From an uncultured Desulfobacter sp. (lineage in GTDB: Bacteria > Desulfobacterota > Desulfobacteria > Desulfobacterales > Desulfobacteraceae): 64,000 bases of DNA. Both the position numbers and the translations under genes were made by a program. The stretch lies in the NCBI RefSeq assembly GCF_963665355.1, contig NZ_OY762229.1, positions 1,426,001-1,490,000 on the forward strand. Direction: 5' to 3'. The first letter of the stretch is position 1. Each line of letters starts with the position of its first letter. Shown one piece after another: positions 1 to 64,000 of this stretch. Under the pieces are notes generated by a model. The model saw nothing but the letters and a program-made list of their open reading frames with translations, searched no databases and was not told the origin of the DNA.

Positions 1-1
1 T

Positions 2-1006
2 TTTGCCGGAGCCATGCATATTGATTTAGCTGATTTGCGGGATCAACAATGGGCCATTGCCTTGATGGCCACTTTCGGCGTTGTTGTTTCCACCTTTATT
101 GTCGGCAGCCTTACCTGGCTCGTTCTGGATTTTCTTGCTATCCAAGCCTCTTTTATTTACTGTCTTCTGTTTGGGGCGCTGATTTCACCAACCGACCCGG
201 TAGCTGTTCTGAGCATACTAAAAACAGCCGGCGTCCCGAAAAGCCTTGAGACCAAAATTGCCGGAGAATCACTGTTTAATGACGGTATCGGGGTGGTGAT
301 TTTTTTGATTATTCTCCAACTGGCCCAAGGCCAAGGAGAACTTTCCATCTCCCACGTGGCAACGCTTTTTTTCAAGGAAGTCGGCGGAGGGTTCGTGCTT
401 GGCATGATGATCGGCCTGGTTGCCTATCAGATGCTCAAACGGGTGGACAACTACCAGGTAGAAGTGCTTATCACCCTGGCCATGGTCATGGGTGGCTATG
501 CCTTTGCTGACCGATTCCATATATCCGGCCCAATTGCCATAGTCGTGGCGGGTTTACTTATTGGCAATCAAGGTCGCACCTTTGCCATGTCCGCTCACAC
601 CCGGGAACGTCTTGACGATTTTTGGGAGCTGATCGATGAAATACTCAATGCCATCCTGTTTATGCTGATTGGCCTGGAAATACTGATCATACCATTTAGT
701 CTCGAATTAGTTATTTCCGGACTTTTCTCCATAGTTATTGCTCTCTTTGCCCGTTGGGCATGTGTCGGGGGAGCGGTGCTGGTTATGCGGCCTTTCAGGC
801 CATTCAGTCCGGGAGTGGTCACCATGATGACCTGGGGAGGCTTACGCGGCGGCATCTCGGTTGCACTGGCATTGTCCCTGCCCTATGTTCCTGAGCGGAC
901 AACTATTATCACCATCACCTATATCATTGTCATCTTTTCCATTGTCGTTCAGGGAATGACCTTACAAAAACTGGCCGCCCGACAAGCCAGGAAGAGGGTC
1001 CCGTAA
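2..1006 (+). CDS. Na+/H+ antiporter, CPA1 (NhaP-like) family, 3' part
   Basis: Inner-membrane cation/proton antiporter that exchanges Na+ or K+ for H+. The reading frame is open to the window edge and the residues before the first ATG (FAGAMHIDL) belong to the family, so the gene starts upstream. About ten hydrophobic helices are visible. The family signature around the ion-binding site, SPTDPVAV followed by [11 protein letters not shown], is intact, as is the later [16 protein letters not shown] helix. No cytosolic NAD-binding domain follows, since the protein ends soon after the last helix (ARKRVP). The exchanged ion cannot be told from the sequence. A second, longer antiporter of the same superfamily lies at 57.2-59.0 kb. 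Confidence 0.9.
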
Positions 1007-1084
1007 TTTTTGTATCGTTAACAAGGTCTTCAACGTCAAGTGATAGCATCAGCCATACGAAAAATTATAGATCAACCCTCATAA

Positions 1085-1115
1085 GGTCATATTCGACCTA
1101 AGCTTGAATATGACC
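1085..1115. promoter_or_regulatory. 31-bp dyad operator (UAS) copy 1
   Basis: Arms GGTCATAT and ATATGACC separated by 15 bases; the extended arms GGTCATATTC/GAATATGACC are a perfect 10-bp inverted repeat. The right edge lies 91 bp before the GG of the sigma-54 element at 1204, the spacing seen at the other copies. A T-run follows, so it could also act as terminator for the antiporter gene. It is one of eight related dyads in this window. Confidence 0.7.
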
Positions 1116-1203
1116 CTTTTTATCTGATGGACGGAGTGGGTATGAAACTGTCGTTAAGAGCAATTATTCTAATAAACTCAACACAATGCAGACCGATAGG
1201 ATT

Positions 1204-1220
1204 CTGGCACAAATATTGAA
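1204..1220 (+). promoter_or_regulatory. sigma-54 -24/-12 promoter for the BON gene
   Basis: TGGCACAAATATTGAA fits TGGCAC-N5-TTGC except that the final GC is GA. The GG-N10-GA form recurs at most promoters of this set. Transcription would start near 1231, just before the truncated BON reading frame. Confidence 0.7.
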
Positions 1221-1238
1221 TTATTATAGAGTGAATAG

Positions 1239-1751
1239 TCAAAAGATGACCAACCTGCTGAAAAATCAGACGCATGGCTCATTACCAAAGTAAAAACCAC
1301 ACTTTTATTTCATAGGAACGTCAGCACTACGGCAACTGAGGTTTTCGCAAAAGATGGCACCATCACCTTGCGCGGTGAAGCAGACAATAACGCCCAGAAA
1401 GATTTGACGACCGAATATGCCTTGGATGTGGAAGGCGTTAAAAATGTAAATAATGAAATGACCGTTTCAGAGGCCGGTGAGGCAACATCAAGTGCCCAAA
1501 AGATCGCCGCCAAGACGAATGTGGTGGTTGAATTGATTGACGATACGTCTATTACTGCCCTGGTAAAAACCTCATTGCTTTATCATCGCTCAACCAGTGC
1601 CATCAACACCGAAGTTGAGACAAAAAATGGTGTGGTCACGCTGAAAGGCATAGCCAAGACGTCCGCTGAAAAGGATCTGGCCGGCAGATATGCAAGTGAT
1701 GTTAACGGCGTAAATAAGGTTAACAACATCATCATCGTCATCGTCGAGTAA
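1239..1751 (+). pseudogene. BON-domain periplasmic protein lacking its 5' end
   Basis: BON domains bind phospholipid or envelope surfaces and occur in OsmY-type stress proteins. Two BON repeats are readable in one frame. The first begins near SDAWLITKVKTTLLFHRNVS and contains DGTITLRGEA; the second has TALVKTSLLYHRSTSAI and NGVVTLKGIA. The frame is open back to a TAG at 1236-1238, but there is no ATG, no ribosome site and no signal peptide. The only start the frame offers late is a TTG at 1368 inside the first repeat. The presumed sigma-54 start point lies immediately before it, so the leader and signal sequence appear to have been deleted. It may still be expressed from an unusual codon, but I read it as a decapitated OsmY-like gene. 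Confidence 0.65.
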
Positions 1752-1789
1752 GGGACAAGGAATATCCTATTTTTTGAAGGAGTCCAATC

Positions 1790-1954
1790 ATGTACCGACT
1801 TGTATTGTTGTTTGTAATTACGGGGCTTATCTGTTGGTCAGGCAATATCGGCGCCAAGGAGATAAACCTCGGTGCAGGAGAAATCTACCACCAAGGAGAC
1901 CTCACCGTTACCTGTGGCCAATCATCGACTGATCAACCCCTGATGGTCCTGTAA
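1790..1954 (+). pseudogene. Small secreted Cys-rich protein, 5' half (split by IS)
   Basis: An ATG after a good ribosome site (GAAGGAG) opens a frame with a clear signal peptide (MYRLVLLFVITGLICW...GA) followed by a short mature part containing CGQSS. Codon 51 (CTG, 1940-1942) is the last host codon; after it the frame runs into the IS end and stops at 1954. Removing the IS and one copy of the 9-bp target duplication joins this frame exactly to the 3' half at 3859, giving a protein of about 134 residues. No known family is recognised. Confidence 0.75.
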
Positions 1955-3849
1955 AAAGTCAGAGCCCAAATCAAGCTCCTGTTTTTGAGTTTGAACACTA
2001 TTTTGATCATATGATCAAAACTTGTTAAAAAACAATTTTTATAAGCCAAATTGCTCTTTGACATTCCAAAAAGCAGTGTATTACACCCCGAAAGGGCTCC
2101 CCTATGCCTCCTTTATGCATAGCTAAGCGCCTTCTGGACAATAGTTGCCCTGAAGAGGTTGATTCCTGCTGCTTTTAAGGTTGCCGCGAACCTTACTGCT
2201 TGGAGACCTCGATATTTTAATCGTTTCACCCCGGTTCGTCGATCATATTCGGACATTGTTGCTTCGACTCCGGCTCGCCACCGATATCTATCTTTGAACT
2301 CATCTGTCTGTTCATAAGCTCTTCTTCGGGCGATCCTTGCAGCCTTAGCGGTATATCGACTGTACGCGTACTTTTTCCCCTGTTTTACCGGGCAATCTTC
2401 CAGTTGAGGGCAGCCCATGCAGGTATCAAGGGGAAAACCTTGGGTAATCCGTTCCTTCTTTTTCTTTTTAAAAACCGGGGCATGCCCTTGCGGACATGTT
2501 ATGATCTGCCCATCTGCCGCAAGGTTGAAATCAGTAAGGCTGAGCTTTTCCTTTTTGGTCGTTCCCATGGTGGGCGAAACAAGATTAATTCCATCTGACT
2601 GGGCAATCTGGTGATTCTCATCGCTTCCATAAAGAGAGTCCGCCTGGAGTTCTTTGGGAGAAAGGTTTCTCTGCTTGGCGGCATCAATTGCAGGGATAAG
2701 AGCATTGGCATCACTTGCCGAGGCAGGTTCCACCTCAACATGAGTGATAAGATTCAAGGTTCCGGCCTTCTCATCTTCATCCTCTGTTTCTGTAAAGGTT
2801 TCCATCACCTGAACCTGGTAACCTTGTCCCTTATGTCCGCTGTAGGTCGCATCAGGGTCTGAAGGATTTTGAAGTGAGTCTGAAGGAATCTCTTTTGGAG
2901 CTTTAAGCGCAACCTTCTGGCCACTTTCAGGATCAACTTCCAGATTGCACTGCTCTTTCAAAACCCTTTCAAGCAGCTTGTAGCTGTACATGGATGAAAC
3001 ATCAGAGTCGCTTTTAAATTCCTGGATCAGATGGTAAAGATCCTTGCTGACACTTGCAAGAGTTTTAGCTGAATCAGAGGGTTTTACCATGGAAAAGCAG
3101 GACAATGCCTTTTCCGAAATATACTTCCCGATAATATCGGTGCTGATACCGGAAAAATGGTCAGGGTGCTTGCGTTTCAGGTTAACCAGAAATTTATTGA
3201 TACTCGCTGCAAAGATACTGATTCTTCCCAGCCGTCGCATATTTGACTTAACATGGACCGAATCGATTCTTTGGTTGTCAGAATTGACTTCAAACACTGC
3301 TGCAAGTTTGTCTGTAATAGCATTGAAGAGGGTTTTGTCCAGTTTCTTTTCGATCATGAGTTGACGGAAGGTCCACAGGGTTTTCAAACATAGATATTTG
3401 GCGGCATCCGATTCTTCCGTTAAATTCAAGGCATAGTGCCATTGAATATTGAATGCCAGTTGCGATACGGTTTCTTCGTCAGTAAGATCATGAGCTTGCT
3501 GGAGCAGCAAAACACCGAGCATGGTGAAGAGTTCCTTTGTAGGACGTCCTGCTTCTCTTGAGAAATAGGGTTTGATCAGATTGACCGGTAATGAGCGGAG
3601 GATTTCTTTTTGAAAAAGCCCTGCCCAGGAGTCATCGAGCAATTTCCTGCGCTTCGGGCTTAAAAAGTCCCAAGGATCGAAAAGGTGGAGCTGATTGTGG
3701 TCATTTGTTTTAATCATTTAGTCAACCATAAGTTATTGATAACATAGAGTATGTTATACAAAATAAATATTTTTAATACAAGCTAAAAATCGAATTTTAG
3801 CCAATAATATTAACCTGTTAAATTGATTTTGGACTTTTTACGAGTCCAT
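1943..3849. mobile_element. IS1182-family insertion sequence
   Basis: The element is 1907 bp with one transposase. Its ends are imperfect inverted repeats, ATGGTCCTGTAAAAAGTC on the left and the complement of ATGGACTCGTAAAAAGTC on the right. A 9-bp direct repeat CAACCCCTG flanks it at 1934-1942 and 3850-3858. It lies within the coding sequence of a small Cys-rich exported protein, which it splits in frame. The clean target duplication and intact transposase suggest a recent insertion. Confidence 0.88.
2113..3717 (-). CDS. IS1182-family DDE transposase
   Basis: 534 residues, the usual size for the family. The N-terminal part (about 20-130) carries the domain typical of IS1182/IS5-like enzymes, with the EAGRPTKELFTMLGVLLLQ stretch. 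The C-terminal part (about 280-520) is the DDE nuclease: SDPDATYSGHKGQGYQVQV, ADSLYGSDEN and the late RWRAGVEATMSEYDRRTGVKR segment that supplies the E. A Cys-rich patch (CMGCPQLEDCPVKQ) precedes that segment, as in other members. The frame is intact and the gene fills the element. Confidence 0.92.
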   Translation of the reverse strand: MIKTNDHNQLHLFDPWDFLSPKRRKLLDDSWAGLFQKEILRSLPVNLIKPYFSREAGRPTKELFTMLGVLLLQQAHDLTDEETVSQLAFNIQWHYALNLTEESDAAKYLCLKTLWTFRQLMIEKKLDKTLFNAITDKLAAVFEVNSDNQRIDSVHVKSNMRRLGRISIFAASINKFLVNLKRKHPDHFSGISTDIIGKYISEKALSCFSMVKPSDSAKTLASVSKDLYHLIQEFKSDSDVSSMYSYKLLERVLKEQCNLEVDPESGQKVALKAPKEIPSDSLQNPSDPDATYSGHKGQGYQVQVMETFTETEDEDEKAGTLNLITHVEVEPASASDANALIPAIDAAKQRNLSPKELQADSLYGSDENHQIAQSDGINLVSPTMGTTKKEKLSLTDFNLAADGQIITCPQGHAPVFKKKKKERITQGFPLDTCMGCPQLEDCPVKQGKKYAYSRYTAKAARIARRRAYEQTDEFKDRYRWRAGVEATMSEYDRRTGVKRLKYRGLQAVRFAATLKAAGINLFRATIVQKALSYA

Positions 3850-3858
3850 CAACCCCTG

Positions 3859-4110
3859 GCCCTTAAAGATTGCCAGTACTGGGACGATTTCACCAAAACA
3901 TGTCTGTTTGAAAAAACGACTTATGTGTATAAAAATATCGAGTGCATTGAAGAGTGCCAGCACTGGAATAAATTCAACAGTACCTGCCATTACCGGACTA
4001 GGTGTACGTTTTATCCGTCTCAGAAATCATTTGTGAAGACGACATGCGAAAGGTTTGATGACTTCAAAAAGACCTGCCTGCAAACAAAGGATTTGAAGAT
4101 CGGACGCTGA
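3859..4110 (+). pseudogene. Small secreted Cys-rich protein, 3' half (split by IS)
   Basis: Continues the frame broken at 1942. It encodes 83 residues with three similar units of the form C-x-[HYR]-[WF]-[DN]-x-F-x-x-[TS]-C: CQYWDDFTKTC, CQHWNKFNSTC and CERFDDFKKTC. Together with CGQ in the 5' half this gives a small, disulphide-capable envelope protein with three repeats of about 35 residues. I do not recognise the family. The ATG-like start at 3823 lies within the IS end and has no ribosome site. Confidence 0.7.
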
Positions 4111-4172
4111 GAGAGATGTGCGAATGACTGATTTGCAAAATTATGAACCGTAATGAACTGTAGATCGAAACA

Positions 4173-4204
4173 AGTCATATATGGTCATCTGGTTCTATAT
4201 GACC
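4173..4204. promoter_or_regulatory. 32-bp dyad operator (UAS) copy 2
   Basis: AGTCATAT, 16 bases, ATATGACC, with a third half-like GGTCAT in the spacer. It lies 109 bp before the GG of the sigma-54 element at 4311. It belongs to a stretch of about 165 bp shared with 15.6 kb. Confidence 0.7.
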
Positions 4205-4310
4205 TGTTTTTATTATCATTCTCTTCTCCGGCTCTCCGGCCATGATCCATTGATGTAATTATTCTCTGAAAATTTAACATATTAAGACGAAAAATTAAAA
4301 TTTGTTACGT

Positions 4311-4327
4311 TTGGCCCGAAACTTGAA
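4311..4327 (+). promoter_or_regulatory. sigma-54 promoter for the aconitase remnant/korAB
   Basis: TTGGCCCGAAACTTGAA: GG, ten bases, GA. The match to TGGCAC-N5-TTGC is weaker than at the other sites, but it is identical to the element before the cytochrome at 15.76 kb and lies at the expected distance from a dyad. Confidence 0.6.
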
Positions 4328-4333
4328 GTAGTC

Positions 4334-4538
4334 GTGGACATAATTGGGATAAAAACCAGTGGCGGGGCCGACTGCGTTGTTATTGCCGCCATAACGTCCT
4401 GTACCAACACCTCTAAACCGTTTAGGCTCATCGGGGCCGGCCTGATGCGATATCTTGAGGCACTGGGATTTCATGTGGCCGGGGGTTCTGGTGTACCACC
4501 TGTATCGGTAACATCGGCCCTATAATCATATATTCTGT
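4334..4538 (+). pseudogene. Aconitase remnant
   Basis: Two short pieces of aconitate hydratase are fused. The first has GADCVVIAAITSCTNTSKP, holding the first cluster cysteine of the family (SCTNTS). It jumps directly to YLEALGFHVAG, which in real aconitases precedes the other two cluster cysteines. Those (CTTCIGNIGP) are still there but one base out of frame. The span between the pieces and nearly all the rest of the enzyme is missing. GTG at 4334 is only a formal start. The remnant sits between a sigma-54 promoter and korA, suggesting a former acn-korAB unit. Confidence 0.85.
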
Positions 4539-4624
4539 CTCGGAGCGGATATATGTTTTGTTTGAGGATTATTTACAAATTGAATCCATATTATTTTTAA
4601 AAGGAGTCGTTCACGACCACTGAT

Positions 4625-6355
4625 ATGAATATTGATATGAAAATGGATATGACCATTAAAATTGGCGGGGCAGCCGGCCAGGGGATACAGACGATCGGAA
4701 ATCTTTTGGCCCGGGCATGCCGGGATGCAGGGTTTTACATCATGGCGATCAACGATTTTGAGTCCCGGGTCCGGGGCGGTCACAGTTTTTTTCAGATGCG
4801 CATCAGTGATAAGCCGGTTTATGCACCTCATCACCGGGTGGATCTTTTAATTGCCCTTAATAAAGAGACCTGGGACCTGCATAAGGATCAATTACGGGAC
4901 GATGGGATGGCTATCCTGGAGGTACCGCTTGATTCTCCATCCAAACAGGCGGTTTGCATCGAATTCTCAACCATTGCCAAAGAAGCCGGCAATACGCTTT
5001 ATTCCAATACGGTTGCCGCTGCTGCCGGCCTGTCAATACTGGGGGCATCTTTTGACAGAATTGACGCCCTGCTGTCCAGGCAGTTTAATGGAAAAAAGGA
5101 GGATATTATTGAAAAAAATATCAACGCAGCCCGGCTGGGATGTGATGCGGTCAAGGAGATTCGTTTTCCCCGGCAACCGTTTTTAAGGACATCTGCTCCC
5201 AAAGGCCAAATGATGGCAGGCTCCCGGGCGGTTGCCCTGGGTGCCGTTGCATCAGACTGCCGGATAGCGGCATTTTATCCCATGTCCCCTGCAACCAGTA
5301 TCATGCAGCATCTTAGCGGCTGGACAAACCGCCTTCCCCTTGTGGTGGAACAGGCAGAAGATGAAATTGCGGCCGTTAACATGATTATCGGCGCCTCCTT
5401 TGCCGGTGCGCGGGCCATGACCGCCACCTCGGGCGGTGGATTTTGTCTCATGGCAGAAGGCCTTGGTCTTTCAGCCATTACGGAAACCCCTATTGTCATT
5501 GTCGATGCCCAGCGGCCTGGCCCTGCCACAGGCCTGCCGACCCGCACCAGTCAAGGAGATCTTTTATTTGCCATCCATGCCTCCCAGGATGATTTTCCAC
5601 GGTTTGTCTTTGCACCGGGTAACCCCTGGGAAGCCTTTGAAATCACCCAAAAGGCATTTGCCCTGTCTGAAAAATACCAGGTTCCGGCAATTATTCTTAT
5701 GGATCAATATCTGGCAGACGCCATGTTTTTACTGGAACACTCATTTACTTTTCCCAAAAAGGTTGAACGATTTATTGTTGGGGATAAAGATCTTAAAAAC
5801 CCGAAAAATTACAATCGGTATGCGTTGACATCCTCCGGGATTTCGCCCAGGGCACTGCCATGCACAGGGGATGCCAGAGTCGTGGTATCCAGTGATGAAC
5901 ACAGAGAAGACGGCCATATCACCGAGGATATTGATAACAGAAACGCCATGGTCAACAAGCGTAAATCAAAGCTGCCGGATATGATCAGGGAAATGTCTGC
6001 ACCCCAAGGATTGTTCCCCGACGCAAAAACACTGCTGCTGGGGTGGGGATCAACATCGGGCAGCATTAAAGAATCAGTGGAAGGTCTCCGCAACGAGGGA
6101 ATGGATGTGGGTTGCCTTTTATTTACAGACCTGTGGCCCTTTCCCGCCGCAATTGTCGAATCCCATTTAAAAGGCCAGGTCAAAACTATTATTACGGTGG
6201 AACAAAATTCAAGTGCTCAGTTCGGGCACCTGCTAAAAGAGCAGACCGGGATTTCATACACCCATGCCATACTGAAATATGACGGCAGACCCTTTTACCC
6301 GATTGAAATCATGGATGCTGTTAAAGAAGCGGTTAAAGAAAAGGAGAAACATTGA
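4625..6355 (+). CDS. korA: 2-oxoacid:ferredoxin oxidoreductase, fused gamma-alpha subunit
   Basis: Forms with the next gene a thiamine diphosphate enzyme that oxidatively decarboxylates a 2-oxoacid to its CoA thioester, or carboxylates it in reverse, using ferredoxin. Residues about 8-185 are the gamma domain (GGAAGQGIQTIGNLLARA, SRVRGGHSFFQMR). Residues about 195-440 are the pyrimidine-binding domain (FYPMSPATSIMQHL, VEQAEDEIAAVNM, TATSGGGF, QRPGPATGLPTRTSQGDL). The last about 110 residues are the transketolase C-terminal-like domain. The gamma-alpha order is typical of KorA. Several ATGs lie close together (4625, 4637, 4643), so the exact start is uncertain. The 2-oxoglutarate assignment rests on the fusion and on the neighbouring aconitase remnant. 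Confidence 0.88.
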   Translation: MNIDMKMDMTIKIGGAAGQGIQTIGNLLARACRDAGFYIMAINDFESRVRGGHSFFQMRISDKPVYAPHHRVDLLIALNKETWDLHKDQLRDDGMAILEVPLDSPSKQAVCIEFSTIAKEAGNTLYSNTVAAAAGLSILGASFDRIDALLSRQFNGKKEDIIEKNINAARLGCDAVKEIRFPRQPFLRTSAPKGQMMAGSRAVALGAVASDCRIAAFYPMSPATSIMQHLSGWTNRLPLVVEQAEDEIAAVNMIIGASFAGARAMTATSGGGFCLMAEGLGLSAITETPIVIVDAQRPGPATGLPTRTSQGDLLFAIHASQDDFPRFVFAPGNPWEAFEITQKAFALSEKYQVPAIILMDQYLADAMFLLEHSFTFPKKVERFIVGDKDLKNPKNYNRYALTSSGISPRALPCTGDARVVVSSDEHREDGHITEDIDNRNAMVNKRKSKLPDMIREMSAPQGLFPDAKTLLLGWGSTSGSIKESVEGLRNEGMDVGCLLFTDLWPFPAAIVESHLKGQVKTIITVEQNSSAQFGHLLKEQTGISYTHAILKYDGRPFYPIEIMDAVKEAVKEKEKH

Positions 6356-6356
6356 T

Positions 6357-7205
6357 ATGGTTACCCTAAAGGATTTTAATTCAGACTATCAAAATCAGTG
6401 GTGTCCGGGATGTGGAAATTTCGGGATTTTGGAAGCCATGAAAGATGCCCTGACCAAACAGGGTATCCCGCCGGAAAAAATTTTGCTCATTTCCGGCATC
6501 GGCCAGGCAGCCAAAACCCCCCATTTTTTAAACTGCAATATGTTTCACAGTCTTCATGGGAGGGCACTGCCTCTGGCTTTGGGAGCAAAATTGGCCAACC
6601 ATGATCTGAAAATAATAGTGAATTCAGGGGATGGCGATTGCTATGGCGAAGGAGGCAACCATTTCATGCACGCCATCAGGCGGAACACCGATCTGACGCT
6701 GCTTGTGCACAACAATCAGGTATACGGCCTGACAAAGGGTCAGGCATCCCCGACCTCAGGGCTTGGCATGACAACCGCTCTTCAACCCGATGGGGTCATA
6801 TCCGAACCCTTCAACGGACCTGCCGTGGCTTTGAGTCTGGGTGCAGGATTTGTTGCCCGGGGATTTTCCGGCAACAAAGACCATTTAAGCGACCTCATAC
6901 AAAAAGCCATGTCCCATAAAGGGTTGAGCCTCATTGATATCATGCAGCCCTGTGTGTCGTTCAACAAAATCAACACCTTTGAATGGTATAAGAAAAGAGT
7001 GTATGAAGCGGATAATCCTGAACCTGACAATTTTACACAGGCCATGAAGCTGGCCATGGAATGGGGGGATGCCATCCCCATCGGAATCTTTTATCAAACA
7101 AAAAAGCCGGATTTTACATCCCGGATAAAAGGACTTGAAAACGGCCCCCTTATTTTTCGGAACTATGATCCGGAAAAAGCCAGGGCAATATTACAGGATT
7201 CATAA
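6357..7205 (+). CDS. korB: 2-oxoacid:ferredoxin oxidoreductase, beta subunit
   Basis: Catalytic thiamine-diphosphate subunit, 282 residues. It begins one base after the korA stop with AAGGAG before the ATG. The N-terminus has WCPGCGNFGILEAMKDAL; the paired cysteines match the KorB type. The cofactor motif GDGDCYGEGGNHFMHAIRRN is followed by NNQVYGLTKGQASPTS, both diagnostic. No separate ferredoxin subunit is encoded here, so electrons go to soluble ferredoxin. A longer upstream frame exists but lies inside korA. Confidence 0.92.
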   Translation: MVTLKDFNSDYQNQWCPGCGNFGILEAMKDALTKQGIPPEKILLISGIGQAAKTPHFLNCNMFHSLHGRALPLALGAKLANHDLKIIVNSGDGDCYGEGGNHFMHAIRRNTDLTLLVHNNQVYGLTKGQASPTSGLGMTTALQPDGVISEPFNGPAVALSLGAGFVARGFSGNKDHLSDLIQKAMSHKGLSLIDIMQPCVSFNKINTFEWYKKRVYEADNPEPDNFTQAMKLAMEWGDAIPIGIFYQTKKPDFTSRIKGLENGPLIFRNYDPEKARAILQDS

Positions 7206-7217
7206 AGGAGATATAAA

Positions 7218-7592
7218 ATGAGCTTTGCTTTTGATGAAATACAATTGATTGAAGTCCCGGCCGGGACAATCGTCCGTCTCGTCTTTAAAGACACGCTTAA
7301 AAAAGAGGATTATGAACAATTTGTTCCCATGGTGGAAAAGATCATGGAATCCAGGGATAAAATCCGGATGCTGATTGAGCTTCGTGATTTTAAAGGGTGG
7401 TCGGTGGGGGCGATGTGGGAGGATACAAAATTTGGTCTGTCGCATTTTACGGATATTGATCGTCTGGCCATTGTGGGTGATAAACAATGGGAAAAAACCA
7501 TGGCAACATTCATCAAACCGTTTACCACAGCGACTGTAAAGTATTTTGACCTGGAGGAACTTGATGCGGCCAACGTCTGGATCAGTGAATGA
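7218..7592 (+). CDS. SpoIIAA-like (STAS-related) protein
   Basis: 124 residues, 12 bp after korB with an AAGGAG site, so probably part of the same transcript. The fold signature is that of the SpoIIAA-like family: a strand near FDEIQLIEVPAGTIVRLVF, helices with EDYEQFVPMVEKIMES, then RMLIELRDFKGWSVGAMWED and DRLAIVGDKQWEKTM. The family is widespread in marine bacteria and linked to lipid or membrane binding. No catalytic residues or phosphoserine site can be pointed to. The placement behind korAB is not explained by known biology. Confidence 0.75.
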   Translation: MSFAFDEIQLIEVPAGTIVRLVFKDTLKKEDYEQFVPMVEKIMESRDKIRMLIELRDFKGWSVGAMWEDTKFGLSHFTDIDRLAIVGDKQWEKTMATFIKPFTTATVKYFDLEELDAANVWISE

Positions 7593-7821
7593 CAGAATTG
7601 AGCGATTTTCTGTTATCCTGTTTGCGGTATGGACATCGGTGCGGCATGGCTTTGGAGCCAAAGGGTGGGGGCAGGGGAAAGAAAACGCGGAATTGGCAAA
7701 CATGCGCCGCCGCTTGTTGAGCTATGCCACCATGCGCAACTTCAAACAGAAGCTGTTTTTTGCTTTTGTGTGCAACTAATTGGCGAGACAACAAACATAA
7801 AATCAAAAAATGGAGGGAACG
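7593..7821. other. Non-coding gap
   Basis: No homologous gene or signal seen. It has open frames but no credible protein, and lies between the end of the korAB unit and the next small genes. Confidence 0.5.
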
Positions 7822-7881
7822 ATGAAGAAAGTTATAGTGGCAGCAATTTTGGTTATCATTCAGTTAGGAGATAAAAGATGA
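7822..7881 (+). CDS. 19-residue hydrophobic leader peptide ORF
   Basis: ATG after GGAGGGAAC opens MKKVIVAAILVIIQLGDKR and stops in a TGA that overlaps the ATG of the next gene (ATGA). It looks like the first part of a signal peptide cut short by a deletion, the downstream gene being joined to its translation start region. It may now serve as a translationally coupled leader. Too short to assign a function. Confidence 0.45.
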   Translation: MKKVIVAAILVIIQLGDKR

Positions 7882-8198
7882 TACGAAAAAGAATGTTCTC
7901 TTTATTAATAATACTTTCAACACTAACATTTTCTGCTTGTGCCCAAGGTCCCAACAGCCCGATGGGTTACGGGGATGGGCGTAGTATAATGGGATGCAGT
8001 TATGGAGGACGATTTATGTGGTTAATCGTTATAGTTTTAGTCATTGGTGTTATTTATGCCCTGCGTCAGGCTTCAAAATCAAAAGGTTCCGCCGGATCGA
8101 TCACGGAAACATCTTTAGATATTCTGGAGAAGCGTTATGCAAAAGGCGAAATAACAAGAGAAGAATTTGATAAAATGAAAGCTGATATCAAAAATTAA
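7878..8198 (+). CDS. SHOCT-domain membrane lipoprotein
   Basis: 106 residues. The N-terminus is a signal sequence ending in a possible lipobox (TLTFSAC), followed by a Gly-rich linker and a transmembrane helix (MWLIVIVLVIGVIYAL). The C-terminus is a SHOCT motif of about 28 residues (DILEKRYAKGEITREEFDKMKADI). SHOCT modules are common at the ends of small membrane proteins of anaerobes, where they probably mediate oligomerisation. The start overlaps the preceding short ORF by four bases. Confidence 0.75.
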   Translation: MIRKRMFSLLIILSTLTFSACAQGPNSPMGYGDGRSIMGCSYGGRFMWLIVIVLVIGVIYALRQASKSKGSAGSITETSLDILEKRYAKGEITREEFDKMKADIKN

Positions 8199-8423
8199 TG
8201 ATAACGAAAAAGTTAATCTGTATAACTCACATGGGCTGCAAGCCCACAACGAATAATGAAACTAAAGACACCGACAATGCGGGGCTAAAATGAGCGCCCC
8301 AGGCGCTTCGCCCTCTTGTTTCCTGTATCTTGTTTTTAGTTTCTTATAAACAGCCATCACTTGAGGACACAAAAAATGAATAAAAAAATGGGGAATTTTA
8401 ACAATCAATGACAAGGAGTTATT

Positions 8424-8678
8424 ATGAACAAAGAAGAACTTTGTGAAAAAATCAGGAAGATTTATCCAGGTATCGGTAGGTGCGGTATTGACCTAAATGT
8501 GAATTACGATGACAAGATCAATCAATGGTGCGTCAGCCTCATAAGGGACGGCAAGGAGCTGAAAACCTACCTGGAGACCGGAGATGCCGAGTTGTGTATC
8601 GACGATAAACAATGCCTGAGTCTGGGGATAGAGATCACGCAACTAAAAGACAGCATTGACCGGATGCCGGAATATTGA
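8424..8678 (+). CDS. Conserved-looking hypothetical protein, 84 residues
   Basis: ATG follows AAGGAGTT at a good distance. The product is acidic with four cysteines (at about 7, 20, 37 and 58) but no CxxC pairing that would mark a zinc or iron site. There is no signal peptide or membrane segment, so it is probably cytosolic. I do not recognise the family. It stands alone between a SHOCT protein and desulfoferrodoxin, and co-occurrence with oxygen defence is the only hint. Confidence 0.6.
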   Translation: MNKEELCEKIRKIYPGIGRCGIDLNVNYDDKINQWCVSLIRDGKELKTYLETGDAELCIDDKQCLSLGIEITQLKDSIDRMPEY

Positions 8679-8855
8679 GATGACGTTGCTTTTTATAAAA
8701 CACGGATGCAGATGTACATGACCTGCCCTTGTCTTTGGTTTTGACCCCGCCAGAGCCGTCATCCTCTACTGCTCCTGGTGGTAGCTACTTTGGATAGAGT
8801 TTACAGAGGAAGAATGATCATGAAGGAAAAAAAACACATCAAAAGGAGAAGAAAC

Positions 8856-9230
8856 ATGGCAAAAAGAATGGAAGTTTATAAGTGCGACGTTTGCGGAAAT
8901 ATCGTTGAGATGCTGCATGGCGGTGACGGTGAACTGGTCTGCTGCGGCCAGCCGATGAAATTACAAACTGAAAATACAGTGGATGCCGCTAAGGAAAAAC
9001 ATGTGCCGGTCATTGAGAAGGTTTCCGGCGGAGTCACGGTCAAAGTTGGAAGTGTCGCACATCCCATGGAAGAGAAACACTCAATTGAATGGATCGAGAT
9101 TATTGCCGACGGTAAGACATATAGACAGTTTTTAAATCCGGGAGATAAGCCGGAAGCTACTTTTCAGATTAAGGCTGAAAAGATTCGGGCAAGAGAGTAC
9201 TGCAATCTTCATGGCCTTTGGAGCGTATAA
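8856..9230 (+). CDS. dfx: Desulfoferrodoxin (superoxide reductase, two-iron type)
   Basis: Reduces superoxide to hydrogen peroxide in the cytoplasm without making oxygen, using electrons from rubredoxin. 124 residues. The desulforedoxin domain holds a Cys4 iron site, CDVCG then CCGQPM. The catalytic domain has the four His and one Cys of centre II: KHVPV, AHPM, KHSIEW and YCNLHG. Glu in EEKH, near the open coordination site, is also present. I chose the ATG at 8856 after AAAAGGAGAAG; in-frame starts further up lengthen the family N-terminus. It is complete and typical of sulfate reducers. Confidence 0.95.
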
Positions 9231-9469
9231 CAGACTCACTACAGATGTGAATCAACGAGATCACGGTAGGGAGGCGCCCTACGGGGCGGCCTCCATCTCC
9301 GGAGGGAACGCGGCACGCAAATGCCGAGTGATAACGAGCTTGATGCCGCACGCTGCCAGAGAAAGCATGTTGCTGACACCGAAACCAGACCGTTCGGAAA
9401 AGGATAACCCTGTCAACCCCAAAAACAGCAGTTATAGTCTGATCGGAAAACCCCTCTCTGGTCAGTATC
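9231..9469. other. GC-rich structured non-coding stretch
   Basis: No protein fits. A strong hairpin is formed by GGAGGCGCCC, TAC and GGGGCGGCCTCC near 9270-9296. A second short pairing, GCGGCA...TGCCGC, lies around 9311-9353. Base composition is higher in GC than its neighbours. It could be the remains of a structured RNA such as an intron end. No family can be named from reading alone. Confidence 0.35.
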
Positions 9470-9622
9470 ATGACGAGAGAGGCAAGCCCCTTCGAAGGTG
9501 CCGCCGTGGGTGAGGTCATCGAGTTGCGAGCCAGTAAATTCAAACCGGTCGACACTGTCACGTCTCTTTCCGGATGGCGTGAATATGTTATCGCGTCGCC
9601 AAAAGAGTTGAATCTGGTCAGC
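9470..9622 (+). pseudogene. NADPH-dependent alkenal/curcumin-type reductase fragment
   Basis: About 50 residues match the zinc-free medium-chain dehydrogenase/reductase family between its first and cofactor domains: PFEGAAVGEVIELRASKF, then VTSLSGWREYVIASPKEL. There is no glycine-rich NADPH motif and no C-terminal half, and the sequence runs into the upstream region of sufC. The ATG at 9470 is formal only. Confidence 0.7.
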
Positions 9623-9730
9623 TATATTTTAGCCATTAATCCTTTTATTGCGGCTGATATTTTAAGTCAGACCCCTGCACTTGAAAGGCAGGCAGAATTA
9701 AATTTACAGGGAAAAAGGAGGAAACAGATT

Positions 9731-10495
9731 ATGCTGGAACTACAGAATCTTTCATTTGAAATGCCTGAAACAGAGAATGGGTCGGATACCATTGCGGTCC
9801 GGTCAATTATAAACGATATCAGTTTTACATTTGAATCAGGCAAGATTTATGCGGTTACCGGTCCCAATGGTTCGGGAAAGTCCACTTTGGCCAAGCTGAT
9901 CATGGGGATTCATGCACCCAGCCGGGGCATGATCCGGTTCATGGATGAAGATATCACCGGCATGGCCATTGATGAGCGCTCCAGGGCCGGTATCGCCTAT
10001 GGTTTTCAGAATCCAGCCCGGTTCAAAGGCACCACCTTCCGGGATCTGCTGGCTATTGCATCGGGACAGGACGATGAAGATACACTGGCCAGAATTATCT
10101 CCCGGGTGGGGATATGTTCCATGGATTTTCTTGACAAACCCGTGGATGCAAAACTTTCGGGCGGAGAGATCAAAAAGATTGAGATGGCCACCATTATTGC
10201 AAGAAGTCCAAAACTGGCGATCTATGATGAGCCGGATACGGGTATTGATCTGTGGACTATCCAGCCCATGGTGGATCTCATCCGCCGGGAGAACCGGGAA
10301 AACAACGCCACCACCATTGTGGTCAGCCATAACAGGGCATTTCTTGAGGCAGCCGATACGCTTGTGCTGATTAAAGGCGGGAAAATCGCCTATACAGGCG
10401 ATATGGACGGTGCCGAATTGATGCTGGATGATCAGGGTGTCTGTACATTAAATGATTTATGCCGGGAGGAAAACAATGCTGAATGCTATCGATAA
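9731..10495 (+). CDS. sufC: Fe-S assembly ATPase SufC, copy 1
   Basis: Soluble ABC ATPase that drives the SufB-type scaffold during iron-sulfur cluster assembly. 254 residues starting at an ATG after AAAGGAGGAAACAG. Walker A GPNGSGKST, signature LSGGEIKKIEMA, Walker B LAIYDEPDTGID (D in place of the usual TS after E, as in SufC-like proteins of anaerobes) and the H-loop VVSHNRAF are all present. The gene overlaps the next one by 20 bp, so translation is probably coupled. A second pair of the same genes is at 54.3-56.0 kb, on the other strand. Confidence 0.92.
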   Translation: MLELQNLSFEMPETENGSDTIAVRSIINDISFTFESGKIYAVTGPNGSGKSTLAKLIMGIHAPSRGMIRFMDEDITGMAIDERSRAGIAYGFQNPARFKGTTFRDLLAIASGQDDEDTLARIISRVGICSMDFLDKPVDAKLSGGEIKKIEMATIIARSPKLAIYDEPDTGIDLWTIQPMVDLIRRENRENNATTIVVSHNRAFLEAADTLVLIKGGKIAYTGDMDGAELMLDDQGVCTLNDLCREENNAECYR

Positions 10496-11396
10496 ACAGA
10501 TTTTAAAGGAAGTGGCTGGATTTGAAGATATTCCGAAAGGGGCTTATAACATACGCAAAAACGGGAAACTGCTCGGCAGGAAAGTCTCTGCGAATATCGA
10601 CATCCGCACCCATGAAGAAAAAAGCGGGATTGTTGTAGAGATAGCACCAGGTACAAAAAACGAGTCGCTTCACATTCCGGTGATCCTTTCCCAGGCCGGA
10701 CTCCATGATACCGTATACAACACGTTTATCATTGGAGAAGACGCTGATGTTACCATTATTGCCGGCTGCGGCATTCATTGCGGCAGCAGTGAGCCGGAAG
10801 GTCATTCCGGTATCCACGAATTTGTGATCAAAAAAAATGCCCGGATGGTGTATGTGGAAAAACATACCGCACTAGGCAGCGGGACAGGGAAACGCACCCT
10901 CAACCCGACAACAAAGGTTTTTCTGGAGGAGAATGCAAAAGCTGAAATGGAGCTGACCCAGCTTCAAGGTGTCGATCAAGCCAAACGAAAAAACGAGGCT
11001 GTTGTGGGGCCGGGTGCATCATTGATGATCACCGAGCGGGTAATGACCGATAACAACCAGACAGCGGTTTCACAAAATGATGTGGTGCTTTCCGGCGTTG
11101 ACAGCAGGGCCAATATTGTCTCCCGCTCTGTGATCAAGGGAACTTCTTCCCAGGATTTTGAGGTCAACTTAACGGCAGAGGCCCGCTGTTACGGCCATAT
11201 TGAATGTGATGCCATCATTATGGATAATGGAAAGAGCCAGACCATTCCGGCCCTGAAAGCCCTGCATCCCGATGCCGAACTGACCCATGAGGCGTCCATC
11301 GGTAAAATTGCAAACGACCAGTTGATGAAATTAATGAGCCTGGGTCTGGATTATGACCAGGCCGTCAACACAATTATACAGGGGTTTTTAAGGTGA
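10476..11396 (+). CDS. sufB: SufB/SufD-family Fe-S scaffold protein, copy 1
   Basis: Scaffold partner of SufC. 306 residues, shorter than enterobacterial SufB (about 495) but like the minimal two-gene SufBC systems of anaerobes and archaea. The beta-helix core is recognisable from TKVFLEENAKAEMELTQLQG, SRSVIKGTSSQDFEVNL and GHIECDAIIMDNG, followed by PDAELTHEASIGKI, the conserved C-terminal active region. The Cys in AGCGIHCGSS and HIECDA are candidate ligands. The ATG at 10476 has GGGAGGAAA before it. Homodimer scaffolding is the expected mode. Confidence 0.88.
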   Translation: MLNAIDKQILKEVAGFEDIPKGAYNIRKNGKLLGRKVSANIDIRTHEEKSGIVVEIAPGTKNESLHIPVILSQAGLHDTVYNTFIIGEDADVTIIAGCGIHCGSSEPEGHSGIHEFVIKKNARMVYVEKHTALGSGTGKRTLNPTTKVFLEENAKAEMELTQLQGVDQAKRKNEAVVGPGASLMITERVMTDNNQTAVSQNDVVLSGVDSRANIVSRSVIKGTSSQDFEVNLTAEARCYGHIECDAIIMDNGKSQTIPALKALHPDAELTHEASIGKIANDQLMKLMSLGLDYDQAVNTIIQGFLR

Positions 11397-11445
11397 AAAA
11401 AAGGCTGTGCGCTTTTCTTTGCAAAGTAGTCTTCCCAAATTATAA

Positions 11446-12552
11446 TATAGTTTTTCAGATAATTAATTTTCCGTTTAACTATCCGAATTTTTTATGCAAC
11501 TTTAATCTCATGATAAAACCCAAAAAGATTACATATCGCCTTTTGTTGATTTGAATGCCGTAATAAAGCCTTCTCAACCTTTTGTTTGAGTGAATCAAAA
11601 GTCGGAAAGTAATGCAGGTGGATTTCAGCCGTTTTAATGTTTTTCCACAATTTTTCGATTGGGTTGTAATCAGGTGAGTAGCTTGGCAGTTGATAAACCG
11701 TCACCCAGTGTTTAAATTGGTCAAAAAACAATTTCATTGCTTTCGATGTGTGATATCGGGCGCCATCCTGAATAAGAATGATTTTTTTTCTGGTTTTGAG
11801 GAATACGCCCCAAAGAAAATCCTTGTACGATTCGGAGTTGAATCGACCTTCCAGGGTTTTGTAAAAGAACTTACCCGTAAAATAATCGATAAGCCCGAAT
11901 ACTTTATACCCTTTTCTACATCCCGACGTCTGTACAGTCGGCTGTTGTCCCTTCGGTGCCCATGTGTATGTCAGACTTCCCCACTGAGGAAAAGAAACTT
12001 CATCACCGAAGAGGAGGTATGCATTTTCCTTCTCTGCCTGATTTAGGATTTCCGACCAGGTTTTACTCAGCCAGTCTTCTCGTTTGCGTTGGTTGTCCGG
12101 ATCTTTTCCGCCGACAGAAAAACAGGCTTTTTGATATGAAAAGCCCAAGTTTTTGAGCAATTGGCTCTTTTGGGTCTTTGTCAACCTACTAAGTCGACTC
12201 GATTGTTTATGAACGGTACGGAGAGCTTTCAATCCACCGGTCAGGTATTTTGTAAGCCATTGACGAATGGTGGCAGGGCTTACTCGAAGAATGGAGGCGA
12301 TTTCTCCGACACCCTTACCTTCGGCTATGGCCAAAATGGATCGAATTCGATTGGAGACTGTATATTGTCCCAAATTACGGGCTACTGAAAGAGCTTTTTC
12401 AAGCGCTTTTTTCTGGAACCTTGTCAGTATAAACCGAAAATCAAACATTGCTTACCTCATTTCAAATTTGTTAATATCAAACAGTTTGTTTTATAAAATT
12501 AATAAGATAGCATTTATATAAGAAATTCAATTTATTTTTCTGGAAATCTATA
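11446..12552. mobile_element. IS630-family insertion sequence
   Basis: About 1.1 kb with one transposase on the minus strand. The ends pair as TATAGTTTTTCAGATAATTAA and the complement of TATAGATTTCCAGAAAAATAA, imperfect inverted repeats with TA at the border, as IS630 elements target TA. It sits between the end of the first suf pair and an old yellow enzyme gene and interrupts no recognisable gene. Confidence 0.75.
11492..12448 (-). CDS. IS630-family transposase
   Basis: 318 residues, intact. The N-terminal winged-helix region (about 20-110) binds the ends: VGEIASILRVSPATIRQWL. The C-terminal DDE domain shows the three acidic segments, LLFGDEVSFPQWGSL, IILIQDGARYHTSKAM and LPSYSPDYNPIEKLWKNIK (D, D, E). 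The length and motif spacing are those of the single-frame IS630 group, not of mariner-like two-frame relatives. Confidence 0.92.
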   Translation of the reverse strand: MFDFRFILTRFQKKALEKALSVARNLGQYTVSNRIRSILAIAEGKGVGEIASILRVSPATIRQWLTKYLTGGLKALRTVHKQSSRLSRLTKTQKSQLLKNLGFSYQKACFSVGGKDPDNQRKREDWLSKTWSEILNQAEKENAYLLFGDEVSFPQWGSLTYTWAPKGQQPTVQTSGCRKGYKVFGLIDYFTGKFFYKTLEGRFNSESYKDFLWGVFLKTRKKIILIQDGARYHTSKAMKLFFDQFKHWVTVYQLPSYSPDYNPIEKLWKNIKTAEIHLHYFPTFDSLKQKVEKALLRHSNQQKAICNLFGFYHEIKVA

Positions 12553-12643
12553 GTTTAGAGCGTGGCTTCTGTTTTCCTGTGACTGTCCGAATTTCAAAGT
12601 CAGCTTTAAATAAAAATCGAATAACAAAACAAGGGAAAAACCC

Positions 12644-13741
12644 ATGAAAAACGAACAAATACTTTTGACAACGTATGACATGAAAGATTTTACACTTGAA
12701 AATCGTGTCGTCATGGCTCCCATGACTCGCAGCAGAGCTGAAAATCCGGGAAATATTGCAACTGATCTTATGGCCGAGTACTATGCCCAGAGAGCGTCGG
12801 CAGGTCTCATTATTTCCGAAGGTTCCCAGATATCAAAACGGGCAGTTGGCTATATCAACACCCCTGGTATTTATTCAGATGAACAGGTGGAAGGATGGAA
12901 AAAAGTGACGACTGCTGTCCATGCAAAAGCAGGAAGAATATTTCTTCAGCTGTGGCATGTGGGGCGTATGTCCCATCCTGATTTTCACAATGGTGAACTG
13001 CCACTATCAGCTTCTGCATTAAACCCGAATTCCAAGAGTTATACGCCGGAAGGTTTCAAGGATACGGTTACCCCAAAAGAGATGACAATTGAGGAAATAA
13101 AAGAAACGATTGCTGATTACGGAAAAGCGGCTAAAAATGCCAGGGCTGCAAATTTTGATGGTATTGAGATACATGCGTCCAACGGCTATCTGCTTCATCA
13201 GTTTTTCAGTAGAACTTCAAATATAAGGACTGATAAATATGGCGGTTCAAAAGAAAACAGAGCTAAAATTTTATTTGAAGTTATAGAAGAAGTGAAAAAA
13301 CATATACCTGAAAACCGTATTGGGGTTAGACTAAACCCGTCGCTTCATGGCATATTTGGAATGACTTTAGATGAAGAGACTATCCCGACATTTGATTATA
13401 TAGTGAATCAACTAAATAATTATGAACTTGCTTACCTGCATCTTTCAGAGCCATTTACAGATGTGACAGCCGTACCCGGGGCAGAACCTCATATAGCGAA
13501 ACATTACCGCCCCATGTACAAAGGTACGCTCATGATAAATACAGCTTTTGATAGAGAAAAAGGGAACCAGGTTCTAAATGATAAACTGGCTGATCTGGTC
13601 GCCTACGGGAAGCCTTATATTTCTAATCCGGATCTGGTTGAGAGATTTGCAGCCAAAGCAGAAATAGCAGAATGGGATGAAAGTACATTCTATACCTCCG
13701 GGGCGAAAGGCTATACAGATTATCCAGCGTTTAAATCCTAA
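12644..13741 (+). CDS. Alkene reductase, old yellow enzyme family
   Basis: FMN-dependent NAD(P)H oxidoreductase that reduces activated C=C bonds, nitro compounds or xenobiotics. 365 residues. Motifs: VVMAPMTRSRA (FMN-binding strand), LWHVGRMSHP, DFDGIEIHASNGYLLHQF with the substrate-binding HASN, and RTDKYGGSKENRAKIL followed by GVRLNPS. The length is typical of NemA/OYE single-domain proteins, without the FeS/flavodoxin extension of the NADH oxidase subgroup. AAGGGAAAAACCC precedes the ATG. Physiological substrate unknown. Neighbours suggest detoxification or redox stress. Confidence 0.92.
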   Translation: MKNEQILLTTYDMKDFTLENRVVMAPMTRSRAENPGNIATDLMAEYYAQRASAGLIISEGSQISKRAVGYINTPGIYSDEQVEGWKKVTTAVHAKAGRIFLQLWHVGRMSHPDFHNGELPLSASALNPNSKSYTPEGFKDTVTPKEMTIEEIKETIADYGKAAKNARAANFDGIEIHASNGYLLHQFFSRTSNIRTDKYGGSKENRAKILFEVIEEVKKHIPENRIGVRLNPSLHGIFGMTLDEETIPTFDYIVNQLNNYELAYLHLSEPFTDVTAVPGAEPHIAKHYRPMYKGTLMINTAFDREKGNQVLNDKLADLVAYGKPYISNPDLVERFAAKAEIAEWDESTFYTSGAKGYTDYPAFKS

Positions 13742-13778
13742 AAAAAATCCATAATTTTTTTTGAAAAGGAAACAGATC

Positions 13779-15404
13779 ATGACATTAAAAGAACAAATTA
13801 AAAATATTTTTCCCCTGGCGGCCGAGATACCAGGGGAACTGTTAAGCAACATTCCCTTTATTCAAAAAGAGTATCTCATGAACGGGGAAATTCATGTCTG
13901 GGAGGGTCCGAGACAGGAAGTGCTTTCTCCTGTAAGGGTAACGGACGACACAGGGCAAAAGCCATTATATATTGGCGAGTACCCGCTGCTGACAGAGGTA
14001 CAAGCACTTCAGGCCCTTGACTCAGCAGTTGCGGCCTATGATCACGGCCAGGGCGTCTGGCCCACCATGTCTGTGGCGGAGCGCATTGGTCACATGGAAC
14101 GGTTCATATTCCGGATGATGGAAGAAAAGGACCGGGTGGTGCGGTTCCTCATGTGGGAGATTGGCAAATCCCTTGGGAATTCAAAAAAAGAATTCGACCG
14201 GACCATTCAATACATGAACGATACCCTTGGGACATTGAAAGATCTGGATCGCATTTCTTCCCGCTTCACCATTGAGGAAAAAATCATCGGTCAGATCCGG
14301 CGTGCTCCCATGGGGGTGGTGCTGTGCATGGGACCCTTTAATTATCCGCTCAATGAGACCTTCACGACACTGATACCGGCCCTTATCATGGGCAACACCT
14401 TGGTCCTAAAGCCGCCTAAGCATGGCGCACTTCTTTTTGCACCGCTCCTGGCAGCCTTTTGTGAGGTTTTCCCCAAAGGGGTGATCAACATTATTTACGG
14501 TGAGGGCAGAAAATTGATCCCCCCGCTTATGGCGTCGGGCAAGATCAATGTCTTGGCACTCATCGGTACGAGCAGGGCGGCCAATTTATTGAAACAACAG
14601 CATCCCCATCCCAACCGGCTGCGCTGTGTTCTGGGACTGGAGGCCAAGAATCCGGCCATTGTGCTCAAAGATGCCGATCTTGATCTGGCCGTGGAAGAAT
14701 GTGTCCAGGGCTGTCTTTCCTTTAATGGACAGCGGTGTACGGCACTTAAAATTATTTTTGTGGAAGGGTCCATTGCCGATGCGTTTCTGGATCGTTTTGT
14801 TGCTGCCGTAAACGCTGTATCGTTTGGAATGCCATGGCAGGAAGGGGTTTTTGTAACCCCGGTGGCAGAAAAGGGCAAAACAGATTACCTGCTGGAACTG
14901 GTGTCTGATGCGGTTGGGCTGGGAGCAAAGGTTGTCAATCCATCCGGGGCAACCGTTTGCGGCAGTTTCTTTTTTCCGGCCATCCTGTATCCAGTGCATC
15001 CCAAAATGAAGGTCTATCATGAAGAACAGTTCGGACCTGTTATTCCGGTCCTGGCCTTTGATCAGATCAAAGAACCCATTGAATATATCATCAATTCCTG
15101 TTACGGCCAGCAGGTCAGCATTTTCGGAAGCGACCCGGACCGGATCGCTGCCCTGATTGATCCCCTTGTCAACCAGGTCTGCCGGGTCAATATCAACAGT
15201 CAGTGTCAAAGGGGACCGGACACCTTTCCCTTTACCGGACGAAAAGATTCAGCCGAAGGAACCCTTTCCGTATCCGATGCCTTGCGTGTATTTTCTATTC
15301 GAACCCTGGTTGCGGCCAAACAGACGGATTTGAATAAAAAGATCATCACCAGCATCGTCCGGGAGCATAAAAGCAAATTTCTGGCAACGGATTTTATTTT
15401 ATAA
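13779..15404 (+). CDS. gapN: NADP-dependent non-phosphorylating glyceraldehyde-3-phosphate dehydrogenase-like
   Basis: Aldehyde dehydrogenase superfamily; the best fit is GapN, which oxidises glyceraldehyde 3-phosphate straight to 3-phosphoglycerate, making NADPH. 541 residues. Cofactor region MGPFNYPLNETFTTLIPAL and LVLKPPKHG; general-base Glu in LGLEAKNP; catalytic Cys in FNGQRCTALK. The long N-terminal extension (about 70 residues) is seen in plant-type GapN relatives. The ATG at 13779 follows AAAAGGAAACAG. A phosphoglycerate mutase remnant just downstream, which would use the product, supports a glycolytic role. Confidence 0.85.
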   Translation: MTLKEQIKNIFPLAAEIPGELLSNIPFIQKEYLMNGEIHVWEGPRQEVLSPVRVTDDTGQKPLYIGEYPLLTEVQALQALDSAVAAYDHGQGVWPTMSVAERIGHMERFIFRMMEEKDRVVRFLMWEIGKSLGNSKKEFDRTIQYMNDTLGTLKDLDRISSRFTIEEKIIGQIRRAPMGVVLCMGPFNYPLNETFTTLIPALIMGNTLVLKPPKHGALLFAPLLAAFCEVFPKGVINIIYGEGRKLIPPLMASGKINVLALIGTSRAANLLKQQHPHPNRLRCVLGLEAKNPAIVLKDADLDLAVEECVQGCLSFNGQRCTALKIIFVEGSIADAFLDRFVAAVNAVSFGMPWQEGVFVTPVAEKGKTDYLLELVSDAVGLGAKVVNPSGATVCGSFFFPAILYPVHPKMKVYHEEQFGPVIPVLAFDQIKEPIEYIINSCYGQQVSIFGSDPDRIAALIDPLVNQVCRVNINSQCQRGPDTFPFTGRKDSAEGTLSVSDALRVFSIRTLVAAKQTDLNKKIITSIVREHKSKFLATDFIL

Positions 15405-15420
15405 AATGTCTGAAAAATAC

Positions 15421-15613
15421 AGTTGACAGGGTAGTCGAGTGCTGGAACGAAATAATATCCAAAGAGATCCGATCAGGCAAATGACTTCTCATCGTTGCAC
15501 ATGGCAACAGCCTTCGGGCACTTGTCAAGTATTTGGAGCAAATCACGGACAAAAAAATTATTGAACTCAATATTCCTACAGGTATTCCTTACCCGAACCC
15601 GATACCGCGTTGA
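15421..15613 (+). pseudogene. Phosphoglycerate mutase (GpmA-type) C-terminal remnant
   Basis: Reading across two frames gives pieces of the histidine-phosphatase fold. The clear part is [20 protein letters not shown], holding the second catalytic His in AHGNS, then ELNIPTGIP, a family hallmark. The 5' two thirds are missing and a frame change occurs near 15480. It lies directly after gapN, so the pair was probably one glycolytic unit before decay. Confidence 0.8.
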
Positions 15614-15632
15614 AATGTAGATGTTCGAAACA

Positions 15633-15664
15633 GGTCATATATGGTCATATGACCCAATATGACC
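15633..15664. promoter_or_regulatory. 32-bp dyad operator (UAS) copy 3
   Basis: Perfect arms GGTCATAT and ATATGACC with 16 bases between; the spacer itself carries GGTCATATGACC, a further palindrome. It is the best-conserved copy and lies 101 bp before the GG of the sigma-54 element at 15763. Confidence 0.75.
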
Positions 15665-15762
15665 TGTTTTTATAATGGTTCTCTTCTCCGGCCATGATTC
15701 ATTGATGTAATTATTCTCTAATAATTTAAGATACTAATACGAAAAATTAAAATTTGTTACGT

Positions 15763-15779
15763 TTGGCCCGAAACTTGAG
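15763..15779 (+). promoter_or_regulatory. sigma-54 promoter for the tetrahaem cytochrome
   Basis: TTGGCCCGAAACTTGA with GG-N10-GA spacing. The leader from here to the ATG at 15928 is about 140 bases and holds no convincing gene. Confidence 0.6.
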
Positions 15780-15927
15780 AATGTAACAATGAATAGATTT
15801 CCCCAAAAAGCGAAAAGAGATTTTATAACATAAGATCAAGATCATAGAAATAAAGACGGCAGGGGCCAAAGGTGTATCATGAAGACTTGTTTTATGCCAT
15901 TAAACAACAAAGAAAGGAAAGTTTGTT

Positions 15928-17916
15928 ATGCAAAAGAAGCTGATAGCAGTTATTTTTTTGGTAACGGGGCTGAGCGTACTGATGTTTTTCGGTATGGGGG
16001 GGAATCTGACCTCACAGGCTGCTGACAATTCCACAGCAAAGGTACAAAAAGCGGACATGACCCAGGAAGCTGCGGCATTGCGCACAATTAAAGCGGTTCC
16101 AGGCACCCCGGATGGAGTGCTGCTGATGCAGGTGCAGGCGCTTTTCGGCAAACTTCCCTCGACCATGCCCGGCAGTGAGAAAGACACTCCCTCCATGATT
16201 GCATTGGGGAAAAAACTCTATTTTGAGAAAAACATTTCGATTAACAAAACCCAATCCTGCAACTCCTGCCATCCTATTGACAACAAAGGTGCAGGCGCTG
16301 ACAATCTCAAGACAGGCAAAGGCGCGGAAGGAAAATTCGGCGACCGCAACGATCCACCAACCATGAATGCCGGTTTTCAGATTGCTCAGTTCTGGGACGG
16401 CCGCGCGGCCACTCTGGAAAATCAGGCCCAAGGTCCCCCACTCAATCCTATTGAAATGGGTATGCCCAATGCCGAAGCTGTGGCCGAACGGCTGAAAAGC
16501 ATAAAAAATTACCCCTCTGATTTCAAAAAAGCTTTTCCTGGCGAGAAAGACCCCGTGACTTTCGACAACTTTTCCAAGGCGGTTGCCGCCTTTGAACGAA
16601 CACTGATTACCCGTGGCAGATTGGATCGTTTCATGGACGGGGACAAACAGGCCCTCACCGGGCAGGAAATGGAAGGGATGCGCACCTTTATCAATGTCGG
16701 CTGTGTGCAGTGCCACAGCGGCCCCAACCTGGGTGGGATGACCTTCCAGAAAATGGGCGTGTTCCATAAATACACCAACGCCGAGGATACTGGACGATTT
16801 AAGGTCACCAACCTGGAAAGTGATAAATATGTCTTCAAGGTTCCCATGTTGCGCAATGTTACCCTTACCGCCCCCTATTTCCATGACGGCGAGGCAGGCA
16901 GTCTGGCAGAGGCAGTGGATCAGATGGGATACCTGCAGTTGGATAAGAAACTGAATGACGCAGAAATCAACAATACTCTCAGATTTTTGACCACCCTGGC
17001 CGATGCGGAGCGTACCACCGCGCCGCCAATAAAGGTAAAAGCATCTTCTACTGCCTGGGCAGCACCGGTAATGAAGGATCTTCCCTTGGGAGACGACGGT
17101 GATCTCATCCGTTACGGTGCATTGCTTTTGACCGATACATATTCGCAGCTCGGCGCTGGCGTAAAGGATGAAAAAATGCGTTTTTCGGGAAATACCCTGA
17201 ACTGCACGAGTTGCCACCAGGATAACGGCACCAAGCAGTTCGGCCTCCCCTGGATGGGGGTTAGCCAGATGTACCCTCAATACCGAGGCCGCGAAGACAA
17301 GGTGGCGGGGCTTGAGGAGCGGATTAACGGTTGTTTCGAGCGCAGCATGAACGGCAAGGCGATAGCGGTCGACAGCAGGGAGATGAAGGCAATGGTCGCC
17401 TATATAAACTGGTTGTCAAAAGATCTGTCCAAGGATGTTTATGGCCTGGCAACACCCAAATTCGAAGGTCCAAACCGCAAGGCCGATGTGAAAAAAGGCG
17501 AAGAGGTGTACAATCGGTTCTGCATGTCATGCCATGGCGAAAACGGGAACGGTTATCAGTCAATGTCGGCCGGAGATTCGGGCAGCTATGTCGCTCCGGC
17601 GTTGTGGGGAGAGAACAGCTATAACAACGGCGCGGGAATGAACCGGTTGCTGACCAACGCCGCGTTTGTTCACAGCAACATGCCACTGGGAACGGTGTGG
17701 AACCATCCGGCAATCATCAATGAAGACACCTACGATGTCGCCGCCTATCTCAGTTCCCAGGAGCGTCCGCAGATGGGCGGACTGGAGAAGGACTATCCGA
17801 AACTGGAGAAAAAAGCGCTGGACTGCCCGTATCCACCCTATGCTGATGATTTTTCACAGCAACAGCATCAGTACGGCCCATTTCAGCCAATAAAAAAGGC
17901 GCAGAAAAATAAATAA
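15928..17916 (+). CDS. Tetrahaem cytochrome c: peroxidase/MauG-like domain fused to TsdA-like dihaem domain
   Basis: Exported periplasmic cytochrome of 662 residues with a signal peptide (LIAVIFLVTGLSVLMFFGMG). Four CxxCH haem sites are visible: CNSCH at about 111, CVQCH at 259, CTSCH at 426 and CMSCH at 532. Residues about 55-355 match the dihaem peroxidase/MauG family (AQFWDGRAATLENQA, FERTLITRGRLDRFM, VPMLRNVTLTAPYFHDGE). Residues about 385-640 resemble thiosulfate dehydrogenase TsdA/SoxA-type dihaem proteins (YRGREDKVAGLEERINGCFE, EMKAMVAYINWLSKD). Peroxide reduction could thus take electrons from, or share a chain with, the second unit. Substrates of both halves are inferred. It is driven by a sigma-54 promoter with a dyad upstream. 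Confidence 0.85.
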   Translation: MQKKLIAVIFLVTGLSVLMFFGMGGNLTSQAADNSTAKVQKADMTQEAAALRTIKAVPGTPDGVLLMQVQALFGKLPSTMPGSEKDTPSMIALGKKLYFEKNISINKTQSCNSCHPIDNKGAGADNLKTGKGAEGKFGDRNDPPTMNAGFQIAQFWDGRAATLENQAQGPPLNPIEMGMPNAEAVAERLKSIKNYPSDFKKAFPGEKDPVTFDNFSKAVAAFERTLITRGRLDRFMDGDKQALTGQEMEGMRTFINVGCVQCHSGPNLGGMTFQKMGVFHKYTNAEDTGRFKVTNLESDKYVFKVPMLRNVTLTAPYFHDGEAGSLAEAVDQMGYLQLDKKLNDAEINNTLRFLTTLADAERTTAPPIKVKASSTAWAAPVMKDLPLGDDGDLIRYGALLLTDTYSQLGAGVKDEKMRFSGNTLNCTSCHQDNGTKQFGLPWMGVSQMYPQYRGREDKVAGLEERINGCFERSMNGKAIAVDSREMKAMVAYINWLSKDLSKDVYGLATPKFEGPNRKADVKKGEEVYNRFCMSCHGENGNGYQSMSAGDSGSYVAPALWGENSYNNGAGMNRLLTNAAFVHSNMPLGTVWNHPAIINEDTYDVAAYLSSQERPQMGGLEKDYPKLEKKALDCPYPPYADDFSQQQHQYGPFQPIKKAQKNK

Positions 17917-18002
17917 GGACCTCAGATGAAATAAATTGCAATGCAGGTGACAACAAATTAGCTGTCACAATCATCTGCCAGAAGAAAGGAGGTGAGATTA
18001 AT

Positions 18003-18155
18003 ATGCCAAATAAAGACGGAACTGGACCCAAAGGCCATGGACCGAAAGACGGACATGGGAAAGGAAAAGGTCAGGGCAAGGGTCAGAGCAAAGGAACTGG
18101 TCAAGGCGCAATGACTGGAGGGAAAGAAGGAATAGAAAAAACAAACAAAAAGTAA
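18003..18155 (+). CDS. Small Gly/Lys-rich protein (MPNKDGTGP type)
   Basis: 50 residues starting at an ATG behind AAAGGAGGTGAG, a very strong ribosome site. It begins MPNKDGTGPKGHGPKDGHGK and continues as a low-complexity Gly, Lys, Gln run. The opening resembles the short Gly-rich proteins of anaerobes that start M-P-x-x-D-G-T-G-P, but the Cys or Met ligands sometimes found there are missing. Basic and presumably disordered. It lies 87 bp after the cytochrome and before a terminator, so it may be cotranscribed. Confidence 0.6.
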   Translation: MPNKDGTGPKGHGPKDGHGKGKGQGKGQSKGTGQGAMTGGKEGIEKTNKK

Positions 18156-18208
18156 GCTGGCTTTGCGAACAAGAATTAAGCGTTTGCAAAAAAACCGCAT
18201 TAACCTAT

Positions 18209-18271
18209 ACCAAAAAGGCCGGCGTTAACATTTCTGTTGATCTTCATGTTTTGTGACACGGCCTTTTTGGT
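18209..18271 (+). terminator. Hairpin with perfect 13-bp stem
   Basis: ACCAAAAAGGCCG pairs exactly with CGGCCTTTTTGGT across a loop of about 37 bases. The stem's T-rich side gives an intrinsic-terminator shape for the cytochrome/small-protein unit. The long loop leaves some doubt. Confidence 0.6.
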
Positions 18272-18323
18272 TGGTTATGCAGGGTATTAAATCTGTTTTA
18301 TAAAAAAACAGGAGGAGCAAACC

Positions 18324-18552
18324 ATGACAAATCAAACATCATGCTTTTATCATCATTCTCCTTAGTGTTGCCCTGTTATCAGCCTTCATCAACAACACAC
18401 CGGTCGTGGTTATTTTCATCCCCATTGTGATGGCATTGAGTTGTGAATGTGATTTTTCTCAGTCAACGATGCTGATTCCATTATCCTACGTGTCAATCCT
18501 GGCCGTGGCTGGCGCTTTCCGGCTCGGGTACTATACAAAACCGATCAAATAA
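18324..18552 (+). pseudogene. Remnant of a DASS/SLC13-type anion transporter
   Basis: After a good ribosome site (AGGAGG) the ATG frame stops early, but one base out of frame a transporter segment is readable: LLSVALLSAFINNTPVVVIF, then LIPLSYVSIL. The INNTPVV motif and the following loop are typical of divalent-anion (sulfate, citrate) symporters with TrkA-C domains. Only about 65 residues remain. Confidence 0.75.
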
Positions 18553-18797
18553 AGTGTCCTGAACCATATTTGAGTTGACATTTTGTTCATTGCCTTTCTC
18601 AGAATGGTACAAAATCCCTCATCTGCCTGCACTATTTTCAGATCATCCACACAATCTGCGCCTGCCAGATTTAGCAGAACAAGAGACCGCGCAACCTGTG
18701 AATTGGACCAACCCTGGCCGTTATCTCTTGCTAAAATCAACCAAACGGCAGAAATCAAAATCTGAATGGGGATAGAGCTTCCAGGATGGGCTCTCAA
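18531..18797 (-). pseudogene. IS1380-family transposase fragment
   Basis: The readable part, GWSNSQVARSLVLLNLAG followed by DCVDDLKIVQADEGFCTILR, is the conserved N-terminal region of IS1380 transposases. Nothing of the DDE core is left. A likely end of the same element lies at 18811-18860. Confidence 0.7.
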
Positions 18798-18810
18798 AGT
18801 TACGACTCAC

Positions 18811-18860
18811 GAGAATGCTCCCATCACGTTTCATATGTCACGTCTTTTTTGAAAAAACTT
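18811..18860 (-). repeat. 50-bp repeat shared with 49049-49100 (IS end remnant)
   Basis: On the minus strand it reads AAGTTTTTTCAAAAAAGACG, then TGACATATGAAACGTGATGG and GAGCATT. The 49-kb copy is almost identical. Next to an IS1380 transposase fragment, the simplest reading is a terminal sequence of that IS left at both places. Confidence 0.6.
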
Positions 18861-18876
18861 ATCACTCTCGAGTCCT

Positions 18877-20016
18877 TTAAATAGACAAACGATCTTTTCT
18901 CCATTTTAGAGTGGATCTCAATCCTTCCTTTGCGACCATTGCGCCTTCGATTTCGTCGAAAAGTGCAAAATTCACGGCATTTATGAGATCAATATTTCTA
19001 TTCGTACCGTCCTTGAATGGATCTTGGTTTAGAACTTCCTGGTAAATAGATCGGAATTCATTCAGCCTGCGCTTTTTGAATATTTTCTGAAAAAAGCTTT
19101 TAGAGCGCTGGGAGAAACCTAATTTTTTGAGCCGCCTCATGATGTACGCAAGGGTTCTCGTTGTTGTTTTAAACCCGAATGTTTCTTCCAATACCGATTT
19201 AAGGGCCGGGGGCACCTGCAATGGGTCATCAAGGCCATTAATCGTTTCTTTTTCCTCCGATTCTGGTGGAATCGAAATCTTTATATTTCCTTTGGATTTC
19301 AGAGGCCTTGTCAAGCTATACGCCTCGACGTCCCGGCACAATTGCTCGGCCTGCATTGCGGCGGCCTGCAGATAGGCGCTCAGATTATAGAAACCTGTGT
19401 GGATATGTCCTGGAAGCGTATCTCCGATTCGACTGTAACGGTATCTGTATTTATGGTCAATTTCTCCCCAGGCCTCCTCAAGAATGGTCCGTAATTGCAA
19501 TTCAATCTGAATGCTTTTAAACGCTTGACCTACATCTGAATTCTCACCCAGTTTAACCTGGTAGTGAATTGAAGAGTAGCCGCTATATTGGAGACTGATA
19601 TCCTTTGGAACAGCCTTGCCAGGATCTATCGGCAAAACGAATGTTCTTTTATAATCGGGTTGTTGCAGGAACGTTAATATTTTTTCTTCCACTAAATATT
19701 CAAGATACGCCTCGACGTTCACAATGTCTGAAAGGCGGAGGCAAACAATCCGGATACCAATGATATCGCCAATCCTTTCCTTGAAATTTTTATGTGTGAT
19801 CGGCGCCAGATCAGATTCCGGGCTGAGATTTTCCTGGTCGATTTTTTCTATAAGTCTTGATGCATCTTTGATCCTGTATAAGATGGTATGAATGCTCTCC
19901 TTTGGGGCGGAAGGATCATCACTTAGCAGTCGGACAACATACTCGGCAAGTTTTTTGTACTTCTCTTTTTGCTTGAAAAAAGAGATCAGTAAATCGTCCC
20001 TTTGTTTTTTCCTCAA
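18877..20016 (-). CDS. RelA/SpoT synthetase-domain protein (no hydrolase domain)
   Basis: 379 residues, start TTG at 20016 (ATT and other weak options nearby). Residues about 65-220 form the (p)ppGpp-synthetase fold: RIGDIIGIRIVCLRLSDI, YSGYSSIHYQVKLG and IQIELQLRTILEEAWGEIDH, the last being the conserved ExQxRT...W.E.xH stretch. There is no HD hydrolase domain, TGS or ACT, but about 160 further residues, helical and basic, with KKLGFSQRSKSFFQKIFKKR. Short and long single-domain relatives include alarmone synthetases and toxic nucleotide or tRNA pyrophosphokinases. Which this is cannot be told by reading. It lies downstream of, and collinear with, the glycan operon. Confidence 0.8.
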   Translation of the reverse strand: MRKKQRDDLLISFFKQKEKYKKLAEYVVRLLSDDPSAPKESIHTILYRIKDASRLIEKIDQENLSPESDLAPITHKNFKERIGDIIGIRIVCLRLSDIVNVEAYLEYLVEEKILTFLQQPDYKRTFVLPIDPGKAVPKDISLQYSGYSSIHYQVKLGENSDVGQAFKSIQIELQLRTILEEAWGEIDHKYRYRYSRIGDTLPGHIHTGFYNLSAYLQAAAMQAEQLCRDVEAYSLTRPLKSKGNIKISIPPESEEKETINGLDDPLQVPPALKSVLEETFGFKTTTRTLAYIMRRLKKLGFSQRSKSFFQKIFKKRRLNEFRSIYQEVLNQDPFKDGTNRNIDLINAVNFALFDEIEGAMVAKEGLRSTLKWRKDRLSI

Positions 20017-20100
20017 TAATTAAATCCTTTTTGGGGCTTGTGTTATCATCATGGACCTTTTGTTTGCTGCTTTTTCAGCGGTCCCATGAGCGTTAAAACG

Positions 20101-21582
20101 TCAGGCCGTTACCCTGCGCATCGCATTGATCAGATGATTCACAGAAACCGTTGCGATGCCCGAATTAATATCTGACATGGCATAGGGTATGACCAGTTCA
20201 TTGCCATGGATGATTGAACCGCAGGAGTAGACCACGTTTGGAACATACCCCTCCCGCTCTTCTTCAGTGGGAGCCAAAAGTGGTTGTTCAAGCCGTGCAA
20301 TCACCTTGCGCGGATTTTCAAGATCAAGGAGCATTGCACCGATGCAGTACTGCCGCATGGGCCCGACACCATGGGTTAGAACGATCCAGCCTTTCTCGGT
20401 CTCTATGGGCGAACCGCAGTTGCCGATCTGGACAAATTCCCAGGGATACTCCGGCATCTGGATCATATGAGAGGTTCTCCAGAAGTGCAAGTGTTTTGAA
20501 AACATAATATGGTTGCTCTCACCATCCTGCCGGGACAGCATGGCAAATTGGCCCTTAATTTTCCGGGGGAACAGGGCCAGCCCTTTATCCTGTGCTGCTT
20601 TTCCGTTCACCATTGTAATTTTAAAACTGATAAAATCCTTTGTTTCGATCAGCTGGGGTAAAATGGTCACCCCGTTATAAGCCGTATAGGTTGCATAATA
20701 GGTTGATTCCCCATTATCGTCAAAAAACTGAACAAACCGCGCATCTTCTATCCCGCGGCTCTCATTTCTGGAAACCGGAAAAATGACCCGCTCGGATATG
20801 CGGTGATTTGAATGGAAATCCACCTCATAATTTGAATCCGAAAGCCAGTTGATGATTTCAAAGGTCCTGTTCTGTTTGGTTTTTGAAAAATGAGGGTGTT
20901 TATGAAGCCTGCCCATTTCCCTGTCCAGTTCTTCCTTGCTGAATTCTTCGGGAAGCGAATTGAGGACATGAGTGCAGATATCAGAATCCGCATTCATTTC
21001 CCTGAGCTTATGCTGAAAGAGCTTGCGCTTGTATAAGGGGTTTAACTTCAGATCCGGTGTTTCCACAAACTCACTGACCGGATCAAACCGGAAGGTGTTG
21101 TACCGGTTCAGCACACCGCTTCTGAAAACAATGGAGGAAATATGGCCTTCCCCGGTGGCCCTCAAACTCATGACAAACCGGAGGCTGCCTTCTTCAAGAT
21201 GACCTTGAATTGGATGCGGTACAATGGATGGATTGAAAAGTGCTGCGGATTCAATGGCATACTCCTTTGTAAAATACGCACCGATCAATGTCCTTTCCGT
21301 CTCACTCAACAAGGTACCTTTTTTAATATGGTGTTTTACCAGGCCAAAGTGCCGTTCAAAAATATGGGCAAGGTCTTCGTGGCGCCTGGAAAAATCATGT
21401 ATAATCTGTGTTAATACTGTGTTGCCCTCCTTTTGGGTCAGGCCGCGGATTCGTTGGATGATCGAGGCGATGCGCCTGGAATCAGCCGGGAGATGGGGCC
21501 TTGTAATGACACGGGAGGTATCCCCGACTATTTTATTGGGTTTTCTTGTGATTGTCAGTTTGCCATGGCGTTTTTTCAGCAT
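20101..21582 (-). CDS. GH130-family beta-mannoside phosphorylase-like protein B, copy 1
   Basis: 493 residues. The core (about 110-480) is a five-bladed propeller of the GH130 type that phosphorolyses or hydrolyses beta-mannosides. Visible blocks: FNPSIVPHP, RATGEGHISSIVFRSG, ESRGIEDARFVQF with the catalytic-type Asp, YATYTAYNG, QIGNCGSPIETEKGWIVLTHGVG and GYVPNVVYSCGSIIHGNELV. An extra N-terminal helical region of about 100 residues (FSRRHEDLAHIFERHF) is not in the classic enzymes. I start it at the ATG at 21582, where the product matches its intact paralogue at 34.1 kb. It overlaps the preceding gene by 50 bp. Confidence 0.85.
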   Translation of the reverse strand: MLKKRHGKLTITRKPNKIVGDTSRVITRPHLPADSRRIASIIQRIRGLTQKEGNTVLTQIIHDFSRRHEDLAHIFERHFGLVKHHIKKGTLLSETERTLIGAYFTKEYAIESAALFNPSIVPHPIQGHLEEGSLRFVMSLRATGEGHISSIVFRSGVLNRYNTFRFDPVSEFVETPDLKLNPLYKRKLFQHKLREMNADSDICTHVLNSLPEEFSKEELDREMGRLHKHPHFSKTKQNRTFEIINWLSDSNYEVDFHSNHRISERVIFPVSRNESRGIEDARFVQFFDDNGESTYYATYTAYNGVTILPQLIETKDFISFKITMVNGKAAQDKGLALFPRKIKGQFAMLSRQDGESNHIMFSKHLHFWRTSHMIQMPEYPWEFVQIGNCGSPIETEKGWIVLTHGVGPMRQYCIGAMLLDLENPRKVIARLEQPLLAPTEEEREGYVPNVVYSCGSIIHGNELVIPYAMSDINSGIATVSVNHLINAMRRVTA

Positions 21583-22552
21583 CGGTGTCTTTCCTCGATT
21601 CAGTTTGGGAAGATATGGGCGGACGGCTCGATTGACGACACAGGGAGACAAGATCACAGATCTTTGCCGTACCCATGCACATCACCGTATCCGCCCCCCC
21701 CCAGTAGAGTTTCACGGTCCCGTCATCTTCAGGTACAGCACCGCAGCTAAACACCACATTGGGGACATAGCCGGTCTGTTCCCAGACCTCTTCGGGCTGC
21801 AGAATCCATTGGTCAGACACCCCGATCACCCTGGAAGGGTCTGATAGATTATGAAGAGCCACCCCAAGCCGGTATACGGTTCCGGACATGGTTTTGAAAA
21901 CGCCGTGGTAGATATGAAGCCAGCCCTCATCGGTCTTAAAGGGCGGTGCGCCAGGGCCGATTTTCATCTCATCCCAGTGGTAGGATAAAGGCTTGATGAC
22001 AACCTGTGAGTCCCCCCAGTAAATCAGGTCCGGGGAATAGGAAATCCAGATGGACCAGGGAGAAATTTCCGAGTGGGGACGGTCCAGACGGACATACCTG
22101 CCATCAATTTTTTCAGGAAAGATCACCACGTTGCGCAGATCGGCCTGGGTGATCAGGGCAATCCGTTCAATTTTTTCAAAATCACAGGTGCGGGCCAGGG
22201 CAATGCGAACCCCGTGGCGGGAATAGGCACTGTAAGTGAGAAGGTATGCCCCCTCAACCGGGTTGATGCGCAGATCCTCGACCCCAAAGGCTTCGTATTC
22301 TGCAAAAAGTCCGCGGGATGCCGGCGTTAAAAAGGGTTCCGGTTTGACTTTGAAGGTAAACCCGTCCGGACTGTCCGCCCTTCCAATGACGGACCGTCCG
22401 TTTTTCAAATGGGACCGGAACAGCATGATATAGCGTTTTTTGTATTTGACCACCCCGGCATTGTGTACCGTTGCAACGGGATAGGGCACATCCTCCCGGG
22501 TCAGTATCGGGTTCTTGGGGTAACGGGTTACAATATCCTGTATACTATTCAT
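21533..22552 (-). CDS. GH130-family beta-mannoside phosphorylase-like protein A
   Basis: 339 residues, the normal length for GH130. Blocks: RYPKNPILTREDVPYPVATV (a typical first blade), NAGVVKYKKRYIMLFRS, AFGVEDLRINPVEGAYLLTY with the Asp used by the family, WGDSQVVIKP, KIGPGAPPFKTDEGWLHIYH and YVPNVVFSCGAVPEDDGTV. It starts at the ATG at 22552 after AAAGGACTCAA. The last 17 codons overlap the next gene. With protein B it probably forms a pair acting on a product of the neighbouring glycosyltransferases. A broken copy is at 33.8 kb. Confidence 0.88.
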   Translation of the reverse strand: MNSIQDIVTRYPKNPILTREDVPYPVATVHNAGVVKYKKRYIMLFRSHLKNGRSVIGRADSPDGFTFKVKPEPFLTPASRGLFAEYEAFGVEDLRINPVEGAYLLTYSAYSRHGVRIALARTCDFEKIERIALITQADLRNVVIFPEKIDGRYVRLDRPHSEISPWSIWISYSPDLIYWGDSQVVIKPLSYHWDEMKIGPGAPPFKTDEGWLHIYHGVFKTMSGTVYRLGVALHNLSDPSRVIGVSDQWILQPEEVWEQTGYVPNVVFSCGAVPEDDGTVKLYWGGADTVMCMGTAKICDLVSLCRQSSRPPISSQTESRKDTDAEKTPWQTDNHKKTQ

Positions 22553-22562
22553 TTGAGTCCTT

Positions 22563-23915
22563 TCAGAGCCGTCCGAAATCATCGGCCAGACGTTCAATAT
22601 CATCTTCGCCAAAATACTCGCCGGTCTGAATTTCCATAAAAATCAGATTGTCCCGGCCGCTGTTTTCAACTCTATGGATGGTTTTTCTCGGGATATCAAC
22701 GGATTGACCGGCAGTCATCGGGACGGTTTTATCGTCAAGGGTGAACAGGCCCTTACCACTGACGATATACCAGTGCTCATCGCGATACTGGTGACGCTGA
22801 AGGCTCAGGCGTTTTCCCGGATAAACCACTATCTTTTTATTCTTCACGGCATCCTCATCGGAAAGTATGGTATAAAATCCCCAGGGGCGGCAACCTTCAC
22901 CCATAGTCCTCTCCAGGATCCGCTCATACACCCGGATATATTTTTTAACCATGTTGTCGATGGTAAAGTGATCCAAGACAGTTCTGCGGCAGAATTCACG
23001 GTCAATATCCCTGATACGGTCCACCGCAGAGACGGCTTCATCTGTTCCGGAAACAAGAAATCCGTTTTTATTGTCCCGGATGAGTTCGGGCATACTGCCC
23101 CGGTTGTTTGCAATGACCGGCGTGCCGCAGGCCATGGCTTCGATAACGGAAAGACCAAAGGGCTCGTTGAAATTGATGGGGTGAAGCAGAGCATAGGCCT
23201 TACCCAAGAGGTCATTTCTCTTATCGGGTTCAACACTGCCAAGATAAACCACAGAGGCATCGTCAATGAAGGGCTGGACATAGTCCTTAAAATATGTGCA
23301 GTCCTGAATAATGCCTGCCATGATCAGCCTTCTGCCGCATGCCCGGGCGATGTCAATGGCCTCTTTGGCGCCTTTATCCGGATGGATGCGGCCGAAAAAG
23401 ACCAGATAGTCTTCCGGGTCCGCCTGAAAATCAAATTCGTTGATGTCGATGCCGTGGTGAATGGTGTCAATATAGTCAAGGTCCTCTGCCCGGTCAGCAT
23501 CACTGATGGAAACGTAAAAGGTTTTTTTATTGTATTTGCGGTACACCGGTAGAATTCCAGGCGATGAAAAACCGTGGATGGTGGTCACCACAGGGGTCTG
23601 GGTAAGGCCCGCATAGGTTAAGGGGAGAAAATCAAAGTTATTGTGAATAATATCAAACTGTTCTGCACGATCAAACAATTCAGAGATGTGAAGACATTCA
23701 CTTACTTTGGGAATGATGTCTGAATCCTCTTCATATCCCCGGGAGCAGACCGCATGCAGGGTGCTGCGCGTAATGGAATCTGCCGTGGCAAACAGCGTGA
23801 CGTCATGGCCCAGGCCCACCAGGGCTTCGGTTAAGAGGGAGGCCACTTTTTCCCAGGGGCCGTAGTGCCGCGGCGGGGTGCGCCAGGCAATAGGGGACAG
23901 CATGGCAATGCGCAT
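22563..23915 (-). CDS. GT4 glycosyltransferase fused to a C-terminal cupin
   Basis: 450 residues. Residues 1-330 are a GT-B glycosyltransferase: PPRHYGPWEKVASLLTEALV at the acceptor side, FFGRIHPDKGAKEAID and FGLSVIEAMACGTPVIANNR, the family-4 donor motif. Residues about 345-450 are a cupin like the type II mannose-6-phosphate isomerase/GDP-mannose pyrophosphorylase tail (VVYPGKRLSLQRHQYRDEHW, GQSVDIPRKTIHRVEN). A transferase with a built-in sugar-phosphate isomerase-like cupin is unusual, and hints that the donor is mannose-derived. The ATG at 23915 is chosen because the family begins MRIAMLSP. Confidence 0.85.
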   Translation of the reverse strand: MRIAMLSPIAWRTPPRHYGPWEKVASLLTEALVGLGHDVTLFATADSITRSTLHAVCSRGYEEDSDIIPKVSECLHISELFDRAEQFDIIHNNFDFLPLTYAGLTQTPVVTTIHGFSSPGILPVYRKYNKKTFYVSISDADRAEDLDYIDTIHHGIDINEFDFQADPEDYLVFFGRIHPDKGAKEAIDIARACGRRLIMAGIIQDCTYFKDYVQPFIDDASVVYLGSVEPDKRNDLLGKAYALLHPINFNEPFGLSVIEAMACGTPVIANNRGSMPELIRDNKNGFLVSGTDEAVSAVDRIRDIDREFCRRTVLDHFTIDNMVKKYIRVYERILERTMGEGCRPWGFYTILSDEDAVKNKKIVVYPGKRLSLQRHQYRDEHWYIVSGKGLFTLDDKTVPMTAGQSVDIPRKTIHRVENSGRDNLIFMEIQTGEYFGEDDIERLADDFGRL

Positions 23916-23958
23916 AAAATATTCCTTTCTCATGATCCCATTGATCAATTTCTATTGA

Positions 23959-26253
23959 TCAGGGAGAAGACTGATTCAGCAATTCATCTGCATAGAGTTT
24001 CTGCAGCGTCATCAGAGACAAAAGCCAGGCAAGAGTTGATTCCGCCCCCTGGTTCTGGTTGATACCGTCCACCATCAGGCCGTCCCGGCATCCTCCGGTC
24101 TTGGCATCATACAACGGCATGTTCAGATCATTGTGCCCCAGAAACCAGTTGAAACAGATGACCGTACGGTCAAACCATTGCCGGTCCCGGGTAATGCTGT
24201 AGGCTGCCGCACATGCCTCAACCATGGTTTTGGCTTCGATGGGCTGCTGGTCAAACCTGGCCCGTTTCCCTTTTTTGCTATACCAGCCGTTGCAGCCCAC
24301 CGGGGCAAAATGATGATCCGACGTCTGGATGGAGAGCAGCCATACAAGACTGTCCAGGCCCATCGTCACCATTTCCTTATCTTTCATTCGGTGACCGGAA
24401 ACCAGAAGGGCATGGGAGAGTTTGGCATTGGCATAGTTCAAGGTATCCTCGACCCAGAGCCAGTCATGGGTTTTATTTTTGCAGAATTGATTGAACAATC
24501 TTTGGGCCAGCACATCCCTGATTCTTCTGGCGTCACTGTCACCGGAAAATTTATCCAGGTAGGCATCCAGACCCACCAGGCAGAATGCAACGGCCCGGGG
24601 GGATCTGAAACTTTCGGCCGCAATCAATGCATTTTTAAACAGAACCGTGCTCATGGCCAGGTGGTCTGGATTTTCCAGAAAAGCCACGGCGTTACCCAGA
24701 CACCAGAGGGCCCGGCCATGGGAATCCTCGGATCCGATATCCTCAGCCCATTGCCTTGCATAGGTCATAAAGTTACGGAACCGCCCGTTTTTTTCATTAT
24801 AGGCGTATAAGAGAAACCCCAGGTAATGGCCGCTTAAGGCATCCAGGCCAAGGCCGTTGACCGGCAGGTATTTCTGCCCCATGGCCGCTGCCAGCAAGGC
24901 TCTGGCATTATCATCCGTGCAGTATCCATGACGTCTGTCTGGGATGGTATAATTGGCATGCTGGAGCATGCCGGTGTCATCGGTCATGGCTTTCAAGTGA
25001 TCCAGCTTGATCTCGGGCAGATCAAAGCGGGTAATGGCTTTGATGTGTGACACATAGGAATGCCTGGGTCTGGGATGCCGGATCCGGTTGTGCCGCACCT
25101 CGCTGAAGAGGTCAAGATAATTTTGAGAGACTTTTGCCCACACCGCGTCCCTTGTAAATGTGTATGCTTTTTTTCGGATGGCATGCCGCTGGATATCATC
25201 GCCTAAAAGCGCGTTAATCTGTTCTGCCAGGGCATTGGGGCTGTTGAAGGGGACCAGGTGCCCCCTACCCTCTGCCAGCATCTCCTGTGCATACCAGTAA
25301 GGGGTTGAAATCACAGCCTTACCTGTTCCCATGGCATAGACAAGGGTTCCTGACGTAATCTGCGCCTCTTCAAGATATGGGGTGATGTAAATATCTGCAA
25401 TACCCAAGAACTCACAAAGTTCTTTCAAAGCGACAAAATTATTTTGGAAGATGACATGGTCGCTGAGATTCAGATTGTGAACCATCTGCTGGAGCATGAT
25501 CCGATAGGCATCCCCATTTGTTTTGAGGACATGGGGATGGGTGGTGCCCAGGATGATATACACCACTTCCGGGTATTGGTCGATGACCGCGGGAAGCGCC
25601 TGCAGCACGGTTTCGATTCCCTTGTTGGGTGAGAGCAGGCCAAAGGTGAGCAAGACCTTTTTGCCTTCCACGTCAAATTTGTCTTTGTGAAAACTGGAGT
25701 CTATAAAAGGCATGTCCGGAATACCGTGGTGGATAAAGGCAATTTTTTCCCGGGGAATCCCATAGATCTCGTGGAGAAAATGTTCCGCCTTTCTGCTCAT
25801 GACCACCAGTTTATCTGACAATTCTCCCAGCTTGACCGTCACGCTGCGGTATTCGGGGGAAGGATTTTTCAACACGGTATGCAGTGTCGTCACCACAGGC
25901 ATATGAAGCTCTGAAAGAAGTTTGAGAAGATGGCTGCCGGCGGGGCCCCCGAAGATACCGAATTCATGCTGAAGGCAGACAATATCGGTGTGGCTGATAT
26001 TCAAGAACTGGGCGGCAATGCCATAATCGGCCAATTTGTTCTGATTGATTTCAAAGCGTACTTTTTCAGGATATGCATACCCCTCTATACGGTCGTTCAT
26101 GGCAACCGCCCAGCAATGGATATCCTTTGCCCTTTCGGACAACCCTTCAACCAGATCTCTTGTAAAAGTTGCAATGCCACATTGCCTGGGCAAATAGTTG
26201 CCGATGACGGCAATAGAATTGATCGCCTCAAAGGATTGTCCATTCGCTATCAT
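23959..26253 (-). CDS. GT4 glycosyltransferase fused to a C-terminal alpha/alpha-barrel domain
   Basis: 764 residues. The first about 400 are a GT-B transferase: GNYLPRQCGIATFTRDLVEG, LQHEFGIFGGPAGSHLLKLL, LLTFGLLSPNKGIETVLQAL and LGIADIYITPYLEEAQITSG. The rest (about 410-764) is a helical toroid as in glycoside-processing enzymes: DRRHGYCTDDNARALLAA, WAEDIGSEDSHGRALWCLG, KAKTMVEACAAAYSITRD-like and NQGAESTLAWLL. Similar fusions are annotated as glycosyltransferases of unknown product. AAGGAGGG precedes the ATG; 31 bp separate it from the mini-GroEL gene. The broken copy at 32.8 kb shows an internal deletion. Confidence 0.85.
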   Translation of the reverse strand: MIANGQSFEAINSIAVIGNYLPRQCGIATFTRDLVEGLSERAKDIHCWAVAMNDRIEGYAYPEKVRFEINQNKLADYGIAAQFLNISHTDIVCLQHEFGIFGGPAGSHLLKLLSELHMPVVTTLHTVLKNPSPEYRSVTVKLGELSDKLVVMSRKAEHFLHEIYGIPREKIAFIHHGIPDMPFIDSSFHKDKFDVEGKKVLLTFGLLSPNKGIETVLQALPAVIDQYPEVVYIILGTTHPHVLKTNGDAYRIMLQQMVHNLNLSDHVIFQNNFVALKELCEFLGIADIYITPYLEEAQITSGTLVYAMGTGKAVISTPYWYAQEMLAEGRGHLVPFNSPNALAEQINALLGDDIQRHAIRKKAYTFTRDAVWAKVSQNYLDLFSEVRHNRIRHPRPRHSYVSHIKAITRFDLPEIKLDHLKAMTDDTGMLQHANYTIPDRRHGYCTDDNARALLAAAMGQKYLPVNGLGLDALSGHYLGFLLYAYNEKNGRFRNFMTYARQWAEDIGSEDSHGRALWCLGNAVAFLENPDHLAMSTVLFKNALIAAESFRSPRAVAFCLVGLDAYLDKFSGDSDARRIRDVLAQRLFNQFCKNKTHDWLWVEDTLNYANAKLSHALLVSGHRMKDKEMVTMGLDSLVWLLSIQTSDHHFAPVGCNGWYSKKGKRARFDQQPIEAKTMVEACAAAYSITRDRQWFDRTVICFNWFLGHNDLNMPLYDAKTGGCRDGLMVDGINQNQGAESTLAWLLSLMTLQKLYADELLNQSSP

Positions 26254-26284
26254 TTATCCCTCCTTGTCTGTCTGATTCGATTTT

Positions 26285-26839
26285 TCACAAATCATGGCCT
26301 GGGTTGGTCAGCATAATTGATGCGACACTGGCTGCATTCTGGAAGGCCAGGCGAACCACTTTTTTCGGGTCCATAACGCCGGCGGCAATCAGGTCCTCAT
26401 AAACATGGGTTCTGGCGTTGTAACCAAAGGCTCCCTGCCCCGCTTTGACTTTATCGATCACAACGGCACCCTCAACACCGGCATTATCGACAATTTTTCG
26501 CAGGGGGGCTTCAATGGCTCTGGCACCTGCCCCGTCAACGATGGTGCAGGTGCCTTTATCAATAATGATGCTTTTTGCCTGCCCCAGATCCTGCAGGGTG
26601 ATATTTTCAAGTTTGATTCCCATATCTTCGGAAATAACCTGGCCGCCGGTTAAAACGGCAATGTCCTCCAGCATCTCTTTTTTTCTCTCGCCAAAGCCGG
26701 GCATCTTGACCGCCGCGACATCCAGCACCAGAAAAATATCGGTCTTTCTTGGAGGACCGCTTTGAACCCGGGAGGCACTCATCATTTTTTTGCCGTAATA
26801 TCCGGGAGGGTACACTGTTTCTTCAGACGTGCTTTTCAT
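26285..26839 (-). pseudogene. Mini-GroEL: in-frame chimera of GroEL pieces
   Basis: 184 codons, open, with a good ribosome site (GAGGAGATGATG). After about 40 residues of foreign sequence ([16 protein letters not shown]) it enters GroEL at [19 protein letters not shown], runs through the apical domain to VDGAG, then jumps in frame to [20 protein letters not shown] and continues to the C-terminal equatorial part ([13 protein letters not shown]). About half the chaperonin is gone, including the N-terminal ATP-binding half, so it cannot fold proteins as GroEL does. It is first in the glycan operon and mirrors the intact groEL of the other arm. Likely a decaying copy; an adapter role cannot be excluded. 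Confidence 0.75.
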
Positions 26840-26879
26840 ATCATCATCTCCTCTAAGTGGGGTGTCTTGGAACCTAATA

Positions 26880-26897
26880 GTTCACATTGCGTGCCAA
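26880..26897 (-). promoter_or_regulatory. sigma-54 promoter of the left-arm glycan operon
   Basis: On the minus strand, TTGGCACGCAATGTGAA: TGGCAC is perfect, GG-N10-GA spacing, although the -12 part reads GTGA. It lies 41 bp before the mini-GroEL ATG and 101 bp from the dyad at 26996. Confidence 0.6.
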
Positions 26898-26995
26898 GAC
26901 AGGACATACGGGCATAGACTTTGCGTGAGTCTGATTCATAGAGAAAATTGAGATTAATATGCGCTATGACAAGTCTTTGTAAGTGGGATGAAAAA

Positions 26996-27027
26996 GATCA
27001 TATGTACCCAAACGGTCATATGTGACC
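26996..27027. promoter_or_regulatory. 32-bp dyad operator (UAS) copy 4
   Basis: GATCATAT, 16 bases, ATGTGACC: one mismatch in each arm. It lies 101 bp upstream of the minus-strand sigma-54 element. Its right half plus spacer (CAAACGGTCATATGTGACC) is identical to the orphan copy at 39796. Confidence 0.65.
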
Positions 27028-27107
27028 CCTCGCAGTATCTGCCGCCTCCACACAAAAAGCATGGCCGGCGGAAAACCTGAACTGGTGGTGTTATGATAGG
27101 CCGTGGA

Positions 27108-27215
27108 TCAACGCATCGTCAGGTTAATCGTCTGCCTGAGGGTTTCAGTGGACTTGATAAACGCTTCCTGCTCTGTATTCAGCTTTTTTAATACGTTTGA
27201 TATGGAGCGATCCTT
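27108..27215 (-). pseudogene. Fragment of a ZraP-like periplasmic protein
   Basis: About 30 codons, VLKKLNTEQEAFIKSTETLR then QTI, closely match the central helix of the intact gene at 39913-40410 (VKKLNNEQEAFIKATETLRQ). It is attached to the 3' end of the GGDEF gene in another frame and then stops. It marks a recombination junction near the left-arm promoter. Confidence 0.75.
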
Positions 27216-27216
27216 T

Positions 27217-28245
27217 TCAACATCCGTGAGCGACACAGTTTCTGCCGTTGGATTTGGCCTTGTACAAGCAGTTATCGGCCTTTGAGATCCAGGAAAGAAA
27301 ACCCGCATCGGAAGTCTTTTTAGCCAGACCTTGCGTCACCCCGATACTGACGGTTACAAGAATGCTTTCCGGTCTTGATTCTTCCACACCTTTCCGGATT
27401 TTTTCAGCCATCTGCGGGACAGCAGAGGGCCGGATGCCGGGAAACAGGATGACAAATTCCTCCCCGCCGTACCGGCACAGCACATCTGATTCCCGGACAG
27501 CCCTTTTCAGGGTTTTCGCCACGCCCTTCAGCACGGTGTCCCCTTTTGGATGCCCATACCGGTCGTTAATTTTTTTAAAGTGATCAATATCAATCATGAA
27601 GATCGCAATATTCTCTTTTCTCCGCTGGGCCAGGGAAAACAATTCCTGGGCAACAATCAGGAACCCCCGCCGGTTAAACAGACCGGTCAGCCCGTCGGTC
27701 ATGGCAATATCAAAGAGAACCTTATTTCTCTGCCAAAGGCTTTGCAGGGTTTCTCCCAAAAGTTCCAGTTCGGGTGTTATGTGGCCGTATTGAATGAACA
27801 TATCAATGAATCGGCGCATATGACGGTCATATGCATCTGAGGGGTCCATACCTGCCTTCACGGGCTTTAAGGCCTTAAAGAGCAGTTCAAAGGTCGGATG
27901 CAGCATGTAGTATTCCAGCCGATAGGCCAGGATAAGTGCGTTTCCCATTGATTTATTCTCTCCCCAGCGGTCTGAGAGAACTTCAATTTTTTCCAGGATG
28001 TCGGATAACGCTTTTTGGGTGTCCGACGGCGTATCAAAAACGGCAGGAAAGATGAAATCTTCAACCGTCTGCTCGACCTTGTTCCAGAAAACGGCATGGC
28101 TTTTTTCTTCATCCGCCATAAGGATCCAGAAGTCTTTCAGCTCCTTGATCTCTTCTGCACGGGAAAGCTTGGTATATATCTGTATGGCCCTTTGATTAAT
28201 GGCCATACATAGACGAATAATCTTCCATGTGATGTCATCTTTCAT
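27217..28245 (-). CDS. Diguanylate cyclase with N-terminal ferritin-like domain
   Basis: 342 residues, soluble. Residues about 175-340 are a GGDEF domain that would make cyclic di-GMP: DGLTGLFNRRGF, DIDHFKKINDRYGH, the catalytic GGEEF at 260-264 and an RxxD inhibitory site (RESD, 251-254) five residues before it. Residues about 5-150 are helical and look like a ferritin/rubrerythrin-type bundle: IYTKLSRAEEIKELKDFW, ADEEKSHAVFW (the ExxH ligand pattern) and YRLEYYMLHPTFE. A di-iron or haem-binding sensor for oxygen or peroxide is a reasonable guess. The last residues join a foreign fragment, so the C-terminus may be altered. Confidence 0.85.
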   Translation of the reverse strand: MKDDITWKIIRLCMAINQRAIQIYTKLSRAEEIKELKDFWILMADEEKSHAVFWNKVEQTVEDFIFPAVFDTPSDTQKALSDILEKIEVLSDRWGENKSMGNALILAYRLEYYMLHPTFELLFKALKPVKAGMDPSDAYDRHMRRFIDMFIQYGHITPELELLGETLQSLWQRNKVLFDIAMTDGLTGLFNRRGFLIVAQELFSLAQRRKENIAIFMIDIDHFKKINDRYGHPKGDTVLKGVAKTLKRAVRESDVLCRYGGEEFVILFPGIRPSAVPQMAEKIRKGVEESRPESILVTVSIGVTQGLAKKTSDAGFLSWISKADNCLYKAKSNGRNCVAHGC

Positions 28246-28281
28246 GCGCTTGTCCCTTCCTTGGGCTTGGGGTGTTTTCAG

Positions 28282-28299
28282 GCCCGGATTAATCCGGGC
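28282..28299. promoter_or_regulatory. Perfect 18-bp palindrome
   Basis: GCCCGGATTAATCCGGGC lies 37 bp upstream of the GGDEF start codon and 22 bp after the stop of the preceding open fragment. It could be an operator for the GGDEF gene. As a hairpin it lacks a T-run on the minus strand, so a terminator is less likely. Confidence 0.45.
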
Positions 28300-28320
28300 T
28301 CTGACGAGGGGTAAGCGATT

Positions 28321-28524
28321 TCACCCCAGGGCCTCGATGAGCCGGTTGATATCCGTTGTTTTAAGGTTCATTCCCCCCTCAGACACCGGAAGCAGAATGA
28401 TCCGCTTGCCTTCAAGGGCCTCTGCAATTTTCAGTTTCACGATGGTTTCCCTCAGGATGGCATCGTTCGGGGCCACATAAACGAATAAATCAGTAAAATA
28501 TTCATTTGGGGCCTCCTTCCGAAA
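28321..28524 (-). pseudogene. C-terminal fragment of an unidentified protein
   Basis: An open frame of 67 codons without a start: EYFTDLFVYVAPNDAILRET, then VKLKIAEALEGKRIILLPVS and a tail ending LIEALG. It reads like the end of a real conserved protein, but I cannot place the family with confidence. Its first 20 bases are identical to the start of the radical SAM gene at 45982 in a different frame, because the duplicated 702-bp block ends inside it. Confidence 0.45.
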
Positions 28525-28589
28525 TTAAACTTTTTGTTTTCTTTTTCCATTACCCGTTTTCCGGAGGCGCGATTGTTGTAACCTGATAG

Positions 28590-28607
28590 GGCAATCATTG
28601 TGCCAGG
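28590..28607 (-). promoter_or_regulatory. sigma-54 promoter, duplicated copy
   Basis: Minus strand CTGGCACAATGATTGCCC, a full match to TGGCAC-N5-TTGC. It would transcribe leftwards through the open fragment at 28.3-28.5 kb into the GGDEF gene, placing that gene in the regulon. The dyad at 28706 is 102 bp upstream. Confidence 0.7.
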
Positions 28608-28705
28608 GGACGGGTCGGGGAAATTATTCTTTGATGATGCCGGATTTTAAGGGGAAACACCCAAAGGTGGGGGCGTGTTTAAGGAAGCCGGATGGCCTCA
28701 AAGGC

Positions 28706-28737
28706 GGTCGTATTTGTCCAATGGGTCATATGGCACC
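28706..28737. promoter_or_regulatory. 32-bp dyad operator (UAS) copy 5
   Basis: GGTCGTAT, 16 bases, ATGGCACC. Each arm departs from the consensus at one to three positions. It differs from the 46186 copy at two positions, as part of the block duplication. Confidence 0.6.
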
Positions 28738-28805
28738 TTTTTAATCTCCCCTTTTAGCAATCAGGTTCATGACCGAAAAAGGATCGGCCACAAAAAAAAT
28801 GAGCC

Positions 28806-29186
28806 TCATTGGGAATCAAAGGGAAGACGCTCAGGAGGAACGATGGAGAGTTTACGCATGCGGGCACGCAATGTGCTGCGATTAAGGCCGAGAATTTGGG
28901 CGGCACTGTTCTTGCCGCTGACTTTCCAGTGGGTCTGTTCGAGCACGCGGATGATATAATCGCGTTCAACCGCTTCCAGGGTTTTGAAGTCTTTGGTCAA
29001 ATGCCTGCAGGATTTTTCCAGATCATCAGCCAGATGGAGCTTGGCGCTTGATGAATTGATCACGGCCCGTTCAAGAACATTTTCCAACTCCCGAACGTTT
29101 CCCGGCCAGTTATAGTTTAAAAGGGCATTCATCACGTTTTGAGGAACCACCCTGATTTGTTTTCCCAGTCTCCGGGAGATTTTTTT
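28806..29186 (-). pseudogene. Enhancer-binding protein, C-terminal fragment
   Basis: Matches the last about 127 residues of the activator at 46286-47788, including [20 protein letters not shown] and the Fis-type helix-turn-helix ([20 protein letters not shown]). The AAA+ core and PAS domain are gone; an IS begins exactly where homology ends. If translated it would be a DNA-binding fragment able to compete for the same sites, but no start is evident. Confidence 0.85.
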
Positions 29187-30359
29187 CTGATCATAACGGA
29201 TTTGGGGGACCCGTCCGTAAGCCTCCCAGTGAACCCGAAATCAAAAGGTTCTGAAGCCAGTTTCCGTGGTACTTAAATTCGTTAACTCTTTCAAAAGAAC
29301 TCACATAGCCTTTTTGCCTTACCGTCCATGGATTGAGTGGAGCAAAATTTTGGATAAGTGCCCAGGCACGTATGCTGAGATTGGCAGATTTCATAGTCCC
29401 GTGAAAATACTTTGTACTGAACAAATGACGATCCATTCGCTGCATCAACCGGTCAACCATGTTGCTGGTTCTATGTGCGCCAGGAAAATCATAGATTTGG
29501 GAAAACTGTGGAAGATTATCCCTGAGCTTCTTGATTTTGGCTGCAATAACGTCGGGAACTCCATTCTCCGTATTTCGACACCATTCAGAAAGCCTGCGAA
29601 CTCTCTGTGAGAATGATCTTTTGGATTCTGCCCTGAAGCAATCCCATAATCTGCTGGCCGCATCGAGGAAATACTCCTTGTATTTTTTGCGAGAACGATC
29701 ACGTATGCCAATAAAAATGTGTAAGAAGCAAAATAGCACGGTTATCTTGGGAAACAGCTTTTTCCAGGCTTTCTGCGTTGACGGCCAGTCGTCGGTATTG
29801 ACAGTATCCGGCTGATATTCCGGGTTAATGCTTTCAGCTTCCTCTTTAAAAACACCGTATGCTTTTTGAAGATCTTTACCGGAAGCGGTTTCCGAGACAC
29901 TGGCTCCTAAAATACAGTTATTTCCGACCGTCGTGGCTATATAGGTCTTCTTTCCCAAAAGGCGGGTATGTTTTTCATCAGCAGAGGGGATTTAATAGTG
30001 GTTCCCACGAGGCTGTACCGGCCAATGGTTGCTTCAAGGCGATACCAATACATGGGATTTTTTCCGAAACATTGACTCAGAGCCCAAAATGGAACGGCAA
30101 ACTTACGCAAAAACAAGGGTTTTTCAACATCTTTTACAAATCCAGTCATATAGGGCATCGCAAAAGACGGCCTTATTGTATAACAGACACCAGCTATCAC
30201 TATTCTTCTGATTTTCAATTTCAGCTTTTTTGAGACTCTGATCTCCTTCATTAATTGTTATAGTTGCTGTTAACGCTTCAACCATAACTCAGGAAATGAA
30301 TTTTTCCAGTCTATTTCATCGTTCCCCGACCCAGTCCCCCCCAAATCCGTTATAATCAG
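29187..30359. mobile_element. Insertion sequence of unassigned family, 1173 bp
   Basis: Terminal inverted repeats of about 24 bp: CTGATCATAACGGATTTGGG on the left, and on the right the complement of CTGATTATAACGGATTTGGG. One transposase gene fills it, frameshifted. No target duplication is visible: the left flank is the truncated activator and the right flank is unrelated, so an adjacent deletion probably removed the rest of that gene. Confidence 0.8.
29191..30251 (-). pseudogene. DDE-type transposase, frameshifted
   Basis: Two open frames together make one protein of about 350 residues. The upstream piece (29937-30251) runs to TTIKSPLLMKN and the downstream piece (29191-29958) continues from GKKTYIATTVGNNCILGASV. 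The overlap near 29940-29960 needs a one-base shift. NTDDWPSTQKAW and DRLMQRMDRHLF are plausible DDE segments, and FHGTMKSANLSIRAWALIQN is a strong late block. The family cannot be named with confidence. The shift could be programmed, but such elements usually use a single frame, so I treat it as broken. Confidence 0.65.
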
Positions 30360-30534
30360 AAATGTCAACAGAACGTAAAACATTTTCTAATGGATACCTC
30401 TTGCAGTCAGGCCGGTTATCTTATCAATGGCTGTGTCTGGCCAGATACTTGCGACCGCAGGTTAAAGCATCTCAATCAACATCTCGTAAAAACGCTTCAG
30501 TGGCAGGCTACCGGAAAGGCAAGGTTTTTGCTTC

Positions 30535-30566
30535 GGTCAAATAGGACTCTTTGGACGCATATGACC
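30535..30566. promoter_or_regulatory. 32-bp dyad operator (UAS) copy 6
   Basis: GGTCAAAT, 16 bases, ATATGACC: the right arm is perfect and the left has one change. It lies 101 bp before the GG of the groESL sigma-54 element. The 175 bp between the IS and this site hold nothing I recognise. Confidence 0.65.
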
Positions 30567-30663
30567 TATTTGCCCGGTTGATAAAGGCTTCTCTTTTTTA
30601 TCTAAAAAAGTAAATTATCTTGATTAATCTGTACGTTATCAGATGAGGTACAGGTGTATATCG

Positions 30664-30681
30664 CCTGGCACACAAATTGAT
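30664..30681 (+). promoter_or_regulatory. sigma-54 promoter of groESL
   Basis: CCTGGCACACAAATTGAT: perfect TGGCAC, five bases, TTGA. No CIRCE element (TTAGCACTC-N9-GAGTGCTAA) is seen before groES, so the usual HrcA control is absent here. Confidence 0.75.
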
Positions 30682-30811
30682 ATATACGATTAAAGGAAGA
30701 CAAATAATAGTCAGATCCAAAAGAGAATATGGATATGAAAAAAATATCTAATTTTAAACAAAAATTCCAGATACATTTCAAAACAAACAAAAGACTCAGA
30801 GAAAGGAAAAA

Positions 30812-32721
<1,910 letters not shown>

Positions 32722-32809
32722 GGGATGCCTGGTGGCTAAATGGGCGGCATGATGTAATCTGAAATGCATGGTGCCAGGACGATTGATCCCAATAGGAAAG
32801 GAGGTAAAA

Positions 32810-33372
32810 ATGCGAACGAGCACACAATACGTTGAAGGGATCAAATCCATTGCTGTCATCGGCAACTATCTGCCCCGGCAATGCGGTATTGCGACCTTTA
32901 CAAGGGATCTGATTGAAGGGCTGTCTGCCAGGGTACCGGATACATTTACCTGGGCAGTTGCCATGAATGATCGTATTCAAGGATATGATTATCCTGAAAA
33001 AGTGCGTTTTGAAATCAATCAAAACAAATTGGCCGACTATCATATCGCCGCCCAGTTTTTGGATATCAGCCAAACCGATATTGTCTGCCTTCAGCATGAG
33101 TTCGGAATTTTCGGAGGGCCTGCCGGCAGCCATCTGCTCAAGCTGCTGTCAGATCTGCATATGCCCTTAGTGACAACACTACACACCGTTTTAATAGATC
33201 CTTCTGATGAATATCGGACCGTCACGATCAAGCTTGGAGAATTATCCGACAAACTGGTGGCGATGAGTCACAAAGCAAAGTGCTTTCTTCATGATATCTA
33301 CGGTATTCCTATGTTGGAAATATCAAAGCCATCACCAGTTTTGATCTGCCGGAGATAAAACTGGATCACTGA
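32810..33372 (+). pseudogene. GT4 glycosyltransferase, broken copy (of 23959-26253)
   Basis: The first about 170 residues match the intact left-arm gene very closely (GNYLPRQCGIATFTRDLIEG, LQHEFGIFGGPAGSHLLKLL). After YGIP the sequence jumps to a region equal to residues about 407-426 of that gene (NIKAITSFDLPEIKLDH), one base out of frame, then stops. About 235 codons in the middle and the whole C-terminal barrel domain are lost. The ATG at 32810 with AAAGGAGG upstream is intact, so a truncated protein may be made. Confidence 0.88.
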
Positions 33373-33384
33373 ATTTTGCCGGAG

Positions 33385-33805
33385 TAGCATTGTGGATCAT
33401 TTCACCATCGACTGTATGGTAAAAAAATATATCCGGGTTTATGAACAGATAATTGAAAAGGGCAAACGCGAAGATCATAGCCCCTGAGGCTTCTATCAGG
33501 TTCTTTCCAATGAGGAGACGGTGAAGAACAAAAAAATAGTGGTTTATCCAGGAAAGCGTCTGAGTCTTCAACGTCACCAGCATCGTGATGAACACTGGTA
33601 TATTGTCAGCGGAAAAGGGGAATGGACACTTGACAGCAAAACCATTGAGTTGACAGCCGGGCAGGCGGTGGATATCCCGCGGAAATCCATCCATAGAATT
33701 GAGAACAGCGGCCTGGAAAATCTGGTGTTTATGGAGATCCAGGCCGGTGATTATTTTGGTGAGGATGAGATTGAACGACTGGCCGATGATTTCGGAAGAA
33801 TTTGA
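33385..33805 (+). pseudogene. GT4-cupin fusion, broken copy (of 22563-23915)
   Basis: Only the end of the transferase (VDHFTIDCMVKKYIRVYEQI) and the cupin remain. A TGA replaces the Trp codon where the intact gene has PWGFY, but after it the cupin is open and well preserved (VVYPGKRLSLQRHQHRDEHW, AVDIPRKSIHRIENSG). A 94-residue stand-alone cupin could be read from a GTG near 33521. The strong conservation of the cupin compared with the lost transferase is noteworthy. Confidence 0.85.
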
Positions 33806-33822
33806 CCCATGAAAGGAGCCAA

Positions 33823-34056
33823 ATGGATATTGTAAGCCGTTACCCCAAAAATCCGATTCTGACCAGGGAGGATGTTCCCTACCCTGTCGCAACGGTCCAC
33901 AATGCAGGGGTGGTCAAATACAAAAATAGCTATATCATGCTGTTTCGATCCCATCTGAAATATCCCCCTGGTCCATCTGGATTTCCTATTCCCCCGACCT
34001 GGTTCACTGAGGGATTCACGGGTCATTATGAAGCCCTTGTCCTATCACTGGGATGA
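33823..34056 (+). pseudogene. GH130 protein A, broken copy (of 21533-22552)
   Basis: ATG after GAAAGGAGCC. The first blade matches the intact gene almost residue for residue (MDIVSRYPKNPILTREDVPY, NAGVVKYKNSYIMLFRSHLK), then an internal deletion joins it out of frame to the region equal to SPWSIWISYSPDL. No catalytic Asp remains. It is 30 bp before the intact GH130 protein B. Confidence 0.85.
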
Positions 34057-34086
34057 AATGAAAACCTGAATAGAGGAAATACATCC

Positions 34087-35595
34087 ATGCTGCTGAAATG
34101 CAATCGAAAACTTAGAGTAAAAAGAAAACCCAATACGATTGTCGGGGATGCCTCCCGTGTGATTACAAGCCCCCATTTTCCCGGTAGTTCCAGGCGTAAA
34201 AATCTGATTGTAAAACGAATCTGTGGTCTGTCGAAAGAAGAGAGCAAAAAATTATTAAAAAGGATAATGAAGGATTTTTCATGGCGGCATGAGGATCTGA
34301 ACTTTATTTTTAACCGGCACTTTAACCTGATAGAGGGCTGTATTAGTAAAGAGATAGTGCTCAGTGATACCCAAAAATCATTGATCGGCGCATACTTTAC
34401 AAAAGAGTATGCCATTGAGTCCGCAGCCCTTTTCAATCCGTCCATCGTTCCTCACCCGATTCAAGACCACCTTGAAAAGGGCAGTCTGCGGTTTGTCATG
34501 AGTCTGCGGGCAACCGGGGAAGGTCATATTTCCTCCATTGTTTTTAGAAGTGGTGTGCTCAACCGGTATAACACCTTTCGGTTTGACCCGGTCAGTGAAT
34601 TTGTCGAAACCCCGGTTCTAAAGGTAAATCCTTCCTACAAGCGTAAGATTTTTCAACATAAGCTCAAGGAAATGAATGCGGATAACGATATCTGCTCCTA
34701 TATTCTCAATGAACTGCCCGAAGTATTCAGAAAGCAACAATTAATCACACAAATGAACACCCTGCGAAACCACCCCCATTTTTCAAAGAGTAAGCAGGAC
34801 AGGGCATTTGAGATCATCCACTGGCTTTCCGATTCAAATTATGAGGTCGCATTTCATTCAGACCATCGCATATCCGAGAGAGTTATTTTTCCTGTTTCCA
34901 AAAATGAGAGCCGTGGGATAGAAGATGCAAGATTTGTTCAGTTCTTTGATGATAACGGGAACTCAACCTACTATGCGACCTATACGGCTTATAACGGGTT
35001 TGCCATCCTCCCCCAATTGATCGAGACCAAAGACTTTATCAGTTTTAAAATAACCATGTTGAACGGAAAGGCTGCCCAGAATAAAGGATTGGCCTTATTC
35101 CCCAAAAAAATTAACGGCCAGTTTACCATGCTGTCACGGCAGGATGGCGAAAATAACCATATCATGTTTTCAAAGCATCTGCACTTCTGGGGGACCTCTA
35201 AAGTTATCCAGACACCCGAATATCCCTGGGAATTTATTCAGATCGGCAATTGCGGCTCCCCCATAGAGACAAGCGAGGGCTGGATTGTTCTAACCCATGG
35301 CGTGGGCCCCATGCGGCAGTATTGTATCGGGGCGATGCTTCTTGATCTTGAAAACCCATGCAAGGTTATTGCCAGGCTTGAACAACCGCTTTTAACCCCC
35401 ACGGAAAAAGAGCGGGAAGGGTATGTCCCGAACGTTGTCTATTCATGCGGTTCGATCCTCCATTCCAATGAACTTGTCATTCCCTATGCCATGTCGGACA
35501 TAAATTCGGGTATTGCCACCATCAAGGTTAAAACATTGATTCAGCATATGCGTAAAACAATTTACGGCAATAAATTCAGAGGACATAAACGATGA
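34087..35595 (+). CDS. GH130-family beta-mannoside phosphorylase-like protein B, copy 2
   Basis: 502 residues, full length and very like the left-arm copy at 20101-21582. All core blocks are kept: RRHEDLNFIFNRHFNL in the extra N-terminal part, FNPSIVPHPIQ, RATGEGHISSIVFRSG, ESRGIEDARFVQF, YATYTAYNGF, GNCGSPIETSEGWIVLTHGV and YVPNVVYSCGSILHSNELV. It is the only glycan gene of this arm shared with the other arm that survived intact. ATG at 34087, with AGAGG some ten bases before. Its stop overlaps the next start (ATGA). Confidence 0.88.
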   Translation: MLLKCNRKLRVKRKPNTIVGDASRVITSPHFPGSSRRKNLIVKRICGLSKEESKKLLKRIMKDFSWRHEDLNFIFNRHFNLIEGCISKEIVLSDTQKSLIGAYFTKEYAIESAALFNPSIVPHPIQDHLEKGSLRFVMSLRATGEGHISSIVFRSGVLNRYNTFRFDPVSEFVETPVLKVNPSYKRKIFQHKLKEMNADNDICSYILNELPEVFRKQQLITQMNTLRNHPHFSKSKQDRAFEIIHWLSDSNYEVAFHSDHRISERVIFPVSKNESRGIEDARFVQFFDDNGNSTYYATYTAYNGFAILPQLIETKDFISFKITMLNGKAAQNKGLALFPKKINGQFTMLSRQDGENNHIMFSKHLHFWGTSKVIQTPEYPWEFIQIGNCGSPIETSEGWIVLTHGVGPMRQYCIGAMLLDLENPCKVIARLEQPLLTPTEKEREGYVPNVVYSCGSILHSNELVIPYAMSDINSGIATIKVKTLIQHMRKTIYGNKFRGHKR

Positions 35596-36608
35596 ACAAC
35601 ACAGAGGGCAGGTACCAGCACTATTTCCTGGTCAGGGAAATGCTGGGGGTCAAAAATGTATTGGCTGCCATGGCGCCTGTAGAAATTTTTGATTTTTCAG
35701 CACAGATCAAACACAAGAAGGTATTGTTAACCGGTGAAGGATCATCCAGGATATTCCCGGCCAAGAAAGTAATTTATGACGCCCGGCAGCACAACTATAA
35801 AGAGAACATCATAACAGAAGGCGCCAGCCAGGCCCTTGAGTATGATCTTGACGGCCATACGGTTTTTATCGCTTCCAATTCAGGCAGAACTAAAGAATGT
35901 GTATATCTGCTTGAGGCCTTAAAAAAGAAAAACCATGACAATATTATGGCCGTGGTGGCCCATAAAGATTCGGTAATTATGAATGGGGCAGATCATACCT
36001 ACCTTTTGAAAAGCGGTCATGAGAAGGCTGTGGCGGCCACAAAAACAGTGATAGAGCAAGCGTTGTTCTACGATATTCTGTTTCGAAAATCCAATGGTAA
36101 AGATTGTCCGGATTTGAATAAGACCGGAGAGCTCTTCGATTTGGTATTGCAAAAGAAGATTCCTGACACCATGGTCAATCAATTGGCTGCTTCCGATATG
36201 ATCTATTTCTCAGGCAGAAATAATGGTGTTTCAGAAGAACTGGCTCTGAAAACCAATGAAATTACAGGAAAAAAATCAGATTATCTGGAAGGCACCTATG
36301 CCGTTCACGGGGTTGAAGAGGCCATGTCAAAAAATGAGGTGATGATCATTATCGATCCTTTCCTGGAGGAAGAAACCAAAATACAGAGGATGCTGGTAGA
36401 GACAATTGGTGTGATCGTCATTGCCATAGCCTCAAGAACAACATCTTTTCCCACCTTGCAGATACCGGATTCAGGTGAATTTACCCCCTACCTACAAATG
36501 GCCATGGGGTGGAATTTATTAATTGAAACAGCTCTGGCACTCAAGATGGATCTGGATCATCCCAAAAGGGCAAGGAAGATCGGCAATGAATATGAACAAC
36601 CGGTTTGA
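35592..36608 (+). CDS. SIS-domain sugar isomerase/aminotransferase-like protein
   Basis: 338 residues with two SIS folds, like the isomerase half of GlmS and the AgaS/FrlB group. Visible: KVLLTGEGSSRIFPAKKVIY, TVFIASNSGRTKECVYLLEA (phosphosugar-binding Ser cluster), KAVAATKTVIEQALFYDILF and MIYFSGRNNGVSEELALKTN. No glutaminase domain, so it may isomerise, deaminate or sense a phosphosugar. Starts in an ATGA overlap with the GH130 gene and overlaps the next gene by 23 bp. Context: synthesis or recycling of an amino-sugar glycan. Confidence 0.8.
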   Translation: MNNTEGRYQHYFLVREMLGVKNVLAAMAPVEIFDFSAQIKHKKVLLTGEGSSRIFPAKKVIYDARQHNYKENIITEGASQALEYDLDGHTVFIASNSGRTKECVYLLEALKKKNHDNIMAVVAHKDSVIMNGADHTYLLKSGHEKAVAATKTVIEQALFYDILFRKSNGKDCPDLNKTGELFDLVLQKKIPDTMVNQLAASDMIYFSGRNNGVSEELALKTNEITGKKSDYLEGTYAVHGVEEAMSKNEVMIIIDPFLEEETKIQRMLVETIGVIVIAIASRTTSFPTLQIPDSGEFTPYLQMAMGWNLLIETALALKMDLDHPKRARKIGNEYEQPV

Positions 36609-37230
36609 TTTTAAAAAAATAGCCGTCATTGTCGCCCACCCCGATGATGAAACATTATGGTGCGGGGGGATGATGTTGATGAATCCCCAGTGCAGCTGGA
36701 TCATCATCTGCCTCTGCAGGAGAAATGATACGGATCGGGTACCCAAGTTTTTTGATGCCTTAATCCGTTACGGCGCAACCGGGGCCATGGGAAATCTTGA
36801 CGACGGCCCTGAACAAAAATCACTCCCCCAAAGCCAGGTGGAAACCGCCGTTCGGTTCCTATTACCCCCGGTTCATTATGATCTGATCATCACCCACAGC
36901 CCGGCCGGTGAATACACTCGACACAAAAGGCATGAGGAGACCGGCCGGGCCGTGTCAAATCTGTGGGAGCAAAAAAAGATAAATTCAGATGAATTATGGT
37001 TCTTTGCCTATGAAGATTGTAACAAAACAGCTTACCCCCGGACGATTCAACATGCCCACAGGATCGTTGAACTTCCAGAGTCGGTCCGCCTTAAAAAATA
37101 TAAGATAATCACCCAAATCTATGGATTTTCAAAAGAAAGTTTTGAAGCAATGACAACACCGGAAAAAGAGGCTTTCTGGTGTTTTAAAAAAGGAGAAAAA
37201 ATTCAACATGAAAATATTGGTTTTATATGA
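36586..37230 (+). CDS. PIG-L family deacetylase
   Basis: 214 residues. Zinc-dependent LmbE/PIG-L fold that removes acyl groups from N-acetylglucosamine-type substrates. The family motif AHPDDETLWCGG has the metal ligands (H, D), and the later THSPAGEYTRHKRHEETGRA holds the third His and the catalytic region. I choose the ATG at 36586 because the homologous part begins FDFKKIAVIVAHPDDE. It overlaps both neighbours, so the unit from 34.1 to 39.5 kb is translationally tight. The substrate is probably made by the adjacent transferase. Confidence 0.85.
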   Translation: MNMNNRFDFKKIAVIVAHPDDETLWCGGMMLMNPQCSWIIICLCRRNDTDRVPKFFDALIRYGATGAMGNLDDGPEQKSLPQSQVETAVRFLLPPVHYDLIITHSPAGEYTRHKRHEETGRAVSNLWEQKKINSDELWFFAYEDCNKTAYPRTIQHAHRIVELPESVRLKKYKIITQIYGFSKESFEAMTTPEKEAFWCFKKGEKIQHENIGFI

Positions 37231-38350
37231 CTATCCGGCCTCCCCCGGCGGGTTAGCCACACAGGGGGAATTGTTATACAGGGGCTTAAAGGAGATGGGG
37301 GTGGATGCCTATCCTGTAAATTTTGAATCGGCCCAGGAAAAAGAGTGGTACTACAGGTGGTTTAATCCGGATGTGGTTCTCGGGGTGGGGTATTGGGGCC
37401 ATACACCGGATTTGATTCTTCACCCCCAGCAGCACGGCGCCCTGCCTGTTCCCTGGCTGGTTGCAGACGGCTATATTTCAAATTATCGTGAAATATTAAA
37501 CCGTCTCCCGCTCATTTTAGTGACATCAACCTGGGTGAAAGAGGTGTATATCCGGGATGGTATCAACCCGGATATTATTGAGGTGCTGCCCGTGGGCTGT
37601 GATACAGATGCGTTTTACCCCATGGATAGGACAGATCCTAAAGTTGTGGCAGTACGGCAATCATTGGGGGTTGGTCCGGATGATATGATGGTTTTAACCG
37701 TTGGCGGGGATGCGGCCTCCAAAGGGGCCCAGGAAGTGATGCAGGCCCTGGCCATCAATAATTCAAAAGCCCCGCCCTGGAAATATGTCTGCAAGGTCTG
37801 GCCCCAGGAGAGGACCGACATACAGAATGACATGGATCATAAACTGGCCAATCAGCTTGGGATTAGCCAGAATATCATCAATACGATGAATCGATTATCC
37901 AGAAATTTCATGCCGTACTTAATAAATGCCTGTGATATTTATGCAGCACCCTCACGGTTGGAAGGCTTTGGTATGCCCCAAGTTGAGGCAGGAGCCTGTG
38001 AAAAACCGGTCATTGGCATCAAGGCCATGGGAATGCTGGACACCCTGGTCCACGGGGAAACTGCTCTTTTGGCCGACGTGGCCCAGGAGATTCTCTTAAA
38101 AGAAACCATGGTGTTCGCTGAAACTGCTTCAAAGGAGAGACAGAAGATCGTTTTTCCAACTCCCCGCACGGTTGATTATCGGGCCAGTGTCCATGATATT
38201 GCCAGCTATTTGATGGAGTTAATGGAAAGTTTCGACCTGCGCCAAAAACTGGGTGAAGCTGCCAGAAAACGAGTTGTTGAACAATTTGATTACAAGATCG
38301 TTGCCAAGCGATTTGTAAAGATTCTTTCTACCCGGCTGGGAGTCTCATAA
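37208..38350 (+). CDS. GT4 family glycosyltransferase
   Basis: 380 residues, cytosolic GT-B fold. N-terminal ILVLYDYPASPGGLATQGEL is the acceptor-side loop; VLTVGGDAASKGAQEVMQAL begins the donor domain; DIYAAPSRLEGFGMPQVEAG with CEKPVIGIKAMGMLDTLVHG is the E-x7-E-like donor site. Not closely similar to the other two transferases of the island. No membrane anchor. With PIG-L and SIS proteins, a glucosamine-containing small molecule such as a thiol or osmolyte is possible, but a cysteine ligase is missing here. Confidence 0.88.
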   Translation: MKILVLYDYPASPGGLATQGELLYRGLKEMGVDAYPVNFESAQEKEWYYRWFNPDVVLGVGYWGHTPDLILHPQQHGALPVPWLVADGYISNYREILNRLPLILVTSTWVKEVYIRDGINPDIIEVLPVGCDTDAFYPMDRTDPKVVAVRQSLGVGPDDMMVLTVGGDAASKGAQEVMQALAINNSKAPPWKYVCKVWPQERTDIQNDMDHKLANQLGISQNIINTMNRLSRNFMPYLINACDIYAAPSRLEGFGMPQVEAGACEKPVIGIKAMGMLDTLVHGETALLADVAQEILLKETMVFAETASKERQKIVFPTPRTVDYRASVHDIASYLMELMESFDLRQKLGEAARKRVVEQFDYKIVAKRFVKILSTRLGVS

Positions 38351-39537
38351 TGGAAGAACCAATGGCCTCTTTGATAGGAAAAGCAAAACAGGCAGCATTA
38401 GACGTGTTGCTGCATAATAGTCAGGGGCCCTTTTTTAATCTTCCCAGGACGGCCGGCTGGGGATATCCCGAAGCCTATACACGGGATCTGATGATTGCAA
38501 GTCTTGGCATTCTGGTCACGGGGAATAAAACATTGATCAATTCCCTGCGACATGTGTTCCAGGTACTATCAACCCATCAGACACCCCTTGGTCATATCCC
38601 TTCCATTGTTCATGATCCTAATGAGTGCGGTGCAAGTGATACCACCCCCTTATTTCTCATGGCCCTGCAGATATTCCGCGATGTTACCGGCGACGCAGTT
38701 TTTTTAGAGGAAGCCGCTGCCAAGGCCCGGACCTGGATGTTGTACCAGTCTCCAACCAGCCAGAGTTTGGTGGCTCAAATGCCAACCAGTGACTGGCGGG
38801 ATGAGCAGTGGGTGTTGGGATATGGTTTGTTTGTGAACACCATCGTATATTCCTACTTGAAATTATTCGGCCTGGATGACCAGGCCGGTGTATTAAAACA
38901 AAGAATGACTGCCCGTCTTTCCATCAAAGACGATAACGGAAAGCACGGCAAAAAAAGCGGGTTGGGAATAAAATTCAAACCCTATTTTGCACTCTGGTCT
39001 TATAAAATGTACAATAGTGAACGGTTTGATCTTCTGGGAAACAGCCTGGCCATTCTGTCGGGGATTGCATCACCGTCAAAAGCGTTACAGATGATTTCCT
39101 GGACAGAAGATGCGTGTCAAAAGCTAAAAAGCAATGGAGAGCTGGCAGTTGATCTGCCCCCTAATTTTTTTCCGTATATTCATCCGGGAGACGATGACTG
39201 GCGGCCTCGATATTCAAAATTCAACCTTCCCGGGGACTATCACAACGGCGGTATATGGCCTTTTGTCTGCGGATTTTATATTGCCGCTCTAACAGCAGCA
39301 GGCCGACACAGACTGGCCGAAAAAAAATTTGAATCCCTGACCCGATTGATTCAACCTGCCCGAAGGGCAAAAGTGGATTTCGGGTTCAATGAATGGGTTA
39401 AAGCACAGGATGGCAAACCCAAGGGCCAGGATTGGCAGACCTGGTCCGCGGCCATGTACTTATACGCCGCTGAATGCATTAAACGGCAACAGACCCCATT
39501 TTTTGATACCATAAGAGCGAAAGCAGACAGGAGATAA
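38350..39537 (+). CDS. Six-hairpin glycosidase, GH100-like (neutral invertase type)
   Basis: 395 residues. Alpha/alpha-toroid hydrolase with motifs of the neutral/alkaline invertase family: YTRDLMIASLG, PTSDWRDEQW, KPYFALWSYKMY, GDYHNGGIWPFVCGFY and GQDWQTWSAAMYLYAAE. The two acidic residues in SDWRDEQ and in the C-terminal region are the likely catalytic pair. No signal peptide, so intracellular. It begins on the last base of the preceding gene's stop (TAATG). Substrate could be sucrose, a sucrose-like or a mannosyl disaccharide. Confidence 0.75.
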   Translation: MEEPMASLIGKAKQAALDVLLHNSQGPFFNLPRTAGWGYPEAYTRDLMIASLGILVTGNKTLINSLRHVFQVLSTHQTPLGHIPSIVHDPNECGASDTTPLFLMALQIFRDVTGDAVFLEEAAAKARTWMLYQSPTSQSLVAQMPTSDWRDEQWVLGYGLFVNTIVYSYLKLFGLDDQAGVLKQRMTARLSIKDDNGKHGKKSGLGIKFKPYFALWSYKMYNSERFDLLGNSLAILSGIASPSKALQMISWTEDACQKLKSNGELAVDLPPNFFPYIHPGDDDWRPRYSKFNLPGDYHNGGIWPFVCGFYIAALTAAGRHRLAEKKFESLTRLIQPARRAKVDFGFNEWVKAQDGKPKGQDWQTWSAAMYLYAAECIKRQQTPFFDTIRAKADRR

Positions 39538-39589
39538 GAATTGATCATTGAGACGGCACTTAACCACCCGAAGAGACCTTGGCTGATAT

Positions 39590-39795
39590 CTGTTAAAACC
39601 ATGGTGATTTCCACGTTTTGAACAATATCAACCTTGATGTGACAAAGGGAGAGCGCATCGTTGTATGCGGCCCCTCGGGATCGGGTAAATCCACTTTAAT
39701 CCGGTGCATCAACCGCCTTGAAGAACATCAGAAGGGGCAGATTATTGTCGATGGCATTGAACTGACCAAAGATTTAAAAATGCAACATGAGCCAA
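39590..39795 (+). pseudogene. Amino-acid ABC transporter ATPase, N-terminal fragment
   Basis: VLNNINLDVTKGERIVVCG followed by PSGSGKSTLIRCINRLEEHQ and IIVDGIELT is the start of a GlnQ/HisP-type ATPase with an intact Walker A. The rest of the gene is absent. The break falls just before an orphan dyad. Confidence 0.85.
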
Positions 39796-39827
39796 AATCA
39801 TATGCACTCAAACGGTCATATGTGACC
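39796..39827. promoter_or_regulatory. 32-bp dyad operator (UAS) copy 7, orphan
   Basis: AATCATAT, 16 bases, ATGTGACC. Very like the 26996 copy, but no GG-N10-G[CA] element lies about 100 bp away on either side and no gene starts nearby. Together with the ZraP-like gene next to it, whose fragment also lies near the 26996 copy, it marks a rearranged duplicate of that junction. Confidence 0.6.
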
Positions 39828-39912
39828 TCTTTGGTGTGGCAGGACGAATCAGGGGCCGAACAAAAACGCCGCGCCAACAGGTGGCGGGCTGCAACGGTAT
39901 GGTCAATTCATC

Positions 39913-40410
39913 CTAATGATTATCGGCGGCCAGATTGATTTTTTTCATCCGGATGAGATGTTCGATCATCTTTTGCTCAAACTTCGCCTTGGCCTCGGAA
40001 ATACTCTTTTGAATACCTAGGGCCACAGCGGTATCCGGAGATTGTTTGACAAGCTCGGCTTTCAGGTAAAGCTCTTTTTCATAAATGGTCTGTCTGAGGG
40101 TCTCTGTGGCCTTTATAAACGCTTCCTGCTCATTATTCAGCTTTTTTACGGTAATATCGCTTAACTCTCTGTAATATCCCGGGTATTTGCTGGCCCCGCC
40201 GGACATCCCCGTTTCCCGAAAACCGTAACGCATCATCCCCTGTCCATATTGTATGATGTCATCGGGATTCTGGCCCTCGTTACTGAGGGAACCATATCCG
40301 TCCCGGTGAATGCCTGCGTTCTCATCCAGACCAAAGGCATTCAAAGGCGACATAAAGATTAAGCCGATAAATAGGGCCACAATTACTCTTTTAATACAAT
40401 GACATCTCAT
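39913..40410 (-). CDS. ZraP/Spy-like periplasmic protein
   Basis: 165 residues. Signal peptide (IKRVIVALFIGLIFMSPLNAFG), then a Gly/Tyr-rich stretch (YGQGMMRYGFRETGMSGGA) and a long helical part (LNNEQEAFIKATETLRQTIY ... EAKAKFEQKMIEHLIRMKK) of the type found in periplasmic metal- or stress-sensing chaperones. ATG at 40410 is preferred because the signal peptide starts there. It is last in the unit that begins with the radical SAM gene. Function is inferred from architecture; the zinc ligands of ZraP are not obvious. Confidence 0.75.
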   Translation of the reverse strand: MRCHCIKRVIVALFIGLIFMSPLNAFGLDENAGIHRDGYGSLSNEGQNPDDIIQYGQGMMRYGFRETGMSGGASKYPGYYRELSDITVKKLNNEQEAFIKATETLRQTIYEKELYLKAELVKQSPDTAVALGIQKSISEAKAKFEQKMIEHLIRMKKINLAADNH

Positions 40411-40483
40411 TTTAAATTTCCTTAAATTTGTCCATAAATATGGATCTTTAATGTGTTGAAAAAACCTGAACCGTTTGCTTTGC

Positions 40484-43177
40484 TTAATTTCCCAGGTGAA
40501 TGATGAGATTGATATCATGAGTGCCAGGATTTCTTTTAATCTCAAACCCCATCTTTTTACCCATCATGATCATGTTCCGGTTTTCTGCCAGCGCGATCCC
40601 GTGTACCGTTTTCAATCCCTGTTTTTCAGCAATGGCCAGGCATTTTTCCAGCAGGCCAAAGCCAATCCCTTTGCCTTGCCACTCATCCCCCACCACAACG
40701 GAAAACTCACCGGTTGTCCCGTCCGGTTCCCTTATAATCCTGGCAACCCCGAGCATACGCTCGGTTTGAGCCGTTTCTTCCTCCTCAACCAGGGCAACCA
40801 GGGCGATCTCCCGGTCATAGTCGATCTGGGTGAACCGGGCCAGCATCTGGGGCGGCAGCACCTTTAACATCCCGAAAAACCGGTAATAGATCGTTGTGGG
40901 GGTGAGTTTTTTGAATAATGCCGTAAACAGCGGGGCATCCTCAGGCTTGACCGGGCGGATAAAAATCTGTCGCCCGTCCGTACTGAGCATATGGGATTCA
41001 TCCTCTTCAGGGTAAGGGCCGATGACCAGATGAAAGGAAGAGGGCACCTGGGTCGGCGTGATCCGGATCCTTGCATCCACGGCCACGGGGCTGCCGTCTT
41101 TGATCAAGACAGGATTCATGTCCAGTTCGGCAATCTGCGGAAAATCGATTAAAAGCTGGGAGAGGCGGATGATCATCTCTTCAAGTTTTTCCATGTCTGC
41201 ACCCGGCTGGTTCCGGTATCCTTTTAAAAGGGTATAAACCTTGGTCTGCTGCATGAGGCGCAGGGCAAGAAGCCGGTTCATAGGGGGCAGCCCCAGGGCG
41301 CTGTCGTGTAATACCTCGGTAAAAATGCCGCCCATCCCAAACAGAATCACCGGGCCGAAACTGGGATCATGCCTGGCCCCCATTAAGATTTCAAAATCAG
41401 GGCTGGAGAAATAGGGCTGGAGGGATACCCCTTCAATTGCCGCATGGGGGGCATACTTGGCGGCCGACGACATGATGCCGTCATAGGCCCGGCTGATATC
41501 CTCTTTGCACCGCAGATCCAGACAGACACCGCCAGCATCGGTTTTATGGGTGATATCGGAGGAGAGCAGTTTCATGACCACCGGGAATCCGGTTTCCTCG
41601 GCTGCACGCAGGGCTTGGGCCTTTGTTCCGGCGATCTTTGTCCGGATCACGGGCAGGCCATAGGCGGTGAGCACTTCCATGGCATCGGTCTGGGGCATAA
41701 ACCCCTCTGTTGCCCCGGCCATCAGGCTTTCTGCTGTTTTTTCATCAAATGCCATGCGCCGGGTCATCCTGGGAGGAACTTCCAGAAGAATTTCAAGATT
41801 GGCCGTATATTCAGCCATATACAGAAAGGCGCGCACCGCCCGTTCAGGCGTATCATAGGTGGGGATTCCGGCTTCATTTAACACCGCAATGGCCTTTTCA
41901 ACGCTTTTCCCGCCCATCCAGCAGGCAAATACCGGATATTTGCGCCCCCCTGCGGCAGCGGCCAGCATCTCGGCCACCGGAAAAGGATCGGTAATGGCCT
42001 GGGGCGCCAATATCACCAGGACGCCGTCCAAATTTTCTGAATCAAAGCAGACCTTGAGGGCACGGGCGTACCGGTCGGCGGTGGCATCGCCCAGGATATC
42101 CACGGGATTGCCCCGGCTCCAGAAGGGCGGCAGGAAGGCGTCAAGGGCCTTCACGCTTTCAGGGGCAAGGGGTTCAGGTGTTTCACCGTATTGGGCCAGG
42201 GTGTCCGCCGCCATGACACCGGGTCCGCCGCCATTGGTGAGGATGGCCAGCCTGGGGCCTCGGGGGCGGGGCTGCTTGGCCATCAGTTCAGCGCAGTCAA
42301 ACAATTCCTCAATGGAGGCCACCCGGACGATGCCGGCGCGCTTGAAGGCCGCATCGTACACGGCGTCTTCTCCAGCCATGGCCCCCGTGTGAGAGGCGGC
42401 CGCCTTTGCACCGGCCGGGCTCCGGCCGGATTTGAGAACGATAATGGGTTTAACCCGTGACACCGCACGGGCGGCACTCATGAATTTGCGGACATGGGTC
42501 AGGTTTTCAATATACAATAAAATACTTTTTGCCGTGGGATCATTTCCAAGATAATCGATCATGTCTCCAAAATCGATGTCCAGCATGGACCCGATGCTGA
42601 CAAAATGGCTGAATCCCATGTGCTCCCCGGCCGCCATACCAAGAATGGCACCGCAGATGGCACCGCTCTGGGAGACAAAGGCCAGGTTCCCGGCAAGGGG
42701 CATATCAGAGGCAAACCCCGCGTTTAGAGACTTGGCCGGCCGGATCAACCCCATACAATTGGGACCCAGGATGCGCAGCCCGCCGCGATAGGCGATCTTT
42801 TGAATCCGGTCTTCGATCTGGCGGCCCGAAGCCCCAACCTCTCTTCCGCCTGCTGAAATAATAATCGCCCCGCATACTTTTTTTTCCACACACTCCGTCA
42901 CGACATCGATGGCCGTGTGAATGGGGGTGGCGATAATGGCAAGGTCCACCCCCGAATCCAGATCGCATACCGATGCCACACACTCATGTCCGTGCAAGCT
43001 CCTATACCTGGGGTTCACAGGCAGTATAGTGCCTGTGAACCCGCCTTGCATAAGGTTTTCCATGAGTGCGCGGCCGATGGTTCCTTTTTTTTCACTGGCA
43101 CCCACAACTGCGATGTGGCGGGGATTGAACATGTTTTCCAGATGATACTGTCCCATTTTTTTACCCTTGGAATCCAT
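40484..43177 (-). CDS. ADP-forming acyl-CoA synthetase fused to GNAT acetyltransferase
   Basis: 897 residues. Order: CoA-binding Rossmann domain (RHIAVVGASEKKGTIGRALM), two ligase-CoA domains with the phospho-His loop ASHTGAMAGEDAVYDAAFKR, an ATP-grasp domain (MKLLSSDITHKTDAGGVCLD, PFSSPDFEILMGARHDPSF-like stretch with LFGMGGIFTEVL), and a C-terminal GNAT (FSVVVGDEWQGKGIGFGLLE). Homologues include PatZ/Pka, in which the GNAT acetylates lysines of acetyl-CoA synthetase and the other domains sense acetyl-CoA. Unlike PatZ, the His is kept, so the synthetase part may be active, making ATP from acetyl-CoA. Its ATG overlaps the preceding stop (TAATG). Confidence 0.9.
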   Translation of the reverse strand: MDSKGKKMGQYHLENMFNPRHIAVVGASEKKGTIGRALMENLMQGGFTGTILPVNPRYRSLHGHECVASVCDLDSGVDLAIIATPIHTAIDVVTECVEKKVCGAIIISAGGREVGASGRQIEDRIQKIAYRGGLRILGPNCMGLIRPAKSLNAGFASDMPLAGNLAFVSQSGAICGAILGMAAGEHMGFSHFVSIGSMLDIDFGDMIDYLGNDPTAKSILLYIENLTHVRKFMSAARAVSRVKPIIVLKSGRSPAGAKAAASHTGAMAGEDAVYDAAFKRAGIVRVASIEELFDCAELMAKQPRPRGPRLAILTNGGGPGVMAADTLAQYGETPEPLAPESVKALDAFLPPFWSRGNPVDILGDATADRYARALKVCFDSENLDGVLVILAPQAITDPFPVAEMLAAAAGGRKYPVFACWMGGKSVEKAIAVLNEAGIPTYDTPERAVRAFLYMAEYTANLEILLEVPPRMTRRMAFDEKTAESLMAGATEGFMPQTDAMEVLTAYGLPVIRTKIAGTKAQALRAAEETGFPVVMKLLSSDITHKTDAGGVCLDLRCKEDISRAYDGIMSSAAKYAPHAAIEGVSLQPYFSSPDFEILMGARHDPSFGPVILFGMGGIFTEVLHDSALGLPPMNRLLALRLMQQTKVYTLLKGYRNQPGADMEKLEEMIIRLSQLLIDFPQIAELDMNPVLIKDGSPVAVDARIRITPTQVPSSFHLVIGPYPEEDESHMLSTDGRQIFIRPVKPEDAPLFTALFKKLTPTTIYYRFFGMLKVLPPQMLARFTQIDYDREIALVALVEEEETAQTERMLGVARIIREPDGTTGEFSVVVGDEWQGKGIGFGLLEKCLAIAEKQGLKTVHGIALAENRNMIMMGKKMGFEIKRNPGTHDINLIIHLGN

Positions 43178-43533
43178 TATTGATTTTCATTCATGACATC
43201 CCGGCCAAATTCCTTGACCGCATGGATCCATCCCTGTTTGAAAGACTGGTATTCTTCAAAATCCCAATCAGGGGCTTCGGTTTTATTTACTGCTGACCAG
43301 AGTTCTTTAAATCTGTATCTGAAATCATTCTTGAAATAGTCATATTGGTAGTCATCCTGCCGATTCATGTTTTCTTCTGCAGCATCAAAATCCGGCGCAT
43401 TGACCGCCACCCTGAGGGCATCATCATTTGCCAGGTTTTTGATCCAGTTTTCCCCTTCTTCTTTGCCAAATTCGATCCAGTCGTCTTTTCTGTCATTGGT
43501 CAACCGGTGCATTTTTTTCTTTGTTTTTTTCAT
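43177..43533 (-). CDS. Hypothetical acidic protein, 118 residues
   Basis: Rich in Asp, Glu, Trp, Phe and Tyr, no signal peptide and no membrane helix. The end (YQSFKQGWIHAVKEFG) and the middle (YDYFKNDFRYRFKELWSAV) suggest a small helical protein. Two ATGs follow GGAGG directly (43536 and 43533); the second has better spacing. Its stop overlaps the start of the acyl-CoA synthetase gene, so the two are probably made together. I do not recognise the family. Confidence 0.65.
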   Translation of the reverse strand: MKKTKKKMHRLTNDRKDDWIEFGKEEGENWIKNLANDDALRVAVNAPDFDAAEENMNRQDDYQYDYFKNDFRYRFKELWSAVNKTEAPDWDFEEYQSFKQGWIHAVKEFGRDVMNENQ

Positions 43534-43596
43534 CATGTCCTCCCATGGTTTTCCTGTCCGTGTCACACCATTGCCGCCGCGCAACAATGGATGAGT

Positions 43597-43890
43597 TCAC
43601 ATCATGGCTCTGAGTTCTTCCCCCCGGACGGTTTCCTGGATGGCGAGAAGTGCGGCCAGCTTATCCAGCAGCGCCCTTTTATCTGAAAGGATCTTGTGCA
43701 CCCTCAGATGAGCTTCTTCCATCATCAAAGAGACCGCTTCATCCATCCGGGCCGCAGTTTCTTCACTGTAATTTTTCTGGAAAGAATAGCCATGGGGCAG
43801 AAACACGGGGGTTCGGGAACAATAGCATGACCGGACTCATGAAAGGCCACAATCTCTTTTTCTCTGGCATTCATCACCCGGTTCTTTTTT
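43597..43890 (-). pseudogene. FtsH protease remnant
   Basis: Two pieces of the M41 protease domain. KNRVMNAREKEIVAFHESGH holds the zinc-binding HExGH, then about 100 residues are missing and, in another frame, NYSEETAARMDEAVSLMMEE followed by AHLRVHKILSDKRALLDKLA forms the C-terminal helices. The AAA+ part is gone. The remnant follows a tract of 18 C just after grpE. It shows that this unit once encoded a membrane protease as well as a nucleotide exchange factor. Confidence 0.85.
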
Positions 43891-43892
43891 TG

Positions 43893-43910
43893 CCCCCCCC
43901 CCCCCCCCCC
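43893..43910. repeat. Homopolymer of 18 C
   Basis: Longest homopolymer seen in the window, at the border between the grpE 3' flank and the ftsH remnant. Such tracts slip during replication and sequencing, so its exact length is doubtful. Confidence 0.9.
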
Positions 43911-43947
43911 GAAAAAATCATCCCGGGTGCAGCGGCTGGGGAGAATT

Positions 43948-44493
43948 CTATCCTGCCGCCACCAGTACCTGGGCCGGGCGCAGCAGTTTGCCGTGATATA
44001 AATATCCTTTTCTTTCAACACTTACCACGGTATGGGCAATTGCTGCAGGATTCCGGACCACTCCGAGGGCGTCATGGATCTTCGGGTCAAACACGGCGCC
44101 TAAAGCCTCAATTGGCTGGACCTCATATTTGATGAAAAACTGATCCAGAATGCCTTTGAGCCCTTGGATTCCCTGGAAGATATTGCGACTGTCATCTTCC
44201 CCGGAGATATGGTTCAAGGCAAGATCCAGCCCGTCAGCCAGCTTGATCACATCTTTGAGCAGTTCTGTTCTTTGCCCCTCAATTTCAAGAACAGAGGCTC
44301 GTGCCAGACGTTTTTTCGTGTTTTCCAGATCAGCGAACAGATAATAATATTTCTCCTCCCAGTCAGATGCCGTATCTGAGGTTTGCGCCTCCGGCCCCCT
44401 CAGCCCTGAAAATTCATCTTCCAGGCCGTAGCCGGGTTTGGAATAAGAATCTTTCAGTACAGCATAGATTTTTTTTTGAAGTTTATTGACCAT
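43948..44493 (-). CDS. grpE: Nucleotide exchange factor GrpE
   Basis: Partner of DnaK that releases ADP. 181 residues: N-terminal variable helix, then the long coiled dimer helix (WEEKYYYLFADLENTKKRLA), LLKDVIKLADGLDLAL, and the beta-wing domain (GAVFDPKIHDALGVV, GYLYHGKLLRPAQVLVA), all family blocks in order. The start lies 11 bp inside the radical SAM gene, so expression is coupled to it. dnaK and dnaJ are absent nearby, so this is likely an extra grpE serving a stress regulon. Confidence 0.93.
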   Translation of the reverse strand: MVNKLQKKIYAVLKDSYSKPGYGLEDEFSGLRGPEAQTSDTASDWEEKYYYLFADLENTKKRLARASVLEIEGQRTELLKDVIKLADGLDLALNHISGEDDSRNIFQGIQGLKGILDQFFIKYEVQPIEALGAVFDPKIHDALGVVRNPAAIAHTVVSVERKGYLYHGKLLRPAQVLVAAG

Positions 44494-45982
44494 CTTTACT
44501 CCTTATATAGATATAACGTTCACAGATTTTCCGGTAATGATACCCGTATATGGATAAGGTTACGGCCACAGAAATCAGCCGGGGTTTTCTAAGGAGGGTC
44601 CACAGAATCAGCTGCCAATAGCAAAACCGCTCTTTTCCCAGGATACCCAGCCTGAGGCTTGCCCTGAAAAAAGAGAGAACCCGCTGGAAATCCAGGGGCT
44701 GAAACACCTCCGGGGGCGTGAGGGCACGCAACTGGGTCCTGACCCGCCGGTAATAGTTTGCCGGGGAATAAATCTGTTTCATGATCCGTTGATACCCCTT
44801 TGACAGCGCTTCCATTCCCATCCGGGGCAGAATATTGGTTGTGCCATCCACATTATCGCCGGTAAATGGCCTGACCACCCGGCTCTGGCGCTGAAGCCTG
44901 TCAAACAGCCGGGTTCCGGGAGGGGCCTGAAGCATCCCCACCATGGCCATGACGATTCCACTGTTCTGGATAAAATCGATCTGGCGTTGAAAAATGGAGG
45001 GCGGGTCACTGTCAAATCCCACGATAAACCCGCCCATCACCTGCAGGCCGCTGCGGTGGATGATGGCCACGTTTTCAAGCAGATCTCTATTTTTATTCTG
45101 GATTTTATGGCATTCGCTCAAGGCGGTTTCATCCGGGGACTCGATGCCGATGAAGACCGAGTCAAATCCCGCCTTTACCATCAGGGAAAGCAGGTCCGGA
45201 TCATCGGCCAGGTTAATGGAAGATTCCGTGAAGAAGACACATCCCTTTTTATCCCTGCGCCATTGGATCAGGGCAGGAAGCAGATGGTCTTTCAGAAATC
45301 GCTTGTTGCCGATAAAATTATCATCCACAAAAAATATGCTGCTCCGCCAGCCCAGATCATAGATACGGTCCAGTTCCCCAATGATCTGGCCGGGGGTTTT
45401 CAGCCGGGGACTGTGTCCGAACAATGCGGTGACATTGCAAAAATCGCAGTTAAAGGGGCATCCCCTGGAAAACTGGATGCTCAAGGCGGCATACCGTTTT
45501 ATCTTCAGCAGATGCCACAGGGGAACCGGCGTCTCACTAAGATCACTGAACCCTACCGCCCGATAGATCTTTTTTGCCTGCCCTTTTTCCAGGTCTGATA
45601 AAAACAGGGGCAGTGTCAGCTCGGCTTCATCCAGCACCAGGTGATCCGCAGTCCCGAATTGCTCCGGTTCAGCCGTAAAAAGAGGACCGCCGCAGACAAG
45701 GGTCACCGGCAAGGCTTTGCACCGGTCAATAATCCGGCAGGCAGATTCGCGCTGAACCGTCATTCCCCCCATAAAGACCATGTCCGCCCATAAAAGGTCC
45801 GTGTCGCTCAGACGTTCCACATTGGTATCCACAAGTTTCTTGGACCATTTTTCGGGCAGCAGCGCAGCCACTGTCAGAAGGCCCAATGGGGGAAAAGCGG
45901 CTTTTTTGCCGATGAAACTGACCGCATAATTAAAGGACCAGAAAGTGTCAGGAAATTCGGGATAAATCAGTAAAATATTCAT
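44483..45982 (-). CDS. B12-binding radical SAM protein (DUF4070 type)
   Basis: 500 residues. Residues about 1-150 are the cobalamin-binding Rossmann domain (MNILLIYPEFPDTFW, LLWADMVFMGGMTVQRES). The radical SAM core follows with the cluster motif CPFNCDFCNV, then FVDDNFIGNK and VFIGIESPDETALSECHKIQ. The C-terminal part resembles the domain shared with hopanoid and other B12-dependent methylases. Likely a C-methyltransferase acting on a lipid or natural product. ATG at 45982, eight bases after GGAGG; a longer frame runs into the promoter and is rejected. First gene of a sigma-54 unit with grpE. Confidence 0.88.
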   Translation of the reverse strand: MNILLIYPEFPDTFWSFNYAVSFIGKKAAFPPLGLLTVAALLPEKWSKKLVDTNVERLSDTDLLWADMVFMGGMTVQRESACRIIDRCKALPVTLVCGGPLFTAEPEQFGTADHLVLDEAELTLPLFLSDLEKGQAKKIYRAVGFSDLSETPVPLWHLLKIKRYAALSIQFSRGCPFNCDFCNVTALFGHSPRLKTPGQIIGELDRIYDLGWRSSIFFVDDNFIGNKRFLKDHLLPALIQWRRDKKGCVFFTESSINLADDPDLLSLMVKAGFDSVFIGIESPDETALSECHKIQNKNRDLLENVAIIHRSGLQVMGGFIVGFDSDPPSIFQRQIDFIQNSGIVMAMVGMLQAPPGTRLFDRLQRQSRVVRPFTGDNVDGTTNILPRMGMEALSKGYQRIMKQIYSPANYYRRVRTQLRALTPPEVFQPLDFQRVLSFFRASLRLGILGKERFCYWQLILWTLLRKPRLISVAVTLSIYGYHYRKICERYIYIRSKDGQ

Positions 45983-46065
45983 TTGGGGCCTCCTTTCGAA
46001 ATTAAAATTTTTATTTTCTTTTTCCATTGCCCGTTTTCCGGAGGCGAGATTGTTGTAACCTGATA

Positions 46066-46083
46066 AGGCAATCATTGTGCCAG
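46066..46083 (-). promoter_or_regulatory. sigma-54 promoter of the radical SAM-grpE unit
   Basis: Minus strand CCTGGCACAATGATTGCC: TGGCAC-N5-TTGC exactly, the best promoter of the set. About 84 bp before the radical SAM ATG; 105 bp from the dyad at 46186. Confidence 0.85.
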
Positions 46084-46185
46084 GGGACGGGTCGGGGAAG
46101 CTATTCTTTGATGATGCCGGATTTTAAGGGGAAACACCCAAAGGAGGGGGGGGCGTATTTAAGGAAGCCGGATGGCCTCAAAGGC

Positions 46186-46217
46186 GGTCGTATTTATCCA
46201 ATGGGTCATATGGTACC
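46186..46217. promoter_or_regulatory. 32-bp dyad operator (UAS) copy 8
   Basis: GGTCGTAT, 16 bases, ATGGTACC. It lies between the 3' end of the activator gene and the radical SAM promoter, the expected place for an enhancer. The central GGGTCATATGG is shared with the 28706 copy. Confidence 0.65.
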
Positions 46218-46285
46218 TTTTTAATCTCCCCTTTTAGCAATCAGGTTCATGACCGCAAAAGGATCGGCCACAAAAAAAATGAGCC

Positions 46286-47788
46286 TTATTGGGAATCAAA
46301 GGGAAGGCGCTCAGGAGGAACGATGGAGAGTTTATGCATGCGGGCACGCAATGTGCTGCGATTGAGGCCGAGAATTTGGGCTGCACTGTTCTTGCCGCTG
46401 ACTTTCCAGTGAGTCTGTTCGAGCACGCGGATGATATAATCGCGTTCAACCGCTTCCAGGGTTTTGAAGTCTTTGGTCAAATGCCTGTAGGATTTTTCCA
46501 GATCATCAGCCAGATGGAGTTTGGCGCTTGATGAATTGATCACTGCCCGTTCAAGAACATTTTCCAACTCCCGAACGTTTCCCGGCCAGTGATAGTTTAA
46601 AAGGGCATTCATCACGTTTTGAGGAACCACCTTGATTTGTTTTCCCAGTCTGCGGGAGATTTTTTTTATATAAAAATCAGTCAGGAGGGGGATATCCTCT
46701 TTTCTTTCACGCAGCGGCGGCATGGTAATGGGAAAGACATTGAGCCGGTACCACAGATCTTCCCTGAAACGCCCTTTTTTAACTTCTTCCTCAAGATTCC
46801 GGTTTGTCGCGGCAATTATCCGTACATCCACCTTAGTGGTACGAGAATTGCCCAGCCGCTCGAATTCACCGTCTTGAATGACCCTGAGCAGCTTTGATTG
46901 CAATTCCAGGGGCAGTTCTCCGATTTCATCCAGAAACAGAGTGGCTTTGTCAGCGATCTCAAATCGTCCTTTGTGGCTGCGGTCGGCACCGGTAAACGCG
47001 CCTCTTTCATGACCGAAAAGCTCACTCTCTATAAGATTTGAGGGCAATGCCGCACAATTGACTTTGATCAGTGCCCGGTTTTTCCGGCTGCTGTTGCTAT
47101 GAATTGCCCGGGCCACAAGCTCCTTGCCGGTACCTGTCTCACCCAGAACCATAACGGTTGTGTCACTGTCTGCAATTTGCTCAACCTTGAAGAGCACATA
47201 TTTAAGCCCGTCACTGTGACCGATAATGCTCTCGTGATTATGTTCCAGCTTGATCTCCTCTTTAAGATACGCCCGTTCATCTTCAAGTTGTTTTTTCAGT
47301 ACTTCAATTTCTTTTAAGGATTTTTCGGCAATTCGTTTTTCCTGTTCGGTTTTCTTTTTTTCAAGAACAAGCTGTTCGGTCCTTTTTTTTACGATACCCT
47401 CAAGATTCCGCTTGTAATGCTCTTTTTCGGTCACATCCTCAATGGCCAGCAGAATCAACTCCAATTTTTTGAAATCGTTATAAATTCTTCTGGCATTCAG
47501 ATGCATGATTTTAGGCCCGATGACATCAAATGAATGCTCCACTTCGAAATCATTGAACACGGTATTTTCAGGGAGGATTTTCTCAAGTAATTCTCTGAGC
47601 CTGGGGATATTCCACTGCCCGTTGCCAAGATCATAAATTAATACCCCTTCTGTTTCTTCCTGCCTGGCACAAAATGTCATGTAGAACGCATGATTTGCTT
47701 TGACAATTTTCAAATCCGCATCAAGAACCACGAGCGGCTCACGCACTGAACTGAGAATATTAGTGAAAATGTCTAAAAAAATTTGCAT
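46286..47788 (-). CDS. sigma-54-dependent transcriptional activator (PAS-AAA-Fis)
   Basis: 500 residues. A PAS sensor domain (about 10-125: [35 protein letters not shown]) is joined by a coiled coil (about 128-180) to the AAA+ domain (about 188-415). Walker A GETGTGKE at 216-223, the sigma-54 contact loop GAFTGA at 263-268, Walker B LFLDEIGE, and the arginine-finger region REDLWYRLN are intact. The C-terminal Fis-type helix-turn-helix is [20 protein letters not shown]. No receiver domain, so the signal is sensed by PAS or a partner; the ligand is unknown. It is the natural candidate to bind the eight dyads. A truncated second copy is at 28.8 kb. Confidence 0.93.
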
Positions 47789-47847
47789 ATATAAATCCTA
47801 ACATGTTTAGATTGCAATATATCTAATAGGAGATTATCAAAGGATTG

Positions 47848-47958
47848 TCAAAGTCTGAGACATAGTATTTGTTCTGATTGCTGTATGAAATACCCAAGCG
47901 GCGAATAACGATTTAATGTCATGTAATCGATAAACTCAGTCCTCAAATTCTTTTCCAT
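47848..47958 (-). pseudogene. Tyrosine recombinase, N-terminal fragment
   Basis: ATG after CAGGAGGTATCG, a strong site. The first 20 residues (MEKNLRTEFIDYMTLNRYSP) are the start of the SAM-like DNA-binding domain of integrases; then the frame loses similarity and stops after 36 codons. A piece of an integrase catalytic part lies upstream at 48135-48329. Confidence 0.65.
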
Positions 47959-48134
47959 TACGATACCTCCTGAATATAGGACTAATCAATTCGGCTGAAA
48001 AACCGTAGAAGTTATTGTAAATTTATTTGATTTAAATGGAAATCTTGATCGAAGGTAAATGGTTGGGGACACCGGCTTCCGCGCAGCGCAGCGATTCAGT
48101 TCGTAGAGTTATGTTGCGAGAAGCCGTAATCAGC

Positions 48135-48329
48135 TTATTTTTCAACGGTATTTTCCCAGTCGATCAGCTCATCATTTTTTTTCTGATTATAAATCGTCCT
48201 TTCTTCAGGCCTGCAGTTCTTTCGCAACAAATTGAACGTCTCCGATATTCTCAGACCGCACCGGGCCATCAACAAAAATGAAATATAGCCTCTGAAATCA
48301 GTGAGGTAATATCCCTTGGTTTTTCGCAT
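48135..48329 (-). pseudogene. Tyrosine recombinase, catalytic-region fragment
   Basis: YISFLLMARCGLRISETFNL contains the first catalytic Arg in its usual CGLRISE context, followed by LRKNCRPEERTIYNQKK. The His-x-x-Arg and Tyr motifs are lost. Order relative to the N-terminal fragment is reversed, so the region is rearranged or holds two elements. Confidence 0.75.
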
Positions 48330-48334
48330 CAGTT

Positions 48335-48583
48335 TTATGACAGCTTCCAGTAACCAGGATTACATTGGCGCCACTCCTGAACACGAGCCCCATTTTCAGG
48401 CCCTGAAAAACAATCTCGATTTTTGGGTCTATTCAGCCATTTTTGCTGGCTGTATTTTTTACTGGCAATTTTGCATTCGGGTTTTTCACAGAATCGCTGC
48501 CGTTTCAAATGGCGGGGTAGTATTTTTTCAAAATATGGCGGGGTCAGGCAGGGTTCAGCTGGATGGGGCGGGGTAGAACACAC
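48335..48583 (-). pseudogene. Zn-ribbon protein associated with mobile elements, partial
   Basis: RQRFCEKPECKIASKKYSQQ, then KWLNRPKNRDCFSGPENGAR and VQEWRQCNPGYWK, is a pattern repeatedly found in short proteins beside integrase-type elements (C-x-x-x-x-C, then GPENxxRVQEWRxxxPGYW). The frame is open at both ends but the C-terminal half is missing and the product runs into the recombinase fragment. Confidence 0.6.
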
Positions 48584-48584
48584 A

Positions 48585-48626
48585 ACAAAAAAAAAGCCCC
48601 CGAGTAAACTATTACTCAGGGGCTAA
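48585..48626 (-). terminator. Intrinsic terminator of the cold-shock gene
   Basis: Minus strand AGCCCCTGAGTAA, a short loop, TTACTCGGGGGCT, then a run of T. Stem 13 bp with one mismatch. It sits 26 bp after the cold-shock stop codon. Confidence 0.9.
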
Positions 48627-48651
48627 AATGTCACAGAGATAAAATGGAATA

Positions 48652-48855
48652 TTAAATCACGGTCACATTTGCAGCTGCCGGCCCTTTCGGACCCTGTTCA
48701 ATATCGAACGAAACCTGTTCGCCTTCATTGAGAGATTTAAAACCAGCTGCATTAATACCAGAATGATGAACAAATACATCTTTACCACCATCTGCTTGTT
48801 CGATGAATCCAAAACCTTTTGACTCGCTAAACCATTTTACGATACCAGTTGCCAT
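48652..48855 (-). CDS. cspA: Cold-shock protein (CspA family)
   Basis: 67 residues, a single five-strand OB fold that binds single-stranded RNA and DNA and melts RNA structure. RNP1 KGFGFIE and RNP2 VFVHHS are both exact. ATG with AGGAGAACG before it. The 5' leader is AT-rich and followed upstream by a repeat that looks like an IS end, so the native promoter may have been displaced. Own terminator downstream. Confidence 0.95.
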
Positions 48856-49048
48856 GTAGGCGTTCTCCTGAATAAAAATAAAAAATAAATCGTCTCGATC
48901 TTAAAGGATAATCACTGATTTCTCGGGGAAAACATCTAAGGAAGAAACTCAAGCACTATAAAGTAGTGCAATAGGTAAGCACTATACAGGAAAGGATAAG
49001 TATGTCAAGGGAATTAAATTTTAATTGTCATACTCATTCAAGAGTCGT

Positions 49049-49100
49049 AAGTTTTTTCAAAAAAAAAGACGTGGCATATGAAACGTGATGGGAGCATTTT
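49049..49100 (+). repeat. 52-bp repeat shared with 18811-18860
   Basis: AAGTTTTTTCAAAAAAAAAG, then ACGTGGCATATGAAACGTGA and TGGGAGCATTTT. It matches the 18.8-kb copy apart from three extra A, one base change and the last bases. No transposase is left here: a solo IS1380-type end, 200 bp upstream of the cold-shock gene. Confidence 0.6.
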
Positions 49101-49185
49101 AGAGCTCTTGATATTTTGAACGACCAAATCCAAATGCAAAAGGTCCAAAGAAGCCGCCTTGGCTAACATGACGAAATAAGGCCCA

Positions 49186-49222
49186 TTTTTAAAATCCCCG
49201 GGGATTTTGTATCCGGGGATTT
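49186..49222. terminator. Bidirectional-looking terminator
   Basis: AAAATCCCCGG pairs exactly with CCGGGGATTTT, an 11-bp stem with T on one side and A on the other. On the minus strand it ends the nucleoside transporter gene, whose stop is at 49247. Confidence 0.85.
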
Positions 49223-49246
49223 TTATATGTAAAAATCAAAAATTTT

Positions 49247-50503
49247 CTAGACAAACAACCCGGCTACGGCACCGGTCATACATGTGGCAAGAGTGCCTGC
49301 AATGATGGAACGAAACCCTAAAGAAACGATTTCATCCCTTCTTTCCGGAACCATGGCCCCCAAGCCGCCGATCATAATACCCAGGCTGCCCGGATTCGCA
49401 AACCCGCACATGGCATATGAAATAATGATGCGGCTGCGGTCACTGATTTCGCCTGCCGGGACACGCGTCAAATCAAGGTACGCTATAAATTCATTAAGAA
49501 TTGTTTTGGTTCCCATCAAAGCCCCGGTGACAGGGGCTTCAGACCATGGGATGCCCATCAGCCACGATGCCGGCGCCATGATCCAGCCTAAAATACGCTG
49601 GAGCGTGAAAGGCTGGCCCTTGAGTAATGGAATTAAACCAAGTGCCATATTGATCAGGCTCACCAGGGCCACAAGAACGATAATCATGGCCACAATATTG
49701 ATCATAAGATCAACACCGGACACCGTTCCCTTGGTAACGGCGTCCATGACACTTTTATAAACCGTTGGCGTGGACAGACTGCCTTCTGTCACATCCCGGG
49801 TTTCAGGAATCATAATTTTTGAAATCAAAATCGCAGCCGGTGCGCTGATGATGGATGCGGTAAGGATATGACCCAAAATACCAGGGATGACAGGCGTTAA
49901 AATTGTGGCGTAAAGCACCATGACAGTACCGGCAATGGTCGCCATGCCGCAGGTCATTAATGTGAATATCTCACTGCGGGTCATGGCGGACAGATAGGGC
50001 TTGATCAACAAAGGCGCCTCCACCATGCCCACAAAAATATTAGCGGAAATTCCTATGCCTTCAGCGCCGCCCGTCCCCAGTGTTTTTTTAAGAATCACAC
50101 TGAAGAAACCCACAACAGCGGGGATTATCTTCCAATAAAACAGCAGAGCAGATATCGCACTCATGACCAGAATCAAAGGCAGCGATTGAAATGCAAGGAT
50201 GAACGAAGCACCGGGACAGGATTCCTGAAAGGGAAGCGCTGCGCCGCCGATATATCCGAACACCAGGGCTGTGCCGTCTCCGGTTGCCTTTGATATTGCT
50301 GACACTAAACCGTTTAAATAAAGAAACCCCTGGCGCACCCAGGCAAATTTCAGCATTACCACACCAAGAACAAGTTGCAGTAACAGCGCTGAAATAATCA
50401 GCCTGGCAGAGATTTTTTTTCTATTCTCGCTTAATAAAACAGCAATGCCTGAGAACACAAACAGCCCCAAAATACTTTGCAATATATCAGCTCCTTGGCA
50501 CAA
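49247..50503 (-). CDS. Concentrative nucleoside transporter (NupC/CNT family)
   Basis: 418 residues, inner membrane. Imports nucleosides with H+ or Na+. N-terminal helices (ILGLFVFSGIAVLLS), then the gate-like IGGAALPF and the transport core: GIGISANIFVGMVEAPLLIK, LMTCGMATIAGTVMVLYA, ALMGTKTILNEFIAYLDL and SYAMCGFANPGSLGIMIGGL, all CNT hallmarks (GxxExxxL-type and NEF). Whole length agrees with the family. A possible partner PpnP lies just upstream in the same direction, so imported nucleosides would be phosphorolysed on arrival. Confidence 0.93.
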   Translation of the reverse strand: MCQGADILQSILGLFVFSGIAVLLSENRKKISARLIISALLLQLVLGVVMLKFAWVRQGFLYLNGLVSAISKATGDGTALVFGYIGGAALPFQESCPGASFILAFQSLPLILVMSAISALLFYWKIIPAVVGFFSVILKKTLGTGGAEGIGISANIFVGMVEAPLLIKPYLSAMTRSEIFTLMTCGMATIAGTVMVLYATILTPVIPGILGHILTASIISAPAAILISKIMIPETRDVTEGSLSTPTVYKSVMDAVTKGTVSGVDLMINIVAMIIVLVALVSLINMALGLIPLLKGQPFTLQRILGWIMAPASWLMGIPWSEAPVTGALMGTKTILNEFIAYLDLTRVPAGEISDRSRIIISYAMCGFANPGSLGIMIGGLGAMVPERRDEIVSLGFRSIIAGTLATCMTGAVAGLFV

Positions 50504-50567
50504 GATCTGCTCTGCTTAAGGGTAAGCACAATTATAAATTCTTTTTCAGCACTCAAAAGCCTTTTTG

Positions 50568-50876
50568 TTACAGGTAGCTGCAGCAGTAATCGGTGACTTT
50601 GCCAATTTTCAGCTTGAAACTTGATTTTGCCGGCACCTCAAAAGATTGTCCACCGGATATCTTCTTCCAGTTCTCCCCGGGCAGTTGTATTTCCAAGTCG
50701 CCCGAAAGGATTTCCATCAGCTCTTTGGCGTCAGTATTAAATTCATAGTCGCCGGGAAGCATGATGCCAAGTGTCTTTTTAGAACCATCAGAAAAAAGCA
50801 CTGTTCTGCTTGTAACTTTACCATCAAAATAAATATTTGCCGCTTTGACGATTGCAACATTGCTGAATTGTGGCAT
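50568..50876 (-). CDS. ppnP: Pyrimidine/purine nucleoside phosphorylase
   Basis: 102 residues, a single small cupin-type beta barrel. PpnP splits several nucleosides to base and ribose 1-phosphate. Diagnostic parts: [43 protein letters not shown] and [13 protein letters not shown]. The ATG at 50876 gives a length close to that of the family; the upstream M is not supported. It lies 64 bp before the nucleoside transporter, likely one transcript. Confidence 0.92.
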
Positions 50877-50996
50877 GTCCGAATATCTCCTTTTCGCTTT
50901 AAAGAACATAACAGTAAATTATAAAACTCTACAATCGAGTACCAATCATGGCTGGAGATAAGCATTCATTGCCCGGAAAAGCAAGACCGACTGCAA

Positions 50997-51397
50997 TTAA
51001 ATCACTTCCCATCGGCCGCCTCTTGCTGCGCCGATTCTCCTGAGCTTGTTCCCGGCCTGCAGTTTCTGTATATTGCGTTCAATAGTCCGCTCCGAAACCC
51101 CCATTTGCCGTGCAAGCTCAGGTATGGTCACATATTCATTTTCAATAACGGCATCAAGAATTTTTCCCGACATTTTTCCCGACATTTTTCCCGACATGTC
51201 GGTCTTTTCTTTTTCAACATCTTGCCATATCATTTCAAGCCGGGTCTGGTCATAGGGTTCAAAGGTATCATAAAGGGAAAGTGTCCCTCCCGTACTCTCC
51301 CATCCCTGACAGATTTTAGGCAGACCGGAACCTGCCCGCTCTCCAAGGTTGATCATTAAAAACATCTGATGCAGCATGCGATTACGACAGTCACTCT
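50997..51397 (-). pseudogene. AlbA_2/ATP-binding regulator, C-terminal fragment
   Basis: DCRNRMLHQMFLMINLGERA and GSGLPKICQGW are the ATPase-like part, and ENEYVTIPELARQMGVSERT a winged helix-turn-helix, both C-terminal features of the Schlafen-AlbA_2 regulators that often sit inside type I restriction loci. The first half is missing. Three tandem 12-bp units give the odd KMSGKMSGKMSGK linker (near 51162-51198). The reading frame upstream merges into the hsdR remnant. Confidence 0.75.
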
Positions 51398-51680
51398 CTC
51401 CACCCCGCGCCGTCGGCCAGCTTTATTTTAAGTTTGCGCCTTTTTGGGCAGATACACGGGCTTTCGCCACAGACAACACAGGGAAGCGGCGGGTCTTTTT
51501 CACAGACACAGGGCAGTTGGCCGCACGCCCTGCAGGGCTCCGGGGGATCGGCAATACAGGTGCAGGGGGAATTCCCGCACCGGCTGCAGGGTTCCGGTTC
51601 CATGGGTTCACCGTCCCATTCGGGGTCATTGAAATAGGCATAGGCTTTGACGAAATCATAGATGGTGAAATAATCCTTAC
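51391..51680 (-). pseudogene. Type I restriction enzyme HsdR, C-terminal fragment
   Basis: Reading upstream of the nominal ATG at 51603, FTIYDFVKAYAYFNDPEWDG is a well-known end region of type I restriction subunits. It is followed by three CxxCGxxPCxC units (CSRCGNSPCTC, CRACGQLPCVC, CVVCGESPCIC) and RRKLKIKLADG. The helicase and nuclease domains are absent. With the AlbA_2 fragment it shows a deleted type I restriction-modification locus. Confidence 0.8.
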
Positions 51681-51784
51681 TTGTCTATGGTTACGTTGGG
51701 GTTGCGTTGAAATTACCCCCAACCATTACCAGCAAAACCATAGCGTGTAAAGAAAACCCGAAAAAACGACAAGATCATGTGAAA

Positions 51785-51806
51785 GGCGCTTTGGATGCAA
51801 AGCGCC
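51785..51806. terminator. Short perfect hairpin
   Basis: GGCGCTTTG, loop GATG, CAAAGCGCC. On the minus strand it follows the cytochrome b gene by 62 bp and is trailed by TTTC only, so it is a weak terminator candidate. Confidence 0.5.
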
Positions 51807-51868
51807 TGGCCCGCTGTCCGGCACTGCAGAAGAGAGATTAATCTTATTTTACATGGGTAGCCGCGCCG

Positions 51869-52336
51869 TCACCGCCGGGTGGCATACACCCCTTTTCGAC
51901 GCCAGGGCCCTGTCCTGGCAAGGATGGCGGTGAATCCCAAAAGCATGGCCGCCGCCAGATGACTCCAGTCCACAAGCATGACCACCATGGGGCCGAACCC
52001 GTGGCCGGGCAGATTTTTCACGGTGCGTAACACCCCGGAGATAACGATCACGGCCAGGATGAGCAGGCGGACCCGGCCCATGGGGGTTATCCGCCATTGC
52101 CTGCGCCGGCTGATCAGATATTCCGTGGCCATCCAGAACAGCAGAACCAGGAACACCGTTGCCGCAATGTAGTGTATCTGATGGGTGGTGTAGTACGCGG
52201 CCAGCCACCCGAATCCGGGAATGTCGGCAATGTAATACCGCTTGAAAATGGGCATCTGGGCCATGCCGGTCAGGGCAAGAATGGCCATCACCGCCAGCAG
52301 GATGCGGTTCAGGCTTCTGGAAAAAATACTATTCAT
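51869..52336 (-). CDS. Membrane cytochrome b subunit (FdnI/b561-like)
   Basis: 155 residues with four predicted membrane helices (LLAVMAILALTGMAQM, IHYIAATVFLVLLFWMA, LLILAVIVISGVL, MVVMLVDWSHLAAAMLLGF). His in THQIHYIA, on the second helix, and His in DWSHLAAA on the fourth are candidates for b-haem or quinone contact. Its ATG lies 8 bp inside the FeS gene, so they form a two-subunit quinone-linked module without a catalytic subunit encoded beside it. Confidence 0.8.
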   Translation of the reverse strand: MNSIFSRSLNRILLAVMAILALTGMAQMPIFKRYYIADIPGFGWLAAYYTTHQIHYIAATVFLVLLFWMATEYLISRRRQWRITPMGRVRLLILAVIVISGVLRTVKNLPGHGFGPMVVMLVDWSHLAAAMLLGFTAILARTGPWRRKGVYATRR

Positions 52337-53333
52337 TTGTTTCCTCCTTATCATGTCCGCCTGATTTAAGCAGCCCGGCACCGGCCGTGAGTACGCCCGC
52401 GGCCACACCGGCAATGGGTGCGACCAGGGCGGCCATGCCGAAAATTTCGTCCCGGGCCATCATATCCTCCACCGGGTTCATATGGGGCTTTCCCGGCCCG
52501 GTCCCAAGGGCCTTTGCCAGCAGCGCAACAGGCACAGGCGAGACATAGATGGTGTTGGTGCCGCCGTTTTCGAATTCGCCATAAATAAAGTCGTTTTCAT
52601 TGCCGGAACCGGCAAAGGATCTGGCCAGCTCATGGGCCCGGGCCACAATCTTTTCTCTGGGGCCGATGAACTGAACCTCCTCCGGACATTGACTGACACA
52701 GGCAGGCACATCGCCTTTGGCAAGCAGATCAAAACAGCGGTCACATTTATACATGACCCCGTTTCCTGCGAAAGCAGGCAGCAGTTTCAGGTAAAGCCCC
52801 ACGCCTGTCTGGCGCTGGGGGATATCCCAGGGGCAGACCGATTTGCACTTGGAACCGCCCAGGCAGATATCGGCATTGATGCGCACCACCCCGTTGTCTT
52901 CCCGGGCACATGCCCCCCAGGGGCACAGGTTGGCACAGGGGGGATTCTGGCAATGCATGCAGCGCCTGGGGATATTGATTTCATAGGATTCCCCCTGCCA
53001 CTCCACTTCAGCGGTCTGGATGGTCAGCCAGTTGTAAGGGGTCAGCAAGCCTTCTTCATCCCGCCTGTCCGACCAGTCCGCGGCCTTGACCCGGCTGGGA
53101 TACATTTTGGGAAAGGGTTTTTTCGGTTCCGGATATTTGGACTGGTTTTGGGCGGTACAGGCGGAAACGCATTCCCCGCAGCCAATGCACCGGGATAAAT
53201 CGTGCAGCGTGGCCAGAGCCTCGCCCTTTTGCGCCGCTTTGATGGTGCCGGGCAGAAGCATGCATGCGCTTCCGGCTGCGGCCCCTTTTAAAAACGCCCG
53301 GCGGCTGATACCTGACTTGCCGTTTTTCTGCAT
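52329..53333 (-). CDS. Tat-exported four-cluster ferredoxin subunit (HybA/DmsB-like)
   Basis: 334 residues. N-terminal twin-arginine signal SRRAFLKGAAAGSACML sends the folded protein to the periplasm. Four Cys groups bind four [4Fe-4S] clusters: CIGCGECVSAC, CMHCQNPPCANLCP, CLGGSKCKSVCP and CDRCFDLLAKGDVPACVSQCP-type (split as CDRCF and CVSQCP). A C-terminal helix (IFGMAALVAPIAGVAAGVL) anchors it to the membrane. It passes electrons between a periplasmic enzyme and the cytochrome b partner. No molybdopterin or hydrogenase catalytic gene is adjacent, so the substrate is unknown. Confidence 0.88.
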   Translation of the reverse strand: MQKNGKSGISRRAFLKGAAAGSACMLLPGTIKAAQKGEALATLHDLSRCIGCGECVSACTAQNQSKYPEPKKPFPKMYPSRVKAADWSDRRDEEGLLTPYNWLTIQTAEVEWQGESYEINIPRRCMHCQNPPCANLCPWGACAREDNGVVRINADICLGGSKCKSVCPWDIPQRQTGVGLYLKLLPAFAGNGVMYKCDRCFDLLAKGDVPACVSQCPEEVQFIGPREKIVARAHELARSFAGSGNENDFIYGEFENGGTNTIYVSPVPVALLAKALGTGPGKPHMNPVEDMMARDEIFGMAALVAPIAGVAAGVLTAGAGLLKSGGHDKEETNE

Positions 53334-53422
53334 CTATTCAACCTCCTGGTCCCATGGGACGGCATCGCATTAAAAAAACAATGGGGAAATCTTACAACGC
53401 TTTCATTCATTTTTTCCAGGCC

Positions 53423-54244
53423 TTAAGCGTCCTGCCATAAAAAGCCCAACGCCCGGCGACCCATAATAATCCCGTCAAATACCGTTTTTGCAGGGGCATA
53501 CCCGGCAGCACCGGCACACACCATTAACGGCAGCAGATGCTCCTGCCGGGGATGACAGTGCCAGGCGCCCGGTGCATGGTCCCAGTGTATCAAATTTTCC
53601 TTCTGCTGTTCCGGGGTTTGCCGCCCATTGGCACAGGTATCCTTTAACCAGTCCTGGAAGGCCTGGTTGTCCGGGTCCGGATCTGTACCGGCCCCGGGCC
53701 CCGGCCCCATGTCAAAACCGCGCATGTTGTGAAAGGAAAAACCGGAACCCAGCAGCCAGATATTCTCCTCAAGCAAAGGCGCCAGGGCCTCTCCCACCCG
53801 AAGATGCTCCAGGGGATCAAGGCTTGCGCAAAGAGAAATCTGGATACAGGGGATATCGGCTTGGGGCAGCATCAGTATCAGCGGAATAAAGACACCATGG
53901 TCAAAGCCGCGTTTTTCATTTGTCTTTGCTTTGATGCGGGCCTGTGTCAGCAGATCCACGGCTTTTGCGGCCAATTCGGGATGACCCGGGGCCGGATATC
54001 GGATTTCATAGGTTTCCCGGGGAAATCCATGGTAGTCGTAGATCAGTTCGGGCGCAGAATGGCTGGTGACAACGGGAATATCCATTTCCCAGTGGGCGGA
54101 AACAACCACCACGGCCCGGGGGCGGGGCAAAGTTTTTCCAATATTTTTTAAAAACGCATTCATGGCGTCATGGCCGGTATGTCCGAGAAGGGGCAATGGC
54201 CCGCCGCCATGGGGGATATAGATAACGGCACTGTCTGCTGTCAT
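53423..54244 (-). CDS. DODA-type extradiol aromatic ring-opening dioxygenase
   Basis: 273 residues, the YgiD/DOPA 4,5-dioxygenase family, a class III ring-cleaving fold with a non-haem metal. Motifs: IPHGGGPLPLLGH (first His), VVVVSAHWE (second His), RGFDHGVFIPLILMLPQADI (third), ALAPLLEENIWLLGSGFSFH (final). Oxygen-dependent activity in a presumed strict anaerobe is unusual; family members may do other chemistry. The ATG at 54244 is chosen over an upstream start because the family begins with VIYIPHGGGP. Stands alone. Confidence 0.88.
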   Translation of the reverse strand: MTADSAVIYIPHGGGPLPLLGHTGHDAMNAFLKNIGKTLPRPRAVVVVSAHWEMDIPVVTSHSAPELIYDYHGFPRETYEIRYPAPGHPELAAKAVDLLTQARIKAKTNEKRGFDHGVFIPLILMLPQADIPCIQISLCASLDPLEHLRVGEALAPLLEENIWLLGSGFSFHNMRGFDMGPGPGAGTDPDPDNQAFQDWLKDTCANGRQTPEQQKENLIHWDHAPGAWHCHPRQEHLLPLMVCAGAAGYAPAKTVFDGIIMGRRALGFLWQDA

Positions 54245-54322
54245 GGTCGAATGAATTCTTGTTTTATTTTGCAATTGTGTTGAAGCCGGCCGGAGCACAA
54301 AAGATCCGGCCGGCTTTGGGCG

Positions 54323-55243
54323 TTATTTCAGAAAACCCCGGATGATTCTGTCCACGGCTTCATCGTACGTAAGTCCTAAGCTCATGAGTTTGATCAACTG
54401 ATCATTGGCTATTTTTCCGATGGAGGCTTCATGGGTCAACTCCGCGTCCGGGTGCAGGGCACGCAGGGCCGGTACGGTCTCATTCACGCCGTTGTCCATG
54501 ATGATGGCGTCACACTCGATGTGGCCAAAGCTTTTGGCCCTTGCTTCCACATTGGCGTAAAAATCCTGTTTGGAATTCCCTTTGATCACGGACCGGGATA
54601 CCAGGTTTGTTTTGCTGCCATCGCCCTTGAGAATGATATTATTCTCGGAAACAGCGATCTGGTGTCCTTCCGTCAGGATACGTTCGGTCACAAAAAGGGA
54701 GCTTCCTGCGGCCAGTTCGGCTTCATTCACCCGCCTCGCCTCGTCCACCCCGCCGATCTGGGTCAGTTCCATTTCGACCACGGAATTTTCGTCCATATAT
54801 ACCTTGGTGGTGGGATTCAGGCTCCGCTTGCCTTTTCCCTCCCCCATGGCAACGTGCTTTTCCTGGTAGCGGATGGTGGCGTTTTTACCCACCCGGAATT
54901 CATGGATACCCTCGTGGCCTTCATTCTTGCTGCCTGCACAGTGGATGCCGCACCCGGCAACGATGGTGACATCGGCACCTTCTCCAATGATAAAGGTGTT
55001 GAAGACCACGTCGTGCAGGCCCGCCTGACTGAGTATCACCGGAATGTGCACCGACTCGTTGACCACGCCCGGCTTGACGGTCACCACAATACCGGTGCCG
55101 TCTTTATTGGATTCAATGTTAATATTGCCTGACACCTCACGTGATAAAAGGGTGCCGTTTTTCCGGATATTGAATGCACCTGTGGGCAGCCCGTCAAGAC
55201 CCGCCACTGCCTTTAGTAATTTTTTATCTATAGCATCTAGCAT
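54323..55243 (-). CDS. sufB: SufB/SufD-family Fe-S scaffold protein, copy 2
   Basis: 306 residues, a close paralogue of the 10476-11396 protein in length and sequence (MLDAIDKKLLKAVAGLDGLP, FNTFIIGEGADVTIVAGCGI, MDENSVVEMELTQIGGVDEA, SRSVIKGNSKQDFYANVEAR, PDAELTHEASIGKIANDQLI). Same conserved Cys pattern in AGCGIHCAGS. The longer frame upstream has no ribosome site; AGGAGAGATCG precedes this ATG. Overlaps sufC copy 2 by 20 bp, the same overlap length as copy 1. This is a second complete minimal Suf unit. Confidence 0.9.
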   Translation of the reverse strand: MLDAIDKKLLKAVAGLDGLPTGAFNIRKNGTLLSREVSGNINIESNKDGTGIVVTVKPGVVNESVHIPVILSQAGLHDVVFNTFIIGEGADVTIVAGCGIHCAGSKNEGHEGIHEFRVGKNATIRYQEKHVAMGEGKGKRSLNPTTKVYMDENSVVEMELTQIGGVDEARRVNEAELAAGSSLFVTERILTEGHQIAVSENNIILKGDGSKTNLVSRSVIKGNSKQDFYANVEARAKSFGHIECDAIIMDNGVNETVPALRALHPDAELTHEASIGKIANDQLIKLMSLGLTYDEAVDRIIRGFLK

Positions 55244-55985
55244 CGATCTCTCCTTCACATACATCTGTGTATCCGCAAACACTCAGATCGCACAGCAGCG
55301 GTTTGGCACCTTCCAGATCTCCGGTATAGGCGATCCGGCCCTCCCTGACGAGCAGCAGACAGTCTGCAGCTTCAAGGAACGCCTTGTTGTGACTGACCAC
55401 GATGGTTGTTGTGCCCTTTTCCGTGGTCTGCCTTTTTATCAGCTGCACCATGGGATCAATGGTCCAAAGATCTATGCCCGTGTCCGGTTCATCGTAAATT
55501 GCAAGGCCCGGATTTCTCGCAATGGTGGTGGCAAGTTCGATCTTTTTGATTTCGCCGCCCGAAAGCTTGGAATCCACAGGCTTGTCAAGAAAATCCAGGG
55601 AGCAGAATCCCACCCGGGCAAGGATGTCCATGAGTTTGCCTTCGTCATCGGTGCCGGCGGCAATGGACAGAAGATCCCTGAACGTCACCCCCTTGAACCG
55701 GGCCGACTGCTGAAACCCATAAGCGATCCCCTCTTTTGCCCGGTCAGTGATGCTCATATCCGTGATCTCTTTACCATTATATATGATCTGGCCCCGGGTG
55801 GCCTTGTTGATGCCCATGATGGTTTTGGCCAGGGTGGTCTTTCCGCCGCCGTTGGGACCGGTGATGCCGTAAAACTTACCTTTCTCAAAGGTGAAACTGA
55901 TTCCGTTAAGAATTGTTTTTTCGGCGTGCCCGTTTCCGGCTTCTTCCTCGGCCACGGTAAAATATATATCTTTAAGCTCCAGCAT
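55224..55985 (-). CDS. sufC: Fe-S assembly ATPase SufC, copy 2
   Basis: 253 residues, ABC ATPase. Walker A GPNGGGKTT, signature LSGGEIKKIELATTI, Walker B LAIYDEPDTGID and H-loop VVSHNKAF. MLELKDIYFTVAEEE start as in copy 1; upstream codons lack support. AAAGAGAGGAAAAGC precedes the ATG. Pairs with the sufB copy 2. The two SufC proteins differ mainly in the loop after the first strand and in the C-terminal tail, so a recent duplication is not implied. Confidence 0.93.
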   Translation of the reverse strand: MLELKDIYFTVAEEEAGNGHAEKTILNGISFTFEKGKFYGITGPNGGGKTTLAKTIMGINKATRGQIIYNGKEITDMSITDRAKEGIAYGFQQSARFKGVTFRDLLSIAAGTDDEGKLMDILARVGFCSLDFLDKPVDSKLSGGEIKKIELATTIARNPGLAIYDEPDTGIDLWTIDPMVQLIKRQTTEKGTTTIVVSHNKAFLEAADCLLLVREGRIAYTGDLEGAKPLLCDLSVCGYTDVCEGEIDARCYR

Positions 55986-56546
55986 GCTTTTCCTCTCTTT
56001 CTGATAATTGATTAAAAACGAATACATACTCTACGTCATTAATCTGTGCGCTCTTCTACAATGCTATCAAAAATAATGCCATAGTTATAATAAGCAACAC
56101 CCCAAACCGCATCATGAATATAACTATCTAAAATTAAATATAAAAATATTATCAAACATTTGATCGCGCAAAATTTAGATCAGATGTGTTTATGTATCAA
56201 AGGATAATTTATGATTCAATTCTGTATCATTATTGTATTGCAACCGATACTGGCCGGAACCACACTCCGGCTTTCGGCCTCTTTGCCCTTCTCCTTGATA
56301 CCATTCTTGACAAAAAGCACCTTCATAATCTATGACATCGGTCAGTCAGATCCTGCCTGAAGATGCAAGACCGCCCGGCAAACATGGAGCCAAGCGGCAA
56401 AAGTACAGTATCGAAGACAACCGCCATGACTGTCTCAAAAAGGATCAAACCCCTGGAAAGCGCCGGGGTTGATTTTGGATTGAATTTTGCATAGCAAATC
56501 AGAAAATAAATCAGGAAACGGTGGCGGGTGAGAAAAGAGGAAGAGT
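55986..56546. other. Intergenic stretch
   Basis: About 560 bp between divergent genes. The first part is AT-rich and likely holds promoters for sufC copy 2. The stretch at 56220-56460 has scattered codons of possible degraded transposon origin, but I could not name any gene. CGCCGGGG near 56461 gives a small hairpin. No dyad or sigma-54 element was found. Confidence 0.4.
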
Positions 56547-56936
56547 ATGACAGAAAAATGGAAAATCCTTTTTTGCGATGGTATGGAAGACGCTTGTCCG
56601 GTTACGGATTTTATCAATTCATGTCCGGAAAAACATCAGGTGAAACTGCTGCGTCTGCTCGGACTGTTGGAAGAGCATGGACCAACCCTGCCAAGACCCT
56701 ATGCTGATGTACTGCATGACGGGGTTCACGAGCTTCGTTTTACCCTGTCCCAGGATCGAATCCGGGTTCTTTATTTTTTTTGCTACCGGAAATTTATCGT
56801 ATTGTATGAGGTGTTTTTTAAAAATACCCGCAAGGTTCCTGAGAAATATATCAACCAGGTCATAGCCTACCGGAATGAATTTTTATCCCGGATATCTGAA
56901 AAAAAATTGGAGAAGATCAGCCGTGCTGTTTTTTAA
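56547..56936 (+). CDS. RelE/HigB-type toxin (Gp49 family)
   Basis: 129 residues, ATG after GAGGAAGAG. The fold of phage Gp49-like toxins, which cleave mRNA on the ribosome, is visible in VTDFINSCPEKHQVKLLRLL, LPRPYADVLHDGVHELRF, IRVLYFFCYRKFIVLYEVFF and KNTRKVPEKYINQVIAYRN. The conserved Arg and Lys of the active site (HELR, FKKNTRKVP-like) are present. A probable antitoxin overlaps its end. Toxin-first order is typical of HigBA. Confidence 0.85.
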   Translation: MTEKWKILFCDGMEDACPVTDFINSCPEKHQVKLLRLLGLLEEHGPTLPRPYADVLHDGVHELRFTLSQDRIRVLYFFCYRKFIVLYEVFFKNTRKVPEKYINQVIAYRNEFLSRISEKKLEKISRAVF

Positions 56937-57219
56937 AGACCTGCTGGAAGAAAAATTCAAGGATCAGCCTTTTTTGACCTTATATAATCAGGAGTGCCAC
57001 ATCTGTTCAGCAACCATGGAAGTGGTGGCCCGGATGGCCCTTTGTGAAGAGACCAGGGATGAGATCCTGGCTTTGCTGGACATTGATCCGGCAGATTTCG
57101 AGTCACTTGAGGCTGGTGACCAGTGTAAGCCTTTGCAGGTCGTTCGACTTCTCAAGCATTTCGGAATGGATGAATCCGCGGTGACTAAACGCTGTCAAAG
57201 ATATGCCGGGCTAATTTAA
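56923..57219 (+). CDS. HigA-like helix-turn-helix antitoxin
   Basis: 98 residues from a GTG at 56923, with GGAGAAG ten bases upstream and inside the toxin gene. The middle and end (ARMALCEETRDEILALLDID, LEAGDQCKPLQVVRLLKHFG) form an Xre-type helix-turn-helix. The first part includes CHIC and may carry the toxin-binding helix. Translational overlap by 14 bp fits a coupled pair; autoregulation through a site before the toxin gene is expected but not identified. Confidence 0.7.
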   Translation: MLFFKDLLEEKFKDQPFLTLYNQECHICSATMEVVARMALCEETRDEILALLDIDPADFESLEAGDQCKPLQVVRLLKHFGMDESAVTKRCQRYAGLI

Positions 57220-57241
57220 AAAAGGTCAGAGCAGTTATTAT

Positions 57242-59047
57242 TTAATGACTGCCCTCACCATTTTTAAGCAGATACACCAGCGACCAGCCGGGTTCGGGAT
57301 TGATCTGGCTGTCATGGGCATACACATAAAGCCGGTTTATTTTGTCCACGGCAAATAACAGCAAAGCCTTTTGACCGTGTTTCCCGATGAATTGCGCCAG
57401 GGTAAATTTTTCCGTCAGCTTTGTGATGATTATCTGCCCTCCCCGGGACAGATCCGTGGCCAGGGCGGGATATGAGGCTGTTTTTCCAAACAGAATCCTT
57501 CCGTGATTCTCAATGGACATCCGGTCCGCAGTGGAGCGGTCTATTTCCAGCCGGGAGTGCAGAATATAAATTTTATCTGTGCCGAATTCCAGACGATAAT
57601 GAATGGCTGCGGCCACGTTGACCGCCTCATGGGGAAACATGGCCAGCACACCCCTGACCCCCACCAGCTGAATATGCCGGTCTGCATGTTCTGACACGGG
57701 ATTTCCGAAATATGTGGGCAACCCCTCGTTTTTGGCCCGGATGACCTGATCCCACCCGGTATCGGCCAGTTGGACCTGAAACCCCAGAGCCATCAAGGCT
57801 TTGCCAATGCCACGGGCCAGCTGATTGGCCCCGATGATAATGAAGCCGTTGGGGGTGGGCTCGGCCACCTTAAGCCACCGGGCAAGGGGGCGTGCCGTGA
57901 CGCTCTGCACCATGACCGTGGAGATAATAATAAAAAAGGTCAGGGGCACCAGCACCCCGGCATCCGGGTAGCCGGCCTTCTGGAGCTGGGTGGCGAACAA
58001 GGCGGAAATGGCTGCCGCCACTATCCCGCGCGGGGCAATCCAGGCCAGCATATGCCGCTCCGGCCAGGTAAGGCTGGAACCGATACTGGACACCATGATG
58101 TTCATGGGACGGGCCAGAAACTGGATGGCGATGAACAAAAAACTCATCCCCCAGCCCAGGGCAATCAGTTCATCAATATTCAGCCGGGCGGCCAGTATGA
58201 TAAAAAGGACAGAAATCAACAGAATACTGATGTGCTCCTCGAAATCAAGAATGTCCTCGATGCCCACATCCTTCATGTTGGCCAGCCAGATACCCATGAC
58301 CGTGACTGTTACCAGGCCCGATTCGTGCTGGAGATGATTGGAAAATGCAAACGCGCCCAGAACCAGGGAGAACGCAAACAGGTTGTGCATGAATTCGGGA
58401 ATCCAGTGTTTGCGGATGGCCATGCCAAACCCGTAGCCGCACACCGCGCCAATGGCCGTCCCCGTGGCCACCAGGCGGATAAACACCAGCATGGTGTGGC
58501 CCAGGGCCTGCCGGGCTGAACCTGATATGATGAATTCATAGGCCAGAACAGCCATGGCTGCGCCGATGGGGTCGACAATGATCCCTTCCCACCTGAGGAT
58601 ATTTGCAATGTTTTGGTTGGGCCGGACCGTACGCAGCATGGGCACAATCACTGTGGGGCCGCTTACGGATGTGATGGCGCCCAGAAGCACGCTGATCTGC
58701 CAGGACAGCCCCACCCCCAGCCGGGCGGCCAGGGCCGTGATGATCCAGGTAACCAGCATGCCGTAGGAGACCATGTTCCGGACCACAGTATGAAGCCCCC
58801 GGATCTGGGCAAAATCCAGGGTCAGACTGCCCTCAAACAGAATCAGGGCCACGGACATGGAGACAAAAGGAAAAAAAAGATCTCCCATCATCTTTTCGGG
58901 GTTCAAAACCCCCAGCACGGGACCGGCCATGATGCCGGTGACCAAAAGAAAGACTATTCCCGGAATTTTTACCCGCCAGGCCAGCCACTGGCAGGCGGCG
59001 GCGGCGACCAGGATTCCCGCAACCTGTATGAGTGTATCTTCATTCAT
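57242..59047 (-). CDS. Cation/proton antiporter with C-terminal TrkA-N domain
   Basis: 601 residues. Residues about 1-400 hold 12-13 helices of the CPA1/CPA2 fold (VKIPGIVFLLVTGIMAGPVL, FVSMSVALILFEGSLTLDFA, LLGAITSVSGPTVIVPML, ARGIVAAAISALFATQLQ with a DPIG ion site in GIIVDPIGAAMAVL). Residues about 410-600 include a Rossmann domain, GFIIIGANQLARGIGKALMA with the D of VQLADTGWD, which would bind NAD(H) and gate transport. Ions could be K+ or Na+. Different from the antiporter at the left edge, which lacks this domain. Confidence 0.88.
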   Translation of the reverse strand: MNEDTLIQVAGILVAAAACQWLAWRVKIPGIVFLLVTGIMAGPVLGVLNPEKMMGDLFFPFVSMSVALILFEGSLTLDFAQIRGLHTVVRNMVSYGMLVTWIITALAARLGVGLSWQISVLLGAITSVSGPTVIVPMLRTVRPNQNIANILRWEGIIVDPIGAAMAVLAYEFIISGSARQALGHTMLVFIRLVATGTAIGAVCGYGFGMAIRKHWIPEFMHNLFAFSLVLGAFAFSNHLQHESGLVTVTVMGIWLANMKDVGIEDILDFEEHISILLISVLFIILAARLNIDELIALGWGMSFLFIAIQFLARPMNIMVSSIGSSLTWPERHMLAWIAPRGIVAAAISALFATQLQKAGYPDAGVLVPLTFFIIISTVMVQSVTARPLARWLKVAEPTPNGFIIIGANQLARGIGKALMALGFQVQLADTGWDQVIRAKNEGLPTYFGNPVSEHADRHIQLVGVRGVLAMFPHEAVNVAAAIHYRLEFGTDKIYILHSRLEIDRSTADRMSIENHGRILFGKTASYPALATDLSRGGQIIITKLTEKFTLAQFIGKHGQKALLLFAVDKINRLYVYAHDSQINPEPGWSLVYLLKNGEGSH

Positions 59048-59233
59048 GGGTTTTCAACTGTCATCGTAAGTTAATCCCTATCTTGGGAGCCACATAAATT
59101 GCGGCCCAATGTTAACCCACCAGGTTTTCATTGACAAGTCCAAAGCCGGAAGCCTAAACTGATCTGGGTGTGCAACGCTGGTGCACATCATTTCCTCAAA
59201 CGCTTGTTTCAAAACTAAAAACAGGAGAGTGCA

Positions 59234-59923
59234 ATGAACAGAAGAGAATTTTTACAACTTTCAGCCGGTGCAGGCAGCCTTTTACTGTTGCAGATGGCCG
59301 GTCTCAGCTGTATAGATCATGGAAGCGGCACGATAACACAAGCGCCTTTGCCCTATGAACCCGATGCCCTTGAGCCTTATATTTCCGAAAAAACAGTTTT
59401 TGTTCACTATAACAAGCACCATGCCGGATATGTAAAAAAAGCCAACCAGATGATCAAAGGAAGCGATCTGGACAGCCTGACCCTGGATGAAATCATTAAG
59501 AAAACTTACGGCAACGCCGATCAGATCGGTATTTTCAACAATGCCGCCCAGGTCTTTAACCACACCTTTTACTGGAACAGCATGAAGCCAGGTGGCGGCG
59601 GTATGCCCACCGGTGCCATTGCCGAAAAAATAATAGCCGATTTCGGCAGTTATGCTGCATTCAAAAAAGAGTTTGCAGCCGCGGCACTCTCCCAGTTCGG
59701 CAGTGGATGGGCATGGCTGGTTAAAGACGGTGATGCGCTGAAAATCATGAAAACAGCAAACGCAGATACACCCATTGCCCAGGGACTGACGCCGCTGCTG
59801 ACCATTGATGTATGGGAACATGCGTATTATCTGGATTATCAGAACCGGAGAGCCGACTATATCAACGCATACCTGGAAAAACTGGTCAACTGGGAATTTG
59901 CAGAAGCAAATCTGGCCGGATAA
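59234..59923 (+). CDS. sodB: Exported Fe/Mn superoxide dismutase
   Basis: 229 residues. N-terminal twin-arginine-type signal NRREFLQLSAGAGSLLLLQ, ending near a Cys (AGLSC), so it may be periplasmic and lipid-anchored. The dismutase part starts at about 40: ligands in FVHYNKHHAGYVKK, NHTFYWNSM and DVWEHAYYLDYQNRRADYIN (His, His, Asp, His). GSGWAWLVKDGDALKIMKTA is canonical. Metal type cannot be settled. It complements cytosolic desulfoferrodoxin by removing superoxide outside the membrane. ATG after CAGGAGAGTG. Confidence 0.93.
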   Translation: MNRREFLQLSAGAGSLLLLQMAGLSCIDHGSGTITQAPLPYEPDALEPYISEKTVFVHYNKHHAGYVKKANQMIKGSDLDSLTLDEIIKKTYGNADQIGIFNNAAQVFNHTFYWNSMKPGGGGMPTGAIAEKIIADFGSYAAFKKEFAAAALSQFGSGWAWLVKDGDALKIMKTANADTPIAQGLTPLLTIDVWEHAYYLDYQNRRADYINAYLEKLVNWEFAEANLAG

Positions 59924-59952
59924 AAGACAGGTTAAACTGCTGACACATTAGC

Positions 59953-60087
59953 GTTTGGACGAAAAGTCACCCATCTGCGGCGTTGCATAAAAACTTGCCC
60001 AATTATGAGATCGTGCCCCACAACCGCCAGGTTGCTCCGGTTTTAAATTTTTATGCACTTTGCATCTGGGTGATTTTTTGTCCAAAC
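59953..60087. repeat. Long imperfect inverted repeat (MITE-like hairpin)
   Basis: GTTTGGACGAAAAGTCACCC at the left pairs with GGGTGATTTTTTGTCCAAAC at the right, and inside them CATCTGCG...GCATAAAAACTTG pairs with a similar stretch. Arms about 50 bases, 135 bp in total, without any coding potential. Such units are typically dispersed in genomes of this type; only this one is in the window. It could also serve as terminator for the sod gene. Confidence 0.75.
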
Positions 60088-60194
60088 ACGGGTTTCCGTT
60101 CAGTGACGACTTCGTGTTTGAGCACCCCCATGGCTACCAGCCTGCTGATAAAAATTAAAACAATAAAATACCAGACAGTTATTCAGGAACCATA

Positions 60195-60926
60195 ATGGAA
60201 TTAAAGACAACCCTTGTAAACCCCGACACCTTAACCACCAGACACCCTTTTGACAAACTGTTCCCCATTCAGAAAGAGACCCTGGCCGCCATAAGCCAGA
60301 ACATGGAGACACACGGATATGACCCGGTATTTCCCCTGGTGGTCTGGGAAGAGGAAAATGTGGTTGTGGACGGACACACCCGGTTTGCCGCAGCCAGGAA
60401 CATGAACCTGGACCAGGTGCCGGTGGTGTATAAATCCTTTGAGGACGAGGATGACGCCCTGCTTTACACCTTTCATATTCAGCGGAACCGGCGCAACATG
60501 TCTGACGATGATATTATCAAGTGCCTGTCTGTTTTGGACACCATGCACAAAAAAGATAAAACCGATCAGAAAACCACGCGCAAGGTAGAAAATGAAATCC
60601 GGGCCAAAGAACTGGGCATCAGTGCCCAAAAGGTCGACAAAGCCAGAAAGGTTATGGAATACGGCAGCCCCGACATCCAGGAGCAGGTTCAGTCCGGGGA
60701 AAAATCCATTAACAAGGCCTTTAACGAAGTCCAGGCCCAGCGCCGTGAAAGTGGTGAAATTCGAGGCAGGCAGACCGACGGGCTTGGTCTTTCGGCCAAC
60801 TACACCCAGACTTTGGGACGGTTTCTCAAAGAACTGACCCGCATCCGGGAAAATGGATGGCAGGAGGTGAGCCAGGAAAAAGCCGTGGCCGATATTGAAG
60901 CGATCCTTGACCTCATCAAGGATTGA
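60195..60926 (+). CDS. ParB/sulfiredoxin-like nuclease-domain protein
   Basis: 243 residues. Residues about 20-110 form the ParB N-terminal fold: KLFPIQKETLAAISQNMETH, VVWEEENVVVDGHTRFAAAR (the DGHTRxxA motif that in ParB binds CTP), and LLYTFHIQRNRRNMSDDDI. A helix-turn-helix follows (RAKELGISAQKVDKARKVME). The C-terminus is helical. No parA or parS is near, so it may be a plasmid/ICE-derived ParB or a free-standing regulator. ATG at 60195 lacks a clear ribosome site. Confidence 0.8.
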   Translation: MELKTTLVNPDTLTTRHPFDKLFPIQKETLAAISQNMETHGYDPVFPLVVWEEENVVVDGHTRFAAARNMNLDQVPVVYKSFEDEDDALLYTFHIQRNRRNMSDDDIIKCLSVLDTMHKKDKTDQKTTRKVENEIRAKELGISAQKVDKARKVMEYGSPDIQEQVQSGEKSINKAFNEVQAQRRESGEIRGRQTDGLGLSANYTQTLGRFLKELTRIRENGWQEVSQEKAVADIEAILDLIKD

Positions 60927-60983
60927 TCAAGAACTAAACCCTTATACTTTTAAAGAGTTATTTTTTTTCATCCGGCTTTAGAA

Positions 60984-61640
60984 TCACAGCAACGGAATCC
61001 CTAAGTTCTCTTTGATGGCTTCAATTCCCATCTTCTCCACAAAACGGGCCGTTCTTTGCTTGGCAGGGGCGGTTTTGGTGTAAAGGTCAATAAATTTGCG
61101 GCACAATTCAATGGCCTGCCGGGTGGACAGGTTTCTTGCCAACTCATCGCCGATCCTGGGCTTCATGCCGGAATTTCCGCCCACGAACATGCGCCATCCC
61201 TTGGGAGAGCCGATCAAACCAATGTCCCGAATCCGGGATTCTGCACAGCAGAAGGTGCAGCCGGAAATCCCGAATTTGATTTTGGCAGGGGTCTGTGCAG
61301 ATCCAAATTCCTTTTCCAGTTTTTCGGCAAGCCCCATGGCATCCTGCTTGCCGAACCTGCACCAGTGTGTTCCCGGGCAGGCCTGAACGTAATGTCCGCC
61401 GGTTCTGAAGGGCATGGCCTCACACAGGGCATGAACCTTGTCCCTGCTGATGCCGTAAAAGCCAATACGCTGGCCCGAGGTCAGCTTTACCGCCGGGACA
61501 TCATAAATCCGTACAAGGTCGGCCATTTTTTCCAGAGCATCCCCACTCAGGTTTCCCGAAGGGGGTGTGACACGGACAGCCAGGGTTTCACCGTCCCGCT
61601 GCAGGATCACACCGGGGGGAAGAGGTTTTTCTTGTGACAT
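60984..61640 (-). CDS. Small sirohaem-[4Fe-4S] sulfite reductase
   Basis: 218 residues, the length of the low-molecular-mass assimilatory sulfite reductase of Desulfovibrio. It reduces sulfite to sulfide in six electrons at a coupled sirohaem and cluster. Cys motifs: QACPGTHWCRFGKQD and FGISGCTFCCAESRIRDIGL, the paired clusters of ligands that define the family. RVTPPSGNLSGDALEKMADL and KLTSGQRIGFYGI are conserved substrate-site parts. The ATG at 61640 is chosen over a longer frame since family members begin near there. Stands alone. Confidence 0.92.
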   Translation of the reverse strand: MSQEKPLPPGVILQRDGETLAVRVTPPSGNLSGDALEKMADLVRIYDVPAVKLTSGQRIGFYGISRDKVHALCEAMPFRTGGHYVQACPGTHWCRFGKQDAMGLAEKLEKEFGSAQTPAKIKFGISGCTFCCAESRIRDIGLIGSPKGWRMFVGGNSGMKPRIGDELARNLSTRQAIELCRKFIDLYTKTAPAKQRTARFVEKMGIEAIKENLGIPLL

Positions 61641-61837
61641 ATCTAAACTCCCAGGGTTTTGTTGCAGGTGTATTACCATATATCGGCAAGGAGAGCCAGG
61701 ATCTCCGTGACAGCGCACACAAATCACCCAGAACGGCCGAAGAGTTCTCCAATATGATGAAGTAGTTTAGAGTATGAAGTTGCTGCAGCCGGGAAAAAGT
61801 TTTCCCGGCTGCAGCAGTCTTTATGGAGTGGTTGCGA

Positions 61838-64000
61838 TCACGGGCGCCGGCAGCCTGCAAGGGTGCAGGACTTGGTCAATTTTACGACGTCTGCCATGGA
61901 AATCTTGCCGTCCTGGTTCAGATCATAGAGCGGATAAATGGACGCATCCTTGCGCAGATAATTACGCAGAAAAGCGACATCATCCCTGTCTATATCGCCA
62001 TCCAGGTCAAAATCGCCATCCAATTTAACCTTTACAGTGCCGGTGTATCCCAGGGTCGTACCGGCGCTATCTCTTAACGCCGCGTAAATGCTGCTGTTGG
62101 CGTCGGCTTTCAGGGTGTATGACACCTGGGTGGCAGCCCCCCCGGTTGCAGAAGCGCTGCCCAGTTCAACATCGGTAAGGCCTGCGACGGATGCGGAAGT
62201 GACCGTAAGGGTTTTGGGGGTATCCCGGTCAAAATCCACGGGAAATTCGGCGATATCGATGTCGGATGCGATGGTGCCGATGCCGTAGCTGTCAAGCTTG
62301 GGCATATCAAAATAGTTGTAATCATCCAGCACCGGAGAGTAGGAGTTCATATAGATTTTGTCATGGGACAGGTCAAAATAGATCATTTTGATGTAACCCA
62401 TGCCGCCCTCGGGGGCAGACTGGTAATCTGTGCAGACCTGATACACAGCACGGTCGTCTTCACCGTCCCCGTCATCATCAAAACCCACAATGTTCAGTGA
62501 AGACCCATGGTAATGGCCATTGATGACGGCAAACACGTTCTTGTTGTTCCTGCAGACACTTTCAAGCAGCAGATCACTGGTATAACTCTGTGTACCGGCG
62601 GAATTAATGCCGCCGTGCACGCAGATAATGACCTTGCGATGGGCAAATTTTGCACAAACCTCATTCATCCAGTCGGTTTCAGGAGTATAGATATCCCAGC
62701 TCATGTAAAGAAAGAGCAGCTCTTCCCCGTTCACGGTGACAAGGTCATAATGGCCCAGATTGTTCTTGTAAGATCCTCCGTAAACCGGGCTGTTCTTATA
62801 CCGGTCCGCACCAAAATACTTCCAGTAAAGTTCATAACGCATGTTGCCGTGGGCCACATCGTGGTTGCCGGCCAGTACGCCGTAGGGAATTTTGGCAGCT
62901 TCGAACTTGGCAAGCTCCTGGCTGGCATTGACATATTCATACTCTTCGTTGAACTCATCCACAATGTCTCCGGTGTGGATCACATACTCAATTCCCAGTT
63001 TTTCGGCATTGTCCACAATCCAGTCGGTCATGGAGGTGAAGTTCTCCATATACTGCTCGGCGTAATACTGGGTGTCGGTGATCCAGGCAATGGAGAAGTC
63101 ATACTGTCCGGGAATGCCTGTGCCGTCCCAGGATTCATTGCTGTCGCCGGTGGTGGTGTACATGTCGGGGTAGGCATAGGGTGCATACTCACTGCCCCGG
63201 GCCTGGATCAGAACCCTGGCCACGCCGTCGGACATATGTCTGTCAAGGGTGCAGACCCCGGTGATCACGCCGTCGGACTCGGTTGTATTGTCAATGAGAT
63301 CCCAGGTCTCGCTGTCCGGGTCAAGGATGAAGAGTCGGACAGCCTGGCTGTAGTCTGCCTGGGCCTTGACCTCCACCCTTAACGCGGTGATGTCCGAAGA
63401 TTTCACAGGAATCTCAAGGATCTGGTAGGGATAGTCTCCGTTGTTTGATACCGTGGCACCGGTGCCTGCATGGCTGACGGCAAGGGCTGTGCTGTCTCCG
63501 GCACCTTCCCTGGTGGCGGCGGCGTCAAGGCCGCAGGCCTCATAAATCCTGACACTGGCCACGCCACTGCCTGTGGTGACGGATGCCACCCGGTTCTCTT
63601 TGTCAACGGCCATGGCCACATTGACCTCCGCCGTTGTCTCGTTAGCCTGCGGGGTCACTGTGTTGCGCACGGTAAATGAAATCTGTCTGGTTTCACTGCC
63701 CGAAACCGCCAGGATGTGTGTCCCGTCAGACAAAAGAGTCGTGTCCAATGCGAAGGCCACAGCGTCAACCTTGTCCGCAGGAATGGTGAATACCATGGTG
63801 ACGCTGGTGGTGCAGCCGCTGGAGTCGCCCATTTTCACAGTTGAGGTAAGATCAACGGCATCGCCGTTCATGTCAACGGCGGTGTCGGGGGAAAGCACCG
63901 TGCCGTCGGTGAACTTAAGCTGAAAATTGCCCGCAGTGAAATCATCATTGTTGGCATCGGTGTCCGCCTCAAAGGCAGATCCCCAGGTGCCTGCACGCAA
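61838..64000 (-). CDS. Calcineurin-like phosphoesterase with C-terminal dockerin, partial
   Basis: The 5' end lies beyond the window; 720 codons are seen. Residues about 310-590 are a metallophosphoesterase: FSIAWITDTQYYAEQYMENF, VIHTGDIVDEFNEEYEY, YGVLAGNHDVAHGNMRYELY and VICVHGGINS with NGHYHGSSL, giving the five metal motifs. The N-terminal part is beta-rich, Ig/CBM-like. The C-terminus (GDFDLDGDIDRDDVAFLRNY, LYDLNQDGKISMADVVKLTK) holds two F-hand repeats of a dockerin that would bind Ca2+ and a cohesin. It is presumably secreted. Dockerins outside cellulosomes are known but the partner is unknown. Confidence 0.88.
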   Translation of the reverse strand: MRAGTWGSAFEADTDANNDDFTAGNFQLKFTDGTVLSPDTAVDMNGDAVDLTSTVKMGDSSGCTTSVTMVFTIPADKVDAVAFALDTTLLSDGTHILAVSGSETRQISFTVRNTVTPQANETTAEVNVAMAVDKENRVASVTTGSGVASVRIYEACGLDAAATREGAGDSTALAVSHAGTGATVSNNGDYPYQILEIPVKSSDITALRVEVKAQADYSQAVRLFILDPDSETWDLIDNTTESDGVITGVCTLDRHMSDGVARVLIQARGSEYAPYAYPDMYTTTGDSNESWDGTGIPGQYDFSIAWITDTQYYAEQYMENFTSMTDWIVDNAEKLGIEYVIHTGDIVDEFNEEYEYVNASQELAKFEAAKIPYGVLAGNHDVAHGNMRYELYWKYFGADRYKNSPVYGGSYKNNLGHYDLVTVNGEELLFLYMSWDIYTPETDWMNEVCAKFAHRKVIICVHGGINSAGTQSYTSDLLLESVCRNNKNVFAVINGHYHGSSLNIVGFDDDGDGEDDRAVYQVCTDYQSAPEGGMGYIKMIYFDLSHDKIYMNSYSPVLDDYNYFDMPKLDSYGIGTIASDIDIAEFPVDFDRDTPKTLTVTSASVAGLTDVELGSASATGGAATQVSYTLKADANSSIYAALRDSAGTTLGYTGTVKVKLDGDFDLDGDIDRDDVAFLRNYLRKDASIYPLYDLNQDGKISMADVVKLTKSCTLAGCRRP

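Follow-up and report, generated by a model that had tools for sequence, protein, structure and literature searches.

A conserved dyad recurs at eight places in the 64,000-nt stretch of DNA analysed here (the window), and at seven of them it stands about 100 bp from a sigma-54 promoter. The reading that we prefer, with a probability of about 0.8, is that one family of sigma-54 activators acts at the dyad, as part of a rigid enhancer, to drive a general-stress-like regulon. The sites, their spacing, their linkage to the activator gene and a correlation between a protein residue and a dyad base are direct observations.

Dyads and promoters in the window

The preliminary description of the window listed eight dyads of 31-32 bp, and all eight are present where it placed them (Table 1). 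The sites are real, but a more accurate description is a tandem pair of 14-bp palindromes, GGTCATATATGACC-N3/4-GGTCATATATGACC, with a palindrome-to-palindrome step of 17 or 18 bp. The exact form GGTCATAT-N14-18-ATATGACC is found twice (1085 and 15633), the other six dyads being variants, and was never found in 100 dinucleotide shuffles of the window. Scored with a sequence model of 32 bp, all dyads but one reach at least 17.5 bits; the exception, at 1085, is 31 bp long and matches this model only partially (9.3 bits).

Table 1. Dyads, sigma-54 promoter elements and associated genes in the window
Feature	Position	Strand	Remarks
Dyad	1085..1115	+	31 bp, central spacer 3 bp; upstream of BON gene
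-24/-12 element CTGGCACAAATATTGAA	1204..1220	+	90 bp from dyad 1085
BON-domain protein	1368..1751	+	OsmY-like, under equivalog cut-off
Dyad	4173..4204	+	promoter block family A
-24/-12 element TTGGCCCGAAACTTGAA	4311..4327	+	108 bp from dyad 4173
Short ORF	4334-4525		separates promoter 4311..4327 from 2-oxoacid:ferredoxin oxidoreductase gene
2-oxoacid:ferredoxin oxidoreductase alpha-type protein	4625..6355	+	POR domains
Dyad	15633..15664	+	promoter block family A
-24/-12 element TTGGCCCGAAACTTGAG	15763..15779	+	100 bp from dyad 15633
Di-haem peroxidase (CCP_MauG) + cytochrome c domain protein	15928..17916	+	
Mini-GroEL	26285..26839	-	two separate GroEL stretches; glycosyltransferase genes next
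-24/-12 element TTGGCACGCAATGTGAA	26881..26897	-	100 bp from dyad 26996
Dyad	26996..27027	-	promoter block family D
-24/-12 element CTGGCACAATGATTGCC	28590..28606	-	101 bp from dyad 28706
Dyad	28706..28737	-	family C; degenerate duplicate of activator-dyad-promoter module
Activator-copy C-terminal remnant	28806..29150	-	AAA lid + HTH_8; 97% identity over 126 aa
Dyad	30535..30566	+	upstream of groESL
IHF-like site, 1 mismatch	~33 bp upstream of 30665..30681		groESL promoter
-24/-12 element CTGGCACACAAATTGAT	30665..30681	+	100 bp from dyad 30535
groESL	30812..32721	+	groES 30812-31105, groEL 31141-32721
Orphan dyad	39796..39827	.	family D fragment, within ABC ATPase fragment; promoter absent
GrpE	43948..44493	-	
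B12-binding radical SAM protein with DUF4070	44483..46027	-	
-24/-12 element CTGGCACAATGATTGCC	46067..46083	-	104 bp from dyad 46186
Dyad	46186..46217	-	family C; 3' of activator gene
Candidate activator	46286..47788	-	PAS_4 + sigma-54 AAA+ (GAFTGA present) + AAA lid + HTH_8

The assignment of sigma-54 promoters to seven of the eight dyads was borne out, with -24/-12 elements at 90-108 bp and the dyad at 39796 as the exception. The distances given earlier (91, 109, 101, 101, 102, 101 and 105 bp) agree with ours, measured in bases between the dyad edge and the GG, apart from a one-base counting convention. The seven promoters score 11.0-14.2 with weights taken from a sigma-54 consensus, and 1% of 4,000 random positions reach at least 9.2 (35-bp slot, one strand). 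Across 15 sites of the genome the scores are 9.4-14.2, with GG at -24 and GC at -12 as the criterion, and at two of them (1367085 and 1387635) a rival sigma-54-like match at 127 or 123 bp scores slightly higher. The longest form of the radical SAM/DUF4070 reading frame starts at 46075, inside the promoter; the first later start is 46027.

A -12 element ending in GA had been proposed as a possible signature of the group. In 58 distinct promoters of relatives neither the GG nor the -12 G ever varies, though the score nearly requires both, and the next base is A in 30, C in 25 and G in 3. The Desulfobacter-type ratio of 30 GA to 25 GC compares with 20/31 genome-wide (p = 0.12), and Geobacter-type promoters have C after the -12 G in 45 of 52. 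On these base counts the signature was rejected.

Distribution in the genome

Within the 5.64-Mb genome, 16 sites lie in an interval of 158 kb, eight of them outside the window, and 15 of the 16 have a promoter at 90-108 bp. Sampling of 540 kb elsewhere gave one site, with a promoter, and five column-permuted matrices gave 30 matches, all lacking a promoter at 88-110 bp. In this genome sample the dyads thus do not occur at random without -24/-12 elements, and those of other genomes keep the promoter at the same distance. A weak site inside the island (1422757) has a promoter at 100 bp with a score of 9.4, and a weak one outside (3004823) has a promoter at 101 bp that scores 6.3-7.3. At two further outside sites (2192870 and 4199739) a good promoter is absent at 88-110 bp; under a laxer score 4199739 reaches 8.0 at 90 bp. 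The search of the genome with its own model scored 150 of 1,958 candidates and missed five sites (1427085, 1386557, 1522590, 1422757 and 3004823), and therefore cannot prove absence.

The proposed sigma-54 regulon, centred on the activator encoded at 46286-47788 and locally concentrated in this genome, is supported. A strictly local regulon is rejected, because 3004823 has its promoter at the proper distance, and in this genome the regulon is mainly local. Locality does not hold as a general property, since two Geobacter-type genomes carry up to about 30 scattered sites each. Most sites of the genome belong to four families of duplicated blocks, A-D, whose BLAST matches span about 120-270 bp (1422757 was outside the comparison), so that they represent about seven independent promoters, not 15.

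Dyads, spacing and the IHF-like site in relatives

In Desulfobacter-type relatives the dyad is the same, and its distance to the GG is mostly 98-104 bp. Within 400 bp of 117 dyad matches there are 118 sigma-54 matches, binned by distance as 61 at 100-109 bp and 10 at 90-99 bp, and 44 spacers with a mutual identity below 60% hold 98-104 bp. Geobacter-type relatives have a CGTC/TGTC variant of the dyad with the promoter at 95-100 bp (64 dyads; 51 of 65 sigma-54 matches in the 90-99 bin), and five column-permuted matrices yielded 0, 1, 0, 0 and 1 dyads. Sites prefiltered for spacing had seeded the first Geobacter-type matrix; this was corrected by an out-of-sample test on 47 dyads from 40 stretches chosen by the sequence model alone. 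A promoter was found at 92-108 bp in 44 of these 47, and 41 of 46 pairs had dyads absent from the model. A third half-site sought after the Geobacter-type dyad gave only a conserved G (44/48) and weaker T/C columns. The dyad-promoter system extends beyond the Desulfobacter group, a point absent from the preliminary description, as are the tandem palindromes, the IHF-like element and the second copy of the activator.

Promoters of relatives repeatedly show an IHF-like site some 33 bp upstream of the -24 element. In non-redundant sets of 41 and 48 spacers, allowing at most one mismatch at a fixed place and orientation, it is present 25 and 38 times, compared with 0.46 and 0.30 in base shuffles. 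In the genome studied here it is weak, being found within one mismatch at 4 of 14 promoters, and at one of the seven in the window.

The candidate activator

The protein encoded at 46286-47788 contains the AAA+ sigma-54 domain (PF00158, E = 4.9e-73), which is found in 36 of 36 aligned members, and its translation includes GAFTGA and the Walker A sequence GETGTGKE. The C-terminal Fis-type HTH scores above the cut-off of PF02954 and is present in 35 of 36 members, whereas the sensor is exchanged, with Response_reg in 13 of 36. A second copy, 90% identical, lies 49 kb away. Identity with a known EBP equivalog (NifA, NorR, FhlA, NtrC, PspF, ZraR and others) was rejected: among the matches listed, covering 25 of 30 matching NCBIfam models, all are below cut-off (NorR 376.1 versus 476, NifA 382.3 versus 528.85), and these matches rest on the shared central domain.

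A dyad lies between -40 and 800 bp from the 3' end of the activator gene at 42 of 72 loci with room, compared with 5 of 80 on the 5' side, as counted with matrices trained partly on the same sites. For activators at least 60% identical the proportion is 25 of 32; at 30 of the 72 loci there is no dyad within 800 bp 3' of the gene. Of the genomes that encode a full-length activator, 20 of 30 have dyads; of those that lack one, 14 of 56 do (Fisher p = 2e-4). In the other 10 of the 30 no dyad was found at E<=0.05, and of the 14 genomes with dyads only, a partial relative is present in four and a remnant or a piece at a contig end in two. Numerous sigma-54 activators are encoded in each genome, with 14 to 108 first-look candidates, of which at most 18 were scored.

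The outer dyad base correlates with a residue of the recognition helix, read by hand from printed helices: R accompanies G at 41 of 44 outer positions, and P/A accompanies a base other than G at all 36. The tally covers 60 of 80 activator loci, 40 with a dyad that were counted and 20 without one at the threshold, and one evolutionary change could account for most of the correlation.

Target genes

Several targets are of stress type (GroESL, GrpE, BON), in partial support of the putative stress regulon first described. Protective-type targets are chaperonins, GrpE, FtsH, BON, CsbD, peroxidase, SOD, desulfoferrodoxin and glycogen/trehalose enzymes; BON and CsbD are each seen repeatedly, at several loci, and DJ-1 is present beside FtsH, SOD and desulfoferrodoxin. 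This genome also has targets for POR, phosphoketolase and glycogen or trehalose enzymes. Of 125 downstream proteins, 19 belong to ABM and 11 to radical SAM/DUF4070, the two most frequent families and neither of them a classic stress family, and many target genes are without a Pfam match. Judged from their annotation the targets appear to lean to stress genes, and they would fit a general stress regulon in part. Control of groESL by HrcA/CIRCE was considered and rejected: even when 3 mismatches were allowed, the CIRCE operator had no match in the whole window.

Proposed mechanism and alternatives

From these observations we infer binding, bending, a signal and a physiological role. Each dyad would be an upstream activating sequence for the activator family encoded here at 46286-47788. 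One HTH_8 dimer probably occupies each 14-bp palindrome, so that the tandem arrangement would load two dimers side by side. The DNA between dyad and promoter would be bent, in most promoters of relatives at the IHF-like site, and the bend would carry the AAA+ ring to the RNA polymerase-sigma-54 sitting on the -24/-12 element. ATP hydrolysis, as established for this activator class, would then open the promoter. The loop length is kept near constant, and the sensor varies by lineage (PAS or response-regulator receiver) around constant output domains and cis geometry. In view of the many protective targets the system is most likely a general stress or survival switch.

The same activator family and enhancer could instead serve a metabolic or redox regulon (electron transfer, carbon storage, anaerobic metabolism). 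This is unlikely, with a substantial residual chance that comes from the two top downstream families and from POR, phosphoketolase and the glycogen/trehalose genes here; recurrent BON and CsbD, the presence of FtsH, SOD, desulfoferrodoxin and DJ-1, and GroESL and GrpE in this genome argue against it. It is improbable that another regulator binds the dyad while a different activator serves the promoters, with the linkage due to a shared island. Many sigma-54 activators per genome and the ten activator-bearing genomes that gave no dyad would allow it, but many assemblies from two classes have the dyad 3' of the activator, and the outer dyad base goes with the recognition-helix residue.

Slightly less probable again is that the constant spacing is a legacy of recent promoter-block duplication and not of selection. 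Families A-D are indeed duplicated blocks within the genome, but the dissimilar Desulfobacter-type spacers keep to their narrow range and the Geobacter type to its own. It is hardly credible that the dyads arose as inverted repeats by chance or belong to a mobile repeat: the orphan dyad at 39796 and the position of most own sites in duplicated blocks fit such an origin, whereas none of 100 shuffles matches the counts, the promoter distance is fixed in many genomes, and it was recovered out of sample.

A wider and more tentative proposal, to which we give somewhat less than even odds, is that the general stress response of Desulfobacteria and Desulfuromonadia relies on sigma-54 and a single activator family, whose sensors can be exchanged, in place of a dedicated sigma factor. 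It would use a rigid unit of tandem sites, IHF bend and promoter with a single loop length, and in one lineage the strong sites would lie nearly all in a 158-kb island.

Comparison with known systems

Sigma-54 enhancers are taught as distance-flexible, and a rigid enhancer of a single length, if true, would contrast with the distance-tolerant enhancers known for the class. More than 100 natural promoters whose distances from the dyad agree within a few bp offer a natural experiment on why the loop length would be fixed. For Desulfobacter- and Geobacter-type bacteria, which matter for sulfur and iron cycling, the system is a candidate general stress system, and the dyad motif predicts its targets genome by genome. 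From its sequence features, this measured DNA switch, apparently common to many stress genes of a group of sediment bacteria, looks like a stress-response system that has seemingly gone unrecognised. The general stress regulons of RpoS, SigB and EcfG overlap with it in target types (BON/OsmY, CsbD, glycogen/trehalose). However, they use a dedicated sigma factor, while the dyad system would use sigma-54 and an activator.

The exact 14-mers have no occurrence in open-access literature text. Among the open-access matches listed for the half-sites and 14-mers, all look unrelated by title and start of abstract, and among those for sigma-54 or stress regulons of Desulfovibrio, Geobacter and Desulfuromonas none is recognisable from such text as the dyad system. 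The NtrC, NorR, NifA and FhlA activators share with the candidate activator the AAA+ domain with GAFTGA and the C-terminal HTH_8; an NtrC enhancer can work from up to 15 kb, according to PMC4641369. Nla28 of Myxococcus, an EBP over a starvation network, is similar by description only (PMC9765219).

Closer parallels come from D. vulgaris. In the portion of the comparative-genomics study at hand (Kazakov 2015, PMC4641369), EBP genes often adjoin their target promoters, as here, PAS sensors are common in one-component EBPs, and the motifs were likewise derived from genome comparison. The regulons are smaller, mostly 1-4 operons with a maximum of 12, and four promoters lie more than 300 bp from the EBP site. 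Several of these EBPs are labelled stress response; none is described there as the dyad system, a distinction drawn from text and not from logos. The orp operons, controlled by the EBP DVU2106 with a function given as cell division (PMC4641369, same portion), resemble the dyad system in having a sigma-54 promoter, an upstream EBP site and IHF between them (orp1 -42 and -79, orp2 -43), as PMC3897727 reports. In the same account, there are two operons with EBP sites at -131 and -88, and orp lacks the fixed multi-operon geometry of the dyad system.

The dyad and its promoters

The eight dyads that the preliminary description placed in the window were all recovered (1085, 4173, 15633, 26996, 28706, 30535, 39796 and 46186), and its distances of about 100 bp to a -24/-12 (sigma-54) element were borne out for seven of them. 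With both dyad sides scored, 90, 108, 100, 100, 101, 100 and 104 bp separate dyad edge and GG, in each case one less than previously counted. Dyad 39796 has no -24/-12 element on either side. The exact pattern GGTCATAT-N14-18-ATATGACC occurs twice in the window versus 0 in 100 shuffles, the remaining dyads being variants. Aligned, the sites read GGTCATATATGACC-N4-GGTCATATATGACC, a pair of 14-bp palindromes with a centre-to-centre distance of 18 bp. The 14-mer alone (up to 3 mismatches) has 13 matches in the window, 11 of them inside dyads; shuffled sequence averages 2.2. A 31-bp form with centres 17 bp apart is common in relatives, which contribute 34 distinct 31-bp and 43 distinct 32-bp dyads. 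Between sites 1085 and 4173 lies a transposase gene (2113-3717).

Distribution in the genome

The window covers C2:1426001-1490000 of a 5.64-Mb genome, in which a loose pattern (up to 3 mismatches) finds 40 places versus 17 for the reversed pattern; the five places with at most 2 mismatches all fall in the interval 1367085-1525452. There, a matrix derived from 12 of the sites, together with the 31-bp dyad at 1085, outlines a 158-kb island of 16 sites, namely the window's eight and 1367085, 1386557, 1387635, 1396747, 1422757, 1515438, 1522590 and 1525421; 1380424 (score 8.4, without promoter) is left out. Checked on this sample, dyads mostly come with a nearby -24/-12 element, 15 of the 16 island sites having a promoter at 90-108 bp. 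Slightly higher-scoring sigma-54-like matches compete at 1367085 (127 bp) and at 1387635 (123 bp, on the dyad's other side), and at 1422757 a rival at 71 bp scores 9.8 against 9.4. Two island dyads are weak, 1422757 (9.6) and 1522590 (11.2).

The same matrix and threshold gave two sites in 27 control stretches (540 kb), one of which (3004823) has a weak promoter at 101 bp, and five column-permuted matrices gave 30 matches over 824 kb, none with a promoter. A genome-wide model search, which scored 150 of 1,958 candidates and misses weaker sites, gave all 12 training sites scores of at least 17.5 bits and no other site more than 14.4 bits. Hence the regulon is strongly concentrated in the island, with a handful of further sites likely elsewhere. 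The regulon had been called local; this holds as a concentration (16 sites versus two in 540 kb) and fails as strict locality, 3004823 with its promoter lying outside. The weak dyads 1422757, inside the island, and 3004823, about 1.5 Mb away, are both outside the window and have similar promoters (CCGGCACGGAACTTGAT and CGGGTACGGAACTTGAT) at 100 and 101 bp.

BLAST was run among 15 promoter blocks, which did not include 1422757. Since they fall into four families and two singles, to which 1422757 is added, this genome has about seven independent promoters. The stretch 28590-29150, adjoining a GGDEF gene, is a degenerate duplicate of the activator-dyad-promoter module that keeps the activator C-terminus, dyad, promoter and start of the radical SAM leader. 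In the relative G029 (locus L219) an activator remnant is also found near a dyad.

Promoter blocks and gene fragments associated with the dyads (seven-digit coordinates, genome; others, window)
Feature	Coordinates	Basis	Remark
Block family A	1367085, 1387635, 1430173, 1441633	BLAST	
Block family B	1386557, 1396747	BLAST	
Block family C	1454706, 1472186, 1522590	BLAST	
Block family D	1452996, 1515438, 1525421; 1465796	BLAST	1465796 is a dyad-only piece
Single blocks	1427085, 1456535	BLAST	
Activator C-terminal remnant	28806-29150		beside dyad 28706
ABC-transporter ATPase fragment	39618-39938		contains orphan dyad 39796

Conservation of the cassette in relatives

A search of genome contigs with the activator encoded at 46286-47788 supplied the best 80 of 561 loci, and these with 40 stretches of relatives form the Desulfobacter-type set of 120 loci (mostly Desulfobacteria as judged by title, with a few others, e.g. 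L048 and L053; genomes are partly shared and identical sites were removed). The set holds 117 dyad matches, including five overlapping pairs. Up to 400 bp to each side of the dyads there are 118 sigma-54-like matches: the 100-109 bp bin takes 61, the 90-99 bp bin 10 and every other ten-base bin at most 6. We read some of the off-distance matches as probable coding sequence at the activator's 3' end, judging from the repeated CGGGCACGC matches. With the own genome included and a search range of 85-119 bp there are 93 dyad-promoter pairs, 78 of them at 98-104 bp, and in 44 of these 78 the spacers are less than 60% alike. Dyad centre and GG are 116.8 bp (sd 1.5) apart in the 32-bp form and 116.9 bp (sd 1.2) apart in the 31-bp form, for gaps of 95-106.

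A second variant, CGTCATATATGRCA-GTTA-TGTCAAATATGACG, was found in a Geobacter-type set of 44 loci (L068, L070-L112; mostly 51-61% identity, mostly Geobacter/Desulfuromonas kin as judged by title). The first seeds were filtered on distance and the scan was then repeated without this filter, giving 64 dyads in 29 of the 44 loci, with 51 of 65 promoter matches at 90-99 bp; five column-permuted matrices found 0-1 dyads each. A model from 38 of these dyads matched 18 of 20 genomes at E<=0.05, sixteen with 2 to 17 matches and two with 34 and 31, some being one place on both strands; in the latter two the sites are spread over many contigs. Forty model-picked out-of-sample stretches from three genomes (20, 16 and 4) contain 47 dyads, 44 with a promoter at 92-108 bp. 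Of the 46 out-of-sample pairs, 42 have a distance of 95-100 bp, and the dyads of 41 were absent from the model. The Psychromonas and Pedobacter genomes gave no model match at E<=0.05; the Psychromonas locus L091 has one weak dyad-promoter pair at 95 bp. A T-tract directly follows Desulfobacter-type dyads, and a conserved G the Geobacter-type ones.

The spacer carries a further element. Using the IHF consensus WATCARNNNNTTR from a passage of PMC7962754, an IHF-like site (at most 1 mismatch) in fixed orientation 30-36 bp upstream of the promoter element occurs in 25 of 41 Desulfobacter-type and, in the same orientation, 38 of 48 Geobacter-type non-redundant spacers, where single-base shuffles give 0.46 and 0.30, respectively. 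It recurs at 28-38 bp in 34 of 46 out-of-sample Geobacter-type pairs. The own genome has it at 4 of 14 promoters (1 of 7 in the window) and encodes six full-length HU/IHF-family proteins.

Promoters ending in GA, proposed as a possible signature of the group, turn out to be common and not diagnostic: 58 distinct Desulfobacter-type promoters comprise 30 GA, 25 GC and 3 GG, versus 20 GA and 31 GC among TGGCAC-N5-TTGM sites across the genome (p = 0.12). C stands at this position in 45 of 52 Geobacter-type promoters.

The predicted activator

The product of 46286-47788 combines PAS_4, a sigma-54 AAA+ domain with GAFTGA, a lid and HTH_8; it is below the cut-off of every NCBIfam model among those listed. 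Its family is the predicted partner of the dyad. Among loci with enough sequence, 42 of 72 have a dyad within -40 to +800 bp of the activator 3' end (25 of 32 at 60% identity or more, 17 of 40 at 50-60%), and on the 5' side 5 of 80 do. Among the matches listed, with at most 18 candidates scored per genome, 86 family genomes include at least 30 with a full-length activator relative and 34 with dyads, 20 having both (p = 2e-4). The 14 dyad-only genomes include four with partial relatives (G005, G009, G022, G068), G029 with an activator remnant and G069 with an activator piece at a contig end beside a dyad; the other eight have no relative among the matches listed.

Recognition helix and outer base of the dyad also go together, as counted in 40 loci with the matrix left blank at the outer bases: R before STL is paired with G in 41 of 44 positions, and all 36 positions with P or A have C/T. 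Most of this match could be explained by one early change. In L067 (63% identity) P in the helix and C at the outer base occur together. The sensor is not constant: 13 of 36 carry Response_reg and others PAS families; in an alignment of relatives' activators PAS and response-regulator receiver domains are swapped while AAA+ and HTH are conserved. A second copy, 90% identical (C2:1522692-1524197), comes after the transglutaminase-like gene behind dyad 1525421, and this position suggests positive feedback on the activator.

Genes behind the dyads

Dyads of the window precede genes for BON, POR, a CCP_MauG/cytochrome protein, mini-GroEL with glycosyltransferases, groESL and radical SAM-GrpE. Elsewhere in the island they precede genes for a glycan phosphorylase, phosphoketolase, P-type ATPase, YtxH, rhodanese, trehalose and glycogen enzymes, a cytidylate-kinase-like protein with GroEL, and a transglutaminase. 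For the relatives, Pfam was applied to mechanically called ORFs downstream of the cassette. A 125-protein set (all 71 first and 54 of 100 later ORFs; 25 of 92 families listed) has ABM 19, DUF4070 11, BON 7, Band_7 5, FtsH 3 and desulfoferrodoxin N 3. A 76-protein set (48 first and 28 second ORFs, 17 third ones left out; 25 of 43 families listed) has BON 6, ice-binding 3, CsbD 2 and DJ-1 1, and an 86-protein set (25 of 53 families listed) has CsbD 6, Response_reg 4, BON 2, Cu/Zn SOD 1 and DUF3417 1. Judged from these domains, the regulon would be stress-leaning and common to two groups of bacteria.

The commonest first gene behind relatives' dyads encodes an ABM-domain protein of about 110-120 residues (L038, L039, L062, L213 and others), in place of which the own genome has radical SAM-grpE. 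The mini-GroEL (26285-26839) combines two GroEL stretches that are apart in the profile (about 268-337 and 444-515) and clusters, via a common N-terminus, with a cytidylate-kinase-like gene (L023:4532-5281) behind another dyad. A short ORF (4334-4525) that separates the POR gene from the 4173 promoter, with what we take to be an aconitase-like motif, is a probable gene remnant.

Comparison with known systems

The components, EBP, IHF and sigma-54, are already known. An open-access literature search for sigma-54 or stress regulons in Desulfovibrio, Geobacter and Desulfuromonas found no description of such a system. The closest case found, in a passage of PMC3897727, is the orp region of D. vulgaris, where IHF sites are placed at -42, -79 and -43, and sites for the EBP at -131 and -88. 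Excerpts of Kazakov 2015 (PMC4641369) describe regulons that mostly comprise 1-4 operons, 12 at the most, with variable distances, and cite enhancer action from 15 kb. Compared with these EBP systems, the present one differs in a fixed geometry over more than 100 promoters and in what appears to be a stress-leaning regulon in two groups.
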